Both the position numbers and the translations under genes were made by a program. From IMG/VR virus record IMGVR_UViG_3300022188_000229, positions 1 to 64,000 of that record: 64,000 nucleotides of DNA. The stretch is one strand, 5' to 3'. This document shows, one piece after another, positions 1 through 64,000 of the stretch. Under the pieces are notes generated by a model. That model was not told the DNA's origin and did not search any database. It saw nothing but the letters and a program-made list of their open reading frames with translations. Every line of letters begins with the position of its first letter. Within the stretch, counting starts at the first letter, position 1. This DNA comes from a virus.

Positions 1-4
1 CTCC

Positions 5-787
5 ATGGATACTATAAATGTTTATAGTAGTACATTAAATAAAAGTTATAATGATTTAACTTATAGTGTGGTGGGTGATATGTTACATGAGGATCTAAGT
101 GCAAGTATTCATCCATACTCTAATAAGCATTATGGGTCATCGGTAACACAAAAATTTGTAACATTGAAATTAAAAAATAATATAGAGGATTTTCGTAAGT
201 ACGTTGAATTAACATTTAATTCTTATGCTAATCAATATTATTACTTTTCAGGTAATCAACGAGCATATAAAGCTTTTCGTGACGACCATTGGGTAGTCAG
301 AGTAGAAGGCCACCAATTGTTACCGATAGGCGCAGGGTTTGAGAAGACAAAAGTAATGCGCAAATATATTTTTAATTTGAGACATTACGACACTATTGAT
401 GCAGCCATAATTGACATGATTGATAGAGTGACCCTGTTAAGGAATTCAGATTTGGAAGTAGCTATAACATCTATAGGTGGAGTATATAAAGATCTAAATG
501 TATGTGTGATGCCTAGCGATATAAATGGTATTTCTGCACGTAGAAAATATTATACCAACAGGACTCTGTCTGGATCTATTTTAGTGACTAGACCACAAGA
601 TGCTGATTTATTTGCCTATATCACCCCTACTGGTTTGGAGGCTGAAAGTAATCTTACTAGCGAAATTACAGGGATAGATTATGAGAATCCCACGGACGGT
701 ATCGTTGATTTTAATTTTGAGGGTAGTGGGGATATACAACCGCCATCAGATCAAATAGATTTTACATTTATATTTGGAGATAACTAA
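5..787 (+). CDS. Phage protein of unknown function, probably virion-associated
   Basis: I do not recognise a family. The 260-residue protein is soluble-looking, with no signal peptide or membrane segment, and ends in an acidic Gly/Asp/Phe-rich tail. It overlaps the next gene by one base (TAATG), and both following genes are beta-helix tail-type proteins, so a role in the tail or baseplate is inferred from position. The ATG lies only four bases from the window edge, so the ribosome binding site cannot be seen and the true start may lie upstream. Confidence 0.6.
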   Translation: MDTINVYSSTLNKSYNDLTYSVVGDMLHEDLSASIHPYSNKHYGSSVTQKFVTLKLKNNIEDFRKYVELTFNSYANQYYYFSGNQRAYKAFRDDHWVVRVEGHQLLPIGAGFEKTKVMRKYIFNLRHYDTIDAAIIDMIDRVTLLRNSDLEVAITSIGGVYKDLNVCVMPSDINGISARRKYYTNRTLSGSILVTRPQDADLFAYITPTGLEAESNLTSEITGIDYENPTDGIVDFNFEGSGDIQPPSDQIDFTFIFGDN

Positions 788-2706
788 TGATGATACGTAG
801 AGTAGGAATAACTAGAGGATATAGGACTATAGCAGAGGCTTATTATATGGCTCTACCCGGTGATGTAATTTTAATTGATGAAGGGATCTATAATGAGCAA
901 ATTAATATGGTGGGTAATAAAAATGTACACCTTGTAGGTAATACAAGAGACCCCGGCCTCGGTAAGGTCCGGGTCATCCCTCCTAATGAAGCTGCTACTA
1001 GGTGTATAACATTTACTGATTTTACACTGCAAACAACTATATATATAGAGGGCATAAATTTTAAATTTCCACCCACAAGTACTTTAGAGCCTATAGCTGC
1101 TTGGCGTTGTTATGAGACCGAACTAGTATTCAACAGATGTATAATAAATGCAACCTATGTACATGAGTATGTATTTAATTTTGATGTTGATGAGATCAAT
1201 TCAATTACGCTTAATAATTGCAGAGTGATATGGAAAGACGATTACAGTTATACTGCCCCAGGGGCAAGTCATTTTGAAAGGTCAGGTAGAGATATAGATT
1301 ATAGAATAAATAAATGTATTTTTAGTAATTCATTGGATAATCTTAATACTATTTATTTTACCCTTCCTTCTAAGAATGGCCCTAATGAACTGACTACAGA
1401 TAATACTGTTTATTCTTGTACTAATCCAGCAGGGTATATGGGCGACATGACAGCACTGTTTGATGATGATATTATAAATGGACCAATCATTCATTCCCAC
1501 GCCCATGCGTCGGGCGATGTTATTACCTTTACTACTGATTTTGGAGAAGGTAATGAAAAAAGTATTTACTATTTTCGCACGTCCCTGTATGCTTATGCAC
1601 GGGCATCTAGTGTAACTTTATACGGTTCTTCGGATGGTATAAATTGGGTTAAAGTTGTAGGTTTTCCGTATGCCGTTCTTTGGTACTCTAAAACTTTGAA
1701 GATGGAGGATTCATATAGGTACTATAAGGTAGATTTCGTGGCAACTGGTGTTTTTATTTCATTCTATGATTATTCTTTGTGTACGGAAAACCTGGATTAT
1801 GCACCGTTTGATTATACATTGAAGTCTAATATTTCAGGTTACGGTCCGCATTACGGAGAATACCAGAAATACATCTTATCTGATTACTGTCTAGAGGGTA
1901 CTGTTTTTGATACGTTATCTGAAAATACTGTGACTAATACTGTAATTCTAGATGAATACAATGGTTCTAGTAAAATAGAGTTATTAGATGACAATTTGTC
2001 TATAGCACTAGACAGCACGTATTTAAATCAACATAAAGCTATTAAAGCTTCTGTTGGTAAAACAACTGGCAAATGGTATTTTGAATTTAAATCTTATGAG
2101 TACTACTCACTTACTAATAGTAGGGTTGGTTTCGGCCAAAGTTCCGCCGCTAATGATTATGCTTGTGGAGGAGCTGATAGTAAAAGTTGGGGGATGGAAC
2201 TGTCTACAGGTAATTTTTATCATGGTGAAGAGGTTGTTAGTCAAGGCACTGCAGCCTTATATTCCAGTATAGTAGGTGTGGCATTAGATTTAGATAATGG
2301 GAAAGCATGGTTTTCTGTTAATGGTGTGTGGGTACTAGACGGTGACCCATCTCTTGGAATTAATCCTATATTTGAATTTAGTAATATGCGTTTATTCCCA
2401 ATGATATCCTTACAAAATATTGGATTTTTTAATGCTTATTCAGATATAATATTTGACCCTTTTGATTTAAATTATACCATCCCTGATGGTTTTTCTTACT
2501 ATAGTGAGGGAGTTAAATGGAAGATAAATTATTACAATACGGCTACTAACGATTATCTTGGGTACGTTTATTCAGATGATACGGGTAGTTATAAGATAAT
2601 TACTACTTATTCTGGAGCGCATTTTTTAATATGCGAAGATGCATCCACTGCTCCAAGTTATAATGACTTAATATATAGTAATTTAATTCCAAAGGGGTAT
2701 GTATAA
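787..2706 (+). CDS. Tail fibre/spike-like protein: beta-helix N-terminus, SPRY domain, Ig-like C-terminus
   Basis: The 639-residue protein begins with a pectin-lyase-like pattern (TIAEAYYMALPGDVILIDEG, residues about 15-34) typical of parallel beta-helix virion proteins. Residues about 420-540 match a SPRY domain (GKWYFEF, GVALDLDNGKAWFSVNG). The C-terminus (577-639) carries an Ig-like or carboxypeptidase-regulatory-like tail module with GSYKI and a YNDLIYSNLIPKG end. The strands that should open this module (CLEGTVFD, about 367) lie before the SPRY domain, so SPRY appears to be inserted inside it. The neighbour at 2706 is a paralogue sharing both ends. Role inferred: host-surface or glycan recognition on the virion. 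The start overlaps the previous stop (TAATG). Confidence 0.75.
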   Translation: MMIRRVGITRGYRTIAEAYYMALPGDVILIDEGIYNEQINMVGNKNVHLVGNTRDPGLGKVRVIPPNEAATRCITFTDFTLQTTIYIEGINFKFPPTSTLEPIAAWRCYETELVFNRCIINATYVHEYVFNFDVDEINSITLNNCRVIWKDDYSYTAPGASHFERSGRDIDYRINKCIFSNSLDNLNTIYFTLPSKNGPNELTTDNTVYSCTNPAGYMGDMTALFDDDIINGPIIHSHAHASGDVITFTTDFGEGNEKSIYYFRTSLYAYARASSVTLYGSSDGINWVKVVGFPYAVLWYSKTLKMEDSYRYYKVDFVATGVFISFYDYSLCTENLDYAPFDYTLKSNISGYGPHYGEYQKYILSDYCLEGTVFDTLSENTVTNTVILDEYNGSSKIELLDDNLSIALDSTYLNQHKAIKASVGKTTGKWYFEFKSYEYYSLTNSRVGFGQSSAANDYACGGADSKSWGMELSTGNFYHGEEVVSQGTAALYSSIVGVALDLDNGKAWFSVNGVWVLDGDPSLGINPIFEFSNMRLFPMISLQNIGFFNAYSDIIFDPFDLNYTIPDGFSYYSEGVKWKINYYNTATNDYLGYVYSDDTGSYKIITTYSGAHFLICEDASTAPSYNDLIYSNLIPKGYV

Positions 2707-4562
2707 TGACAATAATTAGGGTGGGTCAAGATAAAGAGTTTTTAACTATTCAGGGAGCTTTTAGCTCTGCAATTAATGGAGATACTATCTTTATTGATGA
2801 AGGTACTTATGAAGAAGCACTTTATTTTGTAAACAAAGCTATTAATTTAGTTGCAAATACAGATTATCCGTCAGAAGGTAAAGTAATTATAAATCCAATT
2901 AGTTATTCTACTCCTACAGTTAAACGGTATGCTATGCCTCTAACAATAGCATATGCAGAGTCTGAACCTCCCAGAGTAATGTTTATAGAGGGTATTAAAT
3001 TTGTTTCTGATGTTAATAGTAATGAAGAAACTATAATAAGGCTAGAACAAGCTGAGGCAGGTACTACTTCTTCTCTAGATATAGTATTTAATAAATGTAT
3101 TTTGGACGCTTCAGCAGGTTTGTATAATTCTGGTGCTGTAATATTTAAAGAGTTAACTACAGGTTATCCCGTCAATAGTGTAACTTTAATTAATTGTGAG
3201 GTATTATGGTTAGATGGGGACGATATGGTAAATTCGGAGTTCTATTTGATACCAGCAAAAAAACTACAGAAATGTGTATTAAGTAGTCACCCACCTATAA
3301 ATACCTTTGGAGCCTCGTTCGACTTGTGTGTATCAGGTACTATAACTTCTTCCGGCACCACTAATCAGGAAAATATTTTTGATGGTAACGAATCCACTTA
3401 TGGTGCTATAGGGTATGATCCAATCGGCTGGGTGGGCTATCAGTTTTCAGCCCCATTTGCTATAAATCAGCTTAAAATTAAGGGGGACAGCTCTGGTCAT
3501 GGCAGTGGCTTTACTTTGGTAGCTTCTACTACTGGGGCTTTTTTAGGAGAAGAAGTAATTTTAAATATAGACACTATTGGGATGGGGTATACTTGGTCAA
3601 CTTATATTTTTGAGAATTATAATGAATACTCTTATATTCGCATTTATAATACCGGAGATGTGCGGCCATGGCAAGTTTCAGAAATAGAGTATAGAAAGAT
3701 TATGCCTGAGGATAACGACTATATTTTAGTAGACAATAAAAATAATTTTCAATATGGTCCTTTATATTCTTCGTTTATTACAGCTATCCAACCAAGCCAT
3801 TGTTTTTCAGGTATAGTGTCTGTTAATAGTACTCCAGTAGTACGGGATCTGAAATTATTTAGAAGAGATAATGGGCTCTTTTTAGGCTCTACTACTTCCT
3901 CTGGAGGGACAGGCGAATACTATATTGAATCTTCCTTCGGTGGTCATCACAGTATAGTGTGTTCAGATGATGCAGCTCTTCCTAATTATAATGATTTACT
4001 TATGTCTAAATGTTTACCTAAAGAGGTACCTAATCTCTATGTTCCGGTAGAACATTCTCCTCAAAGCGTTAAAACATTCATTATGGATATGGCGGATAAT
4101 TGGTCTGGTGCCACTTATATATCCATTAGGTCTATAGATTTTTTGTTTGAGGGTGTTGTTATACCTTTAGAAGTTGCATTTAACTGTGAGTCTTATAGTA
4201 CTACTGATTATAGTGACTATTACTACTCTAAATATGCTTTTAATACTGCCACTTTAAAAACTGGCGCTATAATATTCCAGAGTTGGCTTTCTCAGAATGG
4301 CCTAGCAACTAATCAGCGTTTAATATGTGTATTTAATGAATCAATACTAGTGGATAAAATAAGAATAAATAATAGCCATCATAATGGGACAGAGACATCT
4401 GTAGGGTACGGTGCCAAGAATACAAAAATTCATATTTCGTCTATTGAATACACCGATACTACATACAATAATCCAATTTCCCAGAGTATCGAAGTGTTTG
4501 ATGGTATTATTCCGAAACATATTGCAGAAGATATTGAAGATCCTTTTGATATATCTATTTAA
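2706..4562 (+). CDS. Tail fibre/spike-like protein: beta-helix, discoidin-like and Ig-like modules
   Basis: This 618-residue protein is a paralogue of the preceding one. The N-terminus (FLTIQGAFSSAINGDTIFID) repeats the beta-helix opening. Residues about 215-330 look like a discoidin/F5-8 type C domain (NIFDGNESTYGAIG followed by WVGYQF and IRIYN). Residues about 365-440 form the same Ig-like module as the upstream gene (GEYYIESSFGGHHSIVCSDD then PNYNDLLMSKCLPKE), here uninterrupted. A further C-terminal beta-rich segment (445-618) has another discoidin-like pattern (KIRINNSHHNGTE). It ends the structural cluster; the replication promoters follow. Function as a receptor- or sugar-binding tail component is inferred. 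Confidence 0.75.
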   Translation: MTIIRVGQDKEFLTIQGAFSSAINGDTIFIDEGTYEEALYFVNKAINLVANTDYPSEGKVIINPISYSTPTVKRYAMPLTIAYAESEPPRVMFIEGIKFVSDVNSNEETIIRLEQAEAGTTSSLDIVFNKCILDASAGLYNSGAVIFKELTTGYPVNSVTLINCEVLWLDGDDMVNSEFYLIPAKKLQKCVLSSHPPINTFGASFDLCVSGTITSSGTTNQENIFDGNESTYGAIGYDPIGWVGYQFSAPFAINQLKIKGDSSGHGSGFTLVASTTGAFLGEEVILNIDTIGMGYTWSTYIFENYNEYSYIRIYNTGDVRPWQVSEIEYRKIMPEDNDYILVDNKNNFQYGPLYSSFITAIQPSHCFSGIVSVNSTPVVRDLKLFRRDNGLFLGSTTSSGGTGEYYIESSFGGHHSIVCSDDAALPNYNDLLMSKCLPKEVPNLYVPVEHSPQSVKTFIMDMADNWSGATYISIRSIDFLFEGVVIPLEVAFNCESYSTTDYSDYYYSKYAFNTATLKTGAIIFQSWLSQNGLATNQRLICVFNESILVDKIRINNSHHNGTETSVGYGAKNTKIHISSIEYTDTTYNNPISQSIEVFDGIIPKHIAEDIEDPFDISI

Positions 4563-4566
4563 ATAC

Positions 4567-4599
4567 TTGACAAATATTTATTCTGCCTTACATTATATT
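4567..4599 (+). promoter_or_regulatory. Possible weak upstream member of tandem promoter pair
   Basis: TACTTGACAAA at 4564-4574 matches the -35 region of the phage promoter family. The only TATATT (4594-4599) is 21 nt away; TACATT at 4589-4594 is better spaced but poorer. Probably a decayed or weak copy. Confidence 0.3.
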
Positions 4600-4652
4600 C
4601 ATATGAAACTACCATTATCTAAAATAATTTTATGTGTACAAAAAATAAATAC

Positions 4653-4681
4653 TTGACAAATGGTTTTTTATGTATTATATT
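4653..4681 (+). promoter_or_regulatory. Sigma-70-like promoter of the replication operon
   Basis: TTGACA at 4653-4658, a 17-nt spacer and TATATT at 4676-4681. It belongs to the family CTTGACAA-N16/17-TATATT that recurs across the window. The start would be near 4688, leaving a leader of about 90 nt before the clamp gene. No gene occupies 4563-4777. Confidence 0.8.
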
Positions 4682-4777
4682 ATACCTGTTGAGAGAATTT
4701 TATCTAGGAAAGAAGATTAAACTAACCTTTATATAGATAGAATAAAGTAAATTAACATTAAAAAGATAGAGGTATGA

Positions 4778-5902
4778 ATGGAATTTTATGTCAAGACCGA
4801 GGAGGCTCAACGAGCCTTCAAGCTTTTGGGTGTAACGGCTAAAGTAAACACCACTGACTTCGATGGTCAGATTCTTATTAAGGCACTACCAGATAGTGTT
4901 CTTTTCTTATCTAACAACGGCAGCTCCGGAATTTCGTGCGAGGTCCCTGCTAATGTTACTACTCAAGGTAAAGCTACTGTGATATACAGTAAGATGAAAT
5001 CTTTCATCATGACCTTTGTCCCATGGGACGGAGAGATTGGTGCTAAAGAGTTTCATTTTTCTTCTAAGTTAGGCAAACTACATGTAGCTACTTCAACTAA
5101 ACATTTAAATGAGCTGGAAACTAATAGTAATCTAAAATTAGATCAGGTTCGAGGCTCTGCTTTTGTTTCCCAAGTTTCATTGAATGAACCCACTATTATA
5201 CTCAACTCCAGTATTATGAAATCAGCAATCGAAAAAGGATTATATGCTATTGATGCTGCTAGTCTTACTGATTATGTAAAAGGCTTAAGAATGTGTATAG
5301 AGTCTAATACTATTCGGTTTACTTCTACTAATGGCCATGTAATATCTGATTATGCGGTTACTAGTGAAGGGGATTTAAAAGAGGGGGATCATTTCCTATC
5401 ACATGAGTTTCTAATGGGTCTTCGTCGTATCATTATAGATGATGCTCAATTATTTTTAGAATTTACTAAATCTAAAACTGTAGTTGCGTTAGATAATGTT
5501 GTATACTGGTCTACTGCTTTACATTATAAAGAATATCCCCAATTTAGGTCTCTTTTTAAAGAAGAAGAGAAAGAAATAGAGGTGGATCGAGAAACTTTAT
5601 TGAATGGACTTTCCTCTTTTATAGATATATTGGATGAGGATGACCACAACCGAGTAACTTTAGAGATGGCTGATAGCAGATTGGCATTGAAAACTGATAA
5701 TTCATTATTTGAGTATCCAGGCATGACTGGAACTGTTGAATTTAGTATTGACCTAGATGGTAGAGAGATGATAGCCACCCTACATGCCTTAGGGGACGAC
5801 TCTTTAAAGCTAAGGTCTTTAGGTCCCAACAAAGGTATGGTATTTGAATCAGTAGGTTATGAAGATCATAAATCTTATGTGGTCAGTTTAAAGCCGAGGT
5901 AA
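4778..5902 (+). CDS. dnaN: DNA polymerase sliding clamp (beta subunit, DnaN-like)
   Basis: At 374 residues it is close to the usual DnaN length. The three-domain clamp pattern is visible: GLRMCIESNTIRFTSTNGHV (around 170-190) matches the domain 2 'L.ATDGHRL' region, HYKEYPQFRSLF (about 248-259) matches the conserved 'YP.f..l', and domain 3 ends with the usual beta-strand tail. It would form a ring around DNA and tether the phage polymerase at 30388, loaded by the DnaX-like protein at 29330. It is the first gene after the strong promoter, with a GAGG ribosome binding site. Bacterial-type clamps are uncommon in phages, but the match is good along the whole length. Confidence 0.88.
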   Translation: MEFYVKTEEAQRAFKLLGVTAKVNTTDFDGQILIKALPDSVLFLSNNGSSGISCEVPANVTTQGKATVIYSKMKSFIMTFVPWDGEIGAKEFHFSSKLGKLHVATSTKHLNELETNSNLKLDQVRGSAFVSQVSLNEPTIILNSSIMKSAIEKGLYAIDAASLTDYVKGLRMCIESNTIRFTSTNGHVISDYAVTSEGDLKEGDHFLSHEFLMGLRRIIIDDAQLFLEFTKSKTVVALDNVVYWSTALHYKEYPQFRSLFKEEEKEIEVDRETLLNGLSSFIDILDEDDHNRVTLEMADSRLALKTDNSLFEYPGMTGTVEFSIDLDGREMIATLHALGDDSLKLRSLGPNKGMVFESVGYEDHKSYVVSLKPR

Positions 5903-5909
5903 TACCATT

Positions 5910-6506
5910 ATGTATGGAGTAAATTTAATTGCATTAGAAAAAGCTTTAGAAGAAATGAAAGCGGGCAATCCTTTAATACCAGAATCCTTCTTACTTGATA
6001 ATGTGTTAACTAAATGTAGAGATTTATTAGTTAGAAATAATTATGCTGTTATAAAGAAGCCAAGAACAGCTTTGAAAGTTAAGGATATAAAAGGTCTAGT
6101 TGATTTGTATTATTACATTCTTAATGCTACTACTGATTTGACCCCTTATAGAGATGACAAGATAGATTTAACTACAGCTAAAAGACTAGTTAAGCACGTA
6201 CAATCAAGTACTGGCTTAGACTATGAGCTCGCTATAGTAAAATGCATTAATATAGTAGAAGGGTTGTTTAGATATAAGAAACAACTTAATTTAAATCCTG
6301 AAATTATGACTACTTTTAAAGTGTTTGGTCAAGATAGGTTAGGATGGATTACTGAAAAGATAGTATACTTATTAAATAAAGAAGCACATGATGAGGCAAG
6401 GCTAATATCTAGAGCCGATGCTGATGCTGATGCTTATGTTAAAAGACATAATATAAAATTTGGCTGGGAAGACTTAGAAGAGCTGGCTAATAAAATAGGA
6501 GATTAA
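5910..6506 (+). CDS. Conserved-looking replication-block protein, unknown function
   Basis: The 198-residue protein is largely helical and soluble by composition, with a short Asp/Ala repeat (ADADADAY, near residue 170). I recognise no motif. It lies 7 nt after the clamp gene and one base before recA, so it is co-transcribed with replication and recombination genes. A role as an accessory or loader is a guess from position only. Confidence 0.6.
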   Translation: MYGVNLIALEKALEEMKAGNPLIPESFLLDNVLTKCRDLLVRNNYAVIKKPRTALKVKDIKGLVDLYYYILNATTDLTPYRDDKIDLTTAKRLVKHVQSSTGLDYELAIVKCINIVEGLFRYKKQLNLNPEIMTTFKVFGQDRLGWITEKIVYLLNKEAHDEARLISRADADADAYVKRHNIKFGWEDLEELANKIGD

Positions 6507-6507
6507 A

Positions 6508-7587
6508 ATGGCTGCAAAGAAGAAAAAAGAAGAAACCGCTAAACTTAGCGCTGCTATCGAGAAGAAGGCTACAGATGCAGTGTTACTTAAGATAAAAAAG
6601 AAATATGGAAATGTATTATCCCCATTATCTGAGGCTAACGATTGTATTAATACTGTTAGTACTGGGTCACTAGGATTAGATTTAGCGTTGGGCCGTGGTG
6701 GTATGGCCTTAGGCCGTGTTTATGAGGTGTATGGTCCTAATAGTAGTGGTAAGAGTACCTTAGGGGTACATGTAGTTATACAGGCCCAAAGAAGGGGCCT
6801 TAAGTGCGCTTATTTAGATGCTGAGGTAGCAGTAGATCCTAAACTTTTCGCTAACTATGGAGTAGATTCCGATAAATTAGATCTAGTTCAGGTATATGGA
6901 GGCGAACCTAACCTTGATATTTTACAAAAACTTATTGAGACAGGGGCTTACTCTGTAATCGTTATTGATAGTGTTAGTGCTTTAATACCAATGGCAGAAG
7001 CAGAAGCAGACATTGATAAAGATCATATGGCACTACAAGCCAGGCTTATGAGTAAAGCTTTAAGAAAAATAGCACCTAAAGCAGCGGAAAATAGTACGCT
7101 ATTGATATTCGTTAATCAACTAAGAATGAAGTTAGGAACTTATGGTAATCCTGAGACAACTACTGGTGGAGAGTCTTTGGGTTTTTGGACTACAGGCAGA
7201 ATAAGCATTAGAGGTCCAGAAGCTAGAAAAAGACGCTTATTAGATGATGCCGGAGAAGTATATGGTCATATAGCTGCTCATGAGATACAAAAGAACAAAT
7301 TAGGGGAACCATTTAAGAAGGCAAACTTAAATCTTATATATAATAAAGGGTATGATTTTTATAATGAAGTCCTTGAGATGGCAGTTAGTCTAGATGTAGT
7401 TGAGAAAGCAGGTTCTTGGTTCAAATACAAAGATGAAAATTTGGCTCAAGGCAATGATAAAACTCTAATAGTTCTTAGAGAAAATAAAGAATTATTTAAT
7501 GAAATCAGAGATATTGTAATAGAAACTGTAGGATTAAAGGAGCAATATGAGCTACATAGCAACCCAGGTCCACTCTACCCTAGTTAA
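6508..7587 (+). CDS. recA: RecA-type recombinase
   Basis: The 359-residue protein has Walker A GPNSSGKS at residues 76-83, the RecA-specific YLDAEVAVDP, a Walker B-like VIVIDSVSAL, and the L2/filament segment LIFVNQLRMKLGTYGNPETTTGGESLG split over conserved blocks. It would catalyse ATP-dependent homologous strand exchange. A lysine-rich N-terminus precedes the core. Start: GGAGATTAAAATG. The 3' end overlaps the next gene by 41 nt. The genome also carries a Rad52-like annealing protein (58778), so two strand-pairing routes coexist. Confidence 0.93.
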   Translation: MAAKKKKEETAKLSAAIEKKATDAVLLKIKKKYGNVLSPLSEANDCINTVSTGSLGLDLALGRGGMALGRVYEVYGPNSSGKSTLGVHVVIQAQRRGLKCAYLDAEVAVDPKLFANYGVDSDKLDLVQVYGGEPNLDILQKLIETGAYSVIVIDSVSALIPMAEAEADIDKDHMALQARLMSKALRKIAPKAAENSTLLIFVNQLRMKLGTYGNPETTTGGESLGFWTTGRISIRGPEARKRRLLDDAGEVYGHIAAHEIQKNKLGEPFKKANLNLIYNKGYDFYNEVLEMAVSLDVVEKAGSWFKYKDENLAQGNDKTLIVLRENKELFNEIRDIVIETVGLKEQYELHSNPGPLYPS

Positions 7588-7909
7588 ATTATTTCCAGCA
7601 AACCCCTTTAAACAGGTGTTTTGTGAGCACTATGTAAATTTTCAAGGACAGCGACTGTTTTTTGATTTTTATATAAAGAAGTTGGGGGTATTTATTGAAG
7701 TCCAAGGGCGACAGCACACCGAATTTGTTAAACATTTTCATCAAGATAAGAAAGCATTTTTAAAACAAAAAGAACGAGACAATTTAAAAATAGTATGGGC
7801 AGAAGAGAATGATTACAGTTTGGTACGGATTAATTTTGATGAAGAAATAACGGATAGATTAGTAATGGATAAAATAACAAGAGCTATGGAAGGAGGATTC
7901 TATGAGTGA
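7547..7909 (+). CDS. Small endonuclease-like protein (PD-(D/E)XK / Vsr-DUF559-like)
   Basis: In the 120-residue protein, D40 in FFDFYIKKLG and E51-V-Q53 in VFIEVQGRQH give the D...E-x-Q/K pattern of small Vsr- or DUF559-like nucleases. QKERDNLKIVWA and YSLVRI match the helix and last strand of that fold. It starts inside the recA 3' end in another frame, with an AAAGGAG site 4 nt upstream of the ATG (7537-7542), so the overlap is real. A nicking role in repair or recombination is inferred; an alternative is a degenerate homing nuclease. Confidence 0.6.
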   Translation: MSYIATQVHSTLVKLFPANPFKQVFCEHYVNFQGQRLFFDFYIKKLGVFIEVQGRQHTEFVKHFHQDKKAFLKQKERDNLKIVWAEENDYSLVRINFDEEITDRLVMDKITRAMEGGFYE

Positions 7910-8201
7910 GCAAACAAAAAATAAATCTACCCCTGATTCTTTGAAATATAATAAAGATTGTGCAGATTTTATTTGTCTTAGTGATGGAACCATTTATAGA
8001 GAATGTAAGTATTGTAATCATAGTCTTGAGTGCCAACAGGTTGATATATTAAAGGGAAAGCCTGTACCAATGGAATCACATTACTGTCCGATTGTAGACC
8101 CGATTACCCTTGATCTGGTCGAGTGGCAATATTATTGTACTGGTATGCATGATACAAGATCTTTAGATGAACGAAAAGAAGGTGATGATAAAATATCATA
8201 G
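7902..8201 (+). CDS. Small Cys-rich protein, unknown function
   Basis: The 99-residue protein contains CKYCNHSLEC and further His/Cys (SHYCP, YYC) compatible with zinc binding. It overlaps the upstream nuclease by 8 nt and has the ribosome site AAGGAGG. No family recognised. It is one of about nine small putative zinc-binding proteins in this window. Confidence 0.6.
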   Translation: MSEQTKNKSTPDSLKYNKDCADFICLSDGTIYRECKYCNHSLECQQVDILKGKPVPMESHYCPIVDPITLDLVEWQYYCTGMHDTRSLDERKEGDDKIS

Positions 8202-8210
8202 GAGTTAATT

Positions 8211-8672
8211 ATGGATAGTGGAGTAATGTCGTTTAATAGGATAGAAATAAATAATGATTTTTTAGAACAAATTTGGAAGTTTAACCCTGTAACTTTAGGG
8301 TCTCTAGATGATTTAACAGTAAGCCAGTACTCTATATGTTTGGCTCAGTATTTAATCTTTTTTAGATCTGAATTAAATCAAACTAAAGCTATTATAGCAA
8401 AGAAAAAGAAACTTTTAGACTCTTCTATAGCTATTGCTATGGACGCTAAAATTATTAAAACATACAAGACTAAAACTGCAGCTATTGATTTTATTAAGAA
8501 CTCTAGCCCTGAGCTTTCTGCATTGGAGGAACAAATAGACAATTTGAAGGATGAGGTTATACGTATAGACGGTATAGATAAAGCAGTTAGTGAGTATATA
8601 GCTACTTTTAAGAGAGAATTAACCCGTAGAGAGAAAGAAATATTTGCTATAAGAGCAGAAAGGAGAAGTTAA
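8211..8672 (+). CDS. Coiled-coil protein in replication block, unknown function
   Basis: The 153-residue, highly charged protein has long helical stretches (KAIIAKKKKLLDSSIA, then SALEEQIDNLKDEVIRIDG) ending in a basic tail (KRELTRREKEIF...RAERRS). It ends on the first base of the helicase start codon (TAATG) and would be translated with it. A helicase-loading or recombination-mediator role is plausible by position but not shown by sequence. Confidence 0.6.
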   Translation: MDSGVMSFNRIEINNDFLEQIWKFNPVTLGSLDDLTVSQYSICLAQYLIFFRSELNQTKAIIAKKKKLLDSSIAIAMDAKIIKTYKTKTAAIDFIKNSSPELSALEEQIDNLKDEVIRIDGIDKAVSEYIATFKRELTRREKEIFAIRAERRS

Positions 8673-10102
8673 TGTCGACAGAATTAGTACCAGCCACACA
8701 TCAAAGAGATCTTTTTTATCGCCCAGGCGATGAGCGGACAGTACTATCATACTGTTTTAAAAGCGTGGATTATTTCTATGATTTGACATCCAAGTTGACT
8801 GAGCGAGACTTCTTATCTCCAGAGCATCAGTTATTGTACGCCATGTTTAGTGGTTTTATTAGTGAAGGTGTAACTACTTTAGATATGTCAATGGTTATAA
8901 ATCAAGCACAGAGTAATGGTATCATAGATTTGTTAGGCGGTGTAGGTTATATTCAATCAATTTGTAATATCCAAGCTTCCAAGGAGAACTTTGAGGTATA
9001 TGTAAACAATGTTCTTGAAGCCAGTACTAAATTTCAAACTCATGTCGCATTAACTCAACATTTAACTACCATAGAAGAGAACGCACAATCAGGCTTAAGT
9101 GGCTCAGAATTAATAAGTAAAGTAGAGGCTAATATGTTAGATATGTCATCTATTTCTTTACTTACTGAAGATCCTATTAAATTGGGGGATGGACTTGCTG
9201 AATACCTTGAAGAACGGCGGAATAAAAAGATATTTATGACTGGTTTGTCTACAGGATATCCAATTCTAGATAGGCAAATAGATGGGTTAATTCCTGGTAC
9301 ATTGATGGTCATAGCCGCCAGAAAGAAAATGGGTAAGAGTGCTTTTTTAACTAATGTAGCTTTATTTAATGCCTTTAAATCAGGTGTTTCGACGCTCTAT
9401 ATTGACACAGAGTTGACATACTCAGAGTGGCAGACTAGAGCTCTCTCTATATTATCAGGCGTCAAGGAGCGTGACATTAAGCATGGTGGTTATACAGACG
9501 AACAGATGAGAAAACTAGAGTGGGCAGCTAAGATTGTATCTAAGGGTAAAGTATTTCATAAATATATGCCTGGGTACAGTGTAGATAAAGTAGTCTCTCT
9601 TTGTAAAAAATATAAATTAAAAGAAGATATTGGCTTAATAGTTTTTGATTATCTTAAAGAACCTGATCTATCTACAACAGATGGCAGCCGTAAAGAGCAT
9701 CAGTTGTTAGGGGATATAACTACTAAATTAAAAGATTTGGCTGGAGTATTAGATCTTCCAGTACTAAGTGCTGTGCAATTAAATAGACAGAATGACATTG
9801 CGGATAGTGATAGAATAGCGAGATTTGGTGACATTATCTCTATTTGGGGTGTACGTACTGATGAAGAGAAAGAAAAATGTGGCCCAGAAGGTGGGTCGTA
9901 TAAACTAGTTATAAAAGATACTCGTAGAGGGGGCAGTACAGGTGGCGAAGGGATAGGTTATTGGTTTTTTAAAAATCGGCTTACCATTAGAGAGGTTAAT
10001 CCAGCTGATCAGTATTTTATACATCAGAGTGAAGAGGTCTCTAATATAGATGACCTAGACGATGATCTTTATATCCGAGAGGTGGAGGATGAGCTTGCCT
10101 AA
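8672..10102 (+). CDS. dnaB: Replicative DNA helicase, DnaB family
   Basis: The 476-residue protein has a DnaB N-terminal helical domain (LLYAMFSGFISEG, GGVGYIQSI), a linker, and a RecA-like motor. ATPase motif H1 is AARKKMGKS (residues 215-223, replacing the usual GRPSMGKT), preceded by TGYPILDRQIDGLIPGTLM. Walker B is LIVFDYLKEP, and LPVLSAVQLNRQND is the DnaB H3 motif. The acidic C-terminal tail (DDLDDDLYIREVEDE) is additional. It would unwind the fork together with the primase that overlaps its 3' end. Confidence 0.9.
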   Translation: MSTELVPATHQRDLFYRPGDERTVLSYCFKSVDYFYDLTSKLTERDFLSPEHQLLYAMFSGFISEGVTTLDMSMVINQAQSNGIIDLLGGVGYIQSICNIQASKENFEVYVNNVLEASTKFQTHVALTQHLTTIEENAQSGLSGSELISKVEANMLDMSSISLLTEDPIKLGDGLAEYLEERRNKKIFMTGLSTGYPILDRQIDGLIPGTLMVIAARKKMGKSAFLTNVALFNAFKSGVSTLYIDTELTYSEWQTRALSILSGVKERDIKHGGYTDEQMRKLEWAAKIVSKGKVFHKYMPGYSVDKVVSLCKKYKLKEDIGLIVFDYLKEPDLSTTDGSRKEHQLLGDITTKLKDLAGVLDLPVLSAVQLNRQNDIADSDRIARFGDIISIWGVRTDEEKEKCGPEGGSYKLVIKDTRRGGSTGGEGIGYWFFKNRLTIREVNPADQYFIHQSEEVSNIDDLDDDLYIREVEDELA

Positions 10103-11141
10103 ACGAAACGAAGATGATTTTAGACTACGTGTAGACACAGTGAAGCAGTTAATAGACCCTGTATATCTAGCAGAAACTTTGGGATTCAAATTAACTAATG
10201 AAACCCCTAAAGAGTTTAGAGCTGCCTGTCTTATACATGGTGGAGATAATACTACTGCATTTAGAGTGAATAAAGACTTAAAAACTTGGGTCTGTTTCAC
10301 ACACAAATGTCATGATGAGTCAGGAAATGATATGTTTGGCCTTGTTATGGCTGTTAATAAATGTGGTTTTATGGAGGCTCTAGAGTATTTAGAAGAATTG
10401 ACTGGTAGTAAAACTATAAACAGAACTCAGTTAAATGCATTTAAAAGAAAACGTGAGCAACAAGAATTTGTTAGACAAAATAATTATGATAGTAATGAGA
10501 AACCTTCTATAGTTGATGCTACTAGGCTAAAATATTATAAACCTTTTAGATCCTCCTTATTTATAGAGGATGGTTTTTCATCAGAGACCTTAGATTACTT
10601 TGAAGTGGCTGGAGGTTACTCAGATAAAGAGGGTATAGTTAGAGATATAATTCCTATACATAATGATAAAGGATTATTGGTTGCTTATAGTCTTAGAGAT
10701 ATAAGACGTAATGCTGAGAATACGGATAAGAAATATAAATTAACATCGGGTTTTGATAAGAACATGGTGTTATATAATTTAAATAGAATTAAGGATATAG
10801 TAGCAGATACCCCACTTATTATGGTTGAAGGATTCAAAAGTGTTTGGAGATTATATGAGTTAGGTATTAAGAATGTAGTAGCTTGCATGGGTTCAGGTAT
10901 TACTACTGGGCAAGTAAATTTACTATGTACATATGCACATAAAGGTATCGTTTTCTTTTTTGATAACGATTACGCCGGCGCTTCAGCCATTGGGAGATCA
11001 TTTGATCTTGTTAAAGGAAAGATGAAGACATATGTAGAGATAATAACAGAAGTAGATGAAGATGGTGAAGGGCTAGACCCAGCCGATTTAACAGATGAAC
11101 AAATATTTTATTATTTGAATAATTATATAGAGGAGAAATAG
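10089..11141 (+). CDS. dnaG: DnaG-like primase (zinc-binding and Toprim domains)
   Basis: A zinc-binding motif is visible as C47-x2-H50 ... C69-x4-C74 (CLIH and CFTHKC). The Toprim domain shows PLIMVEGFKSVW (Glu near 246) and VFFFDNDYAGASA (DxD near 289). Residues 1-80 fit a CHC2 domain, and at 350 residues the protein lacks the long DnaG C-terminal helicase-interaction domain. I chose the ATG at 10089 (AGGTGGAGG upstream, MSLPKRNEDDF) rather than an earlier in-frame ATG at 10062 without a ribosome site. It overlaps helicase by 14 nt. Confidence 0.85.
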   Translation: MSLPKRNEDDFRLRVDTVKQLIDPVYLAETLGFKLTNETPKEFRAACLIHGGDNTTAFRVNKDLKTWVCFTHKCHDESGNDMFGLVMAVNKCGFMEALEYLEELTGSKTINRTQLNAFKRKREQQEFVRQNNYDSNEKPSIVDATRLKYYKPFRSSLFIEDGFSSETLDYFEVAGGYSDKEGIVRDIIPIHNDKGLLVAYSLRDIRRNAENTDKKYKLTSGFDKNMVLYNLNRIKDIVADTPLIMVEGFKSVWRLYELGIKNVVACMGSGITTGQVNLLCTYAHKGIVFFFDNDYAGASAIGRSFDLVKGKMKTYVEIITEVDEDGEGLDPADLTDEQIFYYLNNYIEEK

Positions 11142-11142
11142 T

Positions 11143-11478
11143 ATGGAAGGTGAAAATTTTGTAACATTAGTAGGAACAGTATCAAGAGGTACTTATAAAG
11201 AGGTAGGGCAGTTTAATACTGGTTTGTTTAAGGGTAGTTTAGCCATTCCTACCGTTAAAGGGACTAATCAGTACTTAAAGATTGCAGCATGGGCAGATTT
11301 AGCTGAAGCATTGAGGGATACAGACACTGCTGCAACTGTAAAAATTCATGGTCATATAGAAGAGAGTTCCTATGATGGGAAATGTAGGCATTGTCAAGGC
11401 CCTGAGAAAAAATATTGGACTGAAGTAATTGTAGATAACTTTACTGTAATACCAGAAGGAGTAGAAAATGTCGGATGA
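11143..11478 (+). CDS. ssb: Single-stranded DNA-binding protein (OB fold)
   Basis: The 111-residue protein matches the SSB OB-fold: NFVTLVGTVSRGTYKEV, then NQYLKIAAWADLAEALRD, then VKIHGHIEES, and a final strand TEVIVDNFTVI. A loop containing CRHCQG before the last strand is unusual and may bind zinc or stabilise the fold. The acidic C-terminal tail of bacterial SSB is missing, so partner recruitment must differ. It follows primase by one base. Confidence 0.75.
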   Translation: MEGENFVTLVGTVSRGTYKEVGQFNTGLFKGSLAIPTVKGTNQYLKIAAWADLAEALRDTDTAATVKIHGHIEESSYDGKCRHCQGPEKKYWTEVIVDNFTVIPEGVENVG

Positions 11479-11809
11479 AAAATACATAGGTTTACCAACG
11501 ATGGCGTTGTTACCGCTAACTAATGTGGAGTTTTCGTCGGTGCAAGATCTTGAGATTATAATCCCTAGGAGAGGGAACTATGCAGAGCTAGCACCTCTAA
11601 TATTTAAAGAAGAGGACGGGGATTTTAATATATTAGACGAGGATATTAACGCGTTATACTTACCTTCTGTAACTAAAGTATTACTGGCGTGTGGGAAGTA
11701 CCCAACTTTAACAGCCAATCAGTTGTTTGTACCTCAGTCTTTCGTGTTCAACCTTGAGCAGGTAGTTATTACAGGAAGCATACTAGAAATTTTTAGCATT
11801 ATAAAATAG
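11468..11809 (+). CDS. Hypothetical protein in replication block
   Basis: The 113-residue protein has a mixed acidic composition and a hydrophobic C-terminus (QVVITGSILEIFSIIK) with no clear membrane segment. It starts inside the ssb 3' end with AGAAGGAGTAGAAAATG. No family recognised; its position suggests a replication accessory protein. Confidence 0.5.
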   Translation: MSDEKYIGLPTMALLPLTNVEFSSVQDLEIIIPRRGNYAELAPLIFKEEDGDFNILDEDINALYLPSVTKVLLACGKYPTLTANQLFVPQSFVFNLEQVVITGSILEIFSIIK

Positions 11810-11820
11810 GGAGAATTAAC

Positions 11821-11970
11821 ATGGGCGTAATTAAAGAAGAAAGTAATGAAGGTTTATTGGATACAGTACATAGATGCATCATGTGTGATGCTCCAGCGTA
11901 TGAAGTGGAAGAGAATGAGTACGAATGTACAGAGTGTGATTGTACCTGGAAGGTAGTTAAGTGTGGCTAA
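11821..11970 (+). CDS. 49-residue zinc-ribbon protein
   Basis: A short gene with start ATG at 11821 behind TAGGGAGAATTAAC. It encodes two CxxC knuckles, CIMC and CTEC (followed by DC), spaced about 19 residues apart, giving a minimal zinc ribbon. Its stop overlaps the start of the RuvC-like gene by 8 nt. Possibly a transcriptional or replication cofactor; function unknown. Confidence 0.65.
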   Translation: MGVIKEESNEGLLDTVHRCIMCDAPAYEVEENEYECTECDCTWKVVKCG

Positions 11971-12520
11971 TAACTCTTACCGAGTTTTGAGTTTGGATGT
12001 ATCTTCTACATCTACTGGCTGGTCTTTTATTACTGAGCGTAAGAACTCTTTAAAGTTTGGTACTATTAGACCAGATCGGAAACTAAGTGTAGTTGCTAAA
12101 CTTAATTTTTTCAGGGTCGAATTAATTAAGGTCCTAAAAAAATATAAACCTACTTATATTGTGTTAGAAGATACTTTTATGGGGGCTAATCCTAAAGTAA
12201 CTAAATTACTAGCTAAATTTGGTGGTGTGGCTGAACAGACAGTGTATGAATATAGTAAAAAAGAGCCTTATGTTATGAGTAACACTACTCCTAAGTCATT
12301 TTTTAAGGCAAAGAAAAAAGAAAAACTATTCGTTTTAATAATAGATTTACTTGACTTTACTGAAAAGATGATTACATTTAAAGAGTGGAATGATATAGCA
12401 GATAGTATTGCGCAACTGTGGTGTTATTGTGATGAGGTGTTAGAAATCAAAAAGATTAGAGAGGAGAAGGAATATGGCTATAGATTCAGGCCGGGTTCTT
12501 GCAACCCACGCTCGCACTGA
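11963..12520 (+). CDS. RuvC-like Holliday junction resolvase
   Basis: In the 185-residue protein the RNase H-fold catalytic set is visible: D12 in VLSLDVSSTSTGW, E69 in YIVLEDTF, and D144/D147 in EWNDIADSIAQ. These four acidic residues fit RuvC and phage RuvC-like resolvases that cut four-way or branched DNA before packaging. The start is GTG at 11963, preceded by GGAAGG. A second, membrane-anchored resolvase-like gene lies at 63457. The 3' end overlaps the next gene by 47 nt. Confidence 0.82.
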   Translation: MANNSYRVLSLDVSSTSTGWSFITERKNSLKFGTIRPDRKLSVVAKLNFFRVELIKVLKKYKPTYIVLEDTFMGANPKVTKLLAKFGGVAEQTVYEYSKKEPYVMSNTTPKSFFKAKKKEKLFVLIIDLLDFTEKMITFKEWNDIADSIAQLWCYCDEVLEIKKIREEKEYGYRFRPGSCNPRSH

Positions 12521-12836
12521 GGCATTGAAGACTGATTTTCTAGATTTACTTGTAGATATAGCAGCTAGACATGAGATTTCATTAGATGAGACTTCTAAAA
12601 AACATATGTATTTGTATTTAGATTACTTAATTAAAAAATTGGACTTAGGCGAAGAGCATAAAATAGTTATTGAGAGGATTATAGTGGAAGAAGATTCACC
12701 AGACCCTGTCAGCTATGTTAAATATGATGAAGTGATTGCTCTAACTGAGGCATTTAAAATTAAGCTCGGGACTGTACTTTTAGACTTAATAAGTTATGAG
12801 CTTGAAGCTTTTTTAAAAACAAGAGGAGAAAGATGA
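12474..12836 (+). CDS. Hypothetical helical protein
   Basis: The 120-residue, mostly helical, acidic protein has no recognised motif. It starts within the resolvase 3' end behind a clear GAGAGGAGAAGG site and overlaps the downstream nuclease by 4 nt (ATGA). Translational coupling with both neighbours points to a recombination-related role, which is inference only. Confidence 0.55.
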   Translation: MAIDSGRVLATHARTEALKTDFLDLLVDIAARHEISLDETSKKHMYLYLDYLIKKLDLGEEHKIVIERIIVEEDSPDPVSYVKYDEVIALTEAFKIKLGTVLLDLISYELEAFLKTRGER

Positions 12837-14071
12837 CTAAAAAAATAATTAAACTTAGCGCTACTAGAATAGGTTCTTACTTAAGATGTAAACGTAAGTA
12901 CTGGTTCAATTATGTAGAGCACATGCCCAAACTATCTAATCCGGCGTTTAAACTAGGATTGGCTTGTCATGAGTCTCTAGAGATAGCCGGTAAGATTTGG
13001 ATGGAAGAAGGCAGGCTGAGTAAGGCCGCCTATACAAAAATTTTCGCACACTATGATAAGATTTCTGTGAGAGAAGGTATTGAGGCGATGGAGGTACATG
13101 TTCAGGGAAAAGTGCTAGTAAAAAATAGACTAGATAACTTTGCACTAGGTACTAAAATCATCAGCCTTGAAGAAAAGTTTGGATTCGGCAAGGGGACTAA
13201 AGATATATCTACTACACTGGGCGTACCTCTAATTGGTGCAATGGATAAAGTAGTAGAGCTTGATCCAGACACTATAGTAGTGGTGGATTATAAAACTTCT
13301 AAAACTGCACCTACTTATGATCAATTGAAAGACGATTTACAGCTTTCTTTATATGATCTTGTAGCAGGTATTTTGTTTCCTCAGTATTCTAGAGTGATAC
13401 TTTGTTTAGATATGTTGAAATCAGAGCCGGTATATACTTATAGAACACCTTTTCAGCGAGAAGAATTTAATAGTTACTTATCAGTAATTCATGAAGAAAT
13501 GTCAGCACTTGTAGAGAAGGACGCTTATGCGTCATTGAATGTATTTTGTCCTTGGTGTGATTTTAAAGACTACTGCAAGGAATATAAGAAAGCAAGTTCG
13601 CAGACTAAATATGAATTTTTACCAGTATCCAAGATGACAGATGCTGATTTAATAGAAGAACATGAAAGAGTTAAAGGCGTGGCCAAGATACTTGACATGA
13701 GAAAACGTGATTTGGCAATGATTCTAATGGAGAAAATTAAAATTGCTGGTACTGATTTGAAGGGCGGGGATAATCAGATGTATATAAGACAGAGTGCCAG
13801 AACTAACTATGATGCCAAGGGTTTACATAAATTGATTCCACCCGATGAGTTCGCTACTATGGTATCATTGAATAAAAAAGCAGTAGATGCTTATTGTTCT
13901 AAACATCCTAAATTAAAGAAAGAAATTGAGAAGAATGCTACCACTAACTATACTTCTCCATTCTTGGCAGTTAAAAAAATTAAAGAACCAAAACCAGTAA
14001 AGAAAAAAGGAGCTACTAAAACTAATGGCAAAAAGAAAACTAAGCAAACAAGTAAAGCAAAAAAAGATTAA
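12833..14071 (+). CDS. Cas4/RecB-like PD-(D/E)XK nuclease with Fe-S cysteines
   Basis: The 412-residue protein has the RecB-family nuclease order: LSATRIGSYLRCKRKYWF, GLACHESLE (motif with His), GAMDKVVEL (catalytic Asp), VVDYKTSK (D-x-K), and DDLQLSLYDLV (Q-x3-Y). Cysteines in RCKRKYW and CPWCDFKDYC form the four-Cys Fe-S cluster signature of Cas4, AddB and Dna2. It probably resects or trims DNA ends with RecA/SSB. A Lys-rich tail (KPVKKKGATKTNGKKKTKQT) follows the fold. The last 47 nt overlap the first glycosyltransferase. Confidence 0.85.
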   Translation: MTKKIIKLSATRIGSYLRCKRKYWFNYVEHMPKLSNPAFKLGLACHESLEIAGKIWMEEGRLSKAAYTKIFAHYDKISVREGIEAMEVHVQGKVLVKNRLDNFALGTKIISLEEKFGFGKGTKDISTTLGVPLIGAMDKVVELDPDTIVVVDYKTSKTAPTYDQLKDDLQLSLYDLVAGILFPQYSRVILCLDMLKSEPVYTYRTPFQREEFNSYLSVIHEEMSALVEKDAYASLNVFCPWCDFKDYCKEYKKASSQTKYEFLPVSKMTDADLIEEHERVKGVAKILDMRKRDLAMILMEKIKIAGTDLKGGDNQMYIRQSARTNYDAKGLHKLIPPDEFATMVSLNKKAVDAYCSKHPKLKKEIEKNATTNYTSPFLAVKKIKEPKPVKKKGATKTNGKKKTKQTSKAKKD

Positions 14072-15332
14072 AGTATTAGCGTACTGCGACTCTCCAACCT
14101 GTGCAACAGGCTTTGGAACGGTGGCAAGGAATATTTTTGAGGCCCTACATAAAACAGGTCGGTATGAAATTGATATTCTAGGTATTAATTATTGGGGCGA
14201 CCCACACGGTTTACCTTACAGAATATGGCCAACAGGAATTAATGGAGATAAAGATCCTTATGGACGCAGAAAAGTGGCTGGTATGATACCACAGATGCAG
14301 TATGATATATTGTTTCTGTTACAGGACTCGTTTATATTGGATTTCATGCCTGCGCTATTTTCAAAATTAAAATCATCAGGCAAAGACTTCAAATCCATTT
14401 GTTATTTTCCTATAGATGGAAAACCTAAAGCGCAATGGATAGATAATGTTAATAACGCTGATGAGGTAGTAGCTTATTCACAGTTCGGGGCAGACGCAGC
14501 TAAGGCCGCTCAACCTGAGTGTAAAGATCTTCATATTATACCTCATGGAGCTAACGTCAATGATTTTAGACCCCTACCTGAGGGAGAAGTTAAAGCTTTT
14601 AGGAAACAATATTTTGGTAAGCATGCGGATAGTTTCATTGTCACTAATTTAAATAGAAATCAGCATAGGAAAGATATCCCACGGACTATTGCAGCGTTTA
14701 AAAAGTTTAGAGAGTCGGTTCCTGAATCGGTACTTTATTTACACATGGCTCCTAAAGATCAGGGTTGGGATTTGCCCGAAGTATGTAAAGCCTATGGGTT
14801 TAATATAGCTGAGGATGTAATATTCCCGGAGAACTTTGGCCCCAATCAAGGCTACCCGAGAGAAGTGGTAAATATGATCTATAATGCATCTGATTTGGTA
14901 GTAAGTACTACCCTTGGAGAAGGTTGGGGGTTGTCTTGGGTTGAAGCTATGGCAACTAGAACTCCTGTGCTTATGCCTAATAACACAGCAATAACTGAAA
15001 ATATTAGCGAAGATAGAGGCTATTTATGTAACAGTGGTACTAGTATAGGGCTAACAACTATATTGGCGAATGATAATGAAGTCATTAGACCTTTGGTCGA
15101 CGTAGAAGACATGGCTGAGAAGATGGTGCACATTTATAATAACTATGAAGAGGCTTTGGAGAAAGCAGATAAGGCATATAATTGGGTACATGAAAATTTA
15201 AATTGGCAAGGTAATGTTGGAAAGCAATGGGTTGACTTGTTTGATAAGGTATACGCTGACATGATTGAAGAGAAAATTAGTAGCCCCGATCATGATGCAA
15301 TAGGAAAAATGATTAAGGCTGAGACATTTTAG
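14025..15332 (+). CDS. Glycosyltransferase, GT4-like (GT-B fold)
   Basis: The 435-residue protein has a basic N-terminal leader, then KVLAYCDSPTCATGFGTVAR (sugar-acceptor Rossmann domain). The donor domain shows LNRNQHRKDIPRTIAAFKKF, VVSTTLGEGWGLSWVEAMA (EGWGLS..EA = the GT4 E-x7-E region) and TPVLMPN. It would transfer a sugar from a nucleotide donor to an unknown acceptor. First gene of the glycan cassette, translated from a start within the nuclease gene with an AAAGGAG site. Related in fold to the gene at 17114. Confidence 0.82.
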   Translation: MAKRKLSKQVKQKKIKVLAYCDSPTCATGFGTVARNIFEALHKTGRYEIDILGINYWGDPHGLPYRIWPTGINGDKDPYGRRKVAGMIPQMQYDILFLLQDSFILDFMPALFSKLKSSGKDFKSICYFPIDGKPKAQWIDNVNNADEVVAYSQFGADAAKAAQPECKDLHIIPHGANVNDFRPLPEGEVKAFRKQYFGKHADSFIVTNLNRNQHRKDIPRTIAAFKKFRESVPESVLYLHMAPKDQGWDLPEVCKAYGFNIAEDVIFPENFGPNQGYPREVVNMIYNASDLVVSTTLGEGWGLSWVEAMATRTPVLMPNNTAITENISEDRGYLCNSGTSIGLTTILANDNEVIRPLVDVEDMAEKMVHIYNNYEEALEKADKAYNWVHENLNWQGNVGKQWVDLFDKVYADMIEEKISSPDHDAIGKMIKAETF

Positions 15333-15333
15333 C

Positions 15334-15361
15334 TTGACAAATAAAAACTAATGTTTATATT
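15334..15361 (+). promoter_or_regulatory. Sigma-70-like phage promoter ahead of the palindrome island
   Basis: TTGACA 15334-15339, 16-nt spacer, TATATT 15356-15361. The start near 15368 would place the first structured element at the very 5' end of the transcript. Confidence 0.75.
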
Positions 15362-15377
15362 ATATATATGTTAGGAA

Positions 15378-15426
15378 AATAACGCCACAGTTCACCGGCT
15401 TTGTCCGGTGTAACTGATTGGTTATT
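15378..15426 (+). repeat. Palindromic structured element, copy 1
   Basis: A nested palindrome: AATAAC/GTTATT outer arms, CCA/TGG, GTT/AAC and CACCGG/CCGGTG inner stem closing a CTTTGT loop, with one bulged T. It lies in the 5' leader between the promoter and the AAGGAGG site of the 95-residue gene. Two more copies follow at 15810 and 16272. Confidence 0.85.
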
Positions 15427-15440
15427 AAAAAGGAGGTATT

Positions 15441-15728
15441 ATGGAACAAAAACTTTTCCCATTTGAATGTAAATGTAGTGTTAAATTACGTAAGGCTGGT
15501 CTTTTTGAACTAAACATAAAAGGACTACCACATCCTACTGATCCAGAAGGAACGCATAGTATGATGACTACGGGTAGAACATTAGGCGAGGCTTTTTTTA
15601 ATATGGGTCATCACTTGACATTATCCTTTGAAGAACTGGCTCCTGGCCTTTTAGATTGGGCAGTTTGTGATGAACCTCGTCCTGAGCTAATTGAAAAGCT
15701 TCGTTTTCCGAATTGGCTTCAATTTTAA
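15441..15728 (+). CDS. Hypothetical 95-residue protein
   Basis: A small soluble protein with one CKC near the start and no known motif. Start behind AAAAAGGAGGTATT, an excellent ribosome site placed just after structured element copy 1. Its last 131 nt overlap, tail to tail, a minus-strand gene that also has a good ribosome site. Function unknown. Confidence 0.6.
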   Translation: MEQKLFPFECKCSVKLRKAGLFELNIKGLPHPTDPEGTHSMMTTGRTLGEAFFNMGHHLTLSFEELAPGLLDWAVCDEPRPELIEKLRFPNWLQF

Positions 15729-15783
15729 TAATATATTCAGGATGATTTTGATATTTTAAAGTAATTGTATATTTTTTGATCAT
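15598..15783 (-). CDS. Minus-strand 61-residue alpha/beta protein
   Basis: Reading on the complementary strand, AGGAGAACCTAAATG gives a proper ribosome site and start. The product (YTITLKYQNHPEYIIKIEA, then NSENEAFQLAQDEVH) looks like a genuine small beta-alpha-beta protein with amphipathic strands and a helix, not a random shadow frame. It overlaps the convergent + strand gene by 131 nt. It would be read from the minus-strand unit starting near 16040. One of only two minus-strand genes I accept in the window. Confidence 0.55.
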   Translation of the reverse strand: MIKKYTITLKYQNHPEYIIKIEANSENEAFQLAQDEVHHKLPNLKGQEPVLQRIMSSDDPY

Positions 15784-15809
15784 TTAGGTTCTCCTATCTG
15801 ATTAAAATT

Positions 15810-15858
15810 AATAATACCACAGTTCACCGGCTTTGTCCGGTGTAACTGATTGGTTATT
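15810..15858 (+). repeat. Palindromic structured element, copy 2
   Basis: Identical to copy 1 at 47 of 49 positions. One difference changes an outer C-G pair to T-G, which would still pair in RNA from the + strand. It sits between the two minus-strand reading frames and overlaps the stop of the zinc-ribbon frame. Confidence 0.85.
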
Positions 15859-16000
15859 TGGGTTTAGGATTTAAGTTGAGGGGTTTTGTATCTGTTTTAT
15901 GAAGTTCAAACGAACCGCAAAGAGGACAACGTTTCGTTTCAGTACATTCAAAAATGTGTTTACATTTTAAACAGGCATAAACTTTGTTTTTATTTTTAAT
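15854..16000 (-). CDS. Minus-strand zinc-ribbon protein, ATT start or decayed start
   Basis: On the complementary strand an open frame encodes 48 residues with two knuckles, CLKC and CPLCGS, a classic zinc ribbon. No ATG, GTG or TTG is in frame. The best start is ATT at 16000-15998, placed 6 nt after GAGGAC, exactly where ATG would be expected. Either it is a rare ATT start (as in infC) or a start codon lost by one substitution. An extended -10 (TGCTATAAT) lies 40 nt upstream. Reading frame is clear; expression is uncertain. Confidence 0.42.
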   Translation of the reverse strand: MKNKNKVYACLKCKHIFECTETKRCPLCGSFELHKTDTKPLNLNPKPK

Positions 16001-16027
16001 TTTATTGTCCTCATTAAGGTGATTACT

Positions 16028-16270
16028 ATGTACGAAGATATTATAGCACGATATAAAAAGGCGGGTATAGAAATTCCTAAAGAATTTTATGATGCTAATG
16101 TAATAGAAATGCTTGGTTCAGAAAATACTTTCATGTGGGAAAATAGAAAGTATAGGTTTCTTGCTTGTAATTTTGGACCAACAATAACAATGAAATGTGT
16201 TGATGATGATAGTAGAATAAGTTTTAATATTATATCAGAACTTAAAGACGAATTAATTAAAATTAATTAA
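16028..16270 (+). CDS. Hypothetical 80-residue protein
   Basis: A small protein with no recognised family (YEDIIARYKKAGIEIPKEFY). I chose ATG at 16028, with AAGGTG 7 nt upstream, over the in-frame GTG at 16019, which lies inside that ribosome site. It sits between structured element copies 2 and 3, and its 5' end covers the minus-strand promoter element. Confidence 0.55.
   Translation: MYEDIIARYKKAGIEIPKEFYDANVIEMLGSENTFMWENRKYRFLACNFGPTITMKCVDDDSRISFNIISELKDELIKIN
16040..16048 (-). promoter_or_regulatory. Extended -10 promoter element, minus strand
   Basis: TGCTATAAT on the complementary strand is a perfect TGn-TATAAT extended -10. No good -35 is present (ATACCC at the expected place). It would start a transcript near 16033 that reads the zinc-ribbon frame and then the 61-residue gene. 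Confidence 0.4.
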
Positions 16271-16271
16271 A

Positions 16272-16317
16272 AATAACGCCACAGTTCAGCGGTTTATCCG
16301 CTGTAACTTGTGGTTAT
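16272..16317 (+). repeat. Palindromic structured element, copy 3 (covarying)
   Basis: Same architecture as copies 1 and 2, but the inner stem is CAGCGG/CCGCTG instead of CACCGG/CCGGTG: both partners changed, keeping the pair. Outer arms ATAAC/GTTAT and CCA/TGG are kept; the loop is TTTAT. It ends directly before the GGAGG site of the next gene. Confidence 0.85.
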
Positions 16318-16331
16318 GGAGGAAGAACAGC

Positions 16332-16928
16332 ATGATTGAAGTGAATAAACTACATGAAAACCAAGGTAATTTTTTGGCGGCTTTAGTTGGTATGGGGTTA
16401 GCTTTTGATAAGACAGTTAAAGGGTTAGATAACGGAACTGATATTTTCTTTAGTGCTGATGGCACATATAATGATTTGTATTTTAAGATGTTAGATAGAG
16501 CTAAAAGGATGGCATTTAAGGGGATGGGCCATAATAAATTCCTTAGAGCGATACATGTAGATCTCATTGTGAAGGCTCCTTGTGATTGGTGGCAACAACA
16601 GGCCACGTATACTACTATCTCTGCGGTGCAGTCAACATCCACTATGCACATGTTGAAGAAATCAGGCTTTGATAATGGGGTAGATCCTTTAATGGATGAA
16701 GTTATTTTAAATAGATACAATGAACTACTTAAAGAGACTGATGACCTAATTAAATTGAAACGTAATCTACCAGCTGGTTATATGTATATAAGAACTATCC
16801 ACTTAAACTACATGAATTTACAGGCTATGGTTAATCAGCGAATTAATCACAAAGAACCGGAATGGCCAGAGTTTTGTGAGCAAGTACTAGCACAGATAAA
16901 CCATCCATATTTAGTGATGAAGGGGTAA
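16332..16928 (+). CDS. ThyX-like conserved phage protein (tentative)
   Basis: The 198-residue protein has the block FLRAIHVDLIVKAPCDWWQQ followed by ATYTTISAVQSTSTMHML. The pattern 'AP..WW.Q..TY......STMH' resembles a family of small phage and Firmicute proteins whose shape recalls flavin-dependent thymidylate synthase (ThyX), but the ThyX RHRxxS signature is not present. Start ATG at 16332 with GGAGG at 16318-16322; upstream in-frame codons fall inside structured element copy 3. If it were a thymidylate synthase it would pair with the dUTPase and dCMP deaminase, but this is weak. Confidence 0.5.
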   Translation: MIEVNKLHENQGNFLAALVGMGLAFDKTVKGLDNGTDIFFSADGTYNDLYFKMLDRAKRMAFKGMGHNKFLRAIHVDLIVKAPCDWWQQQATYTTISAVQSTSTMHMLKKSGFDNGVDPLMDEVILNRYNELLKETDDLIKLKRNLPAGYMYIRTIHLNYMNLQAMVNQRINHKEPEWPEFCEQVLAQINHPYLVMKG

Positions 16929-16931
16929 CAG

Positions 16932-17105
16932 ATGAAGACAGTGAGGATACACCTACTATCCACTAGTAATGAGATAACATATACTAACATAATAAATAGT
17001 TATATTAAATCTAATATGTATTGTGTTTTGTTTGAAAAAGATGATGGAATGGTAGTACATAAATACCCATTCTCTAATATTTATAGAGTAGAAGAAGACT
17101 ATTAG
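16932..17105 (+). CDS. 57-residue hypothetical protein
   Basis: Short frame starting ATG at 16932 behind AAGGGGTAACAG, ending TAG just before AGGAGG of the next glycosyltransferase. The sequence (VRIHLLSTSNEITYTNIINS ... FEKDDGMVVHKYPFSNI) looks like a small beta-rich regulator-type phage protein. No function assigned. Confidence 0.5.
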   Translation: MKTVRIHLLSTSNEITYTNIINSYIKSNMYCVLFEKDDGMVVHKYPFSNIYRVEEDY

Positions 17106-17113
17106 GAGGTTAC

Positions 17114-18235
17114 ATGGAGATAAAAGGAATTAAATATACAGGCCCGATTTTTGATAACTCAGGGTATGCTAAGGCATGTAGAGGTAATATACTTGCTTTG
17201 CATCATGCAGGGGTGCCTATTACTTTAAACCCCATAACATTCGAACAGGCGCATCCAAATTTAGGTGAAAATGCTGAGCTTTTAAAAAGTTTAGTAAATA
17301 AATCTGTAGATTATAACGTTAATTTAATGCATACTACACCAGAGTTCTGGTCTAAGCATAAAGAATCCACATCATGTAATGTTGGTTATACTATTTGGGA
17401 GACTACTAAGCTACACAAAGATTGGCCCGGGTACATAAATTCCAACGTTGAGAAAGTATTGGTAGGGTGTGAGTGGAACAAAGGCATCTTTAAAGATAGT
17501 GGTGTAACTGTTCCTATTGGGGTGGTTCCCCATGGCACTAGTGCGAAGGAATTTGATAACGTAACCCCCTTCCAAATTGCTGGTGTTAAAGACACCGACT
17601 TTGTGTTCTATAGTATTTTTCAGTGGACAGAGCGTAAGTGCCCCTTGGCTTTGTTAAAGGCTTATTACCATGCTTTTCAGAATAATGAAGATGTAGTACT
17701 GGTCTTGAAAGCTTACGGTAATGACTACAGTACAAAACAAAAAGAGTCCGTAGTCAATGCTATTAAATATTTGAAATATAATATGCCTATGCCGCACTTT
17801 CCTAAGATAGTTCTTATTGGGGATATGATATCTGAGGACGAGATGGCCTCTATTCACGCAAGAGGGGATTGTTATGCTTCTTTAGATAGAGGTGAAGGCT
17901 TCGGACTTAGCCCGTTTACTGCTGGAGCAGCCGGAAACCCTATTATAGTTACAGGTTTTGGAGGATCAACTGAGTATGCTAAAGAAGATAATAGTTATTT
18001 GGTGGATTATCAATTAACACCTGTCTACGGAATGCCGTGGAGTCCCTGGTATGATGGTACTCAGTTATGGGCCGAACCTAATGTCGTAGATGGTAGTAAT
18101 AAAATGAGATATGTATATGCAAATAGAGAAGAAGCAAAGGTTAAAGGATTAAAACTACAGGATAGTATAACTAAGAACTTTTCTTGGGAAGCTATAGCTG
18201 ATAGAATTATTACTGAGATAAGGGAGATCAATTAA
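17114..18235 (+). CDS. Glycosyltransferase, GT4-like
   Basis: The 373-residue GT-B type enzyme has an acceptor domain with FDNSGYAKACRGN and NVGYTIWETTKLHKDWP. The donor domain has VFYSIFQWTERKCPLALLKA and YASLDRGEGFGLSPFTAGAAG (EGFGL, the GT4 donor-binding signature). NPIIVTGFGGSTEYA follows. Its 3' end overlaps the methyltransferase-like gene by one base. It probably adds a sugar to the glycan built by this cassette. Confidence 0.78.
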   Translation: MEIKGIKYTGPIFDNSGYAKACRGNILALHHAGVPITLNPITFEQAHPNLGENAELLKSLVNKSVDYNVNLMHTTPEFWSKHKESTSCNVGYTIWETTKLHKDWPGYINSNVEKVLVGCEWNKGIFKDSGVTVPIGVVPHGTSAKEFDNVTPFQIAGVKDTDFVFYSIFQWTERKCPLALLKAYYHAFQNNEDVVLVLKAYGNDYSTKQKESVVNAIKYLKYNMPMPHFPKIVLIGDMISEDEMASIHARGDCYASLDRGEGFGLSPFTAGAAGNPIIVTGFGGSTEYAKEDNSYLVDYQLTPVYGMPWSPWYDGTQLWAEPNVVDGSNKMRYVYANREEAKVKGLKLQDSITKNFSWEAIADRIITEIREIN

Positions 18236-18729
18236 TGAAGAAGAAGACACTTAATATAGGAGCGGGAGAGCGCACTTATACCTACTATCCTACTAATAAT
18301 TATGAATGTATTAATTTTGATGAGCGTAAGTTGAAGACTACCGATGTTGTAGGGGATGTTAGAGTATTAGATATGTTTGAAGATGAAGAATTTGATTTCA
18401 TTCTAGCCAGTGATATTATAGAACACTTCCCTATTAAAGAAGTGCAAGATATACTAAAAGAGTGGGGTCGAGTACTCAAAGCCTCAGGAATGATAGAATT
18501 TAGATTACCTAATTTAACTGCAATCTGTGTCCAATACATTAATGAAAAAAATGCTCGGAATGTGAGTTGGTTATTGTATGGGGGACAGGATTACTCTGGC
18601 AACTTTCACTACACTTGCTATGATAGAGTTCTCTTTAAAGAAGAGCTTATTAAAGCAGGTTTGGAGGAAGTTACTTACAGTGAAGAAGGTTATAATATGG
18701 TAGTTAGAGTTAGGAAAGGGGAAAAATAA
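18235..18729 (+). CDS. SAM-dependent methyltransferase-like protein (class I)
   Basis: The short (164-residue) Rossmann protein has LNIGAGERTY at motif I, YECINFDERKL at motif II, EFDFILASDIIEHFP at motif IV, and WGRVLKASGMIEFRLPN. This is the usual pattern of small class I methyltransferases found in polysaccharide clusters. Likely substrate: a sugar of the phage-made glycan. The start codon overlaps the preceding stop (TAATG), and the next gene follows immediately, so the trio is co-translated. Confidence 0.72.
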   Translation: MKKKTLNIGAGERTYTYYPTNNYECINFDERKLKTTDVVGDVRVLDMFEDEEFDFILASDIIEHFPIKEVQDILKEWGRVLKASGMIEFRLPNLTAICVQYINEKNARNVSWLLYGGQDYSGNFHYTCYDRVLFKEELIKAGLEEVTYSEEGYNMVVRVRKGEK

Positions 18730-19485
18730 ATGAAAACAATAACATTTCCGGTCGGCTATAGACCACAGTATTTAGAACAGTTTTTAACCTGCTTAGAGAA
18801 ACAGAATTTGGAGGGGTACACTATATTTTGTAGTGCTGAGGATTCTCCAGAATGTATCCAAATACTACAGAATTCTAAATTAGCTTTGAATATTTTATAT
18901 AAGAAGAATTCAAGTGGGAAACGAAATCATTCGGGAGCAAAAGATAATATGTTTAACGTGCTCAATGCCGCCTTTGAAGCAGGGTCTACCTTTAATCTAC
19001 ATTTGGAAGATGATTTTTTATTAGCCCCCGATGCAGTAGATTTAGCTAATTGGTATTATACTAATTTTAAAGATAAACCCATTACATATATGTCATATGG
19101 TATGTTCGGATTTAATCCTAGAGGCCTCGACCCCTCTGCTTTAGAAGAAGTACCTTTTTTTGAAGGGCTTGGTTGGTGTACATTTAAAGAGGGCTGGGAG
19201 ACATGCTATAAGCAAGCATGGTACGATATTAAACTAGCTAAAAAATATTTTGGTTCAAGCCACGGTTGGGATTGGTCAGTGCAGGCTTTCTTTAAAGAGT
19301 ATGGGTATAAAGCACTTCGTCCTCTTATTAATAGAACCCAACATAACGGACGTATGGGGGGAACTTGTTGTACGGTACGCCATCATGATAAACATTATGT
19401 ACCATTAAAATGGAACACAACCGAGCGCATATTAGAATTTAATTTAATAGGCACTTCTAAAGAAACAGCAGAGTGGATAAAATGA
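18730..19485 (+). CDS. Glycosyltransferase, GT-A fold (GT2/GNT-I-like)
   Basis: In the 251-residue protein, FNLHLEDDFLLAPDAVD carries the acidic E-D-D metal and nucleotide-sugar site, as in GNT-I type and GT2 enzymes. AKDNMFNVLNAAFEAG precedes it, and GSSHGWDWSVQAFFKEYG lies at the catalytic/acceptor region. A His-rich segment (RHHDKHY) follows. It overlaps the 2-epimerase by 4 nt (ATGA). Confidence 0.72.
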   Translation: MKTITFPVGYRPQYLEQFLTCLEKQNLEGYTIFCSAEDSPECIQILQNSKLALNILYKKNSSGKRNHSGAKDNMFNVLNAAFEAGSTFNLHLEDDFLLAPDAVDLANWYYTNFKDKPITYMSYGMFGFNPRGLDPSALEEVPFFEGLGWCTFKEGWETCYKQAWYDIKLAKKYFGSSHGWDWSVQAFFKEYGYKALRPLINRTQHNGRMGGTCCTVRHHDKHYVPLKWNTTERILEFNLIGTSKETAEWIK

Positions 19486-20549
19486 AAATACTTACTATAA
19501 TTGGTACTAGGCCTGAGCTGATAAGATTGAGTGTACTAATTAAAAAACTAGATAAATTAGTGGATCATGTGTTTGTATATACTAATCAGAATTATGACTA
19601 TTCTTTAAGTGGCAAATTTTTTAAAGAGCTGAAGATTAGAAAGCCAGATTATTATTTTAGTAATGAAGGTAATTCTATTGGTAATTTTTTATCAAACGCT
19701 ATTCTTCAATTTGAAGAGGTTCTTCTTAAAGAAAAACCAGATAAATTACTAGTGTTGGGTGATACTAATTCAGGTTTGCTGGCTATAATAGCAGAAAAAT
19801 ATAATATTCCTGTATATCATATGGAAGCAGGTAATAGATGCTATGATAATAGGCTACCAGAAGAAATGAATAGGCGTATTATAGATCATGTGTCTGCGTA
19901 TAATTTACCTTATACGGAGGGTAGTAAACAGAATTTATTGACCGAGGGGTTTCATAAGAACTACGTTTTTAAAACAGGCAATCCTATATATGAAGTTCTG
20001 TTGTATTACACTAAGGAGATAAATGATAGTAAAATTTTACAGAAACTATCTCTGAAAACTGAGGACTTTGTTCTAGTAACCACACATAGAACAGAGAATG
20101 TAGACGACCCTACCTCTTTACTAGGTATAATTAATGCCTTGAATGAAATTTCAAAACAATATAAGGTTATAATTTCTTTACACCCAAGGACAAAAGATAA
20201 ATTAAATAAGTTTGGGATATCTGTGGCTGATAATATTACTATGTTAGCGCCACTTGGATTTTTTGACTTTGTAAAATTAGAACAATCAGCAAAACTAGTT
20301 ATCAGTGACTCTGGGACTTGCCAAGAAGAGTGTTGTATTTATAATGTACCCTCTATAACAATAAGAGAAAGTACCGAAAGACAAGAAACCATAGAGTGTG
20401 GATCAAACGTGCTATCAGGAACAAATACTGAGCAAATTGTACGTATATTTAATACACTGTTAAACAGACCGTATGAATGGGCACCACCAAAGGACTACAT
20501 GAAGAAGAATGTATCTGATACAGTTGTAAATATATTGTTAGGAAAATAA
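19482..20549 (+). CDS. wecB: UDP-N-acetylglucosamine 2-epimerase (WecB-like)
   Basis: The 355-residue enzyme has the full family pattern: ILTIIGTRPELIRLS at the N-terminus, KLLVLGDTNSGLLAIIA, YHMEAGNRCYDNRLPEEMNR, LVTTHRTENVDDP, IISLHPRT and SDSGTCQEECCIYNVPSITIR. It inverts C2 of a UDP-N-acetyl-hexosamine. I use the ATG at 19482 (ATGA overlap) rather than the in-frame GTG at 19473. With the dehydratase at 26957 and the reductase at 27961 it would complete a UDP-L-FucNAc- or L-QuiNAc-type pathway. Confidence 0.88.
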   Translation: MKILTIIGTRPELIRLSVLIKKLDKLVDHVFVYTNQNYDYSLSGKFFKELKIRKPDYYFSNEGNSIGNFLSNAILQFEEVLLKEKPDKLLVLGDTNSGLLAIIAEKYNIPVYHMEAGNRCYDNRLPEEMNRRIIDHVSAYNLPYTEGSKQNLLTEGFHKNYVFKTGNPIYEVLLYYTKEINDSKILQKLSLKTEDFVLVTTHRTENVDDPTSLLGIINALNEISKQYKVIISLHPRTKDKLNKFGISVADNITMLAPLGFFDFVKLEQSAKLVISDSGTCQEECCIYNVPSITIRESTERQETIECGSNVLSGTNTEQIVRIFNTLLNRPYEWAPPKDYMKKNVSDTVVNILLGK

Positions 20550-20570
20550 AATACAGATGGGAGATTTAAT

Positions 20571-21140
20571 ATGATACTTGAGGATATGGATTTCACAGAT
20601 TTTTTTAAACACATTTCAGAGATTTTTTCAGGGTATTTCTCAAATAAAGAGACCGACATGCTGATGGGATTTGTTGATGTGTTATCTGACGCAAATTTTC
20701 GTTGTTACAAAGCTAATATGATTGTGATTAAGTCTAGAAAAGCACACGAGGATAATTATAAACTAGTTTCAGATATGGAGTGGGTAGCTAGAAGTGTAGG
20801 GGAGTATAGAGTTTCTTCTAAAGCTAGAATTAACTTGTATATCTCTAAAATAAGAGCTCAAAGCATAAGAACTAACTCAGCTACTTGGGTAAGTGATGAT
20901 GTAGTTTATAGTATAGGTGAGATGATGGATAGGTTATCAATAGAGACTATTAAAAGGGAAGACTTCTTTAAGAATAATAGACCAGACCACATGAGACGAG
21001 CCTCTCAGGACATTAGTGATAGGGTAGAGAAGTATTTAAGGGTTAAGCTAAAAGAGATAGATAGGAAAGGTTTCTACGAGTGTATACACGAGCAGAGAAC
21101 TTATGATCTTGAAGGTATAGTGCAAGAATTGGCGATATAA
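20571..21140 (+). CDS. Hypothetical protein within glycan cassette
   Basis: The 189-residue, largely helical and charged protein has no transferase or Rossmann motif that I recognise. Ribosome site GGGAG. It is followed directly by a GT32-like gene. It could be a structural or scaffold partner, or simply a phage gene embedded in the cassette. Confidence 0.5.
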   Translation: MILEDMDFTDFFKHISEIFSGYFSNKETDMLMGFVDVLSDANFRCYKANMIVIKSRKAHEDNYKLVSDMEWVARSVGEYRVSSKARINLYISKIRAQSIRTNSATWVSDDVVYSIGEMMDRLSIETIKREDFFKNNRPDHMRRASQDISDRVEKYLRVKLKEIDRKGFYECIHEQRTYDLEGIVQELAI

Positions 21141-21974
21141 ATGGATCTTATACCTAAAATATTACATACTTATTGGGACGGTAGCAACATGTCTCAGTTA
21201 CAAATGTTCACAGTGACTACGTTTCATAGACAAAACCCTGATTGGGAAATAAATGTGTATACAGCTAAACAAGATTATACAGGCAGAGCTCAGTATATAC
21301 CTGACTACAAAGGACAGAACTATTTTGATCTAGTAAAACAACTTGCTTATGTAAATATAGTTACAGTGGACTTAGATGACTATGGTATATTGCATAATCT
21401 ACATGGTATACTACGATCAGACATATTTAGGTACCATGTACTCTATAATATTGGCGGGGTTTGGTCTGATTTTGATGTAATATGGCTCAAACCAATGGAA
21501 CATTTTAATAACATTAAATATCATGGAGAAGCATCTATCAAAGAAGCTAACGCTATAGTTTCTTTTATGAAGGGTACTTACGGTGGCCATAGTATTGGTA
21601 TTATGATACACGCTAAACATGATCCATACGTTTTATCTTTGATTGAAGCCACTAAAAAAATTAAGCCTCCATATACACATGAAGTATTCGGTGGCGACAT
21701 GATTAACAAATACTACCCTACGTTAACTTCTTTATCTAACTACGGTAATGTTATTGGAGCGAGATTTGAAACTTATTATCCCTACAACATACACCCACCA
21801 AATGTTACCATACAAAAATTATATTCCGGTGTAGATTTAAATTGTATAAATAATAATGTTATGTGCGTGCATTGGTATAATGGACGTAAAGAGAGTAAGC
21901 ACTATGTTAATAATAATGGTTTTGAAAGAAATTGTAGTATGACTACAATATTAAAAAACGAGGGGTGTATATAA
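21141..21974 (+). CDS. Glycosyltransferase with DXD motif (GT32-like)
   Basis: The 277-residue protein begins IPKILHTYWDGSNM, the standard opening of capsular/mannosyl GT32-type 'sugar-binding DXD' enzymes. It contains GILRSDIFRYHVLYNIGGVW followed by SDFDVIWLKP, where the DXD metal site sits. GGHSIGIMIHAK and VHWYNG near the end match the family. The protein at 22739 is a paralogue, so one gene probably arose from the other by duplication. Confidence 0.78.
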   Translation: MDLIPKILHTYWDGSNMSQLQMFTVTTFHRQNPDWEINVYTAKQDYTGRAQYIPDYKGQNYFDLVKQLAYVNIVTVDLDDYGILHNLHGILRSDIFRYHVLYNIGGVWSDFDVIWLKPMEHFNNIKYHGEASIKEANAIVSFMKGTYGGHSIGIMIHAKHDPYVLSLIEATKKIKPPYTHEVFGGDMINKYYPTLTSLSNYGNVIGARFETYYPYNIHPPNVTIQKLYSGVDLNCINNNVMCVHWYNGRKESKHYVNNNGFERNCSMTTILKNEGCI

Positions 21975-22739
21975 ATGAAAGTTTCTATTATAATACCATC
22001 ATATAAGAGGTGCCATCTACTTAAATGGGGACTATGGTCCTTGGCTAGGCAAAAATTTCCTTTTGAATTTGAAACAATACTTTTAAATGATGGGCTTTTA
22101 GATAATACTGAAAGTCTTGGGGAACAAAATAAAGAAAGACTTAATTTAAAGTATGTTTTTACTGGCCAAAGAAATATAAATGGGGCTTCTTTGTGGAGAG
22201 TGCCTGGGTTTGCATTAAATATCGGGGCAAAGCAAAGTACCGGTGATATTATTGTGTTTTGTTGTGCTGAGATGTTTCATTTAAATAATACTATAGAATT
22301 ACTTACTTCTATATACAGTTCTTCAGGAAATGAAAAAATATTAGCAATGCCTAAAGCTAAGGATGATAGTGGGGAGTTTCTGAAACATGTTGAAGCCACA
22401 GGCGGAGCAACAAGTATTGAAGTGTATAATAAACAGCCCTCACTTATTAACGTGAGATTTCCCTTCTTTTTAGCCATGATGAAGCAAGAATTTATGGCCA
22501 TAGGAGGTTATGATGAGGATTTTACTGGGACAGACTACGATGATGAGGATTTAGTAATGAGACTGTTGGATAATGGGTGCTCTCATGTTGAAACTAATGC
22601 GTTGGCTATACATTTATGGCACCCACGTCTAGCTATGACACGTGAAAGAATACCTAGGTTCAATCATAATAAAAAATTATTTGAACAACGTCGTGGTATT
22701 ATAACTAGAAATGAAGGAAGGGAGTGGGGAGTGCTTTAA
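21975..22739 (+). CDS. Glycosyltransferase family 2
   Basis: The 254-residue GT-A enzyme opens with VSIIIPSYKRCHLLKWGLWS and has ETILLNDG, GAKQSTGDIIVFCCAEMF (the usual DxD is replaced by C-A-E) and GGYDEDFTGTDYDDEDLVMR (acceptor/catalytic ED loop). The WH-x-R end is typical. The change at the DxD position is unusual and could alter metal use. The 3' stop overlaps the next start by one base. Confidence 0.8.
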   Translation: MKVSIIIPSYKRCHLLKWGLWSLARQKFPFEFETILLNDGLLDNTESLGEQNKERLNLKYVFTGQRNINGASLWRVPGFALNIGAKQSTGDIIVFCCAEMFHLNNTIELLTSIYSSSGNEKILAMPKAKDDSGEFLKHVEATGGATSIEVYNKQPSLINVRFPFFLAMMKQEFMAIGGYDEDFTGTDYDDEDLVMRLLDNGCSHVETNALAIHLWHPRLAMTRERIPRFNHNKKLFEQRRGIITRNEGREWGVL

Positions 22740-23578
22740 TGGTAAAAGATATATATTTTTATTGGGGAAATAGTACTATGTCATATATGCGTTATATGAC
22801 GCTACATTCTTTTAAAACACATAACCCAGACTGGACTATATATTTGATTAAGAATAGCCAAGAAACTAATAGAGATTTAACTGAGACTGTAGAGAAACAA
22901 GATAAAACTGAATACACTGGTAAAGATTATTCATATTTAATAGATGATTTGAACATAAATATTGTGGAATTCGGAAATGATTTTATAGATTTGGATGATG
23001 CTGTTGTAGCGTCTATGTCAGATGTACACATTAAAGATATTCTGAATTGGAAATTATTAGCAGAACAAGGCGGCATAGTTGCTGATATGGATATACTATT
23101 TACTACCCCAATAGGTGATTCTATACAAGACTCTGTTGAATTAGGACTAATTTGTTTTGATAACAATCCTCAGAAAGATTATATTCCAGTGAGTTTTATG
23201 TACAGCTCAGGAAAGAATGAGTTTTTTAAAAAGACCTATGAGAATGCTCTTAGAAACTATAATCCTAGTATCTACGAGAGTTGTGGTACTATGTGTATAG
23301 AAGAGAATAATTTAAATGAGATTAAAGGTAACTATCTTAATATGGGTATCCAAGAACTAGCTGATGGGGTAGTATTTCCATTTATAGCTGTACCTTGGAT
23401 GAAAGGAATAAATATGTTGTACGATACTGATTGTACTAGTTTGATGGATTCTAATTCTGTAGGAATACATTGGTATGGCGGAGCGCCACAGTCACAAAAA
23501 TATAATAATATAATAAACGATAAAACAGTACATGAAATTAATAATACAATCTCTGTGAATATAAGGAAAATAATTTAA
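22739..23578 (+). CDS. Glycosyltransferase with DXD motif, paralogue of 21141 gene
   Basis: The 279-residue protein has IYFYWGNSTMSYMRYMTLHS at the N-terminus, mirroring the 21141 gene, then ILNWKLLAEQGGIVADMDIL with the D-M-D metal site and GIHWYGG at the C-terminus. Start ATG at 22739 (TAATG overlap with GT2) is preferred to an upstream in-frame GTG. Probably adds a different sugar to the same glycan. Confidence 0.72.
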   Translation: MVKDIYFYWGNSTMSYMRYMTLHSFKTHNPDWTIYLIKNSQETNRDLTETVEKQDKTEYTGKDYSYLIDDLNINIVEFGNDFIDLDDAVVASMSDVHIKDILNWKLLAEQGGIVADMDILFTTPIGDSIQDSVELGLICFDNNPQKDYIPVSFMYSSGKNEFFKKTYENALRNYNPSIYESCGTMCIEENNLNEIKGNYLNMGIQELADGVVFPFIAVPWMKGINMLYDTDCTSLMDSNSVGIHWYGGAPQSQKYNNIINDKTVHEINNTISVNIRKII

Positions 23579-24208
23579 ATGGGTTCTAAAAACAAGGAAA
23601 ATTTTATATATCATTATAACTTAGAAGTAAGTAATAATAGGCCTCCATGTGGTCCAGGGAGTGAACATAGTTTTATTGAAAGAAGTGGAACAGTAACTTT
23701 TTTGAATACTGTAATTAAGAAGTATAATATTAAATCTATAAATGATTGTCCAAGTGGATTACTCAGTAATTGGATGCATCTTGTAGATTTTAAAGATGTT
23801 GATTATGTAGGATATGATATAAATCCTCTGGCTGTTGAGAGAAATAAGAAGGAATTTCCTGCAATTTCATTTTTTGAATTTGATCTAGTAAATGAAATAT
23901 TACCGACTGCAGATTTAATTATTTGTAGAGATTGTTTTTTTCATCTTTCTAATAATTTTGTATCAAAAGGGCTAGAAAATTTTAGAAAAAGTGGAACCAA
24001 ATATTTATTATCTACATCACATTATTGGTTGGGTAAAAATAATGAATTAACTAAAAAAGAATTAGATATAGAAGCAGGTTATAGACATCTAAATTTAGAA
24101 ATCGCGCCGTATAATATGGGATCTCCATTGGAGATACATATTGAAGGTGGTTGGACCCCTTTAGACGCTGGAAATAATAGACAATTATCTTTGTGGAAAT
24201 TAAATTAA
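23579..24208 (+). CDS. Methyltransferase-like protein in glycan cassette
   Basis: The 209-residue protein has a Rossmann-like centre: SINDCPSGLLSNWM at the motif I position, VDYVGYDINPLAVERN, ADLIICRDCFFHLS at motif IV, then a beta-rich end. This matches a class I SAM-dependent methyltransferase acting on small molecules or sugars. Motif I is divergent (no G-x-G). Starts immediately after the preceding stop. From here to about 26960 the sequence looks even richer in A (AAA, GAA, AAT codons) than its neighbours, by eye only. Confidence 0.55.
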   Translation: MGSKNKENFIYHYNLEVSNNRPPCGPGSEHSFIERSGTVTFLNTVIKKYNIKSINDCPSGLLSNWMHLVDFKDVDYVGYDINPLAVERNKKEFPAISFFEFDLVNEILPTADLIICRDCFFHLSNNFVSKGLENFRKSGTKYLLSTSHYWLGKNNELTKKELDIEAGYRHLNLEIAPYNMGSPLEIHIEGGWTPLDAGNNRQLSLWKLN

Positions 24209-24223
24209 AAAAGGAGAAAGAAA

Positions 24224-24868
24224 ATGAATGATGTTACTAATGTATTTATTAGCGGCTTTCCTAGAGCAGGAACAACTATGTTGTGTTTAATGATGAATTA
24301 TTTTGAGGATTGCGAAGTACATTCTGATGGAGAAAGGCACCCTGGAGATTTTTCTTTATTAAAAACTAATAAGAAATATTTGGTTATAAAACAACCTTTT
24401 GGGGTTAAAGATTTTACACCTTTATATACCTATGAAAGTTTAGAGTCAGATTATAATTGTAAAATAATTTCATTAGTCAGAGACCCAAGAGATGTAGGAA
24501 CATCTATACATGCAGCAGATCCAAGTAGATATTGGGTAACAAGTGGCATGATAATTAGGAATTGTGAAGAATATCTAAATAATATAGATAATCCAAATGT
24601 TCTTTTTGTCAGATATGAAGATTTAGTTAATGATACTTCAATAGAATTAGATAGAATAGCTACTTTTTTAGGGACTACTTATAGTAGTAACTTTGAAAAT
24701 TTTTATACACTGTCTAACGCTAGTTTATTGAAGAATAATTCGTTAGGAAAACCACGACAAATAAATAATAAGAGTGTAGGTGAATGGAGAAAAGAGAAAC
24801 ATTCTAAAAGAGTTAAAGAATTAATGACTCCAAAACTACAAGAATATATAACTAAATTAGGTTATTAA
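24224..24868 (+). CDS. PAPS-dependent sulfotransferase
   Basis: The 214-residue protein carries both PAPS-binding signatures: FISGFPRAGTTMLCLMM at the N-terminus (5'-phosphosulfate loop, residues about 8-24) and ISLVRDPRDVGTS (3'-phosphate-binding loop, about 84-97). VLFVRYEDLVND and KSVGEWRKE are the usual downstream family blocks. It would move sulfate from PAPS to a hydroxyl or amine acceptor, most likely a sugar of the phage glycan given its neighbours. No PAPS-synthesis gene is present here, so host PAPS is needed. AAAAAGGAGAAAG ribosome site. Confidence 0.85.
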   Translation: MNDVTNVFISGFPRAGTTMLCLMMNYFEDCEVHSDGERHPGDFSLLKTNKKYLVIKQPFGVKDFTPLYTYESLESDYNCKIISLVRDPRDVGTSIHAADPSRYWVTSGMIIRNCEEYLNNIDNPNVLFVRYEDLVNDTSIELDRIATFLGTTYSSNFENFYTLSNASLLKNNSLGKPRQINNKSVGEWRKEKHSKRVKELMTPKLQEYITKLGY

Positions 24869-24882
24869 AGGAGATATACAGA

Positions 24883-25497
24883 ATGACAATGAGCCCAGAT
24901 TTTACTAACTATTATGATATTATTTTTGATTATGTTACAGAAGGCCCAGTATTAATTTACGGTGTACATAAAAATGTAGCAGAAAATCAAATGCCAGAAA
25001 AATACCAAGGAGTAACTGATTTTTCAGATTGGTTTAAAAAAAGAAATATAGATGCTTATACTTTAGATTTGTTTGACAAAGAAGCTAGTTATAATTTTGA
25101 TCTCAATGATCCAGTACCTGTGGGACAACTTAAGAGGTATAATGCTGTTATAGATATAGGTACAATAGAGCATATATTTGATGTGAAACAAGTACTACAT
25201 AATAGTTTTGGTATGGTGAAAGAGAATGGTTATTACATACTACAGACTACTGCTAATGGATTATACGAACATGGATTTTATGCTTTTGGTCCTGAACTAA
25301 TTCAATCAACTCTACGTAGTAATGGTTTTGATGTATTGTATTTTAAAACCAGTAATCTCACAGGAGTAGAGACTAATTTTTCAGATGTTTTTGCTCCAAT
25401 GCAGCCAAGTATGGTTATGTGGGTTGTAGCTAAAAGAGTTAAAGTATTGGAAAAGTTTGTAAATCCACAACAAGATCAGTGGAAAAATTTATATTAA
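24883..25497 (+). CDS. SAM-methyltransferase-like protein
   Basis: The 204-residue protein has YNAVIDIGTIEHIFDVKQVL at motif IV and then MVKENGYYILQTTANG, followed by GFYAFGPELIQSTL, which matches methyltransferases of glycan and phage clusters. A clean motif I glycine loop is not visible (LIYGVHKNVAE). Ribosome site AAAGGAGATATACAG. Sits between the sulfotransferase and a GT2 gene. Function as a sugar O-methyltransferase is inferred. Confidence 0.55.
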   Translation: MTMSPDFTNYYDIIFDYVTEGPVLIYGVHKNVAENQMPEKYQGVTDFSDWFKKRNIDAYTLDLFDKEASYNFDLNDPVPVGQLKRYNAVIDIGTIEHIFDVKQVLHNSFGMVKENGYYILQTTANGLYEHGFYAFGPELIQSTLRSNGFDVLYFKTSNLTGVETNFSDVFAPMQPSMVMWVVAKRVKVLEKFVNPQQDQWKNLY

Positions 25498-25512
25498 AAG
25501 GAGAATTATCTA

Positions 25513-26268
25513 ATGGAAAGAGTATCAATATTTAATTGTGTATCATCAGCATATGAAATGTTAAAATTTTCATCTGATGCTATAATACAAAATGCAGGTT
25601 ACGACAACTATGATTACATAGTAGTAACATGGGGGCCAACACCAGAAGTATCTGAATATTTAGATGAGTTAAAAAAGAAACATGATTTTGTTCATATTAT
25701 CGATTATAAAACTAATAAAGATGTGCCATATGTACCAAATTTAAGAGGCATGATGAATACTGGTTTTGATTATGGATTTGAATTGAATGACTACTGCGGA
25801 CTAACTAATACTGATCAGTACTTTGGAAAAGATTGGTTATTAAATTTAGTTAAATACGCTAATCCCACTGATATAGTTAACGCAACTTCCATTTGTCCAG
25901 TAGATTGGCCAAGTCACATTAATATTAATCTAGGAATTCCTGAGTATGGTAAATTTAATTTAGAAAAATTTAATCAATTATATGACGAATTATATGAAGA
26001 TAAAATTCAAACTGAAGAAGAACGAGGTGGCAGAAGAGCTACTAATACTATGCCCTATCTAATTCCAAAAAAATTCTGGGAAGAAGCAGGTCCTTGGGAA
26101 TTAAGGGTAAGTCCTGGAGATAGCCCGGATGTAAAATTTTTTCAAAGATGTAAAAAAGCAGGAGCACATTTTACTATGAGTCGTTCTTCAATAGTGTATC
26201 ATCATGAAGCAGTAGAAAGACGTAGTGGTCAAAGACCAGATGATGCAAAAGATATGAGTGAAGAATGA
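25513..26268 (+). CDS. Glycosyltransferase family 2-like
   Basis: The 251-residue GT-A-like protein has VSIFNCVSSAYEMLKF and DYIVVTWGPTPEV at the N-terminus, LTNTDQYFGKDWL in place of the DxD strand, and a C-terminal GDSPDVKFFQRCKKAGAHF acceptor loop ending YHHEAVERR. It overlaps the following homing-endonuclease gene by 4 nt (ATGA). Confidence 0.68.
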   Translation: MERVSIFNCVSSAYEMLKFSSDAIIQNAGYDNYDYIVVTWGPTPEVSEYLDELKKKHDFVHIIDYKTNKDVPYVPNLRGMMNTGFDYGFELNDYCGLTNTDQYFGKDWLLNLVKYANPTDIVNATSICPVDWPSHININLGIPEYGKFNLEKFNQLYDELYEDKIQTEEERGGRRATNTMPYLIPKKFWEEAGPWELRVSPGDSPDVKFFQRCKKAGAHFTMSRSSIVYHHEAVERRSGQRPDDAKDMSEE

Positions 26269-26963
26269 TAAGTAATAGTATCAAATTTAGTGATGTCATT
26301 AAAAAATTAGCAGTAAAAGATTATTTATCAGACATGAGTTGCAGAGAAGTAGGTAGAAAATATAAAGCCCATCATAGAACTATTGGACGATGGGTATTAA
26401 AAGCTGGATATAAATTAAGAACTAGAAAAGAGACAGAAATTTTATCTGGCAGAAAGATGAAAGGTATTAGAAGAAGTCCTGGTAGTGAATTTAAGAAAGG
26501 AGACCCTCCTTGGAATAAAGATACAAAAGGGATAATGAAACCTAACAAAACTTCTTTTAAGAAAGGAGTACATTATTCAATAACTACAGAATTTAAAAAG
26601 GGAATGCCTACATGGAATAAGAATATCCCATGTTCTGAAGATACTAAAAAGAAAATAAGTGAAGCTTTAAAAGGTAAATTGTTAGGTAGTAAAAATCCAA
26701 ATTGGCTAGGTGGGCCGAAAGATTATGGAAAAGAATTTAATTTTGTTTTAAAAGAAATAATAAGAAGTAGAGATAACTATAAATGTAGGGTATGTGAAAA
26801 GACTCAAAAAGAAAATAAAAGAAGACTCAGTTGTCATCACATAGATTATAACAAGAAAAATTGTAAAGAAAATAATTTAATTAGTTTATGTGACTCATGC
26901 CATATGACAACTAATTTTAATCGAGAATACTGGGAAAAGTATTTAAAGGAGATATTATGTTAA
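26265..26963 (+). CDS. Free-standing HNH homing endonuclease with HTH and NUMOD-type motifs
   Basis: The 232-residue protein has an N-terminal helix-turn-helix (CREVGRKYKAHHRTIGRWVL), repeated FKKG..PWNK segments, NUMOD3-like KKISEALKGK and GSKNPNWLGG motifs, and a C-terminal HNH core with CRVC, LSCHHIDYNKKNCKENNL and CDSC. This is a typical phage mobile endonuclease that spreads itself into a cognate site. It overlaps both neighbours by a few bases, so it sits neatly between the GT2 and dehydratase genes. Its HNH core is related to that at 52345. Confidence 0.85.
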   Translation: MISNSIKFSDVIKKLAVKDYLSDMSCREVGRKYKAHHRTIGRWVLKAGYKLRTRKETEILSGRKMKGIRRSPGSEFKKGDPPWNKDTKGIMKPNKTSFKKGVHYSITTEFKKGMPTWNKNIPCSEDTKKKISEALKGKLLGSKNPNWLGGPKDYGKEFNFVLKEIIRSRDNYKCRVCEKTQKENKRRLSCHHIDYNKKNCKENNLISLCDSCHMTTNFNREYWEKYLKEILC

Positions 26964-27964
26964 AGAATTCAATATTTACTGGGGAAGTGGTCCTTTTGAC
27001 AGGGGGTACCGGATCATGGGCTCATGAACTAACAAAACAACTACTTGACAAAGATCCAAAGATGATTATATTAATATCTAGAGGTGAATTGGCTCAAGTT
27101 ATGACAGCTAGAAAATTTAACAATGACCCAAGACTTAAGTTTATAATTTGTGATGTAAGAGATACTGCTGCAGTAGATAGAGTACTTAGTACAGGGGTGG
27201 ATTATGTATTTCATATGGCAGCATTAAAGCATGTACCTGTATGTGAGGACCAACCACAAGAAGCTATTAAAACCAACATAGATGGTACAATGAATATTAT
27301 TAACTCTGCTATTAGACATAAGGTGAAGAAAGTTATTGATGTGTCAACAGATAAAGCAGTTTCACCTACTAATTTATATGGTTTTACAAAAGCAGTAGGG
27401 GAAAAGTTAATAATTCAAGCCAATACTTTGTCAGATGACACTGAGTTTGTTTGTATTAGGGGTGGTAATGTTCTTGGTTCTAATGGTAGTGTAGTACCTT
27501 TATTTATAGATCAGATAAAAGAGTTTAATAAAATAACAGTTACTGATGAATCAATGACTAGATTTTTTCTTACACTGCCAGAAGCTATAACTTTATTGTT
27601 TCAGGCTACAGAATATAGTACAGGCGGAGAAACATTCGTTATGAATATGCCAGCCTTCTATATAGGGGATTTAGCTAAGGTAATGATTAGACACTATGGG
27701 GATGAAAACACTTCAATAGATGTAATAGGTTTGAGACCAGGAGAAAAAGTCCATGAAGAGTTAATTTCTGAACATGAATCTCATAGGTCGCACATCTTTA
27801 ATGAGGACTACTATGTGATATTACCTGAAATTGCTATGGGAAAAGACTATGCTGATTTAAAAGCCATGGATAAAGTAAAGTTTGATAGTTTTTCTTCATC
27901 TGACAATGTGAAAGGACAAAGGTATTTAACAGATTTGCTTAATAATGGGGGCTTTTTAATATGA
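26957..27964 (+). CDS. UDP-GlcNAc 4,6-dehydratase (CapE/WbjB/FlaA1-like)
   Basis: The 335-residue extended SDR enzyme has VVLLTGGTGSWAHEL (NAD(P) loop), CDVRDTAAVDRVLS, FHMAALKHVPVCEDQPQEAIKTNIDG split over two blocks, and VSTDKAVSPTNLYGFTKAVG. In this family STDKA with downstream K forms the catalytic region (the Tyr of YxxxK is replaced in 5-inverting dehydratases). RPGEKVHEELIS is present. It would form a 4-keto-6-deoxy UDP-sugar. Ribosome site AAAGGAGATATT. Confidence 0.85.
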   Translation: MLKNSIFTGEVVLLTGGTGSWAHELTKQLLDKDPKMIILISRGELAQVMTARKFNNDPRLKFIICDVRDTAAVDRVLSTGVDYVFHMAALKHVPVCEDQPQEAIKTNIDGTMNIINSAIRHKVKKVIDVSTDKAVSPTNLYGFTKAVGEKLIIQANTLSDDTEFVCIRGGNVLGSNGSVVPLFIDQIKEFNKITVTDESMTRFFLTLPEAITLLFQATEYSTGGETFVMNMPAFYIGDLAKVMIRHYGDENTSIDVIGLRPGEKVHEELISEHESHRSHIFNEDYYVILPEIAMGKDYADLKAMDKVKFDSFSSSDNVKGQRYLTDLLNNGGFLI

Positions 27965-28779
27965 GAATTTTTGTTTTTGGAAGAAATGGTATGTTAGGTA
28001 ACTACGTATACTCTTATTTTAAATTGAACACATCATACGATGTTATAGGTATTACTCGAAAGGATATCGACCTGTCCCGTGTATCTAACTTTAAGTTACT
28101 AGAAGGTCAGTTTAGTCCTGAAGATGTGATTATAAATTGTGTTGGGGTTATAAAGCAACGGAATAACGCAGAAGATATGGAGTTTATTGTAGTAAACTCA
28201 GTTCTTCCACATTATTTAAACAACGTTTGTAAAAATATTAGAGCTAAGTTTATTAATATTTCAACAGACTGTGTGTTTACAGGGGCAGATGGAGGTTACG
28301 ACGAGGAATCTGCTCACGATGCGTCAGATATATATGGAAGAACCAAGTCTTTGGGTGAGCCTGTGGATGCTACTACTATTCGAACATCAATAATAGGGGA
28401 AGAGCTAAGCAATTTTTGTTCCTTGATCGAATGGGTTAAAAGTAATAAAGATAAAAATGTGTTAGGATATACTAATCATTTCTGGAATGGAATAACCTGT
28501 CTTCAGTTTGCAAAGATATGTGAATACATGATAGATAATTCTTTTTATTGGGAAGGCGTCAGACATATTAATTCTCCTAGTGTTGTTTCAAAATGTGATT
28601 TGGTTAAATTAATATCTGACACTTATGACTTGAACATTGAGGTTACCCCTCATACTGCACAGACATACTGTGATAGGTCGTTGTCGTCCATTAAAGAGAA
28701 ATTTCCAATAGATATTCCAGAGTTAGTTGTTCAAATCGAGGAGCAGAAAAAGTTTTATGGGAGACACTATGGACTTTAG
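27961..28779 (+). CDS. RmlD-like nucleotide-sugar 4-keto reductase
   Basis: The 272-residue SDR protein has IFVFGRNGMLGNYVYSYF, INCVGVIKQR, NSVLPHYLNNVC, FINISTDCVFTGADGGYDEE and IYGRTKSLGEP (Y-x3-K). This is the dTDP-4-dehydrorhamnose-reductase/WbvR/CapF type N-terminal domain. The overlap of 4 nt with the dehydratase gene (ATGA) supports a common pathway: dehydration at C4/C6, then reduction of the 4-keto sugar. The 2-epimerase at 19482 would complete the set. Confidence 0.83.
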   Translation: MRIFVFGRNGMLGNYVYSYFKLNTSYDVIGITRKDIDLSRVSNFKLLEGQFSPEDVIINCVGVIKQRNNAEDMEFIVVNSVLPHYLNNVCKNIRAKFINISTDCVFTGADGGYDEESAHDASDIYGRTKSLGEPVDATTIRTSIIGEELSNFCSLIEWVKSNKDKNVLGYTNHFWNGITCLQFAKICEYMIDNSFYWEGVRHINSPSVVSKCDLVKLISDTYDLNIEVTPHTAQTYCDRSLSSIKEKFPIDIPELVVQIEEQKKFYGRHYGL

Positions 28780-29263
28780 TAAAATTGATATAATTGTTAG
28801 CGAAATTGATGGTATTTTAACTGATGGATTCAAACCAATAGATAATATGAATTTGTGCTTATTTAAGAACTACTGTGAGAAAGATTTTGAAGCCATTAAC
28901 GAATTAAAGCGATTCTTTACAGTAGTATTCCTTGCTTCAGACTCAGATGTTAGTTATAATGTGATGAGGACTAGAAATATACCTGCTTATTTTATTACAT
29001 CTAAGGAAACTAAACTAGATATACTCACTAGAAAGATAATGCCTCGTTATAATATGCGTCCTGAAAATTTATTATATATAGGTAATAAACTATCAGATGT
29101 CCCTTGTATGAACTACGCTGAGTATAGCTTTACAATACCGGCTTCAGCCAATAGAGTGGTTTGTGCAGCCAACGGATCAATTGCTGGAGCATCTGGGAAG
29201 GGCATCATGACCAAGTTGTGTGAGGTTTTACTTCCTGAGATAGAAAAAAGAACAAGAAAATAA
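28769..29263 (+). CDS. KdsC-like HAD-superfamily protein with altered nucleophile
   Basis: The 164-residue protein has the KdsC layout: SKIDIIVSEIDGILTDG (motif I), VVFLASDSD (motif II), SKETKLDIL (motif III Lys) and NLLYIGNKLSDVPCM (motif IV). In motif I the first Asp of DxD, which normally forms the phospho-enzyme, is Glu (SEIDG). Phosphatase activity may therefore be reduced or lost. Start ATG at 28769 with GGGAG just upstream fits the domain start; ATG at 28757 is an alternative. Last gene of the glycan cassette, followed by the next promoter. Confidence 0.75.
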   Translation: MDFSKIDIIVSEIDGILTDGFKPIDNMNLCLFKNYCEKDFEAINELKRFFTVVFLASDSDVSYNVMRTRNIPAYFITSKETKLDILTRKIMPRYNMRPENLLYIGNKLSDVPCMNYAEYSFTIPASANRVVCAANGSIAGASGKGIMTKLCEVLLPEIEKRTRK

Positions 29264-29264
29264 C

Positions 29265-29292
29265 TTGACAAGTTTAGAATATGTATTATATT
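29265..29292 (+). promoter_or_regulatory. Sigma-70-like phage promoter of clamp loader/polymerase operon
   Basis: TTGACA 29265-29270, 16-nt spacer, TATATT 29287-29292, with the family context ACTTGACAA and TATTATATTATAT. Leader of about 30 nt to the clamp-loader ATG. Confidence 0.8.
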
Positions 29293-29329
29293 ATATGTAA
29301 CTATGACAATTAGAAATTAAGAGGTATTT

Positions 29330-30388
29330 ATGTTAATCAAAAGAGCAACAAGTTATGGGGCTAATGATCTTATTACCACATACCGTCCTTGTACTATAGG
29401 TGAACTTATAGGTCAAGATGTCAATAAAAAAATAATTAAAAATAACTTACTTAAGGGCACAACTCCTCACTCCATGTTGTTTACCGGACCACCAGGTTGT
29501 GGTAAAACAACTGCTGCCAGGATCATAGCCCTGAGATTGAATTGTCTACATCCTTTACATGAACATACTTATATCCCATGTTTAGAGTGTAAGATATGTA
29601 AATCTACATTGGAACAAAATAATCTAGATATAGTAGAAATAAATGTAGGTAAATCAGGAGGCAAGGCTGCTGTCGAAAAGATAACTTCAAGGTTAGCCTA
29701 TTCACCTTTGATGAGCGCCAATAAGATATTAATATTTGATGAGGCACACAAATTAACACCCGCTGCCCAGGATCTATTACTAAAAGAGATCGAGGACGGA
29801 TATGATAATGTATATTTTATTTTCTGTACTAACCAACCTGAGAAATTAGTACCAGCGTTCATTGATAGAAATTTCAGTATGCATTTTGGTACTATAGCTG
29901 ATAAATTACTTACAGAGCTATTAACAAATATCTGTGATTATGAAGGTATAGAATATAAACCAAATATTATAAGGTACATTGTTGAGGCTGCGAAAGGAAC
30001 ACCAAGAAGAGCTATAATGAATTTGAAAGTTATTATAGATGAAGGTAGTTGGTCTCTTGATAACGCTAAAGCAGCATTAATAAGTCAGAGTATCGATGAA
30101 GATAATCCTAATATAATGGAGATAGGTAAGTGTCTAGTCTCTGGTAAGTTCAAAGAAGCACTTAAAGTACTGAAGAAGTTAAAGAATGTGCCTGAGGAGA
30201 CGGTACGTATAGCTACTGCAGGATTTTTTACTAATCGATTAACTTGGTGCAAGTCTTTCGAAGAGGGTGATAAGCTTTCAGCAATTTTAGATTTTATGAC
30301 TGTGCCTATCCTTATGACAGGTAAACCAGCCTATCATAAACTTGTCAATAATTTTTATAAAGCAACTAAGATAATGAAGGGTAAATAA
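29330..30388 (+). CDS. dnaX: DNA polymerase III clamp loader subunit (DnaX-like)
   Basis: In the 352-residue AAA+ protein, TYRPCTIGELIGQD is the family opening, Walker A is GPPGCGKT (53-60), a Cys zinc module (LNC, then CLECKIC) sits where DnaX has its four-Cys knuckle, Walker B is ILIFDEAHKL, and sensor 1 is FIFCTNQPEKL. AAKGTPRRAIMNL is the sensor 2 region. It loads the DnaN-like clamp (4778). It lacks the tau C-terminal domains, so the polymerase link differs from the host replisome. Overlaps the polymerase start by one base. Confidence 0.88.
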   Translation: MLIKRATSYGANDLITTYRPCTIGELIGQDVNKKIIKNNLLKGTTPHSMLFTGPPGCGKTTAARIIALRLNCLHPLHEHTYIPCLECKICKSTLEQNNLDIVEINVGKSGGKAAVEKITSRLAYSPLMSANKILIFDEAHKLTPAAQDLLLKEIEDGYDNVYFIFCTNQPEKLVPAFIDRNFSMHFGTIADKLLTELLTNICDYEGIEYKPNIIRYIVEAAKGTPRRAIMNLKVIIDEGSWSLDNAKAALISQSIDEDNPNIMEIGKCLVSGKFKEALKVLKKLKNVPEETVRIATAGFFTNRLTWCKSFEEGDKLSAILDFMTVPILMTGKPAYHKLVNNFYKATKIMKGK

Positions 30389-32319
30389 TGGGTACTTTTG
30401 AAGTTGAACAGACAGGCCTACCTAAACCTAACTATGAATACATAAACAATGGCGAGGATGTAGGCAGAGCTATTGAAGACATTCTTAAGCATAATATTAT
30501 TGAGGTGGATACAGAGACTACAGGGTTCGATCCATACACTAAAAAGATAGTGTTGGCACAGATAGGGATTCCTGGAAAATCTTATGTGTTCGATGTACGC
30601 CATGACACTGAACGTTCAAGTGTACATTTAGAGCAATTAAAACCGGTACTAGCTAATAAGAATATTTTAAAGCTGTTACAGAATGCAGTTTTCGATATGA
30701 AAATGTTAAAAGTTCATGGTGGTTATTATTTAGAAAATATATATGATACCATGCTGGTGGAGCAATTATTTAACCTCGGAAAGATAGGGAGAGGTGCAAG
30801 ATTATCTGATATTGTACTGAAGTATTTAGGTCTTGTTCTTCCTAAGGAGCCTGCCACTACGTTTCAAGACTATAATCAGGAATTTAAACCATTTCAATTA
30901 GAATATGCCGCAAATGATGTGACTATTCTATCCTTGATACGAGATTTGCAGGCACCTAGAATTATTTCTGAAGGGTTTGAGAATGTATGTAGGTTAGAGT
31001 TTGAGTTCACTAAGCCTATGTGTGAAATGGAATTGAATGGTATTCATTTAGATAAAGATAAATGGCGTGTGATGATGGCAGATATAGAAGTAGAGAGAGG
31101 TTCAGAGCTCACTCTTATTCAGCAGTTACTAACAGCCACTTATGGTAAGAATGTTTTATTTGGTGTACCAGTTGTGAATTTAGACAGCCCCAAGCAATTG
31201 CTTAAGGCATTAAAGAGTTATGGTTTACCTAATTTAGATAGTACTGCTGAAGCTGCTTTGAAAAAATACAAAGATGTTCCTGTTGTTAAATCACTATTAA
31301 AATTTAGAAAGCTGAACAAACTTATGTCTACTTATGGCGAGACTCTTCTTGATAAGCTTCATCCAATCACTGGGAGACTCCACACACGTTTCCGCCAGAT
31401 GGTAAGCACCGGTAGGATGAGTTCTTCTGCCCCTAATTTGCAGAATATACCTAAGAAGCAAAAGTATAGAAGCTGCTTTGTAGCAAAACCGGGGTATGGA
31501 CTAGTCACTGCTGATATGTCAGGAGCCGAGTTAAGAATTCTTGGTAATATATCAAATGATGCAGTGTTCATTGAGTGTTACGCTAATGGGATAGATATAC
31601 ATACTAGAACTGCCTCAGAAGTATTTGATACTCCTATGGATAGAGTTAAAGGTGCCATGAGGAACTCTGCTAAAGCTATTAACTTTGGACTGTGTTATGG
31701 TCTATCTAAATACGGATTGGCAGACAGACTTAAGATCACTGAGAAAGAAGCAGATAGAATGATTAATACTTATTTTGAACGTTATAGTGGAGTAAAAACA
31801 TATTTAGATTCCGCTGCGAGAAGTGCAATTAAAAATGGTTACTCAACTACTGTAAGTGGACGTAAAAGATTCTATAATGTGCCTCCTTATGGACACCCTG
31901 ATCGTAAAAAAATACAACGTTCGGTGGAAAGGGCAGCTAAGAATGCTGGTATTCAAGGTGCCAATGCTGATACAATTAAAGAGTCTATGATTTTGGTCGT
32001 AGATAGATTAGAAAAGAGTGGTTTAGACGCTAAACTTTTACTTACTGTACATGATGAAGTTGTAGTAGAAGTGAGGAATGACCAAATTGAGGAGGCTTCT
32101 GCAATCGTTTCCCAGTCCCTTATTGATGGCTTTGCTACTTATTTTAGTAAGATTCCTATGGAGACCGATGCGTTATCAGGTCCTTGTTGGTTAAAGGGAT
32201 CTTGTGAAGAGGAAGATGAAGATGGAAAAGAATGTGGATGCGCAAAAATGATGTTTGCACCAGATGAAAAATTTGGAACTAAGTTAGTGTGTTCCAGTTG
32301 TGGAGCACCACAAGATTAA
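30388..32319 (+). CDS. polA: Family A DNA polymerase with 3'-5' exonuclease and zinc-ribbon tail
   Basis: In the 643-residue protein the exonuclease begins at IIEVDTETTGF (D41, E43). Polymerase motif A is DMSGAELR (about 376-383, versus DYSQIELR), motif B is RNSAKAINFGLCYG (about 427-440), and motif C is LTVHDEVVVE (about 551-560). The 5' nuclease domain of cellular Pol I is absent, as in phage replicases. The last 35 residues (ECGC ... CSSCG) form an extra Cys-rich zinc-ribbon-like tail not normal for Pol I. Used with the phage clamp and loader, it is presumably the replicative polymerase. Confidence 0.92.
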   Translation: MGTFEVEQTGLPKPNYEYINNGEDVGRAIEDILKHNIIEVDTETTGFDPYTKKIVLAQIGIPGKSYVFDVRHDTERSSVHLEQLKPVLANKNILKLLQNAVFDMKMLKVHGGYYLENIYDTMLVEQLFNLGKIGRGARLSDIVLKYLGLVLPKEPATTFQDYNQEFKPFQLEYAANDVTILSLIRDLQAPRIISEGFENVCRLEFEFTKPMCEMELNGIHLDKDKWRVMMADIEVERGSELTLIQQLLTATYGKNVLFGVPVVNLDSPKQLLKALKSYGLPNLDSTAEAALKKYKDVPVVKSLLKFRKLNKLMSTYGETLLDKLHPITGRLHTRFRQMVSTGRMSSSAPNLQNIPKKQKYRSCFVAKPGYGLVTADMSGAELRILGNISNDAVFIECYANGIDIHTRTASEVFDTPMDRVKGAMRNSAKAINFGLCYGLSKYGLADRLKITEKEADRMINTYFERYSGVKTYLDSAARSAIKNGYSTTVSGRKRFYNVPPYGHPDRKKIQRSVERAAKNAGIQGANADTIKESMILVVDRLEKSGLDAKLLLTVHDEVVVEVRNDQIEEASAIVSQSLIDGFATYFSKIPMETDALSGPCWLKGSCEEEDEDGKECGCAKMMFAPDEKFGTKLVCSSCGAPQD

Positions 32320-32340
32320 AAATAAAAAGGAGAACGACTA

Positions 32341-32789
32341 TGAACGTAACAATTAAATACACAAAATTAAATGAGACCGCAGTACTACCTGAATATGCAC
32401 ACGACACTGATGCATGTTTTGATATCTTTGCACTGGAGGGTGGGGTACTTAAGCCTCACAGACATGTACTAGTTAAGACTGGCTTGGCTTACGCTTTACC
32501 GATTGACTATGAGATGCAGGTTAGACCTAGAAGTGGTAATGCAAATAAGAAAATGGTCACTGTATTGAATACCCCAGGTACCATTGATCAGGACTATAGA
32601 GGGGACCTTGGTGTAATTCTTATCAACCACAGTAACAATCCGTTTGTATGGGAAGCAGGTCAAGCCATAGCACAGGGTGCAGTTAAGCCTGTGTACCGTG
32701 CCAATTTTGTTGAAGTAGATAACCTAGATGAAACTGTACGAGGTGAAGGTGGATTTGGTTCTACTGATGCTCCCAAAGAAAATAATTAA
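32341..32789 (+). CDS. dut: dUTPase (trimeric dUTP diphosphatase)
   Basis: All five motifs of the trimeric family are present in 148 residues: DTDACFDIFA (1), RPRSGNA (2), PGTIDQDYRGDLGVIL (3), GQAIAQGAV (4) and GEGGFGST (5). It hydrolyses dUTP to dUMP, keeping uracil out of phage DNA and feeding dTMP synthesis. Start ATG at 32341 follows AAAAAGGAGAACGACT; earlier in-frame codons lie inside the polymerase gene. Confidence 0.93.
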
Positions 32790-32804
32790 GGAGGCAATTA
32801 AAAT

Positions 32805-35800
32805 ATGCTATTTATAGATAGTTTTCAAGAAAAAATTTGGAAGGATAAGTATCAGTACGGAGATGAGACTTATGAAGATTTCTGTCACCGTATAGCGTAT
32901 ACTATCTTTGCCAAAGATGAACACAAAGCTAAACAATTAAAAGAGTCTATTGAGGGCTTTAGGACTTTATTTGGTGGAAGAATTAATTCTAATATAGGTA
33001 TACCAGAGCAAGGACTAACTCTCTTCAATTGTTTTATTGAGGCAACAGTCAAAGACCCTGATTCATTAGAAGGTATCATGGATATGGTAACCAAGTATGC
33101 TCTCACATTAAAGACTGAGGGTGGAGTAGGTTTCTGTGCTAACTTTTTAAGACCGGCAAATACTTTGATTAGGAAGATAGGTGTTACTACCCCTGGGGCA
33201 ATCAAGTTCCTAGAGATATTTGATAAGGTATCAGAAGTTATTACTTCAGGCAGTGTATCTAAGAAAGATAGTATACAGGGCGTTCCAACTAAGAAAAGCA
33301 TCCGTAAGGGTGCTACCATGGTAACTATGAGCGCCAACCACCCAGATATAGAGGATTTTATTACAGCTAAATCTATACCTAATAAGCTTACCAAGATGAA
33401 TATGTCTGTACTAATTTCAGATGCATTTATGTATGCTGTAGACAATGAGTTAGATTGGAATTTGTGGTTTCCAGACATAAGCCATGATAAGTATGACAAA
33501 GAATGGGATGGGGATTTTGAAAAATGGGCAGGGAAAGGTTACCCTTGTGTGACATATAAAACTGTAAAAGCTAATTATCTTTGGGAATTATTACTTAAGT
33601 CTAGTTATTGTGTCCCAGGTACGTTAGAATTACCTGCCTATCATAATAATAACCCAACAGATATAAGTATAACACACCTACACAAGATGGTGCAGAATGG
33701 TGAGGATATTCAGGTTCTTTCTATTAATAAGGATACTTTAAAATTAGAAAAGAAAAGAGTTACTAATTCGGTTTGTACAGGAGAAAATGAACTATTAAAT
33801 ATCACTACTAGTTCTAATTTACAATATAAATGTACCGGTGAGCATAAATTGTTTGGTATGTCTACGGGAGCCCCTTTATATGAAACTATGGCTAAAGACT
33901 TTGTTGTAGATGATTACATAGCTACTGTAAATAAAACTACGGTTGAAGACGAGAACTTCTGTGTTGATGATGATTGGGAAGTATTTACTGGCATGATTTT
34001 AGGAGACGGCAGTGTAAGACATGGGCAAATAAGAATTGCAGTACACATAGACCAGGTTGAGGAGGTGCTACCGTTAGCAAATAGAATAGCTGAAAGATAT
34101 AATAGAGAAGTAAAATTATATTATGATAAAAGATCAAATAATTGGGCAGAGCTTAGTATACATTCTACCAAGTTGAGCACTGATTTAGAAGCCTTTATGT
34201 ATCAATCTAAATTTGAAGGACAAAGTACTTCTATTAAAGAAATACCTAATTACTTATTTACTACTATTAATTTAAGAAGTGTTAGAAATTTTCTATCAGG
34301 ATTCTTTAGTGCAGACGGCTGTATTAACGGGCAGAAGACTACTTATTATTCTAAACACGATCATATAGCTATTGGTATACAGAGATTACTTCTTAGAGTT
34401 GGAGTTATTAGTAGAAAATATAAAGTTAACCATAAGGAACTTAAAGTGTTTGGATTTCGTGTAGACATGGATATGAACAACTCTGTTAAGTTACTAAAAG
34501 AAATACCTAAATTTTTGATAGAATCTAAGGTTAATAGAGACTTCTATGAGACCGTTAACGAATATAAAGCTCCTATAGGGATTATGGCTTATGATGAAAT
34601 AAAATCTTTTTCTAATAAAGCAAAATTACATAGAGAAAATAGAAGAACTGGTAAACAAAATTTTCCAGAAAAATACCAACACTTATTTGATTCAAATGTG
34701 GTACATGAGTCTATAGTTGATATATCTTCTGGAGGTACTGTAAAAACATATGATATAACAGTTGAAGATAATGAAAATTTTATTTGTGTGGATGGAGGAT
34801 TATATCATAATTGCCGCAACGAACCTGGAATTCTTTTTATAGACACTATTCGTAGTATGGACAATATTAAGTATCTTACTAGTTCCATACAGGCTAGTAA
34901 CCCATGCGGGGAAGTGATGGGAAACACTGGTATAGTAGAGCACAAAGGTCAACTCTTTGAGCTTGGTGATGTTTGTAACTTAGGTTCTTTGGTTCTACCT
35001 TATTACTATGATATGAGTACCGAGAAGTTTAATTTTGAGGAATTCAAAAAAGATATAACTATTATGGTAGAGGCTCTGGATAATGTTATAGAGATATCAG
35101 ACTACCCATTGGATATGTATGAGCAGGCTGCTAAGATGAAACGTAAAATCGGTCTTGGAGTAGCAGGTATCGGATCTCTTTTTATGATGATGGGTGTAAA
35201 GTACGGTAGCGACGAGAGTATTAAAATTACAGAAGAAATTTTGTCTATTTTAGCTAACACATCTTACCAAGCTTCTGCTCTTTTAGCTAAAGAAAAAGGT
35301 CCTTTCCCACTATACGACGAAAAACTATTGGAGGACGGTTATGTAAAGAATGGAGGTGTTCTGACTGAAGATACTTTAGCAATTGTTAAGAAGCATGGGC
35401 TTAGACACTCAGCTACAATGGCTATTGCACCTAACGGTACCTTATCTATTCTAGCAGGTAATGTCTCTGGAGGTCTGGAACCTGTATTTTCACCTGAGTT
35501 CACTAGATGGAATAGGATAGAAGGTAAGAAATTAGGCTTTACTTATCCCAAGATCCATAAAGGTGAATGGTTTGAGACAGATTATTTTAAGGAAGAACTA
35601 ATAGCTGATGAACCTATTTTGGTTTCTACAGATGGTAAGTATAGAATTGATAATAATCAAGGTCTTTGTAAAGAAGTAACTATTAGGGACTATGGGTATA
35701 ACCAAGCATTAGAGTATGGTAAGATAGAATTTACTACTGCCATGGGTCTTTCAGTACAGGAGCACTTCAATATCTTGAGTGTGTTCGCTAAATATATTGA

Positions 35801-36545
35801 TTTGAGTTGTAGCAAAACTGTAAATCTACCAGCAGATATTACCTTTGAAGATTTTAAGGCGCTGTATGGTAAGATTCATAGCCAGGGTATTAAAGGCTGC
35901 ACTACTTATAGAGCAGGGACTTCTATAGCTGTTCTAGAGGTAAAGAAGGAAGAGAAGGATAGAACTATCAAAGCTCAACAGAAAGAGTTTTTAGAGGCGT
36001 TTAGAGGCCACGAGAATGGAGACATTATGCGTGATGTAGTTAAGCTACCAGAAGAGTACCCAAGTATGGGATATGTAATTAGAGCAGAGAAGAAAAAATG
36101 GTATTTACATGTGGCTTTTAAGAATGAAGCTAAGACTAAACCTTTTGCTATTTTTGTAAGCACTAATGATCAGTCCCCTACTCTTATTACTAACAATGCA
36201 ATTGAGGCTCTAGAGAAATTAGCTAGAAAGCATAGACTCGGCGGTAGGCGTTTAGAAGAAGTTGGTAAGAAGTATGCACGACAACCTAATTCTGTTAAGG
36301 TAGCCCGTATGCTGGGTTACCTGTTAAGGCATAATGTGCCTATGCTAGATATAGTTAAGGCATTAGATAATGTCGAGGATGCTCATGTTGGAACTTTTGT
36401 TTTTAGAATCAAGAAATTTCTTATGCAGTTCATCACTGAGCCTGTAGATTTAGGTATCACTTGCAATGAATGTGGAGGAGTAGACGTAATTCTTCAAGAA
36501 GGGTGCACATTGTGCCGCTCCTGCGGTTCAAGTAAATGTTCTTAA
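32805..36545 (+). CDS. nrdJ: Class II (B12-type) ribonucleotide reductase with intein, NrdJ-like
   Basis: 1246 residues as translated; about 845 after removing an intein (residues 269-669). Host-protein motifs: LFNCFIEATVKDPDS (first redox Cys), SNPCGE (radical Cys), DVCNLGSLVL (second redox Cys), NGTLSILAGNVSGGLEPVF, and a C-terminal EGCTLCRSCGSSKC, which is the class II tail. No small NrdB subunit is seen in the window, which supports adenosylcobalamin dependence. It converts ribonucleotides to deoxyribonucleotides for phage replication. The AAGGAGGC ribosome site follows dUTPase closely. Between the reductase core and the tail lies a region (TIKAQQKEF ... KKFLMQF) seen in NrdJ proteins. 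Confidence 0.9.
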   Translation: MLFIDSFQEKIWKDKYQYGDETYEDFCHRIAYTIFAKDEHKAKQLKESIEGFRTLFGGRINSNIGIPEQGLTLFNCFIEATVKDPDSLEGIMDMVTKYALTLKTEGGVGFCANFLRPANTLIRKIGVTTPGAIKFLEIFDKVSEVITSGSVSKKDSIQGVPTKKSIRKGATMVTMSANHPDIEDFITAKSIPNKLTKMNMSVLISDAFMYAVDNELDWNLWFPDISHDKYDKEWDGDFEKWAGKGYPCVTYKTVKANYLWELLLKSSYCVPGTLELPAYHNNNPTDISITHLHKMVQNGEDIQVLSINKDTLKLEKKRVTNSVCTGENELLNITTSSNLQYKCTGEHKLFGMSTGAPLYETMAKDFVVDDYIATVNKTTVEDENFCVDDDWEVFTGMILGDGSVRHGQIRIAVHIDQVEEVLPLANRIAERYNREVKLYYDKRSNNWAELSIHSTKLSTDLEAFMYQSKFEGQSTSIKEIPNYLFTTINLRSVRNFLSGFFSADGCINGQKTTYYSKHDHIAIGIQRLLLRVGVISRKYKVNHKELKVFGFRVDMDMNNSVKLLKEIPKFLIESKVNRDFYETVNEYKAPIGIMAYDEIKSFSNKAKLHRENRRTGKQNFPEKYQHLFDSNVVHESIVDISSGGTVKTYDITVEDNENFICVDGGLYHNCRNEPGILFIDTIRSMDNIKYLTSSIQASNPCGEVMGNTGIVEHKGQLFELGDVCNLGSLVLPYYYDMSTEKFNFEEFKKDITIMVEALDNVIEISDYPLDMYEQAAKMKRKIGLGVAGIGSLFMMMGVKYGSDESIKITEEILSILANTSYQASALLAKEKGPFPLYDEKLLEDGYVKNGGVLTEDTLAIVKKHGLRHSATMAIAPNGTLSILAGNVSGGLEPVFSPEFTRWNRIEGKKLGFTYPKIHKGEWFETDYFKEELIADEPILVSTDGKYRIDNNQGLCKEVTIRDYGYNQALEYGKIEFTTAMGLSVQEHFNILSVFAKYIDLSCSKTVNLPADITFEDFKALYGKIHSQGIKGCTTYRAGTSIAVLEVKKEEKDRTIKAQQKEFLEAFRGHENGDIMRDVVKLPEEYPSMGYVIRAEKKKWYLHVAFKNEAKTKPFAIFVSTNDQSPTLITNNAIEALEKLARKHRLGGRRLEEVGKKYARQPNSVKVARMLGYLLRHNVPMLDIVKALDNVEDAHVGTFVFRIKKFLMQFITEPVDLGITCNECGGVDVILQEGCTLCRSCGSSKCS
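33609..34811 (+). mobile_element. Intein with LAGLIDADG homing endonuclease in ribonucleotide reductase
   Basis: 401 residues from Cys 269 (SSY/CVPGTLELP) to Asn 669 (GGLYHN/C). N-terminal splicing Cys, block B CTGEHKL with T..H, and block F/G ENFICVDGGLYHN with the His-Asn end before Cys+1 are all present. The endonuclease has two dodecapeptide motifs, GMILGDGSV and LSGFFSADG. Removing it rejoins LLKSSY with CRNEPGILFID. Confidence 0.93.
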
Positions 36546-36549
36546 TTAC

Positions 36550-36577
36550 TTGACAAATTAAAATTAATGATTACTAT
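36550..36577 (+). promoter_or_regulatory. Sigma-70-like phage promoter
   Basis: ACTTGACAAA with TTGACA at 36550-36555, 16-nt spacer, TACTAT at 36572-36577 (weaker -10 than siblings). Drives the Cys-rich and HAD-like genes. Confidence 0.65.
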
Positions 36578-36586
36578 ATAGATATG

Positions 36587-36608
36587 TGGGGGACAATCTA
36601 GTCCTCCA
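36587..36608 (+). other. 5'-leader stem-loop
   Basis: TGGGGGAC (36587-36594) pairs with GTCCTCCA (36601-36608) over 8 bp including one G-T, closing an AATCTA loop. It would lie within a few bases of the 5' end of the transcript from the promoter at 36550, suggesting protection against decay or translational control. Confidence 0.6.
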
Positions 36609-36626
36609 CTATCATAAGGGATTACC

Positions 36627-36914
36627 ATGAAAATACCACGAATTAATTGTATACACTTTGACTGGGGGGCTTGCGGTAAGTGCAATAAACTACCTAAGTT
36701 TCTGAAGTACTTTAGAAGAAGTTGTTCGGAGATATACAGTGTTACCCCATCAGCCTGTAAATTCCATGAAAAATATTCTCGGTTTGATATAAATAACCCA
36801 CCTATGCCCCCTCCATGTAGAGTGTATAAGTGTTATGGTCCTAATATGGTGAGGACTAAAGAAAGTATTCAGGATAGTTATGAATGGGACTGCAAATTAA
36901 ATAAAAAGGATTAA
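36627..36914 (+). CDS. Cys-rich 95-residue protein, unknown function
   Basis: Contains INCIHFDWGACGKCNKLP, SAC-x2-H, and CRVYKCYGP, giving at least seven Cys that could bind one or two zinc ions. Starts after AAGGGATTACC. First gene of the operon behind the stem-loop leader. No known family. Confidence 0.6.
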   Translation: MKIPRINCIHFDWGACGKCNKLPKFLKYFRRSCSEIYSVTPSACKFHEKYSRFDINNPPMPPPCRVYKCYGPNMVRTKESIQDSYEWDCKLNKKD

Positions 36915-36917
36915 CCT

Positions 36918-37520
36918 ATGAATTTTGGATTTGATTTAGATGAAGTTATAGCAAAGACAGCGCACATGGCTGTAGGGCATTTGAATGCCGTGTGTAATTG
37001 TAATTATGGAATAGAAATATTTAAAAGTTTTCAGTTTAATGAGAATATATTTTCAGAGGATAAAGAAGAACAACAACTAGTTGTTGACACTCTTGTATGG
37101 GCAGTATTTGATAAGAAAATGATGGCTAGTGTGAAGCCCTACGAGGATGCTGTTAGAGTCATAAATGATTTGAAACGTCAGGGACACAAGATATTCATTA
37201 TAACAAAGAGACCTAAAGAACTTACTGGTATGACTAGTAGATGGCTACATAGTCACAAGGTTGGCTTTGATAAGCTAGTTTTGACTGGTTTAGAAAGTAA
37301 AGGTAGCTTCGCTAAGCGCTTGCAATTAGATTGTTTTGTTGACGATCTAGAAGAAAATCTATATGATATGTATATCGCCAAGAGGCGATGGAATAAAGGC
37401 TTGATTCTAATGACTAGACCTTGGAATGAGACCGATGTTATAGATGGAAGTAAGTTCTCTAGAGCTGATAATTGGCTGGACATTAGAAAATTACTGTCTA
37501 TCGGTAATAGATTAAAATAA
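36918..37520 (+). CDS. HAD-superfamily hydrolase, 5'(3')-deoxyribonucleotidase-like
   Basis: The 200-residue protein has motif I FGFDLDEVIA (DxD), motif II KIFIITKRP, and motif IV LDCFVDDLEENLYDM. The pattern (DxD...FVDD..EN) matches NT5C-type phage nucleotidases and related HAD proteins. It may dephosphorylate dNMPs or regulate the pool alongside the reductase and deaminase. A promoter follows immediately. Confidence 0.7.
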   Translation: MNFGFDLDEVIAKTAHMAVGHLNAVCNCNYGIEIFKSFQFNENIFSEDKEEQQLVVDTLVWAVFDKKMMASVKPYEDAVRVINDLKRQGHKIFIITKRPKELTGMTSRWLHSHKVGFDKLVLTGLESKGSFAKRLQLDCFVDDLEENLYDMYIAKRRWNKGLILMTRPWNETDVIDGSKFSRADNWLDIRKLLSIGNRLK

Positions 37521-37524
37521 ATAC

Positions 37525-37552
37525 TTGACAAATTAAAAATAGGTATTATATT
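37525..37552 (+). promoter_or_regulatory. Sigma-70-like phage promoter
   Basis: TTGACA 37525-37530, 16-nt spacer, TATATT 37547-37552 in TATTATATTATAT. The expected transcription start (about 37559) nearly coincides with the ATG at 37560. Confidence 0.8.
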
Positions 37553-37559
37553 ATATACT

Positions 37560-37712
37560 ATGAAAATTAAAAAAATAAAGAAAGATGCAGTTTCGTATGT
37601 TCCACCACCTAAAAAACACAAAGGACTTACTTGTAAAGAGTGTGGGGTAAGTTCTTACTACATAAAAGATAAGTGTTGGTTGTGTGGTACACCCTTTAAA
37701 AAGGAAACATGA
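37560..37712 (+). CDS. 50-residue zinc-ribbon protein, possibly leaderless
   Basis: Encodes a basic N-terminus (KIKKIKKDA), a proline hinge and a zinc ribbon with CKECG and CWLCG. There is no ribosome binding site, because the promoter -10 lies only 7 nt upstream of the ATG, so a leaderless mRNA is the simplest reading. An alternative is translation from read-through mRNA or no translation. The frame is intact and its stop overlaps the region just before the lipoprotein start. Confidence 0.55.
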   Translation: MKIKKIKKDAVSYVPPPKKHKGLTCKECGVSSYYIKDKCWLCGTPFKKET

Positions 37713-37713
37713 T

Positions 37714-37959
37714 ATGAAAATTAAGTATTGCTTAATAGGCCTGTTAGTAATTATGGGTTGCGGTGGAGATGCTAACCAAGGTATGGAAGCGGTTCAGAAA
37801 AAGTATCCAAATGAAGCAGTTATTAATATACCTGAGAGTACAAATCAATATATAGTGTTAATGAAGGATGGAAGAACGATCAGATATATAACAACAAGCG
37901 TCGGTACACACGTAAATACTATACGTACAGACATAGAATTATATAAAAAAGGAAGGTAA
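37714..37959 (+). CDS. Small lipoprotein
   Basis: The 81-residue protein has a type II signal peptide: KIKYCLIGLLVIMGC, hydrophobic core then Cys16 in a lipobox-like IMGC, followed by GGD and a soluble region (YPNEAVINIPESTNQYIVLM). Start ATG at 37714 behind AAAAAGGAAAC. It would be lipidated at the inner or outer membrane; superinfection exclusion or lysis-related functions are possible for such phage lipoproteins, but nothing specific shows it. Confidence 0.65.
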   Translation: MKIKYCLIGLLVIMGCGGDANQGMEAVQKKYPNEAVINIPESTNQYIVLMKDGRTIRYITTSVGTHVNTIRTDIELYKKGR

Positions 37960-37961
37960 AA

Positions 37962-38237
37962 ATGAGAATCAAATGTAACATGTGTGTAAATGAATCAGGC
38001 AGAAAATGTGTAGTAAGAAAAACAACGGTTAATACTACTAAGTCTCGCAAATGTAATGACTATGAGTTTGAAGAGTCACGGGAGATCGCAAGACTAGAAC
38101 GCAAAGCAAGGGTAATGGATCAACAAGAAGCTAAAGCGAAAGCAGTACATGCAGCTATGGTTCATGCTCAAGAAGCCGCTGATGCCCACCCATCAACTGG
38201 CGATTTAAGTAGATTTAAATCTAGTGCTACTAAGTAA
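37962..38237 (+). CDS. Hypothetical Cys/Ala-rich protein
   Basis: The 91-residue protein has an N-terminal Cys cluster (CNMC ... KCVVR ... KCNDYEFEE) that may bind metal, followed by an alanine-rich helix (QEAKAKAVHAAMVHAQEAAD). Ribosome site AAAGGAAGG. Unknown function; one of the small zinc-type proteins of this phage. Confidence 0.55.
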   Translation: MRIKCNMCVNESGRKCVVRKTTVNTTKSRKCNDYEFEESREIARLERKARVMDQQEAKAKAVHAAMVHAQEAADAHPSTGDLSRFKSSATK

Positions 38238-38239
38238 TT

Positions 38240-38884
38240 ATGCCAAAAACATACCCAACATATGATATAGAGAGTGACATGTATGGTAAAGATTACACTC
38301 ATGTAGTAGGGGTTGACGAGTGTGGGCGTGGAACTCTATGGGGAAGTGTTGTAGCAGCAGTGGTGTATATACCTCAAGAAAATATACCTAATTTATTAAA
38401 TAAAGTACACGATTCTAAACAACTTTCTGCTAAGAAAAGAGATGAATTGTCTGAATTAATAAAAGATAATTGTTTTTATGGTATAGGTGAAATAGGGCCT
38501 GACATAATAGATGATATAAATATACTTAGGGCAACTGAACAAGCAATGGTATTGGCACTTTCTAAACTCCGTATCGATAGCGGTATTAGCTATGACTGTG
38601 TGCTTATAGATGGCACTGTCAAACTTAAGATGGTGCCTGAATACCAACAGCAGATCATTAAAGGAGATGCTTCAGTGTTGTCCATAGCCGCTGCTTCTAT
38701 AATAGCTAAAACTTATAGAGATAATACCATTTTAAATCTACCTGATATTGACTATTATAATGTTTGGGATATAGCAAATAGTAAAGGGTATGGTACTAAA
38801 AAACATCGAGATGCTATTAAGGTTTATGGTCTCAATAAATTACATAGAAAAACTTTTGGTATTTGTAAGGAGTATAATGATTAG
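38240..38884 (+). CDS. rnhB: Ribonuclease HII
   Basis: The 214-residue protein has VVGVDECGRGTLWGSVVAA (catalytic D26-E27), VHDSKQLSAKKRDEL, CVLIDGTVK (Asp) and KGDASVLSIAAASIIAKT, all family hallmarks. It removes RNA primers or ribonucleotides from DNA, useful because the polymerase lacks a 5' nuclease domain. Two bases separate it from the previous gene. Confidence 0.92.
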   Translation: MPKTYPTYDIESDMYGKDYTHVVGVDECGRGTLWGSVVAAVVYIPQENIPNLLNKVHDSKQLSAKKRDELSELIKDNCFYGIGEIGPDIIDDINILRATEQAMVLALSKLRIDSGISYDCVLIDGTVKLKMVPEYQQQIIKGDASVLSIAAASIIAKTYRDNTILNLPDIDYYNVWDIANSKGYGTKKHRDAIKVYGLNKLHRKTFGICKEYND

Positions 38885-38954
38885 TAAAGACAAAGTGCGC
38901 TATCAAAAAACTTATCGTAAAAATAATAGAGAGGCATTAAAGAGTTTTATATGA
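38877..38954 (+). CDS. Possible 25-residue peptide
   Basis: A short frame from ATG 38877 with a good AAGGAG site overlaps the RNase HII stop and ends by TGA overlapping the next ATG. Sequence is basic (RYQKTYRKNNREALKSF). It may serve mainly to couple translation to the next gene. Confidence 0.3.
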   Translation: MISKDKVRYQKTYRKNNREALKSFI

Positions 38955-39097
38955 CAGAAGAAACAATCACAATAACTAGGAAAGAGTACAAAGAGTTGAA
39001 AGAGGACTCTGATTTTTTACAAGCCTTAAGAGCAGCAGGAGTAGATAATTGGGACGGCTATGATTATGCCATAGATATTTTAAATGAGGATAACTAA
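38951..39097 (+). CDS. 48-residue acidic phage protein
   Basis: Encodes TITRKEYKELKEDSDFLQAL then AAGVDNWDGYDYAI, a pattern I recognise from short proteins in many unrelated phages with no known function. Start overlaps the preceding TGA; stop overlaps the next ATG (TAATGA), so translation is coupled on both sides. Confidence 0.6.
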   Translation: MTEETITITRKEYKELKEDSDFLQALRAAGVDNWDGYDYAIDILNEDN

Positions 39098-39420
39098 TGA
39101 CAGAAGAAATTAAATTTATAGATATAAAAGAGTTTAGAGCGAAAGGATTTTTACAAGAGGCGAACAGATTATTTTTTCATCCATTAGGGTTAGCTTTGGC
39201 TGTTAACATTCACGAAGACGGTACAGAAACTCTTGATGGTATATGGGATTACAGAGATGACCCAGAAGGCATGTTCTTTGGTCAGGAAATGATTAGAGAA
39301 GATAGAATTAAACACGTACTAGCTTTAAAAAACTCTAAACGATTTGATAGGTTGATGGCAGCAAGAGATTATGGTTATATTGTAGATAGTGATAGTATAC
39401 AAATTACTATGGATCTATAG
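39097..39420 (+). CDS. Conserved phage protein, unknown function
   Basis: The 107-residue protein has EFRAKGFLQEANRLFFHPLG and GIWDYRDDPEGMFF; such a pattern recurs in short phage proteins. Start overlaps the preceding stop. No biochemical role known to me. Confidence 0.6.
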   Translation: MTEEIKFIDIKEFRAKGFLQEANRLFFHPLGLALAVNIHEDGTETLDGIWDYRDDPEGMFFGQEMIREDRIKHVLALKNSKRFDRLMAARDYGYIVDSDSIQITMDL

Positions 39421-39446
39421 CAAGTAAATATAAAGAAGGTGAGAAG

Positions 39447-40283
39447 ATGTCTAATTATTTTGAGACACACATTCAAGAAGCGGTTAATAACGCGGATATT
39501 CATGGTTTTTGTGCTGGTGACGTTAATCAGAGGGTATTGTTCCCGTCACACACAGGTGGGTGTGATTGGACTCTAGAGGCAGTTATAGGATGCACTTTTA
39601 AATGTTCTTATTGTTTAGCAAAAGTATGTTCGATGGCATTTGGAGAGCTAACTGATCTATCCTACTGGAATCATATAAAAATTAAAAAAGATATATTATT
39701 TCAATTCAATAATGAATTAAAAAAAGTTAAAACTGGCCAATTTATTTGGGTATGTGATTTAACCGATCCTTTTATGATTGGAAGACCTGATGTTACTAGA
39801 CTACATTTAGATCTTGTTAATAAAATGAATGTAGTTGGGATTTTTGCAAAGGTACTAACTAAAGGGTTTCTTCCAAAGGAGCTATTTAATTTATCAGTTA
39901 AAAATAAGATCGGCGTCTCAGCCTCAATATTAGATGATGGGTTTAGGAAGATATATGAGAAGAATACTATACCAACTTTAGTGAGATTAGATAGACTTAA
40001 ACAGTTCAGTGACGCCGGCTTTTATACCTGGGTAAGTATTGCTCCTTATCCATCCCCCGATTTATTTAAATATGAACCCATTGAGCAGTTTCTTGAAAAA
40101 ATAAGTTGGACAAATCGAATAGTCTTTGATGCTTTTGGTTATTTTGGACCTATTAAAGAGGAGAATAAAGATTTTTATTTTGAAATATCAAGTAAGATTC
40201 GTAACTTCTGTAAAGCTCACGACATAGAATTTAATAATTTGTCTAAAATAAGAGAGCTAGTTAAAGAGCGTATAGGTATATAG
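39447..40283 (+). CDS. Radical SAM protein, SplB-like
   Basis: The 278-residue protein has AVIGCTFKCSYCLAK (C-x3-C-x2-C), which binds the 4Fe-4S cluster for SAM cleavage, followed by FQFNNELKKV and IWVCDLTDPFMI. VGVSASILDDG-like and WVSIAPYPSPD blocks fit the spore-photoproduct-lyase-like branch. Function could be DNA photoproduct repair, or modification of a nucleic acid or protein. No ancillary maturase gene is adjacent. Ribosome site GAAGGTGAGAAG. Confidence 0.75.
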   Translation: MSNYFETHIQEAVNNADIHGFCAGDVNQRVLFPSHTGGCDWTLEAVIGCTFKCSYCLAKVCSMAFGELTDLSYWNHIKIKKDILFQFNNELKKVKTGQFIWVCDLTDPFMIGRPDVTRLHLDLVNKMNVVGIFAKVLTKGFLPKELFNLSVKNKIGVSASILDDGFRKIYEKNTIPTLVRLDRLKQFSDAGFYTWVSIAPYPSPDLFKYEPIEQFLEKISWTNRIVFDAFGYFGPIKEENKDFYFEISSKIRNFCKAHDIEFNNLSKIRELVKERIGI

Positions 40284-40317
40284 CTAGTTAATAAAAGATG
40301 TATAAGGAATAAATTAA

Positions 40318-41145
40318 ATGCTAGGAACCAAGACTAAAGAACAAGTACTTAACTTGTTCCCACAACACACCATTTTAACGGCGTATAGAGGTAGTGTAGC
40401 ACACGGTATGTACGTACCTGATACTGACCCTCATAGTATAGACGATATCGACCTATTTGGTATCCATATGGCTCCTATAGATTGTTACTTAGGTTTGTTA
40501 CAACATAAAGACTACTATGAGCCTGTAGTAGGTAAATACAAAGAGACTATAGAGGGTTTCTTTGATGAATATGACGTGGTCAGCTACGAGTTTAAGAAAA
40601 TGATGCGTTTGCTTATCAATAGTAATCCTAATGTACTTTCACTTTTAAGTCTTAGAGAGGAACACTACCTTAATATAACTGGTGCAGGAGAACTGTTACT
40701 TAAGCATAAAGAGGCATTCTTTTCTCAGAAAGCTTACTATTCTTTCGCTAGATATGCAGAGGATCAACTCAAGAAGATGACTCACTTTGCATTTGAAGGC
40801 TATATGGGAGAAAAACGTAAGACCCTTGTTAAAAAATTTGGGTATGATACTAAGAATGCAGCTCATTGTATTAGATTGCTTCGTACTTGCATTGAGTTTT
40901 TAGATACCGGAGAGTTAAATGTTTTTAGAGAGGAAGATTCCGAAGAGTTATTACAGATTAAATTGGGGCAGCGAAGTTTAGAGTCTGTAGAAGCAGAAGC
41001 AAAGGATCTCATTGTTAAAGCTACTTATGCTAAGAACCATTCAGTGTTACCTGAAGTACCTGACTATAATAAGATTAATTTAATTACTAAACAAATAGTT
41101 TATGATTATATTATTGATGAGGCGTCGGGTGTTTATGCTTTTTAA
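40318..41145 (+). CDS. Nucleotidyltransferase-like protein (PF10127/RlaP type)
   Basis: The 275-residue protein has AYRGSVAHGMYVPD (GS loop) followed by SIDDIDLFGI (D-x-D metal site, D43/D45), the core of the minimal polymerase-beta nucleotidyltransferase fold. Helical C-terminal part with KKFGYDTKNAAHCIRLLR is typical of the family also called RlaP, linked in some bacteria to RNA-ligase repair. Here a DNA-ligase-like gene follows after one promoter. Substrate unknown. Confidence 0.72.
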   Translation: MLGTKTKEQVLNLFPQHTILTAYRGSVAHGMYVPDTDPHSIDDIDLFGIHMAPIDCYLGLLQHKDYYEPVVGKYKETIEGFFDEYDVVSYEFKKMMRLLINSNPNVLSLLSLREEHYLNITGAGELLLKHKEAFFSQKAYYSFARYAEDQLKKMTHFAFEGYMGEKRKTLVKKFGYDTKNAAHCIRLLRTCIEFLDTGELNVFREEDSEELLQIKLGQRSLESVEAEAKDLIVKATYAKNHSVLPEVPDYNKINLITKQIVYDYIIDEASGVYAF

Positions 41146-41157
41146 TAAAATAATTAC

Positions 41158-41185
41158 TTGACAAACCAATAAAATGCATTATATT
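41158..41185 (+). promoter_or_regulatory. Sigma-70-like phage promoter
   Basis: ACTTGACAAA with TTGACA 41158-41163, 16-nt spacer and TATATT 41180-41185. Leader of about 25 nt to the ligase ATG. Confidence 0.8.
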
Positions 41186-41217
41186 ATATTTAAGTTAAAT
41201 TTAAAAAGGAATCACAG

Positions 41218-42489
41218 ATGGAACGAATTATCTTAGTACAAAAGAATATACATGGAAGAGTGAAATACATCGAGCTTACCCTAGAAGAAGCTACAATTCG
41301 TAGAGTATGGGGCCTTATAGACGGTAAGACTCAGAATACTTCTAATACTTATGACTACACAAATAAAGACAAGGCTAATGAGCTGTCCCCTAGTGAGACG
41401 GCTCAAGCCGATTTTAATAGAATCATTGAGACTAAAACTAAGGAGGGTTATCTTGATGCTGTATCACTGGATGAGCTACCTGAATTTGATAATAACCAAA
41501 TGGACTTCAACGATCTGCCTGTACAATTCTGCTGCTCTAAACCCCATACTAGTATTTCTGTATCTAAATGTAATAAACTAATTAAACAAAAACTAGCACG
41601 TTTTTTTATTAAAGAGAATGGGTTGTGTCATTTTATTCTTATAACTGGCACTGGTGAGGTTAAAATCTATACTCGACGTATAGACGATCACACTAGAAAG
41701 TATCCAGAGATTGTTAAGTACATAGAAGACTTAAAACTCCATAAGAATACTTTATTGATTACTGAGTTTGTGATTGATCCGAAGCTTAATATACCTCACA
41801 TGGATGGGTTCAAATTAATTCGTAGTATATCTAAATGTGATGTTTTGGCTGGTAAAGTATTGGAAAATGTAGAAAACTCTATTGCTCGACAAGAAGAACA
41901 TAGAGTAGTAGCAGTGGTATTTAATTTACTCTTTATAGATGGAGAAGATCTTACTAAGATAGAGTATGAAGAAGCTCTTGAATTATTACTTGATGAGTCT
42001 GAGTGGGATGGTCCTGTGATACTACCTAGAGAGGTAAAGTTCAAGTCCTATCAAGAAGCGTATGCTTGGGCGGATGATAATAATGAACAGTATGAGGGGT
42101 TAGTTCTCTGGAATGCGCATGAGAATGCTGAAATAACTTACAATGGTAAACCAAATAGAAGGGCTTGTTATAAAGTTAAAGCTGCGTTAGAAGATGATGT
42201 TGTAGCTTATGCCTGGAAGGAAGGAACAGGCGCTAAACAAGGTAAGGTAGGTAGTCTTTTTATAGGTAAATATAATGTGGTAGGGGAGATAGTCCCTATG
42301 GGTAGAGTAGGCTCAGGCTTAAAAATTAAACAAGGCGAATGTGAAATAGACTATTGGAAACTGCCTTGTGTTATTGAGATTTCCTATTCACAAAGATTTC
42401 CTACAGGGGCTTATCAGTTTCCAGCTTACAGTAAAAAACATGAAGATAAAGTTCCTTCCGACATAGTAGTTGACAAGGATGGATTTTAA
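41218..42489 (+). CDS. ATP-dependent DNA ligase with N-terminal WGR domain
   Basis: Of 423 residues, 1-85 look like a WGR domain (RRVWGLIDGKTQN ... FNRIIETKTKEGY), known in PARPs and a few bacterial ligases. The ligase part shows motif I IKENGLCH (K132 as the adenylated Lys; canonical KxDGxR has Arg where this has Cys), YTRRIDDHT, ITEFVIDP (III), FNLLFIDGEDLT (IIIa), YEGLVLW (IV), RACYKVK (V), then an OB domain (VGSLFIGKYN). It would seal nicks in phage DNA. Cys replacing the motif I Arg is odd. Confidence 0.8.
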   Translation: MERIILVQKNIHGRVKYIELTLEEATIRRVWGLIDGKTQNTSNTYDYTNKDKANELSPSETAQADFNRIIETKTKEGYLDAVSLDELPEFDNNQMDFNDLPVQFCCSKPHTSISVSKCNKLIKQKLARFFIKENGLCHFILITGTGEVKIYTRRIDDHTRKYPEIVKYIEDLKLHKNTLLITEFVIDPKLNIPHMDGFKLIRSISKCDVLAGKVLENVENSIARQEEHRVVAVVFNLLFIDGEDLTKIEYEEALELLLDESEWDGPVILPREVKFKSYQEAYAWADDNNEQYEGLVLWNAHENAEITYNGKPNRRACYKVKAALEDDVVAYAWKEGTGAKQGKVGSLFIGKYNVVGEIVPMGRVGSGLKIKQGECEIDYWKLPCVIEISYSQRFPTGAYQFPAYSKKHEDKVPSDIVVDKDGF

Positions 42490-42490
42490 T

Positions 42491-42754
42491 ATGATAACAA
42501 TAAATAATATAGAACGCACTACGTTAAAATATAACTGTGAGTGTGGCGTGTCCGGCCAGTGTATGTTCAAAGCTCCTAATGGGGATGTAGCATTAATTAT
42601 GGACCTACAGTGCCCCATGTGTAAAAATTTGGAACGTGTGAAGATCTTTAGATATACATCAGAAGAGAAAAGAGAACAGCTATTGGGAGATGATGTAGAT
42701 TTACATTGGGCAATAGTAGTAGATAATATAATTGAGGAGCCACAGGATGAATAA
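42491..42754 (+). CDS. Zinc-binding hypothetical protein
   Basis: The 87-residue protein has NCECGVSGQC and QCPMCKN, a probable zinc ribbon inserted in a beta-rich domain. Start ATG at 42491, directly after the ligase stop, with AAGGATGG; upstream TTG is inside the ligase gene. Overlaps the deaminase by 8 nt. Confidence 0.6.
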   Translation: MITINNIERTTLKYNCECGVSGQCMFKAPNGDVALIMDLQCPMCKNLERVKIFRYTSEEKREQLLGDDVDLHWAIVVDNIIEEPQDE

Positions 42755-43697
42755 AAATTTTACAGACGATCCTTTATTTAAATCTATACATGCTACAGAT
42801 AATTCTTTAGATTTTAATGAAGAGAGGTTCACAAATTTTACTGTAGAAGATGTATATGATATTTTAAATTTAATCAAAGCCAGTTTAATTTCTAATATGT
42901 CTTTTACCAAATGTTTTCAGCATATATGCAGTGAAAAGTTAAAAGACAATGGTAAAGAAGATTTAAAATTACTTACTTTTCAGATAGCTTTCAAACATCT
43001 AGTAGCTTTAAATGATTCAGATATTTTATTTCTAAGTGGCAAGAGGGATTTCGTTGCAGAGGTAGCAGCCCGGCAGTATGGGATGTCCGTACTGGATATT
43101 ACGGAAGAAAATAAACAACAACTTTTTAGAGACTCAGATAGTGTCTACTCTATAACAGACCCCCCTGTACCTAGTTGGGATGAGTATTTCTTTAATGTAT
43201 GTAGACAGGCTGCACGGCATTCTAAATGTTTGTCTAGAAGAATTGGAGCAGTGCTAGTTAAAGATAAAAGTATTATTAGTACTGGATATAATGGACCTCC
43301 GAGAGGGGTGCCTAGTTGTGATCGCAGATGGGAAATAGATTCTCACTTTGTAGCTAGGTATGAGAGTAAGATAGTTGTACCTATTAATCACAATAAGCCT
43401 GTGTGTCCGAGACATACTTTGGGTGCGCAATCCGGTGAGATGCTGGATATTTGTATAGCAGGTCACGCGGAAGAGAATGCTATTTTGAATGCCGCCCGTA
43501 TGGGCGTATGCACTAAAGGAGCTACTTTATTTATGACATGCTCTGTGCCTTGCTTTAGATGCGTAATTAAAATTATTAACGCAGGGATATCAGAAATAGT
43601 AGTTACTGGTATTTCTTTTTATGATGATAATGCGGAGTTCCTCCTAAATAATAGTGATGTTAAGGTTCGTTTTTATGATTTTGAGAAAAAAACATAA
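42747..43697 (+). CDS. dCMP deaminase with long N-terminal extension
   Basis: Residues about 140-316 are a zinc-dependent deaminase: GHAEENAIL (H240, E242), SVPCFRC (about 268-273), and GYNGPPRGVPSCDRRW with CPRH (extra zinc as in T4-type dCMP deaminase). It makes dUMP for dTMP synthesis. The first 140 residues are unusual; ILFLSGKRDFVAEVAARQYG resembles a degenerate nucleoside-kinase P-loop region, but no GxxGxGK remains. Start ATG at 42747 with GAGGAGCC upstream. Confidence 0.83.
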   Translation: MNKNFTDDPLFKSIHATDNSLDFNEERFTNFTVEDVYDILNLIKASLISNMSFTKCFQHICSEKLKDNGKEDLKLLTFQIAFKHLVALNDSDILFLSGKRDFVAEVAARQYGMSVLDITEENKQQLFRDSDSVYSITDPPVPSWDEYFFNVCRQAARHSKCLSRRIGAVLVKDKSIISTGYNGPPRGVPSCDRRWEIDSHFVARYESKIVVPINHNKPVCPRHTLGAQSGEMLDICIAGHAEENAILNAARMGVCTKGATLFMTCSVPCFRCVIKIINAGISEIVVTGISFYDDNAEFLLNNSDVKVRFYDFEKKT

Positions 43698-43718
43698 CAA
43701 TTTTTTTGATTTCTGTAC

Positions 43719-43747
43719 TATACTATATATAGAGGGCAGAAAAGCCT
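43719..43747 (+). promoter_or_regulatory. Possible different-class promoter and small leader hairpin
   Basis: TATACT at 43719-43724 without a TTGACA at -35, followed by a GGGC/GCCT hairpin (43734-43747). It lies ahead of the 169-residue gene and may be a middle or late promoter needing a phage factor. Confidence 0.35.
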
Positions 43748-43773
43748 AACAAAATTAAAAAGGAGAACTAAAT

Positions 43774-44283
43774 ATGTCAGAATACAATTTTTATCAAATT
43801 GACCACACCGGAGTAAACGAGCCGGATAGAGACGCAGATGCAAGAACAGATGGAGCTACTCCCATCAGACGAGCACTTGATGCTAAAATTTCAAATTTCG
43901 GTGCAAAGAACATAGGCGCAAGAATGAGTTCCGATTATACTAGAACTGATCTAATCTTCGAGTCTAAAGATAATCTGCTCGACCATAACGTACTTATTGA
44001 GGATACAGGAATGGGAAGTAATGTTGCTGGTAGGGGCATTAGTGTAGTACATAATCCATATCTAGAGGGTTCCTCTGTTAAGAGAGTTAGAGATGAACAA
44101 GCATTTAGAATGGGTATGTCAGATAATAGAGGATCAAGCGTAGACGCACCTGGCTTTGACGTATCTGATACTGATGTAGTTATAGAGGGTATGGTCGCTG
44201 GAAAGAATTGGCCTACTGAAGGTTGGCGTACTTACGGTGGTAAATATGATTTCACACCTTATACTGGTGGCGGAATCCATTAA
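43774..44283 (+). CDS. Hypothetical Asp/Gly/Arg-rich protein, possibly virion
   Basis: The 169-residue hydrophilic protein (DRDADARTDGATPIRR, GMGSNVAGRGISVVHN, ending TPYTGGGIH) has no motif I know. Strong AAAAAGGAGAACTAA site suggests high expression. Composition is like a structural or decoration protein, but this is only an impression. Confidence 0.5.
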   Translation: MSEYNFYQIDHTGVNEPDRDADARTDGATPIRRALDAKISNFGAKNIGARMSSDYTRTDLIFESKDNLLDHNVLIEDTGMGSNVAGRGISVVHNPYLEGSSVKRVRDEQAFRMGMSDNRGSSVDAPGFDVSDTDVVIEGMVAGKNWPTEGWRTYGGKYDFTPYTGGGIH

Positions 44284-44303
44284 TAACAAAAGAGCCTAAT
44301 TAA

Positions 44304-44516
44304 ATGAAAGAGAATTTCTGTGAATGTGACAAATGGAATTTTTATATAACTCATTACCATGAAACTTTTTATTGGCATCCTAAAGCAAAAAATTGGTATG
44401 TTCAATGGGTGAGCCTCTCAGAACAAGGGGGGTACACCCAGGTTTCAAGGTATGCAATTCCAATGTCCTTCTGCCCATTATGTGGTGGTAAATTAAATGA
44501 CCCTGAGGAAGGCTAG
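44304..44516 (+). CDS. 70-residue aromatic, zinc-binding-type protein
   Basis: Contains CECDKW at the N-terminus and SFCPLCGGK near the C-terminus, which may jointly bind zinc, with many Trp/Tyr/His between. Short phage protein without assigned function. Located between the 169-residue gene and the membrane protein. Confidence 0.55.
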   Translation: MKENFCECDKWNFYITHYHETFYWHPKAKNWYVQWVSLSEQGGYTQVSRYAIPMSFCPLCGGKLNDPEEG

Positions 44517-44522
44517 CCTTTT

Positions 44523-45062
44523 ATGACTAATGATGATAATACAGACACAGGTCCAGTTGTAAAACTGCATCTACAAGAGTCAAAAAATATGCAGAAGGAG
44601 TGGTTTACTTACGCCTTAGATGCTATTCAAAGGCTCTCTGATAAGATTGAAATAACTGTATTATCCATACAGAAAGAACGCGAAGAGTCCTTGTTACGTA
44701 TGGTAGAACTTCGTGAGCAATTGTTGGAACAACTAACGATTAATGACAAAAGTAATACTAAAGAATGGGTAAGAGTGAGTGTTAAGTTAGACGATACCTT
44801 AAAAGAATTAACAGCAAAACTTTCTAAATCTGAAAGTGAAACTAAATTACTCTTAAAAGAATTTACTAAAGACTACGGCGATAAAATGAAAGAAGTAACC
44901 GATGCCATTCAAATAACTAAAGATACTCAATTAGTGGTTGGTACAAAAGTTAGAACTTATATAGCAATGACAGGAATAATTGTCACAGCAGTTATTACTA
45001 CGCTTGCAGGGGGAGCCCTTGTATTATTTAAAGATGCCATTAAAGCCTGGATAGGGAGTTAA
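44523..45062 (+). CDS. Coiled-coil protein with C-terminal membrane segment
   Basis: 179 residues: an acidic N-terminus, long coiled coil (ALDAIQRLSDKIEITVLSIQ through TKDTQLVVGTK), then one transmembrane helix (TYIAMTGIIVTAVITTLAGG, about 147-168) and a short tail. The layout is reminiscent of signalling or tail-length membrane factors. It lies two bases upstream of the PAS gene, so the two are almost certainly translated together and may form a membrane-linked sensor pair; that link is inference. Confidence 0.62.
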   Translation: MTNDDNTDTGPVVKLHLQESKNMQKEWFTYALDAIQRLSDKIEITVLSIQKEREESLLRMVELREQLLEQLTINDKSNTKEWVRVSVKLDDTLKELTAKLSKSESETKLLLKEFTKDYGDKMKEVTDAIQITKDTQLVVGTKVRTYIAMTGIIVTAVITTLAGGALVLFKDAIKAWIGS

Positions 45063-45064
45063 AT

Positions 45065-47209
45065 ATGGTCCACGATCTAGAAAAACTAAGAAAACTGACA
45101 GAAACTTTAACAAGTAATGGTTATTTAACTGATCAAGCCGCTTCCTGGGAATATGCGTTTGACTCAGTAAAAGCTTTTGTTTGTATAACTAATACTGCTT
45201 TTAAATTGAAGTATGTAAATAAACCTCTCCGTAATATATTAAAAATCCAATCAGAAGAATTTATAAACCAAGAACTGTATAGTATTTTAGGTGATAAAGA
45301 CCTACAAAGAGAGCTAGACAGTAAGCAGGGAGTAATAGCCTTAGAAGGAGGCTCAATAACTTATCAAGAGCTTTTTATAAAGTCTTTTAATGGGTGGTAT
45401 GAGTCCCATAGAAACAATATAGTGACTAGTAAAGGTGAACTCATAGGATATATTTATATTTTTACTGATGTTACACAAAAACGATTAGCTCTTGAGGCTT
45501 TAAAGAAGAGTGAGAAAAACTATAGACTTCTATTTGAGTCTATGCTGGATGGTTTTGCTCTCCATAAGATGTTATTTAATGAAGAAGGTGAGCCTTATGA
45601 TTATGAATTCATAAATGTAAACCCGGCTTTTGAAAAGATAACCGGCTTAACTGCAAAACAATTAGTAAGCTATACAGCCTTAGATGTTTTACCTAAACTT
45701 GAGCAGCATTGGTTTGATGTTTATATTAAGGTGGTTCAGACAGGGAAATCCTATAGATTTAGTAACTACTCTCCTGAACTATGTAAGTATTATGATGTAG
45801 TAGTATTTAGACCCATGCCTGGTTATTTTGCCTGTATTATATCCGATATAACTGATAGGACTTTAGCCGAAGAAAACCTTCAAATTTCTGAGAAACGTTT
45901 CCGTGAAATTATTGAGAAGGTAGAAGGTATAGCAATAAGAGGGTATGATGAGCACTTTAATGTGATTTTTTGGAACAAAGCTTGTGAAACTCTTTATGGT
46001 TATACTAGGCAGGAAGCTGAAGGAGAGAATATAGAAGACCTCACTTTTTTAAAAGGATTAAAGGTACCAGTTGAAGAGTTTCTTGAAGATTGGTTTGATG
46101 ATACTACCCCTCCCCCAGCACAAGAATTAATCCTTAAGGATAAATTTGGAACAGATGTTCATGTGTTTTCTTCCAGCGTACTACATCAAACTGCTATTGG
46201 TAAGGAGATGTTTTGTATTGATGTTGATTTGAATCCTATTAAAGATGCACAGAAGGCTTTACATGATACTAATATATTATTAAATGGCATATTAAATGCT
46301 ATTCCTGATGCAATAGTTGTTCAAGATGCTGATCATAATGTAGTTAAGTGTAATAAAGCCGGCAAAAACTTCTTTAATGTAACCTCTAAGCAGGTAGAAG
46401 GAGTAAAATGCTTTCATTTACTAGGTCGTGATGATAACTGTGATGAGTGCCAGACAAAGATAGCAAGAGCAACTAAGAAACCAGCTAAATTGGAACGTTT
46501 TATAGAGGAGCTACAAAGTTGGTTTGATTGCAGATCTTATCCTCTTTTGGATGAAGAGGGTAATGTTACTAAAATAATAGAGCATCTAAGAGACATTTCT
46601 GACTGGAAAAAAGAACAAGAGATGTATAAGGATGCGCATTTAAAGGTAGAACAATCTCTTAGAAGATTGAGGTTTATAGTGCAGGCGGTAGATGGATTTT
46701 TATGGGAAAAAACCTTTAATATAGACTCTAAAGATTGGGAACATACTTATATTGATCCTTCGTTCTGCCGTGAATTTTACGGACTAGGAGGCAACGATGA
46801 AGAAATATGTGAGCAAGCGTACGGGAAGTCAACAGAACAGTTACTACAGCTTTGTGATGATCCAGACCCTATCAATTCTTTTGCAGTTGTATGTGCTGCC
46901 ACTGACAATCATTGTATTGAGCAAGGAACATCTTGTGAATACTTTGAGATGGGGTATTTAAATAATATATGGACTATATTAAAAGTAAGAAAAACTCCTT
47001 TATATGATGACGACAATAAATGTATAGCTATCCTAGGTTTTGCTAGAGATTGTTCATGTGATTCACACTCTGTGAGAGAACTTATAGAGAATGGTATAGA
47101 TTCAGAAAGAATTGAAAAACTTAAGACAGATAGTAATAGAATTAAATTATATTGGGTAGTAAAAAGAAAGAATGAGATAAAAGATTTAACTCATTTAGAC
47201 TTTCCTTAG
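45065..47209 (+). CDS. Multi-PAS-domain sensor protein without kinase domain
   Basis: The 714-residue soluble protein is made of about five PAS/PAC units. Visible repeats: AFVCITNTAFKLKYVNKPLR (about 35-55), SEKNYRLLFESMLDGFAL (about 155) with NVNPAFEKITGLTAKQL, KRFREIIEKVEGIAI (about 278) with IFWNKACETLYGYTRQEAEG, LNAIPDAIVVQDADHNVVKC (about 415) and FIVQAVDGFLWEK (about 540). Each ends with a PAC-like 'I.DIT..K' (FTDVTQKR, ISDITDRT, LRDISDWK). There is no HisKA, HATPase, GGDEF or EAL output. A terminator overlaps its stop. PAS sensors are rare in phages. Its output partner may be the receiver at 49392. Confidence 0.83.
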   Translation: MVHDLEKLRKLTETLTSNGYLTDQAASWEYAFDSVKAFVCITNTAFKLKYVNKPLRNILKIQSEEFINQELYSILGDKDLQRELDSKQGVIALEGGSITYQELFIKSFNGWYESHRNNIVTSKGELIGYIYIFTDVTQKRLALEALKKSEKNYRLLFESMLDGFALHKMLFNEEGEPYDYEFINVNPAFEKITGLTAKQLVSYTALDVLPKLEQHWFDVYIKVVQTGKSYRFSNYSPELCKYYDVVVFRPMPGYFACIISDITDRTLAEENLQISEKRFREIIEKVEGIAIRGYDEHFNVIFWNKACETLYGYTRQEAEGENIEDLTFLKGLKVPVEEFLEDWFDDTTPPPAQELILKDKFGTDVHVFSSSVLHQTAIGKEMFCIDVDLNPIKDAQKALHDTNILLNGILNAIPDAIVVQDADHNVVKCNKAGKNFFNVTSKQVEGVKCFHLLGRDDNCDECQTKIARATKKPAKLERFIEELQSWFDCRSYPLLDEEGNVTKIIEHLRDISDWKKEQEMYKDAHLKVEQSLRRLRFIVQAVDGFLWEKTFNIDSKDWEHTYIDPSFCREFYGLGGNDEEICEQAYGKSTEQLLQLCDDPDPINSFAVVCAATDNHCIEQGTSCEYFEMGYLNNIWTILKVRKTPLYDDDNKCIAILGFARDCSCDSHSVRELIENGIDSERIEKLKTDSNRIKLYWVVKRKNEIKDLTHLDFP

Positions 47210-47227
47210 TCAATGAGTTAATTTTTA
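47186..47227 (+). terminator. Rho-independent terminator after PAS gene
   Basis: TTAACTCATT (47186-47195) pairs with AATGAGTTAA (47212-47221), with an inner GACT/AGTC stem and TTCCTT loop, followed by TTTTT at 47222-47226. The hairpin covers the stop codon of the PAS gene. It would end or attenuate transcription before hsp20. Confidence 0.65.
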
Positions 47228-47234
47228 ATAAGGA

Positions 47235-47248
47235 ATTATGGGGCTCCC
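47235..47248 (+). repeat. Left arm of a 14-bp perfect inverted repeat flanking hsp20
   Basis: ATTATGGGGCTCCC in the hsp20 leader; its exact reverse complement occurs at 47778-47791 after the gene. The CTCC (47244-47247) could also pair with the ribosome site GGAG at 47256-47259, closing an 8-nt loop. Confidence 0.8.
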
Positions 47249-47268
47249 GTAAAAAGGAGAAAGAAACT

Positions 47269-47769
47269 ATGAAAAGAAATATGAAAGATTTAGTTAAGAG
47301 ACGCAGCTCCCTAGGGAGTGTGTTTGCTGCTAATCGTTTCGACGATCTTTTTAGTGAGGTATATGCACTAATGGATCATGCTTGGAACGATTGGGATCTA
47401 AGCGCTAGTGCATTTCACGCCCTCCAACCTAAAGCAAACTTTCCAAAAATTAACGTGGCAGAAACTAGTTCTGCGTATGAAGTGGAAATTGCAATTTCAG
47501 GGTTCGATAAGGACAACCTGGAGCTGGAATTTAGGGACTCGTGTTTGTTTATTAAGGCTGATAAAGCTAATGAGCAAGAAGATGAAGATAAGAAGTGGCT
47601 AAGGAAGGAAATTTCTAGCAGATCGTTTAGACGAGCTCTGCAGTTTCCATTAAAGGTTGATAGTTCTTCAATCAGTAGCACATATGATGCAGCTAAAGGC
47701 ATCGTTACTTGTGTACTGCCTAAGCAATTAAAAAAAGAACCAAACGTAGTAAAAATAAAAATAAAATAA
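47269..47769 (+). CDS. Small heat-shock protein (Hsp20/alpha-crystallin)
   Basis: The 166-residue protein has an N-terminal arm (RFDDLFSEVYALMDHAW) and then the alpha-crystallin domain: FPKINVAETSSAYEVEIAIS, then GFDKDNLELEFRDSCLFI, KWLRKEISSRSFRRALQFPL and DAAKGIVTCVLPK (A-x-x-x-G-x-L-like). It acts as an ATP-independent holdase. Cyanophages carry hsp20 genes for virion or host protein folding. The gene is framed by a perfect 14-bp inverted repeat, and its ribosome site may be masked. Start ATG at 47269 with AAGGAG. Confidence 0.88.
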   Translation: MKRNMKDLVKRRSSLGSVFAANRFDDLFSEVYALMDHAWNDWDLSASAFHALQPKANFPKINVAETSSAYEVEIAISGFDKDNLELEFRDSCLFIKADKANEQEDEDKKWLRKEISSRSFRRALQFPLKVDSSSISSTYDAAKGIVTCVLPKQLKKEPNVVKIKIK

Positions 47770-47775
47770 AATAAA

Positions 47776-47796
47776 TTGGGAGCCCCATAATCCCAA
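47776..47796 (+). repeat. Right arm of hsp20-flanking inverted repeat, with local hairpin
   Basis: GGGAGCCCCATAAT (47778-47791) is the exact reverse complement of the left arm at 47235-47248. Locally TTGGGA (47776-47781) also pairs with TCCCAA (47791-47796). The two structures exclude each other. Confidence 0.75.
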
Positions 47797-47812
47797 CACT
47801 AAAGGAGAAAGC

Positions 47813-48040
47813 ATGGCAAGAAATTTTTATGATTGTGCCAAAAATGGCGGTAAGGTGATTAATAAAAAAACAAAGGATGGTAGGATGATTAAAGTTTGTT
47901 ATGATAGAGAAGGTAACTCTCATATTAAGCAAAACAATAGGAAGAAAAGAAAGAAAAATAACGCAGTTAGACATAAGGTTAAAGCTTCTGTATCTAGTTT
48001 ACAGACATTGGCAGACCATTTTAATAGTAAGAGGCATTAA
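47813..48040 (+). CDS. Small basic phage protein
   Basis: The 75-residue protein has CAKNGGKVINKKTKDGRMIK and VCYDREGNSH, then a basic tail (NNRKKRKKNN). The pattern looks familiar from short phage proteins of unknown function, possibly DNA- or head-associated. Ribosome site AAAGGAGAAAGC. Confidence 0.55.
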   Translation: MARNFYDCAKNGGKVINKKTKDGRMIKVCYDREGNSHIKQNNRKKRKKNNAVRHKVKASVSSLQTLADHFNSKRH

Positions 48041-48057
48041 TAAAAGGAACAAGACAT

Positions 48058-48531
48058 ATGATTAGATTTGAAGACGGTGATGATAGTTTGGTAGAGGTAT
48101 TTTTGGAAGTAATGGAGGATAGATTCCCACATTTTCAGTTCCTTAAATTTAAATTAGTATATGATTTGAAGAAGAGGACCAAGAATGGGCAGATTACTTT
48201 GGCTAGTATTGAGTTAGCCTCACCAAAAATTAAATACTTTTCACAGGATGAAAAAGCGGCAGAAGGGTATGATTATATTCTATTTGTAGATAAAAAAGCG
48301 TGGGATTTAGCCGGTGATAAAGATAAGAGAAGATTAATCTCTCATGAGATGCGACATGTTTTTGTTGATGAAAAAGATAAAGCAAAACTAGTAGGGCATG
48401 AGATAGAAGATTTCTATCAGGAGATAGAATTAAATAAAGACGATCCAGAATGGGGCCGTAAACTTGTCAGACTAATGACTGATGTTTATGATCAGGAAAA
48501 GGAAATGTCTAAACCAAATAAAGGATATTAA
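48058..48531 (+). CDS. Putative phage metallopeptidase
   Basis: In the 157-residue protein, RLISHEMRHVFVDEK holds an HExxH zinc motif (H96, E97, H100). YDYILFVDKKAWDL and GHEIEDFYQEI match the phage putative metallopeptidase family (Pfam PhageMetallopep). Activity in any phage is not established to my knowledge; it could process a host or virion protein. Placed in the block with Hsp20 and receiver. Confidence 0.7.
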   Translation: MIRFEDGDDSLVEVFLEVMEDRFPHFQFLKFKLVYDLKKRTKNGQITLASIELASPKIKYFSQDEKAAEGYDYILFVDKKAWDLAGDKDKRRLISHEMRHVFVDEKDKAKLVGHEIEDFYQEIELNKDDPEWGRKLVRLMTDVYDQEKEMSKPNKGY

Positions 48532-48543
48532 GGAGTAAGACCT

Positions 48544-48792
48544 ATGGAAGATAAGAAAGAATTAACCCCTGAAGAGTGGGAAGTTGAAGTAAAAGCTAGA
48601 CTTAATGAGTTTATAGATAATTTCCTTAGTGTATCTAAGGAATGTAATATGGCAACCAAGTATTTTCATCCTGAACAGGAGGTTTTTGAAACTCATATTG
48701 AGTATGACAAGTCAAAAACTAACGGGGCAGAGCTTAGGGTAGTTTTTAATTTTGTTGAAGATTTTGATCTATCTTCAATGAGTTTTACCTAA
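48544..48792 (+). CDS. Hypothetical 82-residue acidic protein
   Basis: Contains LTPEEWEVEVKARLNEFIDN and an acidic C-terminus. No family recognised. AAGGAGTAAGACC ribosome site. Co-oriented with and close to the metallopeptidase-like gene. Confidence 0.5.
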   Translation: MEDKKELTPEEWEVEVKARLNEFIDNFLSVSKECNMATKYFHPEQEVFETHIEYDKSKTNGAELRVVFNFVEDFDLSSMSFT

Positions 48793-48824
48793 TTATTTAA
48801 CCTCGTATATAGTAGGAGTAGCAT

Positions 48825-49379
48825 ATGAAAAAGGGAACCATTTATTTTAGAGATGGGGATTTAATTGCGAAAAGTGGCGAGACACGGGTGTATACAATGA
48901 ATGATGAACTCTTCATGGAGTCACAAAGAGGTAATTTAATATCAGCAGAGCAAGATCTTAGTGATTATATTTGGCAAATAAATAATAAGCCCTTTGGTAA
49001 TTGTTTAGTTGTAGGTTTAGGACTAGGAGTTGCTGCTAGATATATTCTCTCTTTAAATAGAGTGAATAAAGTAACTGTTGTAGAAGAAGATAGGAGTGTT
49101 ATTAGAGCACAAGTAGATGCAGTTCCTATTAGTGATGATAGACTAACTATAATAAACAAAGAGTTCTTGTCTTTTCTTTATAGAACTAGAGAGAAGTTTG
49201 ATTTTATCTTTATTGATTGTTATAATAAAATTGATGAAGACACCTTCCCAATAGTTGCCGATATTGCTGCAGCCAGTAAATCAGCCCTAGCGAAGGATGG
49301 AATTCTTATAGGATGGTTAGATAATAGTACCCCTGAGATATTTATTGATGCATTTTATGGGTTATTTACACTTCATTAG
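48825..49379 (+). CDS. Spermidine-synthase-like / SAM methyltransferase-fold protein
   Basis: In the 184-residue protein, GNCLVVGLGLGVAARYIL (motif I GLGLG), VNKVTVVEEDRSVIRAQ (acidic motif II) and FDFIFIDCYNKI (motif IV) follow the polyamine-synthase-like Rossmann layout. It lacks the N-terminal domain of true spermidine synthases. Such genes occur in various phages; role unclear (methylation, or aminopropyl transfer to polyamines for DNA packaging). Confidence 0.65.
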   Translation: MKKGTIYFRDGDLIAKSGETRVYTMNDELFMESQRGNLISAEQDLSDYIWQINNKPFGNCLVVGLGLGVAARYILSLNRVNKVTVVEEDRSVIRAQVDAVPISDDRLTIINKEFLSFLYRTREKFDFIFIDCYNKIDEDTFPIVADIAAASKSALAKDGILIGWLDNSTPEIFIDAFYGLFTLH

Positions 49380-49391
49380 GAGGTCCCCAAC

Positions 49392-49775
49392 ATGGACACT
49401 TATGATATATTAATTGTAGACGATGATCCAGAAGTCGCTGCACTTTATGAGGCTTTTATGGAATTAATGCCTTATTCTTTTAAAGTGGTTACTTCAGGAG
49501 AGGATGCATTAGAGTTACTTAAAAGTATTAAATTTACTGTGTTTATATTAGATATAGATTTAGGGTACAACGTCATGACAGGGGTTGACCTCAGCATTAA
49601 GATTAAAGACATGCAACAAGATGCTAAAGTGTATGCATTAACTGGCCACGCTGTAATCTTTGATGGGTTTGATCCATCAATAGCGGGCTTTGATGAAGTT
49701 TTTAGTAAACCATTAGGCTATAAAAGTTTAATCATTTTACTAAAAGATATACTAGGCGATAGAATTAATAAATAG
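49392..49775 (+). CDS. Stand-alone response-regulator receiver domain
   Basis: The 127-residue protein is a receiver domain only: acidic pocket D11/D12 in ILIVDDDPEVA, phospho-acceptor D54 in FILDIDLG, T84 in VYALTGHA, and K106 in VFSKPLGY, all of the conserved set. No output domain is attached, as in CheY/Spo0F-like proteins. It is a likely partner of the phage multi-PAS protein or of host kinases. AGGAGGTCCCCAAC ribosome site. Confidence 0.9.
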   Translation: MDTYDILIVDDDPEVAALYEAFMELMPYSFKVVTSGEDALELLKSIKFTVFILDIDLGYNVMTGVDLSIKIKDMQQDAKVYALTGHAVIFDGFDPSIAGFDEVFSKPLGYKSLIILLKDILGDRINK

Positions 49776-49913
49776 TTTTATTGGGAGTTGATTCATATTA
49801 AGGTGTAGGTGTGCCACCACTCACTGAACCGGTATTAAATTAATTCCCTATCCCCGTAACCATTAGGTTATGATAATCAAGTTTAACAAAAATTAAAAGG
49901 AGGAAATTTGACT
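49776..49913 (+). ncRNA. Structured leader upstream of Ig-like virion gene
   Basis: GGGAGTTGATT (49783-49793) pairs with AATTAATTCCC (49838-49848) over 11 bp with two G-T pairs. The closed segment contains GGTG-TGC-CACC (49808-49818), and a second hairpin TAACC-ATTA-GGTTA spans 49857-49870. No gene lies here. It could be a leader controlling the next gene or a processed RNA; no homology to the 53790 element is apparent. Confidence 0.5.
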
Positions 49914-51722
49914 ATGGCTCTATTTGGAGTTGAAAATGGAGTACGAATAGAAACCTCAGATGGTAGTGCTGATTTGCTATTTGGTGTAACTGACCCTTCT
50001 GTATCCGGTAAGGCAGCCCCCGAGGGCTCTCTATATCTACGATCTACTGGTGTGTCTTATAAGAAGACAGGCCCTGGTGATCATGATTGGGAGTTAGCCT
50101 CACAAGCTGAAGGCGCGGCTATTGGTTATATTTTTATAACTGAAGTCACTAATGCTGGTAATATAGGAACAGAATCCTATGTTGCTAACACCGTACCTGC
50201 TGATACAGTTTTGACAGAATGCACTACAGATACAACAGATGTTACTATTGCGTTCCTTGCGGAACCCGCTGGTTTCTATAGCCCTACTCTTTCAATTAGT
50301 GGAACCAACTGTACAAATTTAGCCCAGTACGGAGACGATAGGCGTCTTTTTAGTGGGTCTATTGACGTTACTTTGACGTGTGCAGCTGGTGAATATCAAG
50401 ACTTTATAGTTGAGAGTTCCACTGGTCAGAGTACTTCAGTTAGAATAAATCGAGCTGGCGCAGGCCCAGAGATTAATGCTATTGTATTTGGAGCATATCC
50501 TGGAGTACAGACAGACCTAAAAAATAACGACCAGATTGGCGTAACTGTTACGGTTGCTAATGATGCTTCGTCCGTATGGATAGAAGCTGATAAAGCATCT
50601 AAAACATTAGTCAATTTGACATTAGGCGCAGTAGATGGTGCAGGTGCTGGTTACAGAAATGCAACTGGTACAATAACTATTTCTACTATAGCCTCAAATT
50701 CACCAGTGGATGCCCAGGCAGAAAATGCTTTGGGAACTAGAGGAAGTGTATTCACTTCTGCTAACCTGAGTATTGATCAGGTTTATCCTACCATCACATT
50801 TAACTCTATAACGTACCCAGCAACACAGGGTGCACTTAAAAATAGTGAGACTGCTGATGTAAATGTTTCTGTGACCAATTGGACACCTGGAACTGATGAT
50901 ATTACTTATAGCAATCCACTAAGTCAACTTTCTATTCCGAGTACTACTACTTACGCTCAAACAAAAGTTGTTACTAGAATTGCTGGAGATTACAACGTAA
51001 CTTCCAACAACTATAGTATCTCTGCTACTAAGGTAAATAATGCTGCAACTAGTTCTTCTAGTTGGAATGTTAAAATTGCCAATGTCTTAGCACAACTGAC
51101 TGTTGTTGAGCCAGCAGCTAGACTTAGGACAGGAAGTACTGGATTTTCTAACGTTGGTCTTACCAACGCTGCTTCTACAGCAGAACACACAATTACTCTT
51201 GTATCTAACCAGACATTGTCTGCGGTACCAACACTTGCTAACCCAGGTGCTGGCACAGGTACTTGGAAGAATGGTTCTTTTAGTAATATAAGTGCCATGA
51301 AATCATTTACTAATGTGATGCAGGTACCTGATAGTAGTACACGTGGTACACATTCTTGGGGAGCAATTAGTGGTACTAATCTCTCTGGTATGGTTACTTC
51401 AGCTATTACAGGTAGCACTACTTATGTTATTGGTGGTTTCTTAGCTCGATACTACGAGATAATTCTTGGACAGAACTCAAGTTCTGGAGCAACTGAAGTC
51501 ACTACCTATACTAAATTTACACTAGACTGGCAGTATACGAATGGGGATGGGCAGATCAAATCCCTCAGTCGTGCTGCAGCAGTCAATACTGCGCCACCTG
51601 TTACGAGTCAGTATACTATTGATGCTGTTGATGGTAATCCCACCAACTTTATCATTATAGATACCGCTGCGACTCAGGGACAGACGGTAAATAGCGCAAT
51701 ACGTGTAGAGGAGGCTGTGTAA
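49914..51722 (+). CDS. Large virion protein with Ig-like repeats
   Basis: 602 residues, Thr/Ser/Ala/Val-rich, nearly free of charge clusters, with beta-sandwich repeats. Two tandem copies begin INAIVFGAYPGVQTDLKNND and ITFNSITYPATQGALKNSET; both have the '..YP..Q..LKN.' signature. The N-terminus (GVRIETSDGSADLLFGVTDP, GSLYLRSTGVSYKK) is typical of phage fibre or adhesin proteins. The ATG at 49914 is used; TTG at 49908 is closer to AGGAGG (49898-49903) and is possible. Probably a tail fibre, head fibre or decoration protein. Confidence 0.7.
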   Translation: MALFGVENGVRIETSDGSADLLFGVTDPSVSGKAAPEGSLYLRSTGVSYKKTGPGDHDWELASQAEGAAIGYIFITEVTNAGNIGTESYVANTVPADTVLTECTTDTTDVTIAFLAEPAGFYSPTLSISGTNCTNLAQYGDDRRLFSGSIDVTLTCAAGEYQDFIVESSTGQSTSVRINRAGAGPEINAIVFGAYPGVQTDLKNNDQIGVTVTVANDASSVWIEADKASKTLVNLTLGAVDGAGAGYRNATGTITISTIASNSPVDAQAENALGTRGSVFTSANLSIDQVYPTITFNSITYPATQGALKNSETADVNVSVTNWTPGTDDITYSNPLSQLSIPSTTTYAQTKVVTRIAGDYNVTSNNYSISATKVNNAATSSSSWNVKIANVLAQLTVVEPAARLRTGSTGFSNVGLTNAASTAEHTITLVSNQTLSAVPTLANPGAGTGTWKNGSFSNISAMKSFTNVMQVPDSSTRGTHSWGAISGTNLSGMVTSAITGSTTYVIGGFLARYYEIILGQNSSSGATEVTTYTKFTLDWQYTNGDGQIKSLSRAAAVNTAPPVTSQYTIDAVDGNPTNFIIIDTAATQGQTVNSAIRVEEAV

Positions 51723-51723
51723 T

Positions 51724-52290
51724 ATGGCATCTATAGATGGTAACGCGTTTGAGACTGAGCGTAGGTTTATTCAGCTTAAATTTAATACGAACATGCCTGA
51801 TTCCAGTACTTTGGGATACGATGGCAACCCAAATTCAGTAACCAATGGAGCTAATGGTGGTGAGACTTTAATTTATAATGTCGCATTAGGTGCTAGTTTC
51901 TTGCAGAGTAGCGGGGCTCTTTGGTTTAAGAAGTCTCTTCCAAATACTTGGGTTGAACTTGGGGGAAGTACAACTGTTGCAAGTAATATTGTTTCTTATG
52001 TTATTCCAGCTGGTAATACACAGCTGTTTTATACATTAGATTTAGCAAATAATCAGAACTTTGATTTTATAGTTGATACTGTACATGGGACAGACAGAAG
52101 TTTAGCTAAGGTATCTGTACTTTGGTCTGACCCCTCAATGGAACAAAATGAGTATAGTTTTCTAGGACATAACATTCATATAGATATAGTAGCTTCGGAA
52201 AGTGGTGGAAATTGTTTACTCAATATCACAAATAATGAAGCAACTGATGTCACCGTTATTGTCAAAGTGGACGCATTCAATGCTTTATAG
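51724..52290 (+). CDS. Virion-associated beta-rich protein
   Basis: The 188-residue protein has RRFIQLKFNTNMPDSS and YVIPAGNTQLFYTLDLANNQ, beta-rich and Asn-rich. One base after the Ig-like gene, followed by a strong terminator, so the two are one structural operon. Family not recognised; it may be a partner or tail of the larger protein. Confidence 0.6.
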   Translation: MASIDGNAFETERRFIQLKFNTNMPDSSTLGYDGNPNSVTNGANGGETLIYNVALGASFLQSSGALWFKKSLPNTWVELGGSTTVASNIVSYVIPAGNTQLFYTLDLANNQNFDFIVDTVHGTDRSLAKVSVLWSDPSMEQNEYSFLGHNIHIDIVASESGGNCLLNITNNEATDVTVIVKVDAFNAL

Positions 52291-52305
52291 CAAATAATAA
52301 AACGT

Positions 52306-52330
52306 AAACCTACCTTTCGGGGTAGGTTTT
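52306..52330 (+). terminator. Rho-independent terminator
   Basis: AAACCTACC (52306-52314) and GGTAGGTTT (52321-52329) form a perfect 9-bp stem closing TTTCGG, running into a short T tract. Ends the structural operon. Confidence 0.85.
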
Positions 52331-52344
52331 ACATAAGGCACAAT

Positions 52345-53037
52345 ATGTATAGAAAAGTAAAATATGAGTACGTTAAAAATTCTTTCGAAAAGGAAGGGTA
52401 TATACTTATTAGTAAGGAGTATATAAATAATTCTAGTAAACTTGAATATGTTTGTCCTCAAAATCATAACCATTCTATAGTTTGGCATGCTTGGGTGAAT
52501 GGGAAGAGGTGCCCTTATTGTTCTCGAAAAGCTAAACCAACTTTAGAGCAAGTTAAAAAATCTTTTGCTTTAGAAAATTATACTCTATTGAGTACTGAAT
52601 ATATCAACAATAGCACATCACTTGAGTATATTTGTTCTTATGGTCACAAACATAGTATAAGTTGGGGTCATTGGGAAAGTCATAAACGTCGCTGTCCAAC
52701 ATGCAGATACATTAATAATTCTGGGGCAGATAATTTTAATTGGAAAGGTGGGATATCATTTGAACCTTATTGTGAAGCATGGAAAGACAGAGAATACAAA
52801 CAAGATATAAGAGATCGTGATGGTAATAGATGCTTAAATCCGTACTGTGATTCTCCTAATAGAAATGATTTAACTATTCATCATATTGATTATGATAAGA
52901 AGAATTGTAGACCAAGTAATTTAATAACTGTATGTAGGTCATGTAATTCAAAAGCTAACACAGATAGAAAATGGCATAGATATTGGTACAACTCAATTAT
53001 TAATAGGAGGTATAATTATGGGTACAATAAAGATTAA
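52345..53037 (+). CDS. HNH endonuclease with duplicated zinc-binding N-terminal repeats
   Basis: 230 residues. Two tandem repeats of about 50 residues each have '.YILISKEYINNSSKLEYVCP' / '.YTLLSTEYINNSTSLEYIC', then H-x-H and a CPYC or CPTC pair; each probably binds zinc and DNA. The C-terminal HNH core has CLNPYC, LTIHHIDYDKKNCRPSNL and CRSC. Mobile homing-type endonuclease placed right after the terminator; its core resembles that at 26265 but the DNA-binding half is different. Confidence 0.85.
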   Translation: MYRKVKYEYVKNSFEKEGYILISKEYINNSSKLEYVCPQNHNHSIVWHAWVNGKRCPYCSRKAKPTLEQVKKSFALENYTLLSTEYINNSTSLEYICSYGHKHSISWGHWESHKRRCPTCRYINNSGADNFNWKGGISFEPYCEAWKDREYKQDIRDRDGNRCLNPYCDSPNRNDLTIHHIDYDKKNCRPSNLITVCRSCNSKANTDRKWHRYWYNSIINRRYNYGYNKD

Positions 53038-53191
53038 CACATTAAAAGGTTTGATAGCCAAAGCTAATAGGGTGATGGGTATTAAGAAAAAAAGACCAAA
53101 GAAACATGTAGCTAAAAAACCTAACAAAAAGACTAAGGAGACTCCTATTGAATCAGATAAAGAGTCGCATATAATAGACATCACTATATAA
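53018..53191 (+). CDS. 57-residue basic protein
   Basis: Starts with a strong AGGAGGTATAATT-ATG inside the end of the HNH gene and encodes KINTLKGLIAKANRVMG followed by a Lys-rich stretch (KKKRPKKHVAKKPNKKTK) and an acidic end. Probably nucleic-acid-binding. The HNH gene may have inserted just upstream of it. Confidence 0.55.
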   Translation: MGTIKINTLKGLIAKANRVMGIKKKRPKKHVAKKPNKKTKETPIESDKESHIIDITI

Positions 53192-53200
53192 AGGTGGTAC

Positions 53201-53779
53201 ATGAATCTAACTGACGTTCAAGATGAGGCAGCTAAATGTAATATGTGTGGACTAGCAAAGAACAGGCAAGTACCTGTATTTGCTAAAGGGAATCCTTACT
53301 CTAAGATATTAATTTGTGGTATGTGTCCTGGTCCTGATGAGAATCATCCTAAGAATGAGATGGGGTGGCCCTTTGTGGGTAGATCAGGGAAGCTTTTGGA
53401 TCATATATTAGAGGATACTACTTTAACACAGCGTGATGTATACATAACTAATATAGTTAAATGTTTCTTGAAACCAGGACTTCGGTTAGATGAAAGATGT
53501 ATAGATAGATGTTTACCTTATTTAATAGAACAGATAGGGGCTATTGAACCTAAGGTTGTTCTAGCTTTAGGAGCAGATGCCGGCAGAGCGTTGTTAAATA
53601 AACCAATGTCAACCTCACTGTCTTCTATGAGAGGTAAAAGATATAAGTTCACAGAAAGCATAAGTATTATAGTAACATATCATCCCTCGTATTTTTTACG
53701 GCAGGGTGGTAGAAAACACGACCATTATAATAGAATAATAGACGATATAGAATGGGTAAAGGAGATCATTAATAGATGA
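53201..53779 (+). CDS. Uracil-DNA glycosylase, Fe-S family 4/5-like
   Basis: The 192-residue protein has N-terminal CNMCGLAK (C13, C16), then GMCPGPDENHP, GWPFVGRSGKLLDHIL, NIVKCFLKPG and ERCIDRCLPYL (the other Fe-S Cys), and TYHPSYFLRQGG (catalytic-loop His). It excises uracil from DNA. Together with dUTPase it suggests the phage protects a thymine-containing genome from uracil. Unusually, both enzymes come from the phage. Confidence 0.85.
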   Translation: MNLTDVQDEAAKCNMCGLAKNRQVPVFAKGNPYSKILICGMCPGPDENHPKNEMGWPFVGRSGKLLDHILEDTTLTQRDVYITNIVKCFLKPGLRLDERCIDRCLPYLIEQIGAIEPKVVLALGADAGRALLNKPMSTSLSSMRGKRYKFTESISIIVTYHPSYFLRQGGRKHDHYNRIIDDIEWVKEIINR

Positions 53780-53789
53780 TTAAATTACT

Positions 53790-53949
53790 ACATCCCAGTC
53801 ATAATTGGACTGGACGCTAGCTATCTATATAACTAGCATATTTTCCCTTTAGCGATCACTTGTTTCTTAGAAACCGAAGTTTAAAGGGTTATCATACTCT
53901 TGATTAGGCTAGGTGGGGCGCAAAGCGGCCCCCTAGCCATAAGCTTTTT
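53790..53949 (+). ncRNA. Candidate non-coding RNA of four consecutive hairpins
   Basis: No gene occupies 53780-53984. Hairpin 1: CCAGTC/GACTGG (53795-53813). Hairpin 2: GCTAG/CTAGC (53816-53837). Hairpin 3: CCCTTTA/TAAAGGG (53845-53888) enclosing GTTTC-TTA-GAAAC (53862-53874). Hairpin 4 is a terminator (53907). Such density of perfect stems in 145 bases, ended by a T tract, fits a small RNA or structured leader on the + strand. No promoter of the CTTGACAA family precedes it. Confidence 0.6.
53907..53948 (+). terminator. GC-rich rho-independent terminator
   Basis: GGCTAGG (53907-53913) pairs with CCTAGCC (53932-53938), extended by GGG/CCC after a one-base bulge, and CTTTTT follows at 53943-53948. 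It stands out by GC content in an AT-rich genome. Confidence 0.8.
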
Positions 53950-53984
53950 GATTTAAAATATAAATTAAAAGGAGAATTAATTTA

Positions 53985-54548
53985 ATGGCTAAATATACTT
54001 TGGATTTATGTACCGGAGGAACAGCTTCTTCTAATGGGCATTATTTAAGTTATGCTCCAGGTGCTGCCTTTGATAATAATATAGATAGTTTTTATCATAG
54101 AGTAGGCTTTCCTTCACAATTACAGTATGAGCTTGTTGAGCCTAGAATTATTAAAAAATATACTATTAGAGGAAGGGCTGGTGTACCAAGCCAGTCTCCT
54201 TATATATTTACATTTGAAGGATCTAATAATGCTGTAGCTTGGGATATATTAGATACACAGGTTGCTTTTAATCCTTGGAGTACTAATTTATTTCAAGAAT
54301 TTATTATTAGTAATAATACTAGTTATCTATATTACAGATTAAATATTACAAGAGCAGTAGGAGCTGGGGACAATGGCAGCGTGGCTGAGTTTGAAATGAT
54401 GGAAATGCTTGATCCAATTCCTACGTCTACAATTTATAATACTTCTTCAGTTAAAAAAAATATTAGAGGCAAAGCTGCTGAAGGTTTTATCCGCCCAACA
54501 ATTACTGAGTTTTTTACTAGTAAAGATTTTGAAGAGACGCTGAAATGA
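53985..54548 (+). CDS. Discoidin (F5/8 type C)-like virion protein
   Basis: The 187-residue protein has APGAAFDNNIDSFYHRVGFP then LQYELVEPRIIKKYTIRGRA, a spaced W/F core (WDILDTQ) and YYRLNITRAVGAGD at the end of the domain: the order of a discoidin carbohydrate-binding fold. A short C-terminal linker (KKNIRGKAAEGFIRPTITEF) may anchor it. Related domain in the gene at 2706. Probably binds host-surface sugar or decorates the capsid. AAAAGGAGAATTAATTTA ribosome site. Confidence 0.72.
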   Translation: MAKYTLDLCTGGTASSNGHYLSYAPGAAFDNNIDSFYHRVGFPSQLQYELVEPRIIKKYTIRGRAGVPSQSPYIFTFEGSNNAVAWDILDTQVAFNPWSTNLFQEFIISNNTSYLYYRLNITRAVGAGDNGSVAEFEMMEMLDPIPTSTIYNTSSVKKNIRGKAAEGFIRPTITEFFTSKDFEETLK

Positions 54549-54589
54549 TGGAAGGTATTTGGGAATAATAAAATTTAAGGAGAAACAAG

Positions 54590-54991
54590 ATGATCTTAGG
54601 GCCAAATGATAGTACCCTAGCTGACAATGCTAGTGAGATGAAAGACCAAAATTTTGGAGGAAACAGGGAGTTCACTGAAGGAGTCCAACAAAAAGACCAG
54701 GACTATAAGACACCTGTAGGAGGCTCATCTAATATAGAAGAGAATCCTGTAGAAGAAGTAACAAGAGACACAGACGAAATGACTGACCCAGCTATTAGAA
54801 AGAGAGAATTTTCTAGACGAGCTGAGACACAGGATCATCAGGACCATAATAAAGACAGGTTCCCTGAGTCTGAGCCAGACAACAGGCCACTAGAAGATAC
54901 TACTCCAGTAGCAGTACCTGATGATAAGTACCACGGTGATAGACTTAAGTATCATTTTGGTGAAGGCCAGTATGAGAGTGAAATGAGTTAA
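54590..54991 (+). CDS. Disordered acidic protein
   Basis: The 133-residue protein is nearly all polar (Asp, Glu, Gln, Asn, Arg, Pro) with no hydrophobic core and seems intrinsically disordered (AETQDHQDHNKDRFPESEPD). Could be a linker, scaffold or packaging-related protein. AAGGAGAAACAAG ribosome site. No family known. Confidence 0.5.
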   Translation: MILGPNDSTLADNASEMKDQNFGGNREFTEGVQQKDQDYKTPVGGSSNIEENPVEEVTRDTDEMTDPAIRKREFSRRAETQDHQDHNKDRFPESEPDNRPLEDTTPVAVPDDKYHGDRLKYHFGEGQYESEMS

Positions 54992-55017
54992 AATAAATTC
55001 AATAAGGAGGAATTAAT

Positions 55018-55395
55018 ATGAACTTTGATGCTAATTGGCTTTGGATTACTTTAGTTTTACCCGTAATTATAGGTATTTTTAAAAATGAGATAGGAAGATT
55101 CTTCTCAGACTATACAGTGTATAAGAATAGAGCATTTGATGCTGATGGGGACCCTGGTACTGGTCAGCACTGCTATGTACAGAGCGGAGCAACAGGAGAG
55201 TATGTAAAGGTTTATGTAGATGAGTATCAATTTGGTTTAGCCCCCAGTAAAAGGAAAATAATTACTCACCAGAAAGATCCAGACGGAGATCAGGGTAAAG
55301 TAATAATTGTACCTTACTCTTATACAATATGGGCTAGTATGGTTAAAGGTTCACTACAAAAAGAAAGAATGGATAGAGTTTTACTTAATAAATAG
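55018..55395 (+). CDS. Membrane-anchored hypothetical protein
   Basis: The 125-residue protein has an N-terminal transmembrane helix (WLWITLVLPVIIGIF, residues 7-21) then a soluble domain with DADGDPGTGQHCYVQS and DPDGDQGKVIIV. The two D-x-D-G-D motifs are EF-hand-like but a full loop is not clear. Function unknown. Confidence 0.5.
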   Translation: MNFDANWLWITLVLPVIIGIFKNEIGRFFSDYTVYKNRAFDADGDPGTGQHCYVQSGATGEYVKVYVDEYQFGLAPSKRKIITHQKDPDGDQGKVIIVPYSYTIWASMVKGSLQKERMDRVLLNK

Positions 55396-55414
55396 AATAT
55401 TATTAAATAATTAC

Positions 55415-55443
55415 TTGACAAACCTGTAGTTGTGTATTATATT
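55415..55443 (+). promoter_or_regulatory. Sigma-70-like phage promoter
   Basis: ACTTGACAAA with TTGACA 55415-55420, 17-nt spacer, TATATT 55438-55443. Start near 55450, leader about 29 nt to the YqeY-like gene. Confidence 0.8.
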
Positions 55444-55478
55444 ATATACATGTTTAATTAAAAGGAAAAGGATATAAA

Positions 55479-55889
55479 ATGAAAGAGCGGGAGTTAAAAA
55501 AAGAATTAAAGGGAGCTATAAAAGCTAAAGATACTTATAAGAAGGATGCTATTCGTATGATTCTTGGAGAGGTGCCTCGTCTTAACAAAAAGAAAGGCGA
55601 GGCAGTTACTGAAGATGAAATTACTAAAATTATAAGAGGACTAGTTAAATCTGAGGTCATTAGGCTTACTGCTGCTAATTATACCCATGAGAAATCCGAG
55701 TATCTTACCTATTTAAAAAGTTACCTGCCTGAGATGATGTCAGAGAAAGAAATTGAGGCTTGGATACTTGACAACATAGATTTTAGTACTTATAATAATA
55801 CTATGCAAGCAATGGGTCCTATAATGAAAGGATTAAATGGTAAGGTTGACGGTAATCTTGTTAGAGAGATACTTACAAGAAGTACTTAA
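55479..55889 (+). CDS. GatB/YqeY-domain protein
   Basis: The 136-residue protein has the YqeY layout: LKKELKGAIKAKDTYKKDAI, RMILGEVPRL, VKSEVIRLTAANY, YLPEMMSEKEIEAWI, and AMGPIMKGLNGKVDGNLVREIL. In GatB the domain binds tRNA, and stand-alone YqeY of bacteria has no firm function; phage copies are seen occasionally. A perfect sigma-70 consensus lies inside this gene (55768-55796). Confidence 0.82.
   Translation: MKERELKKELKGAIKAKDTYKKDAIRMILGEVPRLNKKKGEAVTEDEITKIIRGLVKSEVIRLTAANYTHEKSEYLTYLKSYLPEMMSEKEIEAWILDNIDFSTYNNTMQAMGPIMKGLNGKVDGNLVREILTRST
55768..55796 (+). promoter_or_regulatory. Perfect-consensus sigma-70 promoter inside YqeY gene
   Basis: TTGACA (55768-55773), exactly 17 nt, TATAAT (55791-55796). 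It would start near 55803 and drive the HhH glycosylase gene at 55911. Match to both hexamers is complete, but it lies within coding sequence. Confidence 0.6.
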
Positions 55890-55910
55890 TCTATAATTAA
55901 AGAGATAAAT

Positions 55911-56480
55911 ATGATTGACCCAACTAACATAACGAATTATGCATTGACTCTATTTAAGTTAGAGGAGACTCTTTTATTTTGGGTGTTGGCTGCTGGTAAG
56001 AATGGTACTACAACAGCACGTCTCCTTGATAATTTACTAATAGACATAGAGGCTGATAAGATAGGTGTATTTAATGCTTTTAGATTATATACTAAACCTA
56101 AGAGTATAGCACTTGAACTTAAGGAACATGGTATAGGATGCTATAATCAGAAAGCTAGAACTATATTTGAATTGATTCACTTAGACTTAGATTTAAAGAC
56201 ATGTACCGCAGAGGCTTTAGAACTGGTTCATGGAATTGGTATGAAGACTTCGCGTTGCTTCCTTATCCACTCACGAGAGAATATTCAGTACGCCGGAATT
56301 GACACCCACATGTTAAAAAATCTAAGAGTAAACGGTATAGAAGGTGTGCCTAAAACTACACCTACTAGTAAGAAGCTATACAGACGACTAGAGTTGGAAG
56401 TCCTGAGACTTTCAAGGGAAGCTGGACTCACTCCAGCCCAATATGATTTAGGTGTATGGAATACATACGCCGTAAAGTAA
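55911..56480 (+). CDS. HhH-GPD DNA glycosylase-like protein
   Basis: In the 189-residue protein, ALELVHGIGMKTSRCFLIHS is a helix-hairpin-helix with GIG-KT at the EndoIII position. The downstream INDEPENDENT motif YAGIDTHMLKNLR contains the catalytic-type Asp (D in GIDTH), as in endonuclease III/MutY-type enzymes. No Fe-S Cys cluster is visible. It would remove damaged bases. It complements the UDG at 53201. Confidence 0.72.
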   Translation: MIDPTNITNYALTLFKLEETLLFWVLAAGKNGTTTARLLDNLLIDIEADKIGVFNAFRLYTKPKSIALELKEHGIGCYNQKARTIFELIHLDLDLKTCTAEALELVHGIGMKTSRCFLIHSRENIQYAGIDTHMLKNLRVNGIEGVPKTTPTSKKLYRRLELEVLRLSREAGLTPAQYDLGVWNTYAVK

Positions 56481-56490
56481 GGAGAAGTAT

Positions 56491-57612
56491 ATGTTTTCAG
56501 GAAGATACCCACAGAAAGAAAGAAAAGCTAAATTATTCCCATTTGGATTACCTACAGCGAAGAAAGTAAGTGTCATTGATGATCCAAACAATTTTTTGGC
56601 GGGAAAAGAGAAGTTTAAAGAATTATTGGTAACCAATAATGTTTGTAGTAAAGAATATCTTGTAGCTATTAGAGATCAGAAGAACTTTGATGGTTCTTTG
56701 AAGGGAATTTTTAGTATGCATGTTGATGAGTTTCCTCTCACTAGATTGAGGTCAGATGGTATCTATAATAGAACTGTTAAAGGTACAACTAAAGAGAAAG
56801 TTAAAAAAGGGTTCGATACCTTTGGGGGTTTTGAACTTAACTCAGCAATTTTTGTAGACGTAGACTCTATAGATGCTTATGGTACTTTTGAGATAATTGA
56901 TGGTCAAAATAGACAGGCTGTAGCAGTAGAAGAAGGTTACACTACTGTTCCAGTTATATTCTATAAGTTCTACGCAGAAAAAGCTAAGCATGAGTTCTAT
57001 GAGATGTTGAATCTATGTAAGTCCTCTGTTAATAAGAAAGGAGAAATCCATCTTAAGGCAATTCAGGGATTTGCTGGTCCTAGATTAGCTTATAGAGCGT
57101 ACAAGAATGAAAATTATATTCATCTGTTTCATAAAATTGAACTAGAGAAGTACATAGACATTGATACACGTGAAGTGTTATCTGGTCCGACAAGTATTGG
57201 TGGAATTACAATTACTTACCCACAGTTCTGTCACGCAGTTAATGCGGCTGTTTTTCTAAAGAGTGAAGAGAGCAAAGAAAAAACTGTTGGGTCGTTTAAT
57301 TATAGAATATCTACCACACCGGAGGAAGAGATTCTTGAGAAAGTAAATGACATGATGGGCATGTATGTGGAATGTTTAGACTATAAAACTGATAGTATCT
57401 TGAGGGCATTCTTTTCCTTTTATGTTAAGTTGCACAAGCAACACCCTGAGGTGTTCATGAGAGCTAAAGAACTTGAGAGAGTTAAAAAGCAGCTCATGAG
57501 TATAGACCGTAAAGATATTTTATCTATAAAAGGACGTGATAGTAGAAAAGAAGTACGTAAATTGTACGAAAGTGCTTATAATTTTAGAAGACAAAAAAAC
57601 ATATTAGTGTAA
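56491..57612 (+). CDS. ParB/DGQHR-like protein
   Basis: The 373-residue protein has MHVDEFPLTRLRSDGIYNR and TFEIIDGQNRQAVAVEEGYT followed by VPVIFYKFY, the ParB/Srx-fold 'i.DGq.R' signature of DGQHR (DndB-like) proteins. Such proteins regulate DNA phosphorothioation or bind DNA/NTP; the phage function is unknown. The C-terminal half is helical (KEEILEKVNDMMGMY; KELERVKKQLMSIDRKD). AAGGAGAAGTAT ribosome site. Confidence 0.6.
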   Translation: MFSGRYPQKERKAKLFPFGLPTAKKVSVIDDPNNFLAGKEKFKELLVTNNVCSKEYLVAIRDQKNFDGSLKGIFSMHVDEFPLTRLRSDGIYNRTVKGTTKEKVKKGFDTFGGFELNSAIFVDVDSIDAYGTFEIIDGQNRQAVAVEEGYTTVPVIFYKFYAEKAKHEFYEMLNLCKSSVNKKGEIHLKAIQGFAGPRLAYRAYKNENYIHLFHKIELEKYIDIDTREVLSGPTSIGGITITYPQFCHAVNAAVFLKSEESKEKTVGSFNYRISTTPEEEILEKVNDMMGMYVECLDYKTDSILRAFFSFYVKLHKQHPEVFMRAKELERVKKQLMSIDRKDILSIKGRDSRKEVRKLYESAYNFRRQKNILV

Positions 57613-57622
57613 AGGAGTATTA

Positions 57623-58012
57623 ATGATAGACTTTGAGAGTGCTTTGTATAGGGTAGTTTTTGATATAAGTAATAGTGCTCAAAAAGTAGTATGGGAGTCT
57701 GAATGGGGTCTACAGTTGGTAGACCCCATCAAACCTAGAAGTAAAAAATGGATTTATTTAATAGAGACCAACGAGTTACACCGTATAAAGATCGGAGTAA
57801 CTCGCTTCTCTAAATCTAGGTCAAGCTCTGTTGGAAACACTGTTGCTGATATAAGTGTGTTTAAACTAATACTACTTAATGAGAATTTAATTTCTGAAGA
57901 TGATCTACATTATTTGTTTAAAAAATATAATTATAAAGGGGAATTTCATTATAAAGAATGGCCATTAGAGTATTTTATTGATACTTTAAATAAAAAGTTC
58001 TTGACAAACTAA
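57623..58012 (+). CDS. T5orf172 / GIY-YIG-like domain protein
   Basis: In the 129-residue protein, KKWIYLIETNELHRIKIGVTRFSK holds the Y-I...IG pair of this GIY-YIG relative. SRSSSVGN, SEDDLHYLFKKYNYKGEFHY (E and terminal G-E-F) complete the T5orf172 pattern. It may nick DNA or be a homing-nuclease relative. A promoter overlaps its stop. Confidence 0.65.
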   Translation: MIDFESALYRVVFDISNSAQKVVWESEWGLQLVDPIKPRSKKWIYLIETNELHRIKIGVTRFSKSRSSSVGNTVADISVFKLILLNENLISEDDLHYLFKKYNYKGEFHYKEWPLEYFIDTLNKKFLTN

Positions 58013-58028
58013 AAATAGTACATATATT
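58001..58028 (+). promoter_or_regulatory. Sigma-70-like phage promoter overlapping a stop codon
   Basis: TTGACA 58001-58006, 16-nt spacer, TATATT 58023-58028. The -35 lies inside the last codons of the T5orf172 gene (stop ends at 58012). Confidence 0.75.
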
Positions 58029-58058
58029 ATGTAAACAATTTAATCAGATAGGAGAATT

Positions 58059-58736
58059 ATGATGAATAAAACAGAGAGAACAGCGTTACTAAAGAGATCT
58101 AAATCACAGAGGTTAGTGAGAGCTAATGCAAGTAAAACCAAACAGCTTTGGTTCGATGAGAAACCAGAAGACTTTTACCTAAGGTGTCATGCAGATCTGA
58201 CATCTCAGTCTTATGGTATTAGGATTCAGGAGTATATTAGAAATAAAGCGGGGCTTAAACAGGTAGCTTCTTCTAAAGACCAAGGAGACTATGAGAATAA
58301 ATATGAGGTATTCATAGAGAATAAGATTAATTATAAATCAGTAGATGGTAAGTACCTGTTTCTGCAGATCAGGCCTTGGCAGAGAGTGGGCCACTTCTTT
58401 ATAACAATTGATCCTGACAACAACTATACCGCTGATTATTTTTACTTAACCTTTGAACAGATACACGCTGAGCTCAGACAGTTAGGTACATATTGTCATG
58501 GTACTAAGAAAAGTATTAAGAATGAGAGACGTATGTACTCTATTAGATTTAATGAAGGCTCTGAGGCACATACTAGATGGTTGGCTAAGTATAAGCTTCC
58601 TTCTTATGAGGCAGCTATTACTAAACTTAAGACTGTTAAAAGAAAGTTTGTTTTCCTTAACACTGAGTTGAATAAACTAGCTCCGACCATTCTTTTTGGT
58701 AAAAAAGGAAAAAATAACTTGACAAACAAAAGATAG
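58059..58736 (+). CDS. Putative PD-(D/E)XK restriction-endonuclease-like protein
   Basis: In the 225-residue protein, SSKDQGDYENKYEVFIENKI shows G-D ... E-N-K, matching the D-(x)-ExK catalytic layout, followed by FLQIRPWQRVGHFF and FYLTFEQIHAELRQLG then YCHGTKKSIKNERR. The order recalls type II-like restriction enzymes, but I cannot show DNA specificity. It may be a phage nuclease against host DNA or a recombination enzyme. Its last 18 nt overlap the next promoter. Confidence 0.45.
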   Translation: MMNKTERTALLKRSKSQRLVRANASKTKQLWFDEKPEDFYLRCHADLTSQSYGIRIQEYIRNKAGLKQVASSKDQGDYENKYEVFIENKINYKSVDGKYLFLQIRPWQRVGHFFITIDPDNNYTADYFYLTFEQIHAELRQLGTYCHGTKKSIKNERRMYSIRFNEGSEAHTRWLAKYKLPSYEAAITKLKTVKRKFVFLNTELNKLAPTILFGKKGKNNLTNKR

Positions 58737-58746
58737 TGACTATATT
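58719..58746 (+). promoter_or_regulatory. Sigma-70-like phage promoter overlapping a stop codon
   Basis: TTGACA 58719-58724, 16-nt spacer, TATATT 58741-58746. It overlaps the end of the 58059 gene and defines the start of the next gene as ATG 58778 rather than ATG 58736. Confidence 0.8.
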
Positions 58747-58777
58747 ATATGACATGAAGGAAAAGGAGAAAGAAAAT

Positions 58778-59704
58778 ATGAGTGATACAAAAGAAACAAG
58801 AATTAAAGATGCATTATACCAACCGCTAACGGTAGATTCACGAAAAGGAAGAGGCGGAACTTACGATTATGTTAAATGGCAAGCGGTAGCGGATAGAATG
58901 AATGATGTTTTTGGTATGAATTGGAGTAGTAGTGTGGAATCCCAGGAAATCATTGGTGATATAGTTATAGTAAGAGTAAGTGTGTGTGCCAAAGATCCCA
59001 TCAGTGGACAGGAATTTTGTCAGGAGGGTTATGGGGGGTCTCAAATGAGATCATCAGATGAAGCTGGCTCAGCACATAAAGGTGCTTATTCTAAAGCATT
59101 AAAAGATGCTTGTAAAAAATGGGGTGTGGGTCTTCATTTGGAAGAGAGTGGGGAATCAAATTTTTCTAGTAAGCCAAGTGGCTTTTCAGGGCATGAGACA
59201 GCTATTCCTGCACCAAGTGCACCTCTGGTACCAATGACTAGTACGGCCTCACCCCCAGCATATACTATGCCTACACAGCAGGTAGTGGAAACACCTCTAC
59301 CTACTACACCGCCGCCAGCAGAGACATTACAACAAGAGACACCTGCCCCAGTTTCAGCACCGGCTCCTGTAGATAATGTAGTACCTATGGCTCCGCCGGC
59401 ACCAGCACCTAATACGCCTCCGGCACCAGCACCATCTCCAGCTCCTGCACCAAGTGCTACACCTGCACCGGTAACAGTAGCTAATGATGCTACGGCATCT
59501 CCTGATGCGCCTGGTACTATTAATAATGTACAGGAAATGGCAATTAAGAATCTTGCCAGATTAAGTGGGATCGAAGATCCAGCTCAGCTTTTAACTGACC
59601 TTATTAATAAAGCAGACACTGGATTAACACGACAGGTTACAAATTTAAGTGACCTTAGCTACACCGAGGCAGTGAACGTAATAAAAGCTGCTAAAAATTT
59701 ATAA
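58778..59704 (+). CDS. Rad52-like single-strand annealing protein with Pro/Ala linker
   Basis: 308 residues. N-terminal 130 residues: GGTYDYVKWQAVADRMNDVF and GMNWSSSVESQEIIGDIVIV, EGYGGSQMRSSDEAGSAHKG and DACKKWGVGLHLEE, the Rad52/22 core. About 100 residues of Pro/Ala/Thr-rich linker follow (PAPAPNTPPAPAPSPAPAPS), then a helical C-terminal domain (NNVQEMAIKNLARLSG). It anneals complementary single strands, in parallel with RecA. Start ATG 58778 follows AAAAGGAGAAAG; the upstream ATG at 58736 lies within the promoter. Confidence 0.83.
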   Translation: MSDTKETRIKDALYQPLTVDSRKGRGGTYDYVKWQAVADRMNDVFGMNWSSSVESQEIIGDIVIVRVSVCAKDPISGQEFCQEGYGGSQMRSSDEAGSAHKGAYSKALKDACKKWGVGLHLEESGESNFSSKPSGFSGHETAIPAPSAPLVPMTSTASPPAYTMPTQQVVETPLPTTPPPAETLQQETPAPVSAPAPVDNVVPMAPPAPAPNTPPAPAPSPAPAPSATPAPVTVANDATASPDAPGTINNVQEMAIKNLARLSGIEDPAQLLTDLINKADTGLTRQVTNLSDLSYTEAVNVIKAAKNL

Positions 59705-59715
59705 TAGGAGATAAT

Positions 59716-61662
59716 ATGTCAAAGAATAACCATACAGTACATCCAGAACTTATTAAGACAGTTGACTATGAGATTTTAGTACTAGGGCTTCCTAAGAAGG
59801 ACTTAGAAGATTTACTGACACATTTTGTGGCAGAAAGGGGTAAGATTTCAAGGAGTTTGTACGAAGATTTTCTAATTGCTAACTGTATTGCTAATCTAAA
59901 TCAGTTTATGGCCCACATTAATACAGCGACTATATCTGGAGAAATTGATTTATTAAAGTTACGCCAAGAGATTACTGAGGTAGTATTAACTCATAACCCA
60001 TTACTCCATCCTGAAAAGATAGTTATTAACAGGAACCAGGTATTAAAGCTTCTTGTTGGTAAGATTAATGATGACGCTGATGGTATTCTACTTAATGAAA
60101 ATATTTATTGGAACAAGTCTTACTATGATACTGAGGGGAATTATAAACCAATTTCTTTACAAGATAACTCTAAGAATCATATGGAAAAACCCCCTACTAA
60201 AAAGACTGAGTCTCCGAAAGGGGATACAGGTAAGAAAGATATTTCAGAGTTAGAGTGGAAGCCTGTACAGGTCTGGTGGACAAGATTAAATGAGTACGTT
60301 GTCGTTAAACAATACTCTTTAGAGAACATTGATCATATATTGAGGCAGCGTTACTTTCATAATAGCACCAGCTTTAATACATACATAGTGTCTAATTGTA
60401 TCGTAGATGTAGAAGATATTTATGCGCTTATCGATGGCATGGGAGCTAATGTTGATCCTAATAAAGTAATTAGGGAACTATTTGCCTTGTGTGAGGGTGC
60501 TAACGAGGGGTTAAATTTTACTAGAGCTAAAGAACTTCAAGAACCTGAAGAAGGTGGAGATGACAGTTCTAAACTTCGTACTAATTCTCCGGCACAGAGG
60601 GCTTATACTAAGGGCTATGGGAAGAAGAAATCGCAGAAGAAGATGCCTACGTTTAAAGATGTACCTAAAGCAGACCTATTAAAACTTTCTGATAACATGA
60701 AAGTAGCTTTGGTTGGGCAGGATGAAGCAGTAGATAAATTAGGTGAAGCTATTAAGAGAGCAAGTGTAGGACTGAAAGACCCTATTAAACCTATTGGATC
60801 GTTTCTTTTTGCAGGAAGGACTGGCTGTGGCAAGACTCTTGCAAGTAAAGTACTCGCTGATGAACTTATTAGGACTAGAAAGAATAGAATAGTGATCGAT
60901 TGTTCTGAGTACACGAATGATCATGAGTATGCTAAATTGATAGGGGCACCAGCAGGATACATTGGTCATGATGATGGTGGAGTGTTAACTAACGCCGTTG
61001 CAGAAACACCTTTTGCAGTTGTAGTGTTTGATGAAATTGAAAAAGCCAGTTCTAAGGTATATGATTTACTACTACAGGTTCTTGATGAAGGACGTTTAAC
61101 TGATGGTAAGGGGCGTGCAGTATCCTTTAGAGATACAATCATTGTGCTTACCTCTAATATTGGTGTCCAAGAAGTAGACGCAGTGACAAAGACTATTGGT
61201 TTTGGAGATGTCGCTATTCTTACTGAAGATAAAAAAAGAGGCGCACTCAATAAAGCATTAAAGAAAAAATTTAAACCTGAGTTCCTAAATAGAATTGATT
61301 CTGTAGTACATTTTAAGGACCTATCTGACGAGGACTATATGAAAATTATAGACATTGAATTGTATAAGCTCGGAGATAACCTGAAATCCAATGACACAGA
61401 GTATAAAGATGTTACATTGAACTTTGATAAGAAGATAAGAAAATTGATCTTTAAAGAGGGAGTAGATGAAAAGTTTGGTGCAAGACCTATTAAGAGAGCT
61501 ATAGAACAAAACATCTCTTCTGAGGTCGCCGGTCTTCTTCTTGAAGGTAATTTTTCTCCTTATGTAACCATTAGTGTATCAGAGAAAGCAGGTAAGGTAG
61601 TACTTACAACTAAAGACAAAGAGAAAGAACAGGAGATTAATCTTCTTGTTAATACAAAATAA
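59716..61662 (+). CDS. ClpA/ClpB-type AAA+ ATPase with duplicated N-terminal module
   Basis: Residues about 310-648 of 648 are one Clp D2-type module: LVGQDEAVDKLGEAIKRA, FLFAGRTGCGKTLASKVLAD (Walker A about 367-375), APAGYIGHDDGGVLTNAV, VVVFDEIEKASSKVYDLLLQ (Walker B), VLTSNIG (sensor 1), FLNRIDSVVHF and KFGARPIKRAIE (sensor 2). N-terminal half holds two similar helical segments: YEDFLIANCIANLNQFMAHI and FNTYIVSNCIVDVEDIYALI. It lacks the Clp N and D1 domains. Likely a phage unfoldase, with substrate choice by the duplicated modules; no ClpP is seen. Confidence 0.85.
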   Translation: MSKNNHTVHPELIKTVDYEILVLGLPKKDLEDLLTHFVAERGKISRSLYEDFLIANCIANLNQFMAHINTATISGEIDLLKLRQEITEVVLTHNPLLHPEKIVINRNQVLKLLVGKINDDADGILLNENIYWNKSYYDTEGNYKPISLQDNSKNHMEKPPTKKTESPKGDTGKKDISELEWKPVQVWWTRLNEYVVVKQYSLENIDHILRQRYFHNSTSFNTYIVSNCIVDVEDIYALIDGMGANVDPNKVIRELFALCEGANEGLNFTRAKELQEPEEGGDDSSKLRTNSPAQRAYTKGYGKKKSQKKMPTFKDVPKADLLKLSDNMKVALVGQDEAVDKLGEAIKRASVGLKDPIKPIGSFLFAGRTGCGKTLASKVLADELIRTRKNRIVIDCSEYTNDHEYAKLIGAPAGYIGHDDGGVLTNAVAETPFAVVVFDEIEKASSKVYDLLLQVLDEGRLTDGKGRAVSFRDTIIVLTSNIGVQEVDAVTKTIGFGDVAILTEDKKRGALNKALKKKFKPEFLNRIDSVVHFKDLSDEDYMKIIDIELYKLGDNLKSNDTEYKDVTLNFDKKIRKLIFKEGVDEKFGARPIKRAIEQNISSEVAGLLLEGNFSPYVTISVSEKAGKVVLTTKDKEKEQEINLLVNTK

Positions 61663-61674
61663 AGAGGAACTATA

Positions 61675-62160
61675 ATGTCATTAAGACGAACTACATATGA
61701 TGTTGGTGCAATGTTGGGGGCTTTTAGGGTCCCCTACAATGTGACCAGTGTAATAAAAAATATTACTACACAGTATGTTATTGAAGATTTTGGTGTAGTG
61801 ATAAGTGTAATTAATCCTGGCGACTACGGGATGATTAATGAGCGTTTAGATACAGTATTAAAGGGATATAGAAAGTTATTTATCTCTAGTAATGATAATT
61901 TAAACGATAAACGTTATGAGATAATTTGGTCCCTCATGAGATCAGGTTATATGAAATGGTTGAGGTATACATACCCGGCACAATTCGTTAATATAGTGGA
62001 CACAGATAATTTAGGCGGACGTATAATAGATGAACGTATAGCTGTATGGGGCAATGCCCCTAAGTATAGATATCTAGTAGCAGATAATATAGAAGCAAAG
62101 AGCGCAGGGTTTAGGCAGTTACTTAGCCGTGACCCCTCATTCTTTGACTACATGCCTTAA
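61675..62160 (+). CDS. Hypothetical phage protein, unknown function
   Basis: The 161-residue protein has RRTTYDVGAMLGAFRVPYN, MINERLDTVLKGYRKLFISS and YMKWLRYTYPAQFVNI. No known motif or membrane segment. 12 nt after the ClpA-like gene and followed by a small zinc-ribbon gene in the same operon; could be a packaging or adaptor protein. Confidence 0.5.
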   Translation: MSLRRTTYDVGAMLGAFRVPYNVTSVIKNITTQYVIEDFGVVISVINPGDYGMINERLDTVLKGYRKLFISSNDNLNDKRYEIIWSLMRSGYMKWLRYTYPAQFVNIVDTDNLGGRIIDERIAVWGNAPKYRYLVADNIEAKSAGFRQLLSRDPSFFDYMP

Positions 62161-62170
62161 GGAGGTTAAA

Positions 62171-62347
62171 ATGTTTACAACTAATGGAAGGGCTGGCAAA
62201 AGAGCCAGTAAAGAAAGAGCTAGCGTTAAAGGGAAAGAGTTTTCTTGTACTGCGTGTGGCGCAAGAAAACGTGTAGCTAATGTAGAGTTTGGAGAAGAGA
62301 TAGTGTGCGAGTGCGGCAAACCCATGGTGGAGAGTTATGAAGAGTAA
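62171..62347 (+). CDS. 58-residue zinc-ribbon protein
   Basis: Start ATG 62171 directly behind AAGGAGGTTAAA. Encodes a basic leader (RAGKRASKERASVKGKE) and a zinc ribbon with SCTACGARKR and VCECGKP. 11-nt overlap with the next gene. Unknown role. Confidence 0.65.
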   Translation: MFTTNGRAGKRASKERASVKGKEFSCTACGARKRVANVEFGEEIVCECGKPMVESYEE

Positions 62348-62699
62348 GTTCTTTTCTGGTGTATCTTCTAAGATAATAGCTTGGGCTACAGTGTTGGCAA
62401 CAATAGTTGCTATTGTTACTGCGATGGCTATGTTTGATGATAGATATGCTAGAGCTGAAGATTCAAAGGAAACACACGAAGAGATAATAGAATCTATAAA
62501 ATTAATGAACATTAACATGAAGATAAATGGACTACAGAGCCAAAGGATCATGTTGAAAATGAATAAAAGAGATTTAATGTTAAAACAAGCAGAAAACCCT
62601 GAAGATCCTACTATTAGATGTCTATTAGAAGATGCTAATGAAGATATGGCTACTATTAATAGACGCATAGGTGATTTAGAGAATGAGCAACTTAGATAA
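62337..62699 (+). CDS. Membrane-anchored coiled-coil protein
   Basis: The 120-residue protein has an N-terminal transmembrane segment (IIAWATVLATIVAIVTAMAM, about 13-32) followed by a helical, charged coiled coil with EDSKETHEEIIESIKLMN and MKINGLQSQRIMLK. The layout is spanin-like (inner-membrane spanin) or a generic holin partner, but no lysis gene is adjacent. Start overlaps the zinc-ribbon gene. Confidence 0.5.
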   Translation: MKSKFFSGVSSKIIAWATVLATIVAIVTAMAMFDDRYARAEDSKETHEEIIESIKLMNINMKINGLQSQRIMLKMNKRDLMLKQAENPEDPTIRCLLEDANEDMATINRRIGDLENEQLR

Positions 62700-62713
62700 A
62701 GGAGCACCGAACT

Positions 62714-63460
62714 ATGGTAGAAGAGACCACTAACGGAGTAACTAATGGGGATGTGAAAACGGAAGAACCTTCTCTTGTTAGATTATTGGATACAACTTAT
62801 CCATTACTAGCTAGATTTAGAGAGCTGTGTCCTGGTACGTATAAACATTCTCAAGCACTGGCTTCGATGATTGAAGGTGTTAGTTTAGCACTAGGGTTAG
62901 ATACAGATCTACTAAAATTAGCAGCTACATATCATGATATAGGTAAGACCTTTAATCCTAAGTATTTTACAGAGAATCAGATGGAAGATGAAGACACTCA
63001 TGAAGGCTTAGACCCAAAAATTAGTTATGAGATTATAACTAGACATGTGTCAGATAGTGTTATTATTCTATTAAATGATAGTAATTTTCCACGTAAGGTT
63101 ATTGAGATTATTAGTCAACACCACGGTAAGAATGTACTAAAATATTTCTTTAAGAAATCTGGAAAAGATGTTGAGGATTTTTTTAGATATAAGACCACTA
63201 AACCCACTTGCATAGAGTCAGCTATTCTAATGATTTGTGATGCTGTTGAAGCTACAAGCAGGTCCCAGGTACAGGCGGGTAAGTTTGATCCTAGCAAAGT
63301 AATTGAAAGTACAATTAATGGTTTAATAAATGATGGGCAGCTAGATGAAGTTTACATGAGGCTGGGTGATCTAAAGAAAGTTAAAGTAGCTTTAGGTAAA
63401 GAACTTGAAGGTACTTATCAGAAACGAGTAGATTATGAAGAGGTAGAGGTGAGTAAATGA
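62714..63460 (+). CDS. HD-domain phosphohydrolase, PgpH (c-di-AMP phosphodiesterase)-like
   Basis: 248 residues. H45 in KHSQALASMIEGV, H74-D75 in ATYHDIGKTF, H111 in ITRHVSDSVI, H136-H137-G in SQHHGKN and D176 in MICDAVEATSRS form the metal-binding set of the 7TM-HD (PgpH/YqfF) family; the FFRYKTTKPTCIESAILM run is characteristic. The membrane parts of PgpH are missing. In bacteria the family hydrolyses cyclic di-AMP. A phage copy could lower a host second messenger or CBASS signal. AAGGAGCACCGAACT ribosome site. Confidence 0.8.
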   Translation: MVEETTNGVTNGDVKTEEPSLVRLLDTTYPLLARFRELCPGTYKHSQALASMIEGVSLALGLDTDLLKLAATYHDIGKTFNPKYFTENQMEDEDTHEGLDPKISYEIITRHVSDSVIILLNDSNFPRKVIEIISQHHGKNVLKYFFKKSGKDVEDFFRYKTTKPTCIESAILMICDAVEATSRSQVQAGKFDPSKVIESTINGLINDGQLDEVYMRLGDLKKVKVALGKELEGTYQKRVDYEEVEVSK

Positions 63461-63918
63461 CAGAGGCTGATGGAGTAATAATACTTGTAGTTGCTGTAGT
63501 GATCTGTATGTTTGGTCTTATATTTGGTGTTCTTAGCCTTCTAAAGCATTTAAAGTTACGTCGTGAGTATGATAATTTATTTGTTTATAATGAAAACCTA
63601 ATGGAAAAATTTAATAAGACTATTCACCAGAAAAAAAGTTCTGAAGTACGGCTTGGAAAGATAGGAGAGAACCTAGCTCCTTTTACTAAGTGCTGGCCTT
63701 GGGACCCTAATGATTTTAGATTTCTTGGTTCACCCATAGATGGTATGCAGTTCACAGAGGAAATGATTTATTTAGTAGAGATAAAGACCGGCAAGAGTCG
63801 GCTAAGTAAAAAGCAAGCTCGTTGTAGAGAGCTAGTAAAAGCAGGTAAAGTAGCATTTGTTTCATGCCGTATAGGTGAAGATGAGATAGAGATAAAAGAG
63901 ACTAATTTTTTAAAGTAA
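63457..63918 (+). CDS. Membrane-anchored Holliday-junction-resolvase-like endonuclease
   Basis: 153 residues. Transmembrane helix at 7-29 (VIILVVAVVICMFGLIFGVL). The soluble part has RLGKIGENLAPFT, WDPNDFRFLGSPIDGMQF and YLVEIKTGKSRLSKKQ: E71, D95 and E108-x-K110 are the nuclease residues of the archaeal-HJR-related family (Endonuc_Holl). Second putative resolvase of the phage after the RuvC-like one. Overlaps the HD gene by 4 nt. Confidence 0.8.
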   Translation: MTEADGVIILVVAVVICMFGLIFGVLSLLKHLKLRREYDNLFVYNENLMEKFNKTIHQKKSSEVRLGKIGENLAPFTKCWPWDPNDFRFLGSPIDGMQFTEEMIYLVEIKTGKSRLSKKQARCRELVKAGKVAFVSCRIGEDEIEIKETNFLK

Positions 63919-63944
63919 CCTCAATATAGATAAGGAGAATTATT

Positions 63945-64000
63945 ATGATAGAAATAACAAAAGATGCAATTAAAAATATACTGGAGTATTTTAATGGTAA
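63945..64000 (+). CDS. Partial gene, possibly A-type Fe-S carrier (IscA/HesB-like)
   Basis: Starts ATG 63945 behind AAGGAGAATTATT; only 18 residues lie inside the window (MIEITKDAIKNILEYFNG). The opening 'IEITKDA..NI' resembles IscA/ErpA-type proteins, but too little is visible to be sure. Confidence 0.3.
   Translation, partial: MIEITKDAIKNILEYFNG

Follow-up and report, generated by a model that had tools for sequence, protein, structure and literature searches.

A large, uncultivated phage, known here from its sequence, carries a genuine sugar-building gene set of about 14 kb, including enzymes of sulfation and methylation, at a position that is fixed among its relatives and whose contents are exchanged between them. 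We read it, with a probability of about 0.5, as an exchangeable glycan locus of large tailed phages whose product is most likely placed on a virion protein and varies like a serotype. The fixed slot and the exchange of its contents are the most informative fact about the locus, one that was out of sight of an earlier note made on this DNA from its letters. Such swapping of pathways at a constant site appears to be new.

Gene content of the locus

The window, the whole stretch of 64,000 nucleotides that was analyzed, is part of a virus record of 92,895 b. The genes that the earlier note had listed as a glycan cassette (six glycosyltransferases, methyltransferases, a sulfotransferase and nucleotide-sugar enzymes) are all present, co-oriented and densely packed, and eight exceed Pfam or NCBIfam cut-offs: GT4, GT32, GT2, methyltransferase, sulfotransferase, WecB-type 2-epimerase, FnlA/PseB-type dehydratase and RmlD-type reductase. 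The note had set the cassette between two promoters. Both promoters are real, the motif CTTGACAA-N15..22-TATATTATA occurring in 7 copies in the window and in 0 in shuffled sequences, but the glycosyltransferase GT4a (14025-15332) precedes the first of them and is outside the inter-promoter stretch (15441-29263). The note had missed the ThyX-like gene, the HNH endonuclease, the KdsC-like HAD protein and a 189-aa protein at 20571. A nucleotide search of 50,697 phage records with the cassette as query found no match. The features are as follows.

12833..14071, +, Cas4/RecB-like nuclease anchoring the locus on the left (function predicted from sequence)
14025..15332, +, GT4a glycosyltransferase, conserved core gene (PF00534 8.6e-10, over cut-off)
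15333..15364, +, promoter CTTGACAA...TATATTATA (motif count against shuffles)
16308..16928, +, ThyX-like protein of phrog_6721, encoded between the GT4a and GT4b genes, with 16332 as its likely start
17114..18235, +, GT4b glycosyltransferase, conserved core gene (PF13692 1.1e-5, below cut-off)
18235..18729, +, methyltransferase at the left edge of the variable block (PF08241 1.5e-8, over cut-off)
18730..19485, +, putative GT-A glycosyltransferase with GNT-I-like motif, tentative (GNT-I 12.5 bits, below Pfam cut-off)
19473..20549, +, WecB-type UDP-HexNAc 2-epimerase (Epimerase_2 PF02350 1.8e-92)
20571..21140, +, 189-aa protein, function unknown, associated with type I cassettes (no Pfam family)
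21141..21974, +, GT32-type glycosyltransferase, Gly_transf_sug (PF04488 9.6e-10, over cut-off)
21975..22739, +, GT2 glycosyltransferase (PF00535 2.8e-8, over cut-off)
22724..23578, +, GT32/Caps_synth-like glycosyltransferase (PF05704 4.9e-4, below cut-off; homologous to the GT32 of phage C)
23579..24208, +, methyltransferase (phrog_3382 3e-37; 64% to phage P)
24224..24868, +, sulfotransferase with PAPS-binding motifs (PF00685 6.3e-17, over cut-off)
24883..25497, +, methyltransferase-like, weak (PF13489 0.0044, below cut-off; 65% to phage P)
25513..26268, +, GT2-like (GT-A fold) glycosyltransferase (Pfam GT2 only 0.022; AlphaFold model)
26265..26963, +, HNH/NUMOD3 endonuclease of homing type, within the cassette (NUMOD3 0.0023, HNH 0.012, both below cut-off)
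26957..27964, +, UDP-GlcNAc 4,6-dehydratase/5-epimerase, FnlA/PseB/CapE type (Polysacc_synt_2 PF02719 6.2e-97)
27961..28779, +, RmlD-type SDR reductase, WbvR/Mg535 type (RmlD_sub_bind PF04321 2.6e-18)
28769..29263, +, KdsC-like HAD (pseudo-phosphatase), right anchor (TIGR01670 2.6e-9, below cut-off)
29264..29295, +, promoter CTTGACAA...TATATTATA (phage C has the same site ahead of its clamp-loader gene)
29330..30388, +, DnaX-like clamp-loader gene, flanking the locus on the right (similar to phage clamp loaders by tblastn)

Three of these enzymes form a predicted UDP-L-HexNAc pathway (L-QuiNAc, L-RhaNAc or L-FucNAc), in agreement with the earlier view that the phage encodes its own donor-sugar route together with multiple glycosyltransferases. 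The 2-epimerase exceeds the NCBIfam wecB equivalog cut-off (263.7 versus 210) and keeps the D, E, E and H active-site residues (motifs GDTNS, HMEAGNR, LPEEMNR and THRTEN). The dehydratase matches FlaA1, WbjB and CapE in the PDB at 1e-72 or better and has its catalytic T131, D132, K133 and Y141 invariant (inverting type), and the reductase matches RmlD in the PDB (4e-15), keeps YxxxK and, because no cupin domain was found, is nearer the WbvR/Mg535 layout. Since the dehydratase falls below the NCBIfam equivalog cut-offs for both FnlA (231/730 bits) and PseB (299.5/407.75), L-RhaNAc, L-QuiNAc and L-FucNAc are all kept as candidate products. A pseudaminic-acid reading was rejected, as there are no PseC/PseH-type genes but a 2-epimerase and RmlD are encoded.

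The weaker enzyme assignments mostly hold up. The AlphaFold model of the 25513 protein (pLDDT 78, pTM 0.80) matches the GT-A enzymes K4CP and ppGalNAc-T by Foldseek (best E 7e-10). At 18730, where the earlier note saw a GNT-I-like enzyme, there is indeed a stretch, LEDDFLLAPDA, which we take to resemble the GNT-I metal site, but the family score is low, the structural model is too poor for use, and the profiles of this protein and of those at 22724 and 25513 found no match among PDB sequences; that it is a GNT-I/GT-A enzyme is only a guess. Its identity is 65-79% in phages G and C. Profile matches of the sulfotransferase in the PDB are Teg14/TEG12 and tyrosine sulfotransferases, and tblastn across about 50,000 phage records found no detectable homologue. 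The 189-aa protein has homologues in phages C, G and P only (61-69%), the endonuclease has paralogues in many relatives, and the KdsC-like HAD has its nucleophile Asp replaced by Glu in all 17 aligned members.

A fixed slot with exchanged contents

Comparison with related phages, proposed in the earlier note as a check, covered 17 contigs of up to 238 kb (18 phages with the window phage) and revealed the same slot with differing sugar pathways. The order in relatives is Cas4-like nuclease, GT4a, (ThyX/TS), GT4b, usually a methyltransferase, the variable block, HAD and clamp loader. The nuclease holds the same position in 15 relatives (43-90% identity), the clamp loader shows 38-82% identity, and both core glycosyltransferases occur in 17 of 17 relatives, GT4a at 52-85% and GT4b at 46-77% identity (phrog_2170 matches of 5.7e-55 and 4.2e-23, respectively). 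Intein-like inserts occur within core glycosyltransferases. A search for GT4a in GTDB genomes as possible hosts gave only two weak matches, at 31% and 28% identity. The methyltransferase at 18235 belongs to a cluster found in 12 of the 18 phages; tblastn with it in phage records found no match.

Across the 18 phages, this one slot holds three non-homologous pathways or a near-empty form. The block is a UDP-L-HexNAc set (type I) in four phages, a Gfo/Idh, acyltransferase and aminotransferase set (type II) in eight, a kinase, nucleotidyltransferase and heptosyltransferase set (type III) in two, with GT9 heptosyltransferase-like enzymes, and is nearly empty in three. Relative A, the closest by its frame (73-90% identity), shares no variable gene with the window phage, whereas P shares most cassette enzymes at 51-71% yet reaches only 37-48% in Cas4, GT4b, HAD and DnaX. 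On the clamp-loader tree the block types are intermixed, and a single origin is rejected for both type I (AU 6e-23) and type II (AU 1e-129). The trees conflict: the dehydratase tree joins the window phage with C (99%), the clamp-loader tree with A (100/99). Among the relatives, the dehydratase is confined to this locus and GT2-family matches outside it occur in M only. By sequence comparison, the pattern looks like the serotype-style cassette switching of bacterial serotype loci.

Proposed function and acceptor

GT4a, GT4b and the methyltransferase at the left border probably assemble a shared core or begin its synthesis, and the block between this methyltransferase and the pseudo-HAD would make a special nucleotide sugar and extend and decorate the chain. 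In the window phage, the dehydratase, reductase and 2-epimerase would convert UDP-GlcNAc to a UDP-2-acetamido-2,6-dideoxy-L-hexose (L-RhaNAc/L-QuiNAc or L-FucNAc), the GT32, GT2 and other GT-A enzymes would add sugars, and methylation and sulfation would follow. Relatives replace the whole block with other chemistries, probably through recombination in the conserved flanks. The glycan would most likely be attached to a virion protein in the cytoplasm, ahead of particle assembly, and could conceal the particle, imitate the surface sugars of the host or alter adhesion. More tentatively, at somewhat under even odds, we suggest that this is a true serotype locus across the lineage, with conserved initiating transferases, fixed flanks and pathways swapped wholesale so that virions display swappable bacterial-type glycans. 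Under that suggestion, the swapped pathways would be for L-HexNAc, diamino-uronate-like or heptose-like sugars, or be lacking altogether, and a sulfotransferase would often go with them.

No protein of the window cassette exceeds the hydropathy threshold for a transmembrane-like segment, so that no flippase, polymerase or ligase is encoded there, as the earlier note had held for the first two, and a soluble acceptor is the better guess. Among such acceptors a virion protein is favoured, at roughly even odds. The closest homologues of GT4a in cultured phages lie inside head-gene modules, together with a glycosyltransferase and a methyltransferase: S-CBS4 (portal-GT4-GT-MT-protease-MCP; GT4a profile match 7e-66) and phiPsal1 (MCP-GT4-MT-GT2-neck; 1e-21). 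The methyltransferase and second glycosyltransferase of these trios have no detectable homology to those of the window. Mycobacteriophage virions are glycosylated, according to work cited in PMC12619734, and in Megavirus the sugars of the virion fibrils are made by the same three-enzyme route (PMC9614988). Against a virion acceptor, the flanking Cas4-like nuclease and clamp loader/PolA are replication genes, not virion genes, and other GT4a/GT4b homologues lie near primase (S-EIVl), terminase (TJE1) or RNR (Streptomyces phages). A sheath-like protein at 49908-51722, the most Ser/Thr-rich (24%), was rejected as acceptor evidence because it is too weak.

Host-envelope remodelling is an unlikely alternative, in which O-antigen or capsule intermediates would be modified during infection via the host carrier lipid and flippase, blocking superinfection. 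O-antigens and LPS typically draw on L-HexNAc and heptose-type donors, and type III cassettes have GT9 heptosyltransferase-like enzymes. Authors describing similar cyanophage and pelagimyophage clusters prefer to see them as modifiers of the host surface, which also speaks against a virion acceptor (PMC7824862, PMC7029224). The window cassette, however, has no membrane-bound enzyme, and the head-module setting of the nearest GT4a relatives also argues against remodelling.

Rather improbable is DNA hypermodification, in which GT4a and GT4b would glycosylate a base that the neighbouring TS/ThyX-like enzyme had modified, the glycan on the base being built by the cassette. In most relatives GT4a and GT4b are separated by a gene for a ThyX-like protein, ThyX, ThyA or a divergent TS, an arrangement that fits base modification and counts against a virion acceptor, as does the position in a replication module, and phage DNA is glycosylated with diverse glycans (Pyle 2024, as cited in PMC12619734). 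Yet the canonical slot genes are dTMP makers: N has ThyA with a dUMP-type LPFN motif, ahead of DHFR, and M, T and P carry a ThyX with the RHR motif. Q, R and G have no gene in the slot, the ThyX of Q lying at a distant site, and a Tet_JBP search gave no match, its positive control being equally silent. The window phage has a divergent ThyX-like gene whose group alignment is without the RHR motif; profile-profile comparison of this group with ThyX was unsuccessful, and single members, the homologues in phages F and B, exceed the Pfam ThyX cut-off (PF02511).

That the block is largely non-functional stuffer DNA of bacterial origin, as Sullivan et al. raised for cyanophage LPS clusters (PMC3037559), is very improbable given its kept catalytic residues, intact reading frames, packed and promoter-driven genes, core enzymes conserved in all relatives and intein-like inserts in the core glycosyltransferases, usually a mark of important genes.

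If the virion-serotype reading is true, phages diversify their surface chemistry at a single locus through whole-pathway swaps, like bacteria and giant viruses. The 18 phages, with three pathways and an empty form, are a ready comparative set for asking whether virion, DNA or host surface is modified and what the glycans protect against, and the pathways, including the sulfotransferase, are a source of glycan-tailoring enzymes.

Comparison with known systems

The earlier note called the cassette exceptional, which overstates the case: P-SSM2, S-SSM7 and pelagimyophages have comparable clusters (PMC3037559, PMC7824862, PMC7029224), and FnlA-RmlD modules lie in dozens of other IMG/VR contigs. 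The LPS clusters of cyanophages P-SSM2 and S-SSM7 and the capsular clusters of jumbo cyanophages are likewise phage-borne sets of 10-20 genes, polymorphic between relatives, with epimerases, PfkB kinases, nucleotidyltransferases and many glycosyltransferases (PMC3037559, PMC7824862). They differ in belonging to T4-like phages of photosynthetic hosts and lying near hli, phoH and tRNAs, and the parts of those reports on the clusters describe no conserved GT4a-GT4b-HAD frame. The host recognition cluster of pelagimyophages is also a hypervariable glycosyltransferase island at a fixed place (PMC7029224), but it is GT8-dominated and lies with tail fibres among structural genes, between VrlC and gp14, unlike the window locus in the replication region. 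A search for the gp23 capsid family (PF07068) gave no match in 13 records, which are fragments in which the control was silent too. Core glycosyltransferases are also found in moraphages, a lineage discussed in PMC12619734; membership was not adopted because they have PolB and the window phage a PolA-type polymerase.

Bacterial O-antigen and capsule serotype loci share the fixed flanks, the exchangeable central sugar and glycosyltransferase genes and the methyl and sulfate/acetyl decoration; the window cassette differs in being phage-borne and without Wzx, Wzy, ligase or other membrane protein. Phage serotype conversion (gtrABC/oac) uses a membrane flippase and a polytopic glucosyl- or acetyltransferase, which hydropathy did not reveal in the window cassette. 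Actinobacteriophages that glycosylate their virions (mycobacteriophage capsid and tail tube, in work cited in PMC12619734) resemble the proposed system in that phage glycosyltransferases modify virion proteins. To our knowledge, these virion-glycosylating phages have only a few glycosyltransferases and no encoded donor pathway. The Mimiviridae are eukaryotic giant viruses whose sugars have been chemically shown on virion fibrils, and their glycogene clusters are clade-specific, whereas the block types here are dispersed through a single phage lineage at one and the same slot. Those clusters (Megavirus chilensis mg534-536) nonetheless encode the same dehydratase/5-epimerase, reductase and WecB-like 2-epimerase for UDP-L-RhaNAc/QuiNAc, together with glycosyltransferases and methyl and sulfate enzymes, and there too the sugar set differs between related viruses (PMC9614988).

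A fixed slot with exchangeable pathways

Scans for the clamp loader and the HAD protein, followed by whole-locus retrieval, gathered 17 further distinct phages related to the window, on contigs of at most 238 kb. The glycosyltransferases GT4a (14025-15332) and GT4b (17114-18235) are kept in all 17 relatives; the Cas4-like nuclease, HAD (28769-29263) and clamp loader (29330-30388) are kept in nearly all of the phages, and the cluster 6 methyltransferase in 12 of 18. The slot between methyltransferase and HAD holds different sets of genes.

Contents of the slot between methyltransferase and HAD
Type I, dehydratase/reductase with 2-epimerase: W (window), C (L011), G (L055), P (L064)
Type II, Gfo/Idh dehydrogenase, hexapeptide acyltransferases, DegT aminotransferase, GT2s: A (L009), B (L010), E (L013), F (L054), I (L057/L058), J (L059), K (L060/L061), Q (L065)
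Type II, partial: H (L056)
Type III, PfkB kinase, cytidylyltransferase-like enzyme, GT9, PIG-L deacetylase: R (L066), U (L068)
Nearly empty: M (L062), N (L063), T (L067)

Sulfotransferase-family genes occur in eight phages (W, A, E, G, J, K, P and R; in K and P the assignment rests on homology to W). Among these phages, GT2-family matches beyond the locus were seen in M only, and the dehydratase is confined to the locus in the four type I phages. Dehydratase-reductase gene pairs also lie beside GT2, GT25, GT8 or GT32 genes in dozens of other viral contigs (L073-L118), from which the anchors of the window's lineage are mostly absent.

Exchange between phages

Phage A has the frame closest to that of the window (73-90% identity), and the two have no variable genes in common. 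Most cassette enzymes of W and P are 51-71% identical, but their Cas4, GT4b, HAD and DnaX proteins are just 37-48% identical (GT4a, 60%). On the clamp-loader tree, a single clade was rejected for type I (AU 6e-23) and type II (AU 1e-129), and cassette type is scattered nearly as in shuffles; the empty type forms one clade. The window's partner is C in the dehydratase tree (99%) and A in the clamp-loader tree (100/99).

Homing-type HNH genes are present at these loci, in the window and in relatives. Intein-like inserts, whose interruption of the host protein is seen in split matches and alignments, occur in GT4a (L056, L057, L060, L066, L067; ORFs of 806-1001 aa), GT4b (L010:5272-7464, L059, L056, L057, L060), the dehydratase of L011 (696 aa) and the reductase of L055 (697 aa); glycosyltransferases and nucleotide-sugar enzymes are an unusual home for inteins. 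The HNH genes and the inserts could promote exchange of the block. The window's RNR (32805-36545, 1246 aa) exceeds that of A by about 400 aa, and its insert, ending in HN-C, is a probable intein.

Setting and enzymes of the window

The window covers 64 kb at the start of an uncultivated virus record of 92.9 kb; its GC content is about 35%, and it yielded no tRNA genes. Because it also appears to encode RecA, DnaB-like, primase, SSB, Cas4-like nuclease, clamp loader, PolA-type polymerase, dUTPase and RNR proteins, we place the cassette within a replication region. On sequence reading only, 45065-47209 resembles a protein with multiple PAS domains and 49392-49775 a response regulator. A 29-nt hairpin, CACAGTTCACCGGCTTTGTCCGGTGTAAC, lies directly 3' of the promoter (z -3.3) and is repeated (15386-15414, 15818-15846, a variant near 16276); it was not found in the retrieved loci of relatives.

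All genes named in the earlier note were found in the window, and eight of its enzyme calls exceed curated profile cut-offs.

Calls over curated cut-offs
14025: GT4
18235: methyltransferase
19473: 2-epimerase
21141: GT32
21975: GT2
24224: sulfotransferase
26957: dehydratase
27961: reductase

The weaker calls at 17114 and 23579 have strong PHROG family matches, 22724 shows homology to the GT32 group, and 25513 is predicted to have a GT-A fold. Two calls held less well: 24883 appears methyltransferase-like only, and 18730 is tentatively a GT-A protein with an EDD...APD stretch.

By sequence comparison, the donor-sugar enzymes are a FlaA1/WbjB/CapE-type dehydratase, an RmlD-type reductase and a WecB-type 2-epimerase, all with intact active-site residues. 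In Vibrio, these three kinds of enzyme make UDP-L-RhaNAc and then UDP-L-QuiNAc, and in the FnlABC route UDP-L-FucNAc. The same three kinds in Megavirus yield UDP-L-RhaNAc, then UDP-L-QuiNAc (PMC9614988). The predicted product in the window is UDP-L-RhaNAc/UDP-L-QuiNAc or UDP-L-FucNAc.

The HAD protein adjoins the clamp loader, and in all 17 aligned members (the window and 16 relatives) it has Glu in place of the KdsC nucleophile Asp; it is therefore a likely pseudo-phosphatase, whose role would be regulatory or structural.

Acceptor of the glycan

We put the probability that the acceptor is a virion protein at about 0.5. The enzymes of the window cassette are all predicted to be soluble, and the nearest cultured homologues of GT4a include those of S-CBS4 and phiPsal1, in head modules with a glycosyltransferase and a methyltransferase; against this count the replication-region setting and other homologues adjoining primase, terminase or RNR. 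A candidate acceptor is the Ser/Thr-rich (24%) protein at 49908-51722, which matches a PHROG tail sheath family (3.9e-63) and lies where GC content rises to 42%. In Synechococcus phage S-EIVl (L016), an annotated sulfate adenylyltransferase shares a genome region with a GT4a homologue, a possible phage supply of activated sulfate.

Modification of the host envelope, which the sugar types fit and published opinion on comparable clusters favours, seems to us unlikely here. Somewhat more doubtful still is DNA as the acceptor, an idea kept alive by the thymidylate-synthase-type gene found between GT4a and GT4b in most of the phages.

Genes between GT4a and GT4b
16308-16928 in the window, also in relatives: ThyX-like, phrog_6721, without RHR motif
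M, T, P: canonical ThyX
N: ThyA and DHFR
E, J, U: divergent TS
Q, R, G: no thymidylate-synthase-type gene found

The simplest reading of this gene is dTMP supply within the replication region.

Comparison with known systems

The earlier note called the cassette exceptional, which goes too far: large glycan clusters are already known in cyanophages and pelagimyophages, and many other IMG/VR contigs carry type I modules. In the literature searched, we found no description of whole pathways, sulfation included, being swapped at one fixed slot throughout a phage lineage in the manner of bacterial serotypes.

Follow-up and report, generated by a model that had tools for sequence, protein, structure and literature searches.

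Sulfotransferases in phage genomes

The genomes of OM43 phages carry a sulfotransferase (PF13469) whose function is called unclear by the authors in the available part of their report (PMC10580990). In viruses assigned to Patescibacteria sulfotransferases have been identified as auxiliary genes beside RmlD and epimerase families (PMC12285232), and viral sulfotransferase auxiliary genes have elsewhere been termed previously reported (PMC8290583). They also appear among viral auxiliary genes in the accessible text of a further study (PMC10829341), which cites the prediction by Iyer et al. (2013) of phage systems that glycosylate and sulfate nucleotides. Glycosylation of the virion has been described in mycobacteriophages (Freeman et al., 2023, as cited in the accessible portion of PMC12619734). 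Phage sulfotransferases stand as auxiliary genes without a known role, the substrate of which has been shown by nobody. The original prediction for the locus described here treated a phage sulfotransferase as undescribed and was wrong in this, since such genes are annotated in the GenBank cyanophages S-SKS1, S-SRM01 and S-SCSM1 as well as being reported in the first four papers cited above. The gene type is already known in phages, and what is informative is that this one lies in a defined glycan cassette that is exchanged. A targeted phrase search of the open-licence literature returned no paper on a phage sulfotransferase, and the same literature yielded no account of sulfated glycans in phages.

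The DNA analysed (hereafter the window) comprises bases 1–64,000 of a 92,895-base IMG/VR virus record that may be a fragment. The record is that of a phage, a tailed myovirus: it encodes a contractile tail sheath, along with DnaB, PolA and a sliding clamp, and its ribonucleotide reductase carries an intein, which splits the large subunit (32805–36545) and has a LAGLIDADG domain. Elsewhere in the window there is an RNA-repair nucleotidyltransferase of the RlaP family (40318–41145; PF10127, E 6e-17) and a 714-residue protein (45065–47209) with several PAS domains and, by Pfam, no kinase domain. A stand-alone response-regulator receiver domain (49392–49775; PF00072, E 8e-16) is encoded 2 kb further on, and the two proteins are predicted to be parts of a phage signalling system.

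The sulfotransferase gene and its product

The gene at 24224–24868 (+ strand) is an open reading frame of 214 codons, encoding 214 amino acids, with an ATG start and no internal stops. The Shine-Dalgarno-like sequence AAAGGAGA lies upstream of the ATG, and shuffling the gene 2000 times gave an open frame in none of the 2000 cases. The profile search against the Sulfotransfer families that had been proposed as a check on the original prediction bore it out, with PF00685 (Sulfotransfer_1) matching nearly its full length over residues 5–211 (E 6.3e-17, 62.2 bits against a cut-off of 22) and PF13469 (Sulfotransfer_3) also scoring well above its threshold (E 5.5e-11, 43.6 bits against 27). Both of the PAPS-binding loops on which that prediction was built are intact: GFPRAGTT at residues 11–18 is the P-loop that binds the 5'-phosphosulfate and VRDPRDVGTS at residues 85–94 is the 3'-phosphate-binding motif (RDxRDxxxS). 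A third PAPS motif is present towards the C-terminus, where KSVGEWRK (residues 183–190) forms the GxW/[KR] segment, which we take to be equivalent to the RKGxxGxWK motif of the SULTs; a relative from Roseobacter has KSVGTWRS at the counterpart position. When the protein was aligned with seven other phage sulfotransferases, G16 of the P-loop and R86, D87, R89, D90 and S94 of the 3'-phosphate loop were invariant among the eight. Candidates for the catalytic base (His or Glu) are D35, E37 and H39, which lie in the expected loop, the alignments disagreeing on which of them it is. That the gene is real and that its product belongs to the PAPS-dependent type of sulfotransferase is secure.

A model predicted from the eight-sequence alignment (mean pLDDT 76.7, pTM 0.79) was compared with known structures. 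Foldseek returned 121 PDB matches at E <= 0.001, and the best 50 of these 121 were all sulfotransferases or the related retinol dehydratase. By VIA-align the highest scores were to the sulfotransferase domain of olefin synthase (Z 16.7) and to TPST-1 (Z 16.6), with SULTs and heparan 3-O-sulfotransferases at Z of about 13–15, and a profile built from the phage alignment recovered the same sulfotransferase families by sequence. A kinase or other P-loop family, named in the original prediction as the structural match that would speak against it, is ruled out, the PDB matches listed being sulfotransferases or retinol dehydratase only, and both Foldseek and VIA-align favour the sulfotransferases. 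The structural and profile matches fix the family of the enzyme and not its acceptor.

The surrounding sugar genes

The sulfotransferase gene lies within a run of genes on the + strand that are concerned, by annotation, largely with the synthesis and transfer of sugars. Upstream are a UDP-GlcNAc 2-epimerase type enzyme (19473–20549; PF02350, E 1.8e-92, best PDB match CapG 7ya2 at E 1.1e-97), a DXD glycosyltransferase (21141–21974; Gly_transf_sug, E 9.6e-10, above the cut-off), a GT2 glycosyltransferase (21975–22739; Glycos_transf_2, E 2.8e-8, above the cut-off), a putative DXD-type glycosyltransferase resembling Caps_synth and Gly_transf_sug (22724–23578; 20 bits against a cut-off of 24.5) and, directly adjacent, a methyltransferase (23579–24208; phrog_3382, i.e. 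PHROG 3382, E 3e-37, with a weak Pfam match to Methyltransf_12). Directly downstream is a weakly methyltransferase-like gene (24883–25497; Methyltransf_23, 17.2 bits against a cut-off of 27), for which no relative was found when it was used as a search query. It is followed by a gene for a 251-residue protein (25513–26268) with no Pfam or NCBIfam match and a single PHROG match at E 0.07, by a probable homing-type endonuclease gene with NUMOD3 and HNH-like cysteines (26265–26963; E 0.0023, slightly under the cut-off), by a UDP-GlcNAc 4,6-dehydratase type enzyme of the PseB/CapE/FnlA group (26957–27964; PF02719, E 6e-97, PDB matches CapD 6bwc and CapE 3vvb) and by an RmlD-like nucleotide-sugar reductase (27961–28779; PF04321, E 2.6e-18, with RmlD-type PDB matches). 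Because the 251-residue protein is without a family match, the description of the gene as embedded between methyltransferase-like genes and a GT2 gene holds only in outline: the flanking methyltransferase, its weaker counterpart and the upstream GT2 gene are as described. The central claim, a sulfotransferase of the PAPS-dependent type within a phage glycan cluster, is one on which profile, motifs, predicted fold and neighbours agree.

The dehydratase, reductase and 2-epimerase types together make up the gene set for UDP-L-QuiNAc or UDP-L-FucNAc, and the three products are predicted to fit a pathway from UDP-GlcNAc to a UDP-6-deoxy-L-HexNAc. As the PDB matches of the reductase are to RmlD structures only, and CapF is not matched, the L-QuiNAc route (WbvB-WbvR-WbvD) is presumably likelier for this triad than that to L-FucNAc. 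As to the source of the sulfate, neither the 92,895-base record nor ten other phage records yielded an APS kinase in a search that was positive in 11 of 14 control genomes. The sulfotransferase, if active, would thus most likely use PAPS made by the host, and the proposed draw on the host PAPS pool is supported as probable.

Exchange of the cassette between related phages

A search with the DNA polymerase identified 13 related viral loci. The closest relative found consists of a locus (L014) and its upstream piece (L033) on a 189-kb contig, with a polymerase 88% identical over 436 residues. By blastn this relative follows the window at 71–78% nucleotide identity across the replication genes that lie upstream, as far as 18704, and homology restarts at 28769, the start of a KdsC-like gene; the whole cassette between these points (18705–28768) is replaced. 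Between the same borders L014 has GT2 enzymes, a Gfo/Idh oxidoreductase, a hexapeptide transferase, a methyltransferase, a Sulfotransfer_3 gene of its own and a DegT aminotransferase. In another relative (L011/L034) homology ends at 21974 and restarts at 26999, so that there only the block containing the sulfotransferase (21975–26998) is replaced, by methyltransferases, a RIO-kinase-like gene and a GT2 gene. The probable endonuclease gene forms the right edge of this variable core, and a stretch 30% identical to it is found in L034. The genes between 23579 and 26963 have a GC3 of 0.15–0.19, compared with 0.23–0.36 for most surrounding genes, and this low value suggests that they are a recent arrival. 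These breaks in homology indicate that the glycan gene cluster is a cassette swapped wholesale between related phages.

The right border of the swapped cassette is formed by the KdsC-like HAD protein (28769–29263, + strand; TIGR01670, E 2e-9, under the cut-off), whose gene has a constant position, with the variable cassette on one side and the clamp-loader and polymerase genes on the other. The nucleophilic Asp of its DxD motif is changed to Glu (VSEIDG), a residue shared by eight of nine relatives and replaced by Ala in L012, and the protein is possibly a pseudo-phosphatase that has been conserved in some other role. Within the sugar cassette of one relative (L004, 4543–5733) there is a TnpB-like protein (Cas12f1-like TNB domain, E 2e-20), a possible agent of cassette movement. 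In six relatives (L010, L011, L013, L014, L015 and L016, from 10001 onward) the polymerase open reading frames encode 1028–1479 residues and the match to the 643-residue polymerase of the window is interrupted at residue 436 (or 525). This points to inteins or insertions of another kind at a single polymerase site, one that carries no insertion in the window.

Sulfotransferases elsewhere in the lineage and beyond

Four records of the lineage have a sulfotransferase in the cassette. In addition to the window, L004, L014 and L016 each have one, likewise placed in the stretch that precedes the KdsC-like, clamp-loader and polymerase genes. These proteins are at most about 28–29% identical to that of the window, in partial alignments, and a common function cannot be assumed among sequences so divergent. 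No sulfotransferase was found in the other ten records, although several of these are short or end within the cassette and two of them (L011 and L013) seem hardly to differ. A tree of 23 sulfotransferases gave no resolution, with two starred branches, and a single clade for the four lineage copies was not rejected (p-AU 0.276); independent, repeated acquisition is for this reason no more than plausible.

Close relatives of the window sulfotransferase were found neither by a pattern search of viral and genome contigs nor among GenBank phages at E 1e-3. A profile search identified five further viral and 17 bacterial loci, all distant. Among the unrelated phages, L024 and L025 have the sulfotransferase among sugar genes, with NeuB and an asparagine-synthase-like gene, and a 331-kb contig (L027) has two, again among sugar genes, with DegT and a nucleotidyltransferase. 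As judged from sequence only, the gene in L028 is near a predicted acyltransferase-like gene and that in L026 (4370–5128) lies between apparent structural genes, not sugar genes. Many more sulfotransferases are present in a viral structure library, including those of uncultured Caudovirales phages and of Xanthomonas phage FoX4. The best plasmid match was RLO149_RS22720 of Roseobacter litoralis pRLO149_63 (27% identical over 96%), which sits in a polysaccharide cluster alongside glycosyltransferases and an O-antigen ligase. This context cannot be generalised because that of four other cellular loci (L037, L039, L040 and L042) is not clearly a sugar cluster.

Proposed function

The reading that we favour, and to which we would give an even chance, is that a working PAPS-dependent sulfotransferase decorates a glycan made by the phage, most likely on the virion, as a tailoring enzyme of the exchangeable cassette. 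The 2-epimerase, dehydratase and reductase would convert host UDP-GlcNAc to a UDP-6-deoxy-L-HexNAc of the L-QuiNAc or L-FucNAc type, phage glycosyltransferases would assemble a short glycan from which the methyltransferases and the sulfotransferase, drawing sulfate from host PAPS, would produce the decorated form, and this would be carried most probably on the virion and less probably on the host surface. Exchange of the cassette among related phages would then provide a variable outer coat.

It is rather unlikely that the cassette instead alters the surface polysaccharide of the host during infection, in receptor masking or superinfection exclusion, the sulfotransferase then acting on precursors of the capsule, O-antigen or exopolysaccharide. 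The nucleotide sugars predicted here are of a kind typical of capsules and O-antigens, and one of the distant cellular relatives lies in an exopolysaccharide/LPS cluster; however, a flippase, polymerase or acyltransferase such as serves in O-antigen conversion is missing from the cassette genes that were scanned, and the cassette adjoins the polymerase and clamp-loader genes of an apparently lytic myovirus. Sulfation of a protein, for example of tyrosines in a virion or host protein, is possible because the tyrosylprotein sulfotransferases rank as high as any structural neighbour (Z about 16), TPST-1 and TPST-2 both being among the best structural and profile matches. The sulfotransferase domains of olefin synthase and curacin reach equal scores, so that the match to TPST shows the fold and not the acceptor, and the location of the gene among sugar genes also makes this improbable. 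There is a similarly small chance that the glycosyltransferases, methyltransferases and sulfotransferase hypermodify the bases of the phage DNA. Replication genes adjoin the cassette and base-modification systems with a glycosyltransferase and a sulfotransferase have been predicted (Iyer et al., 2013, as cited in the accessible text of PMC10829341), but no thymidylate-synthase-type hydroxymethylase (PF00303) was found in the 92.9-kb record, which may be partial, and genes for nucleotide-sugar synthesis and wholesale swapping better suit a surface glycan. That the gene is a transient passenger with no selected function, as its low GC3 and absence from close relatives might suggest through recent acquisition, is very improbable given three intact PAPS motifs, an open frame, a good ribosome-binding site and the presence of some sulfotransferase in the cassette of four lineage records.

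A bolder and doubtful proposal is that this lineage of large myoviruses has a glycan-cassette swap site at which sulfation has been recruited repeatedly, through very different sulfotransferases, giving a sulfated, serotype-like coat on virions or infected cells that would be the first sulfated phage glycan. The defined swappable cassette and its natural replacements in close relatives turn a function described as unclear into a testable claim, the expectation being that sulfate would be found on virions or infected cells of cassette-bearing phages and not with relatives that lack the cassette.

Comparison with known systems

The OM43 phages likewise carry a sulfotransferase but belong to another lineage, and a glycan cassette is not described in the available part of that report (PMC10580990). 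In the mycobacteriophages glycosyltransferases act on the virion, and the accessible portion of the source mentions no sulfotransferase (PMC12619734). The cyanophages S-SKS1 (SWZG_00288), S-SRM01 and S-SCSM1 are, like the phage of the window, tailed phages with sulfotransferase-family genes; SWZG_00288 is only about 22% identical to the window protein and is surrounded largely by hypothetical proteins, a 2OG-Fe(II) oxygenase and a ferrochelatase also being encoded close by. Human TPST-1 and TPST-2 and the sulfotransferase domains of olefin synthase and curacin share with the window protein the common PAPS-sulfotransferase fold (Z 15.9–16.7 over about 200 residues), although identity is near 20% and the window protein is shorter. 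The WbvB-WbvR-WbvD and CapE-CapF-CapG pathways have the dehydratase, reductase and 2-epimerase types in common with the window, where, unlike in CapE-CapF-CapG, the reductase matches RmlD and not CapF and the three genes are non-contiguous. RLO149_RS22720 of Roseobacter is cellular and, at 271 residues, longer than the window protein, and both are encoded within polysaccharide or sugar clusters.
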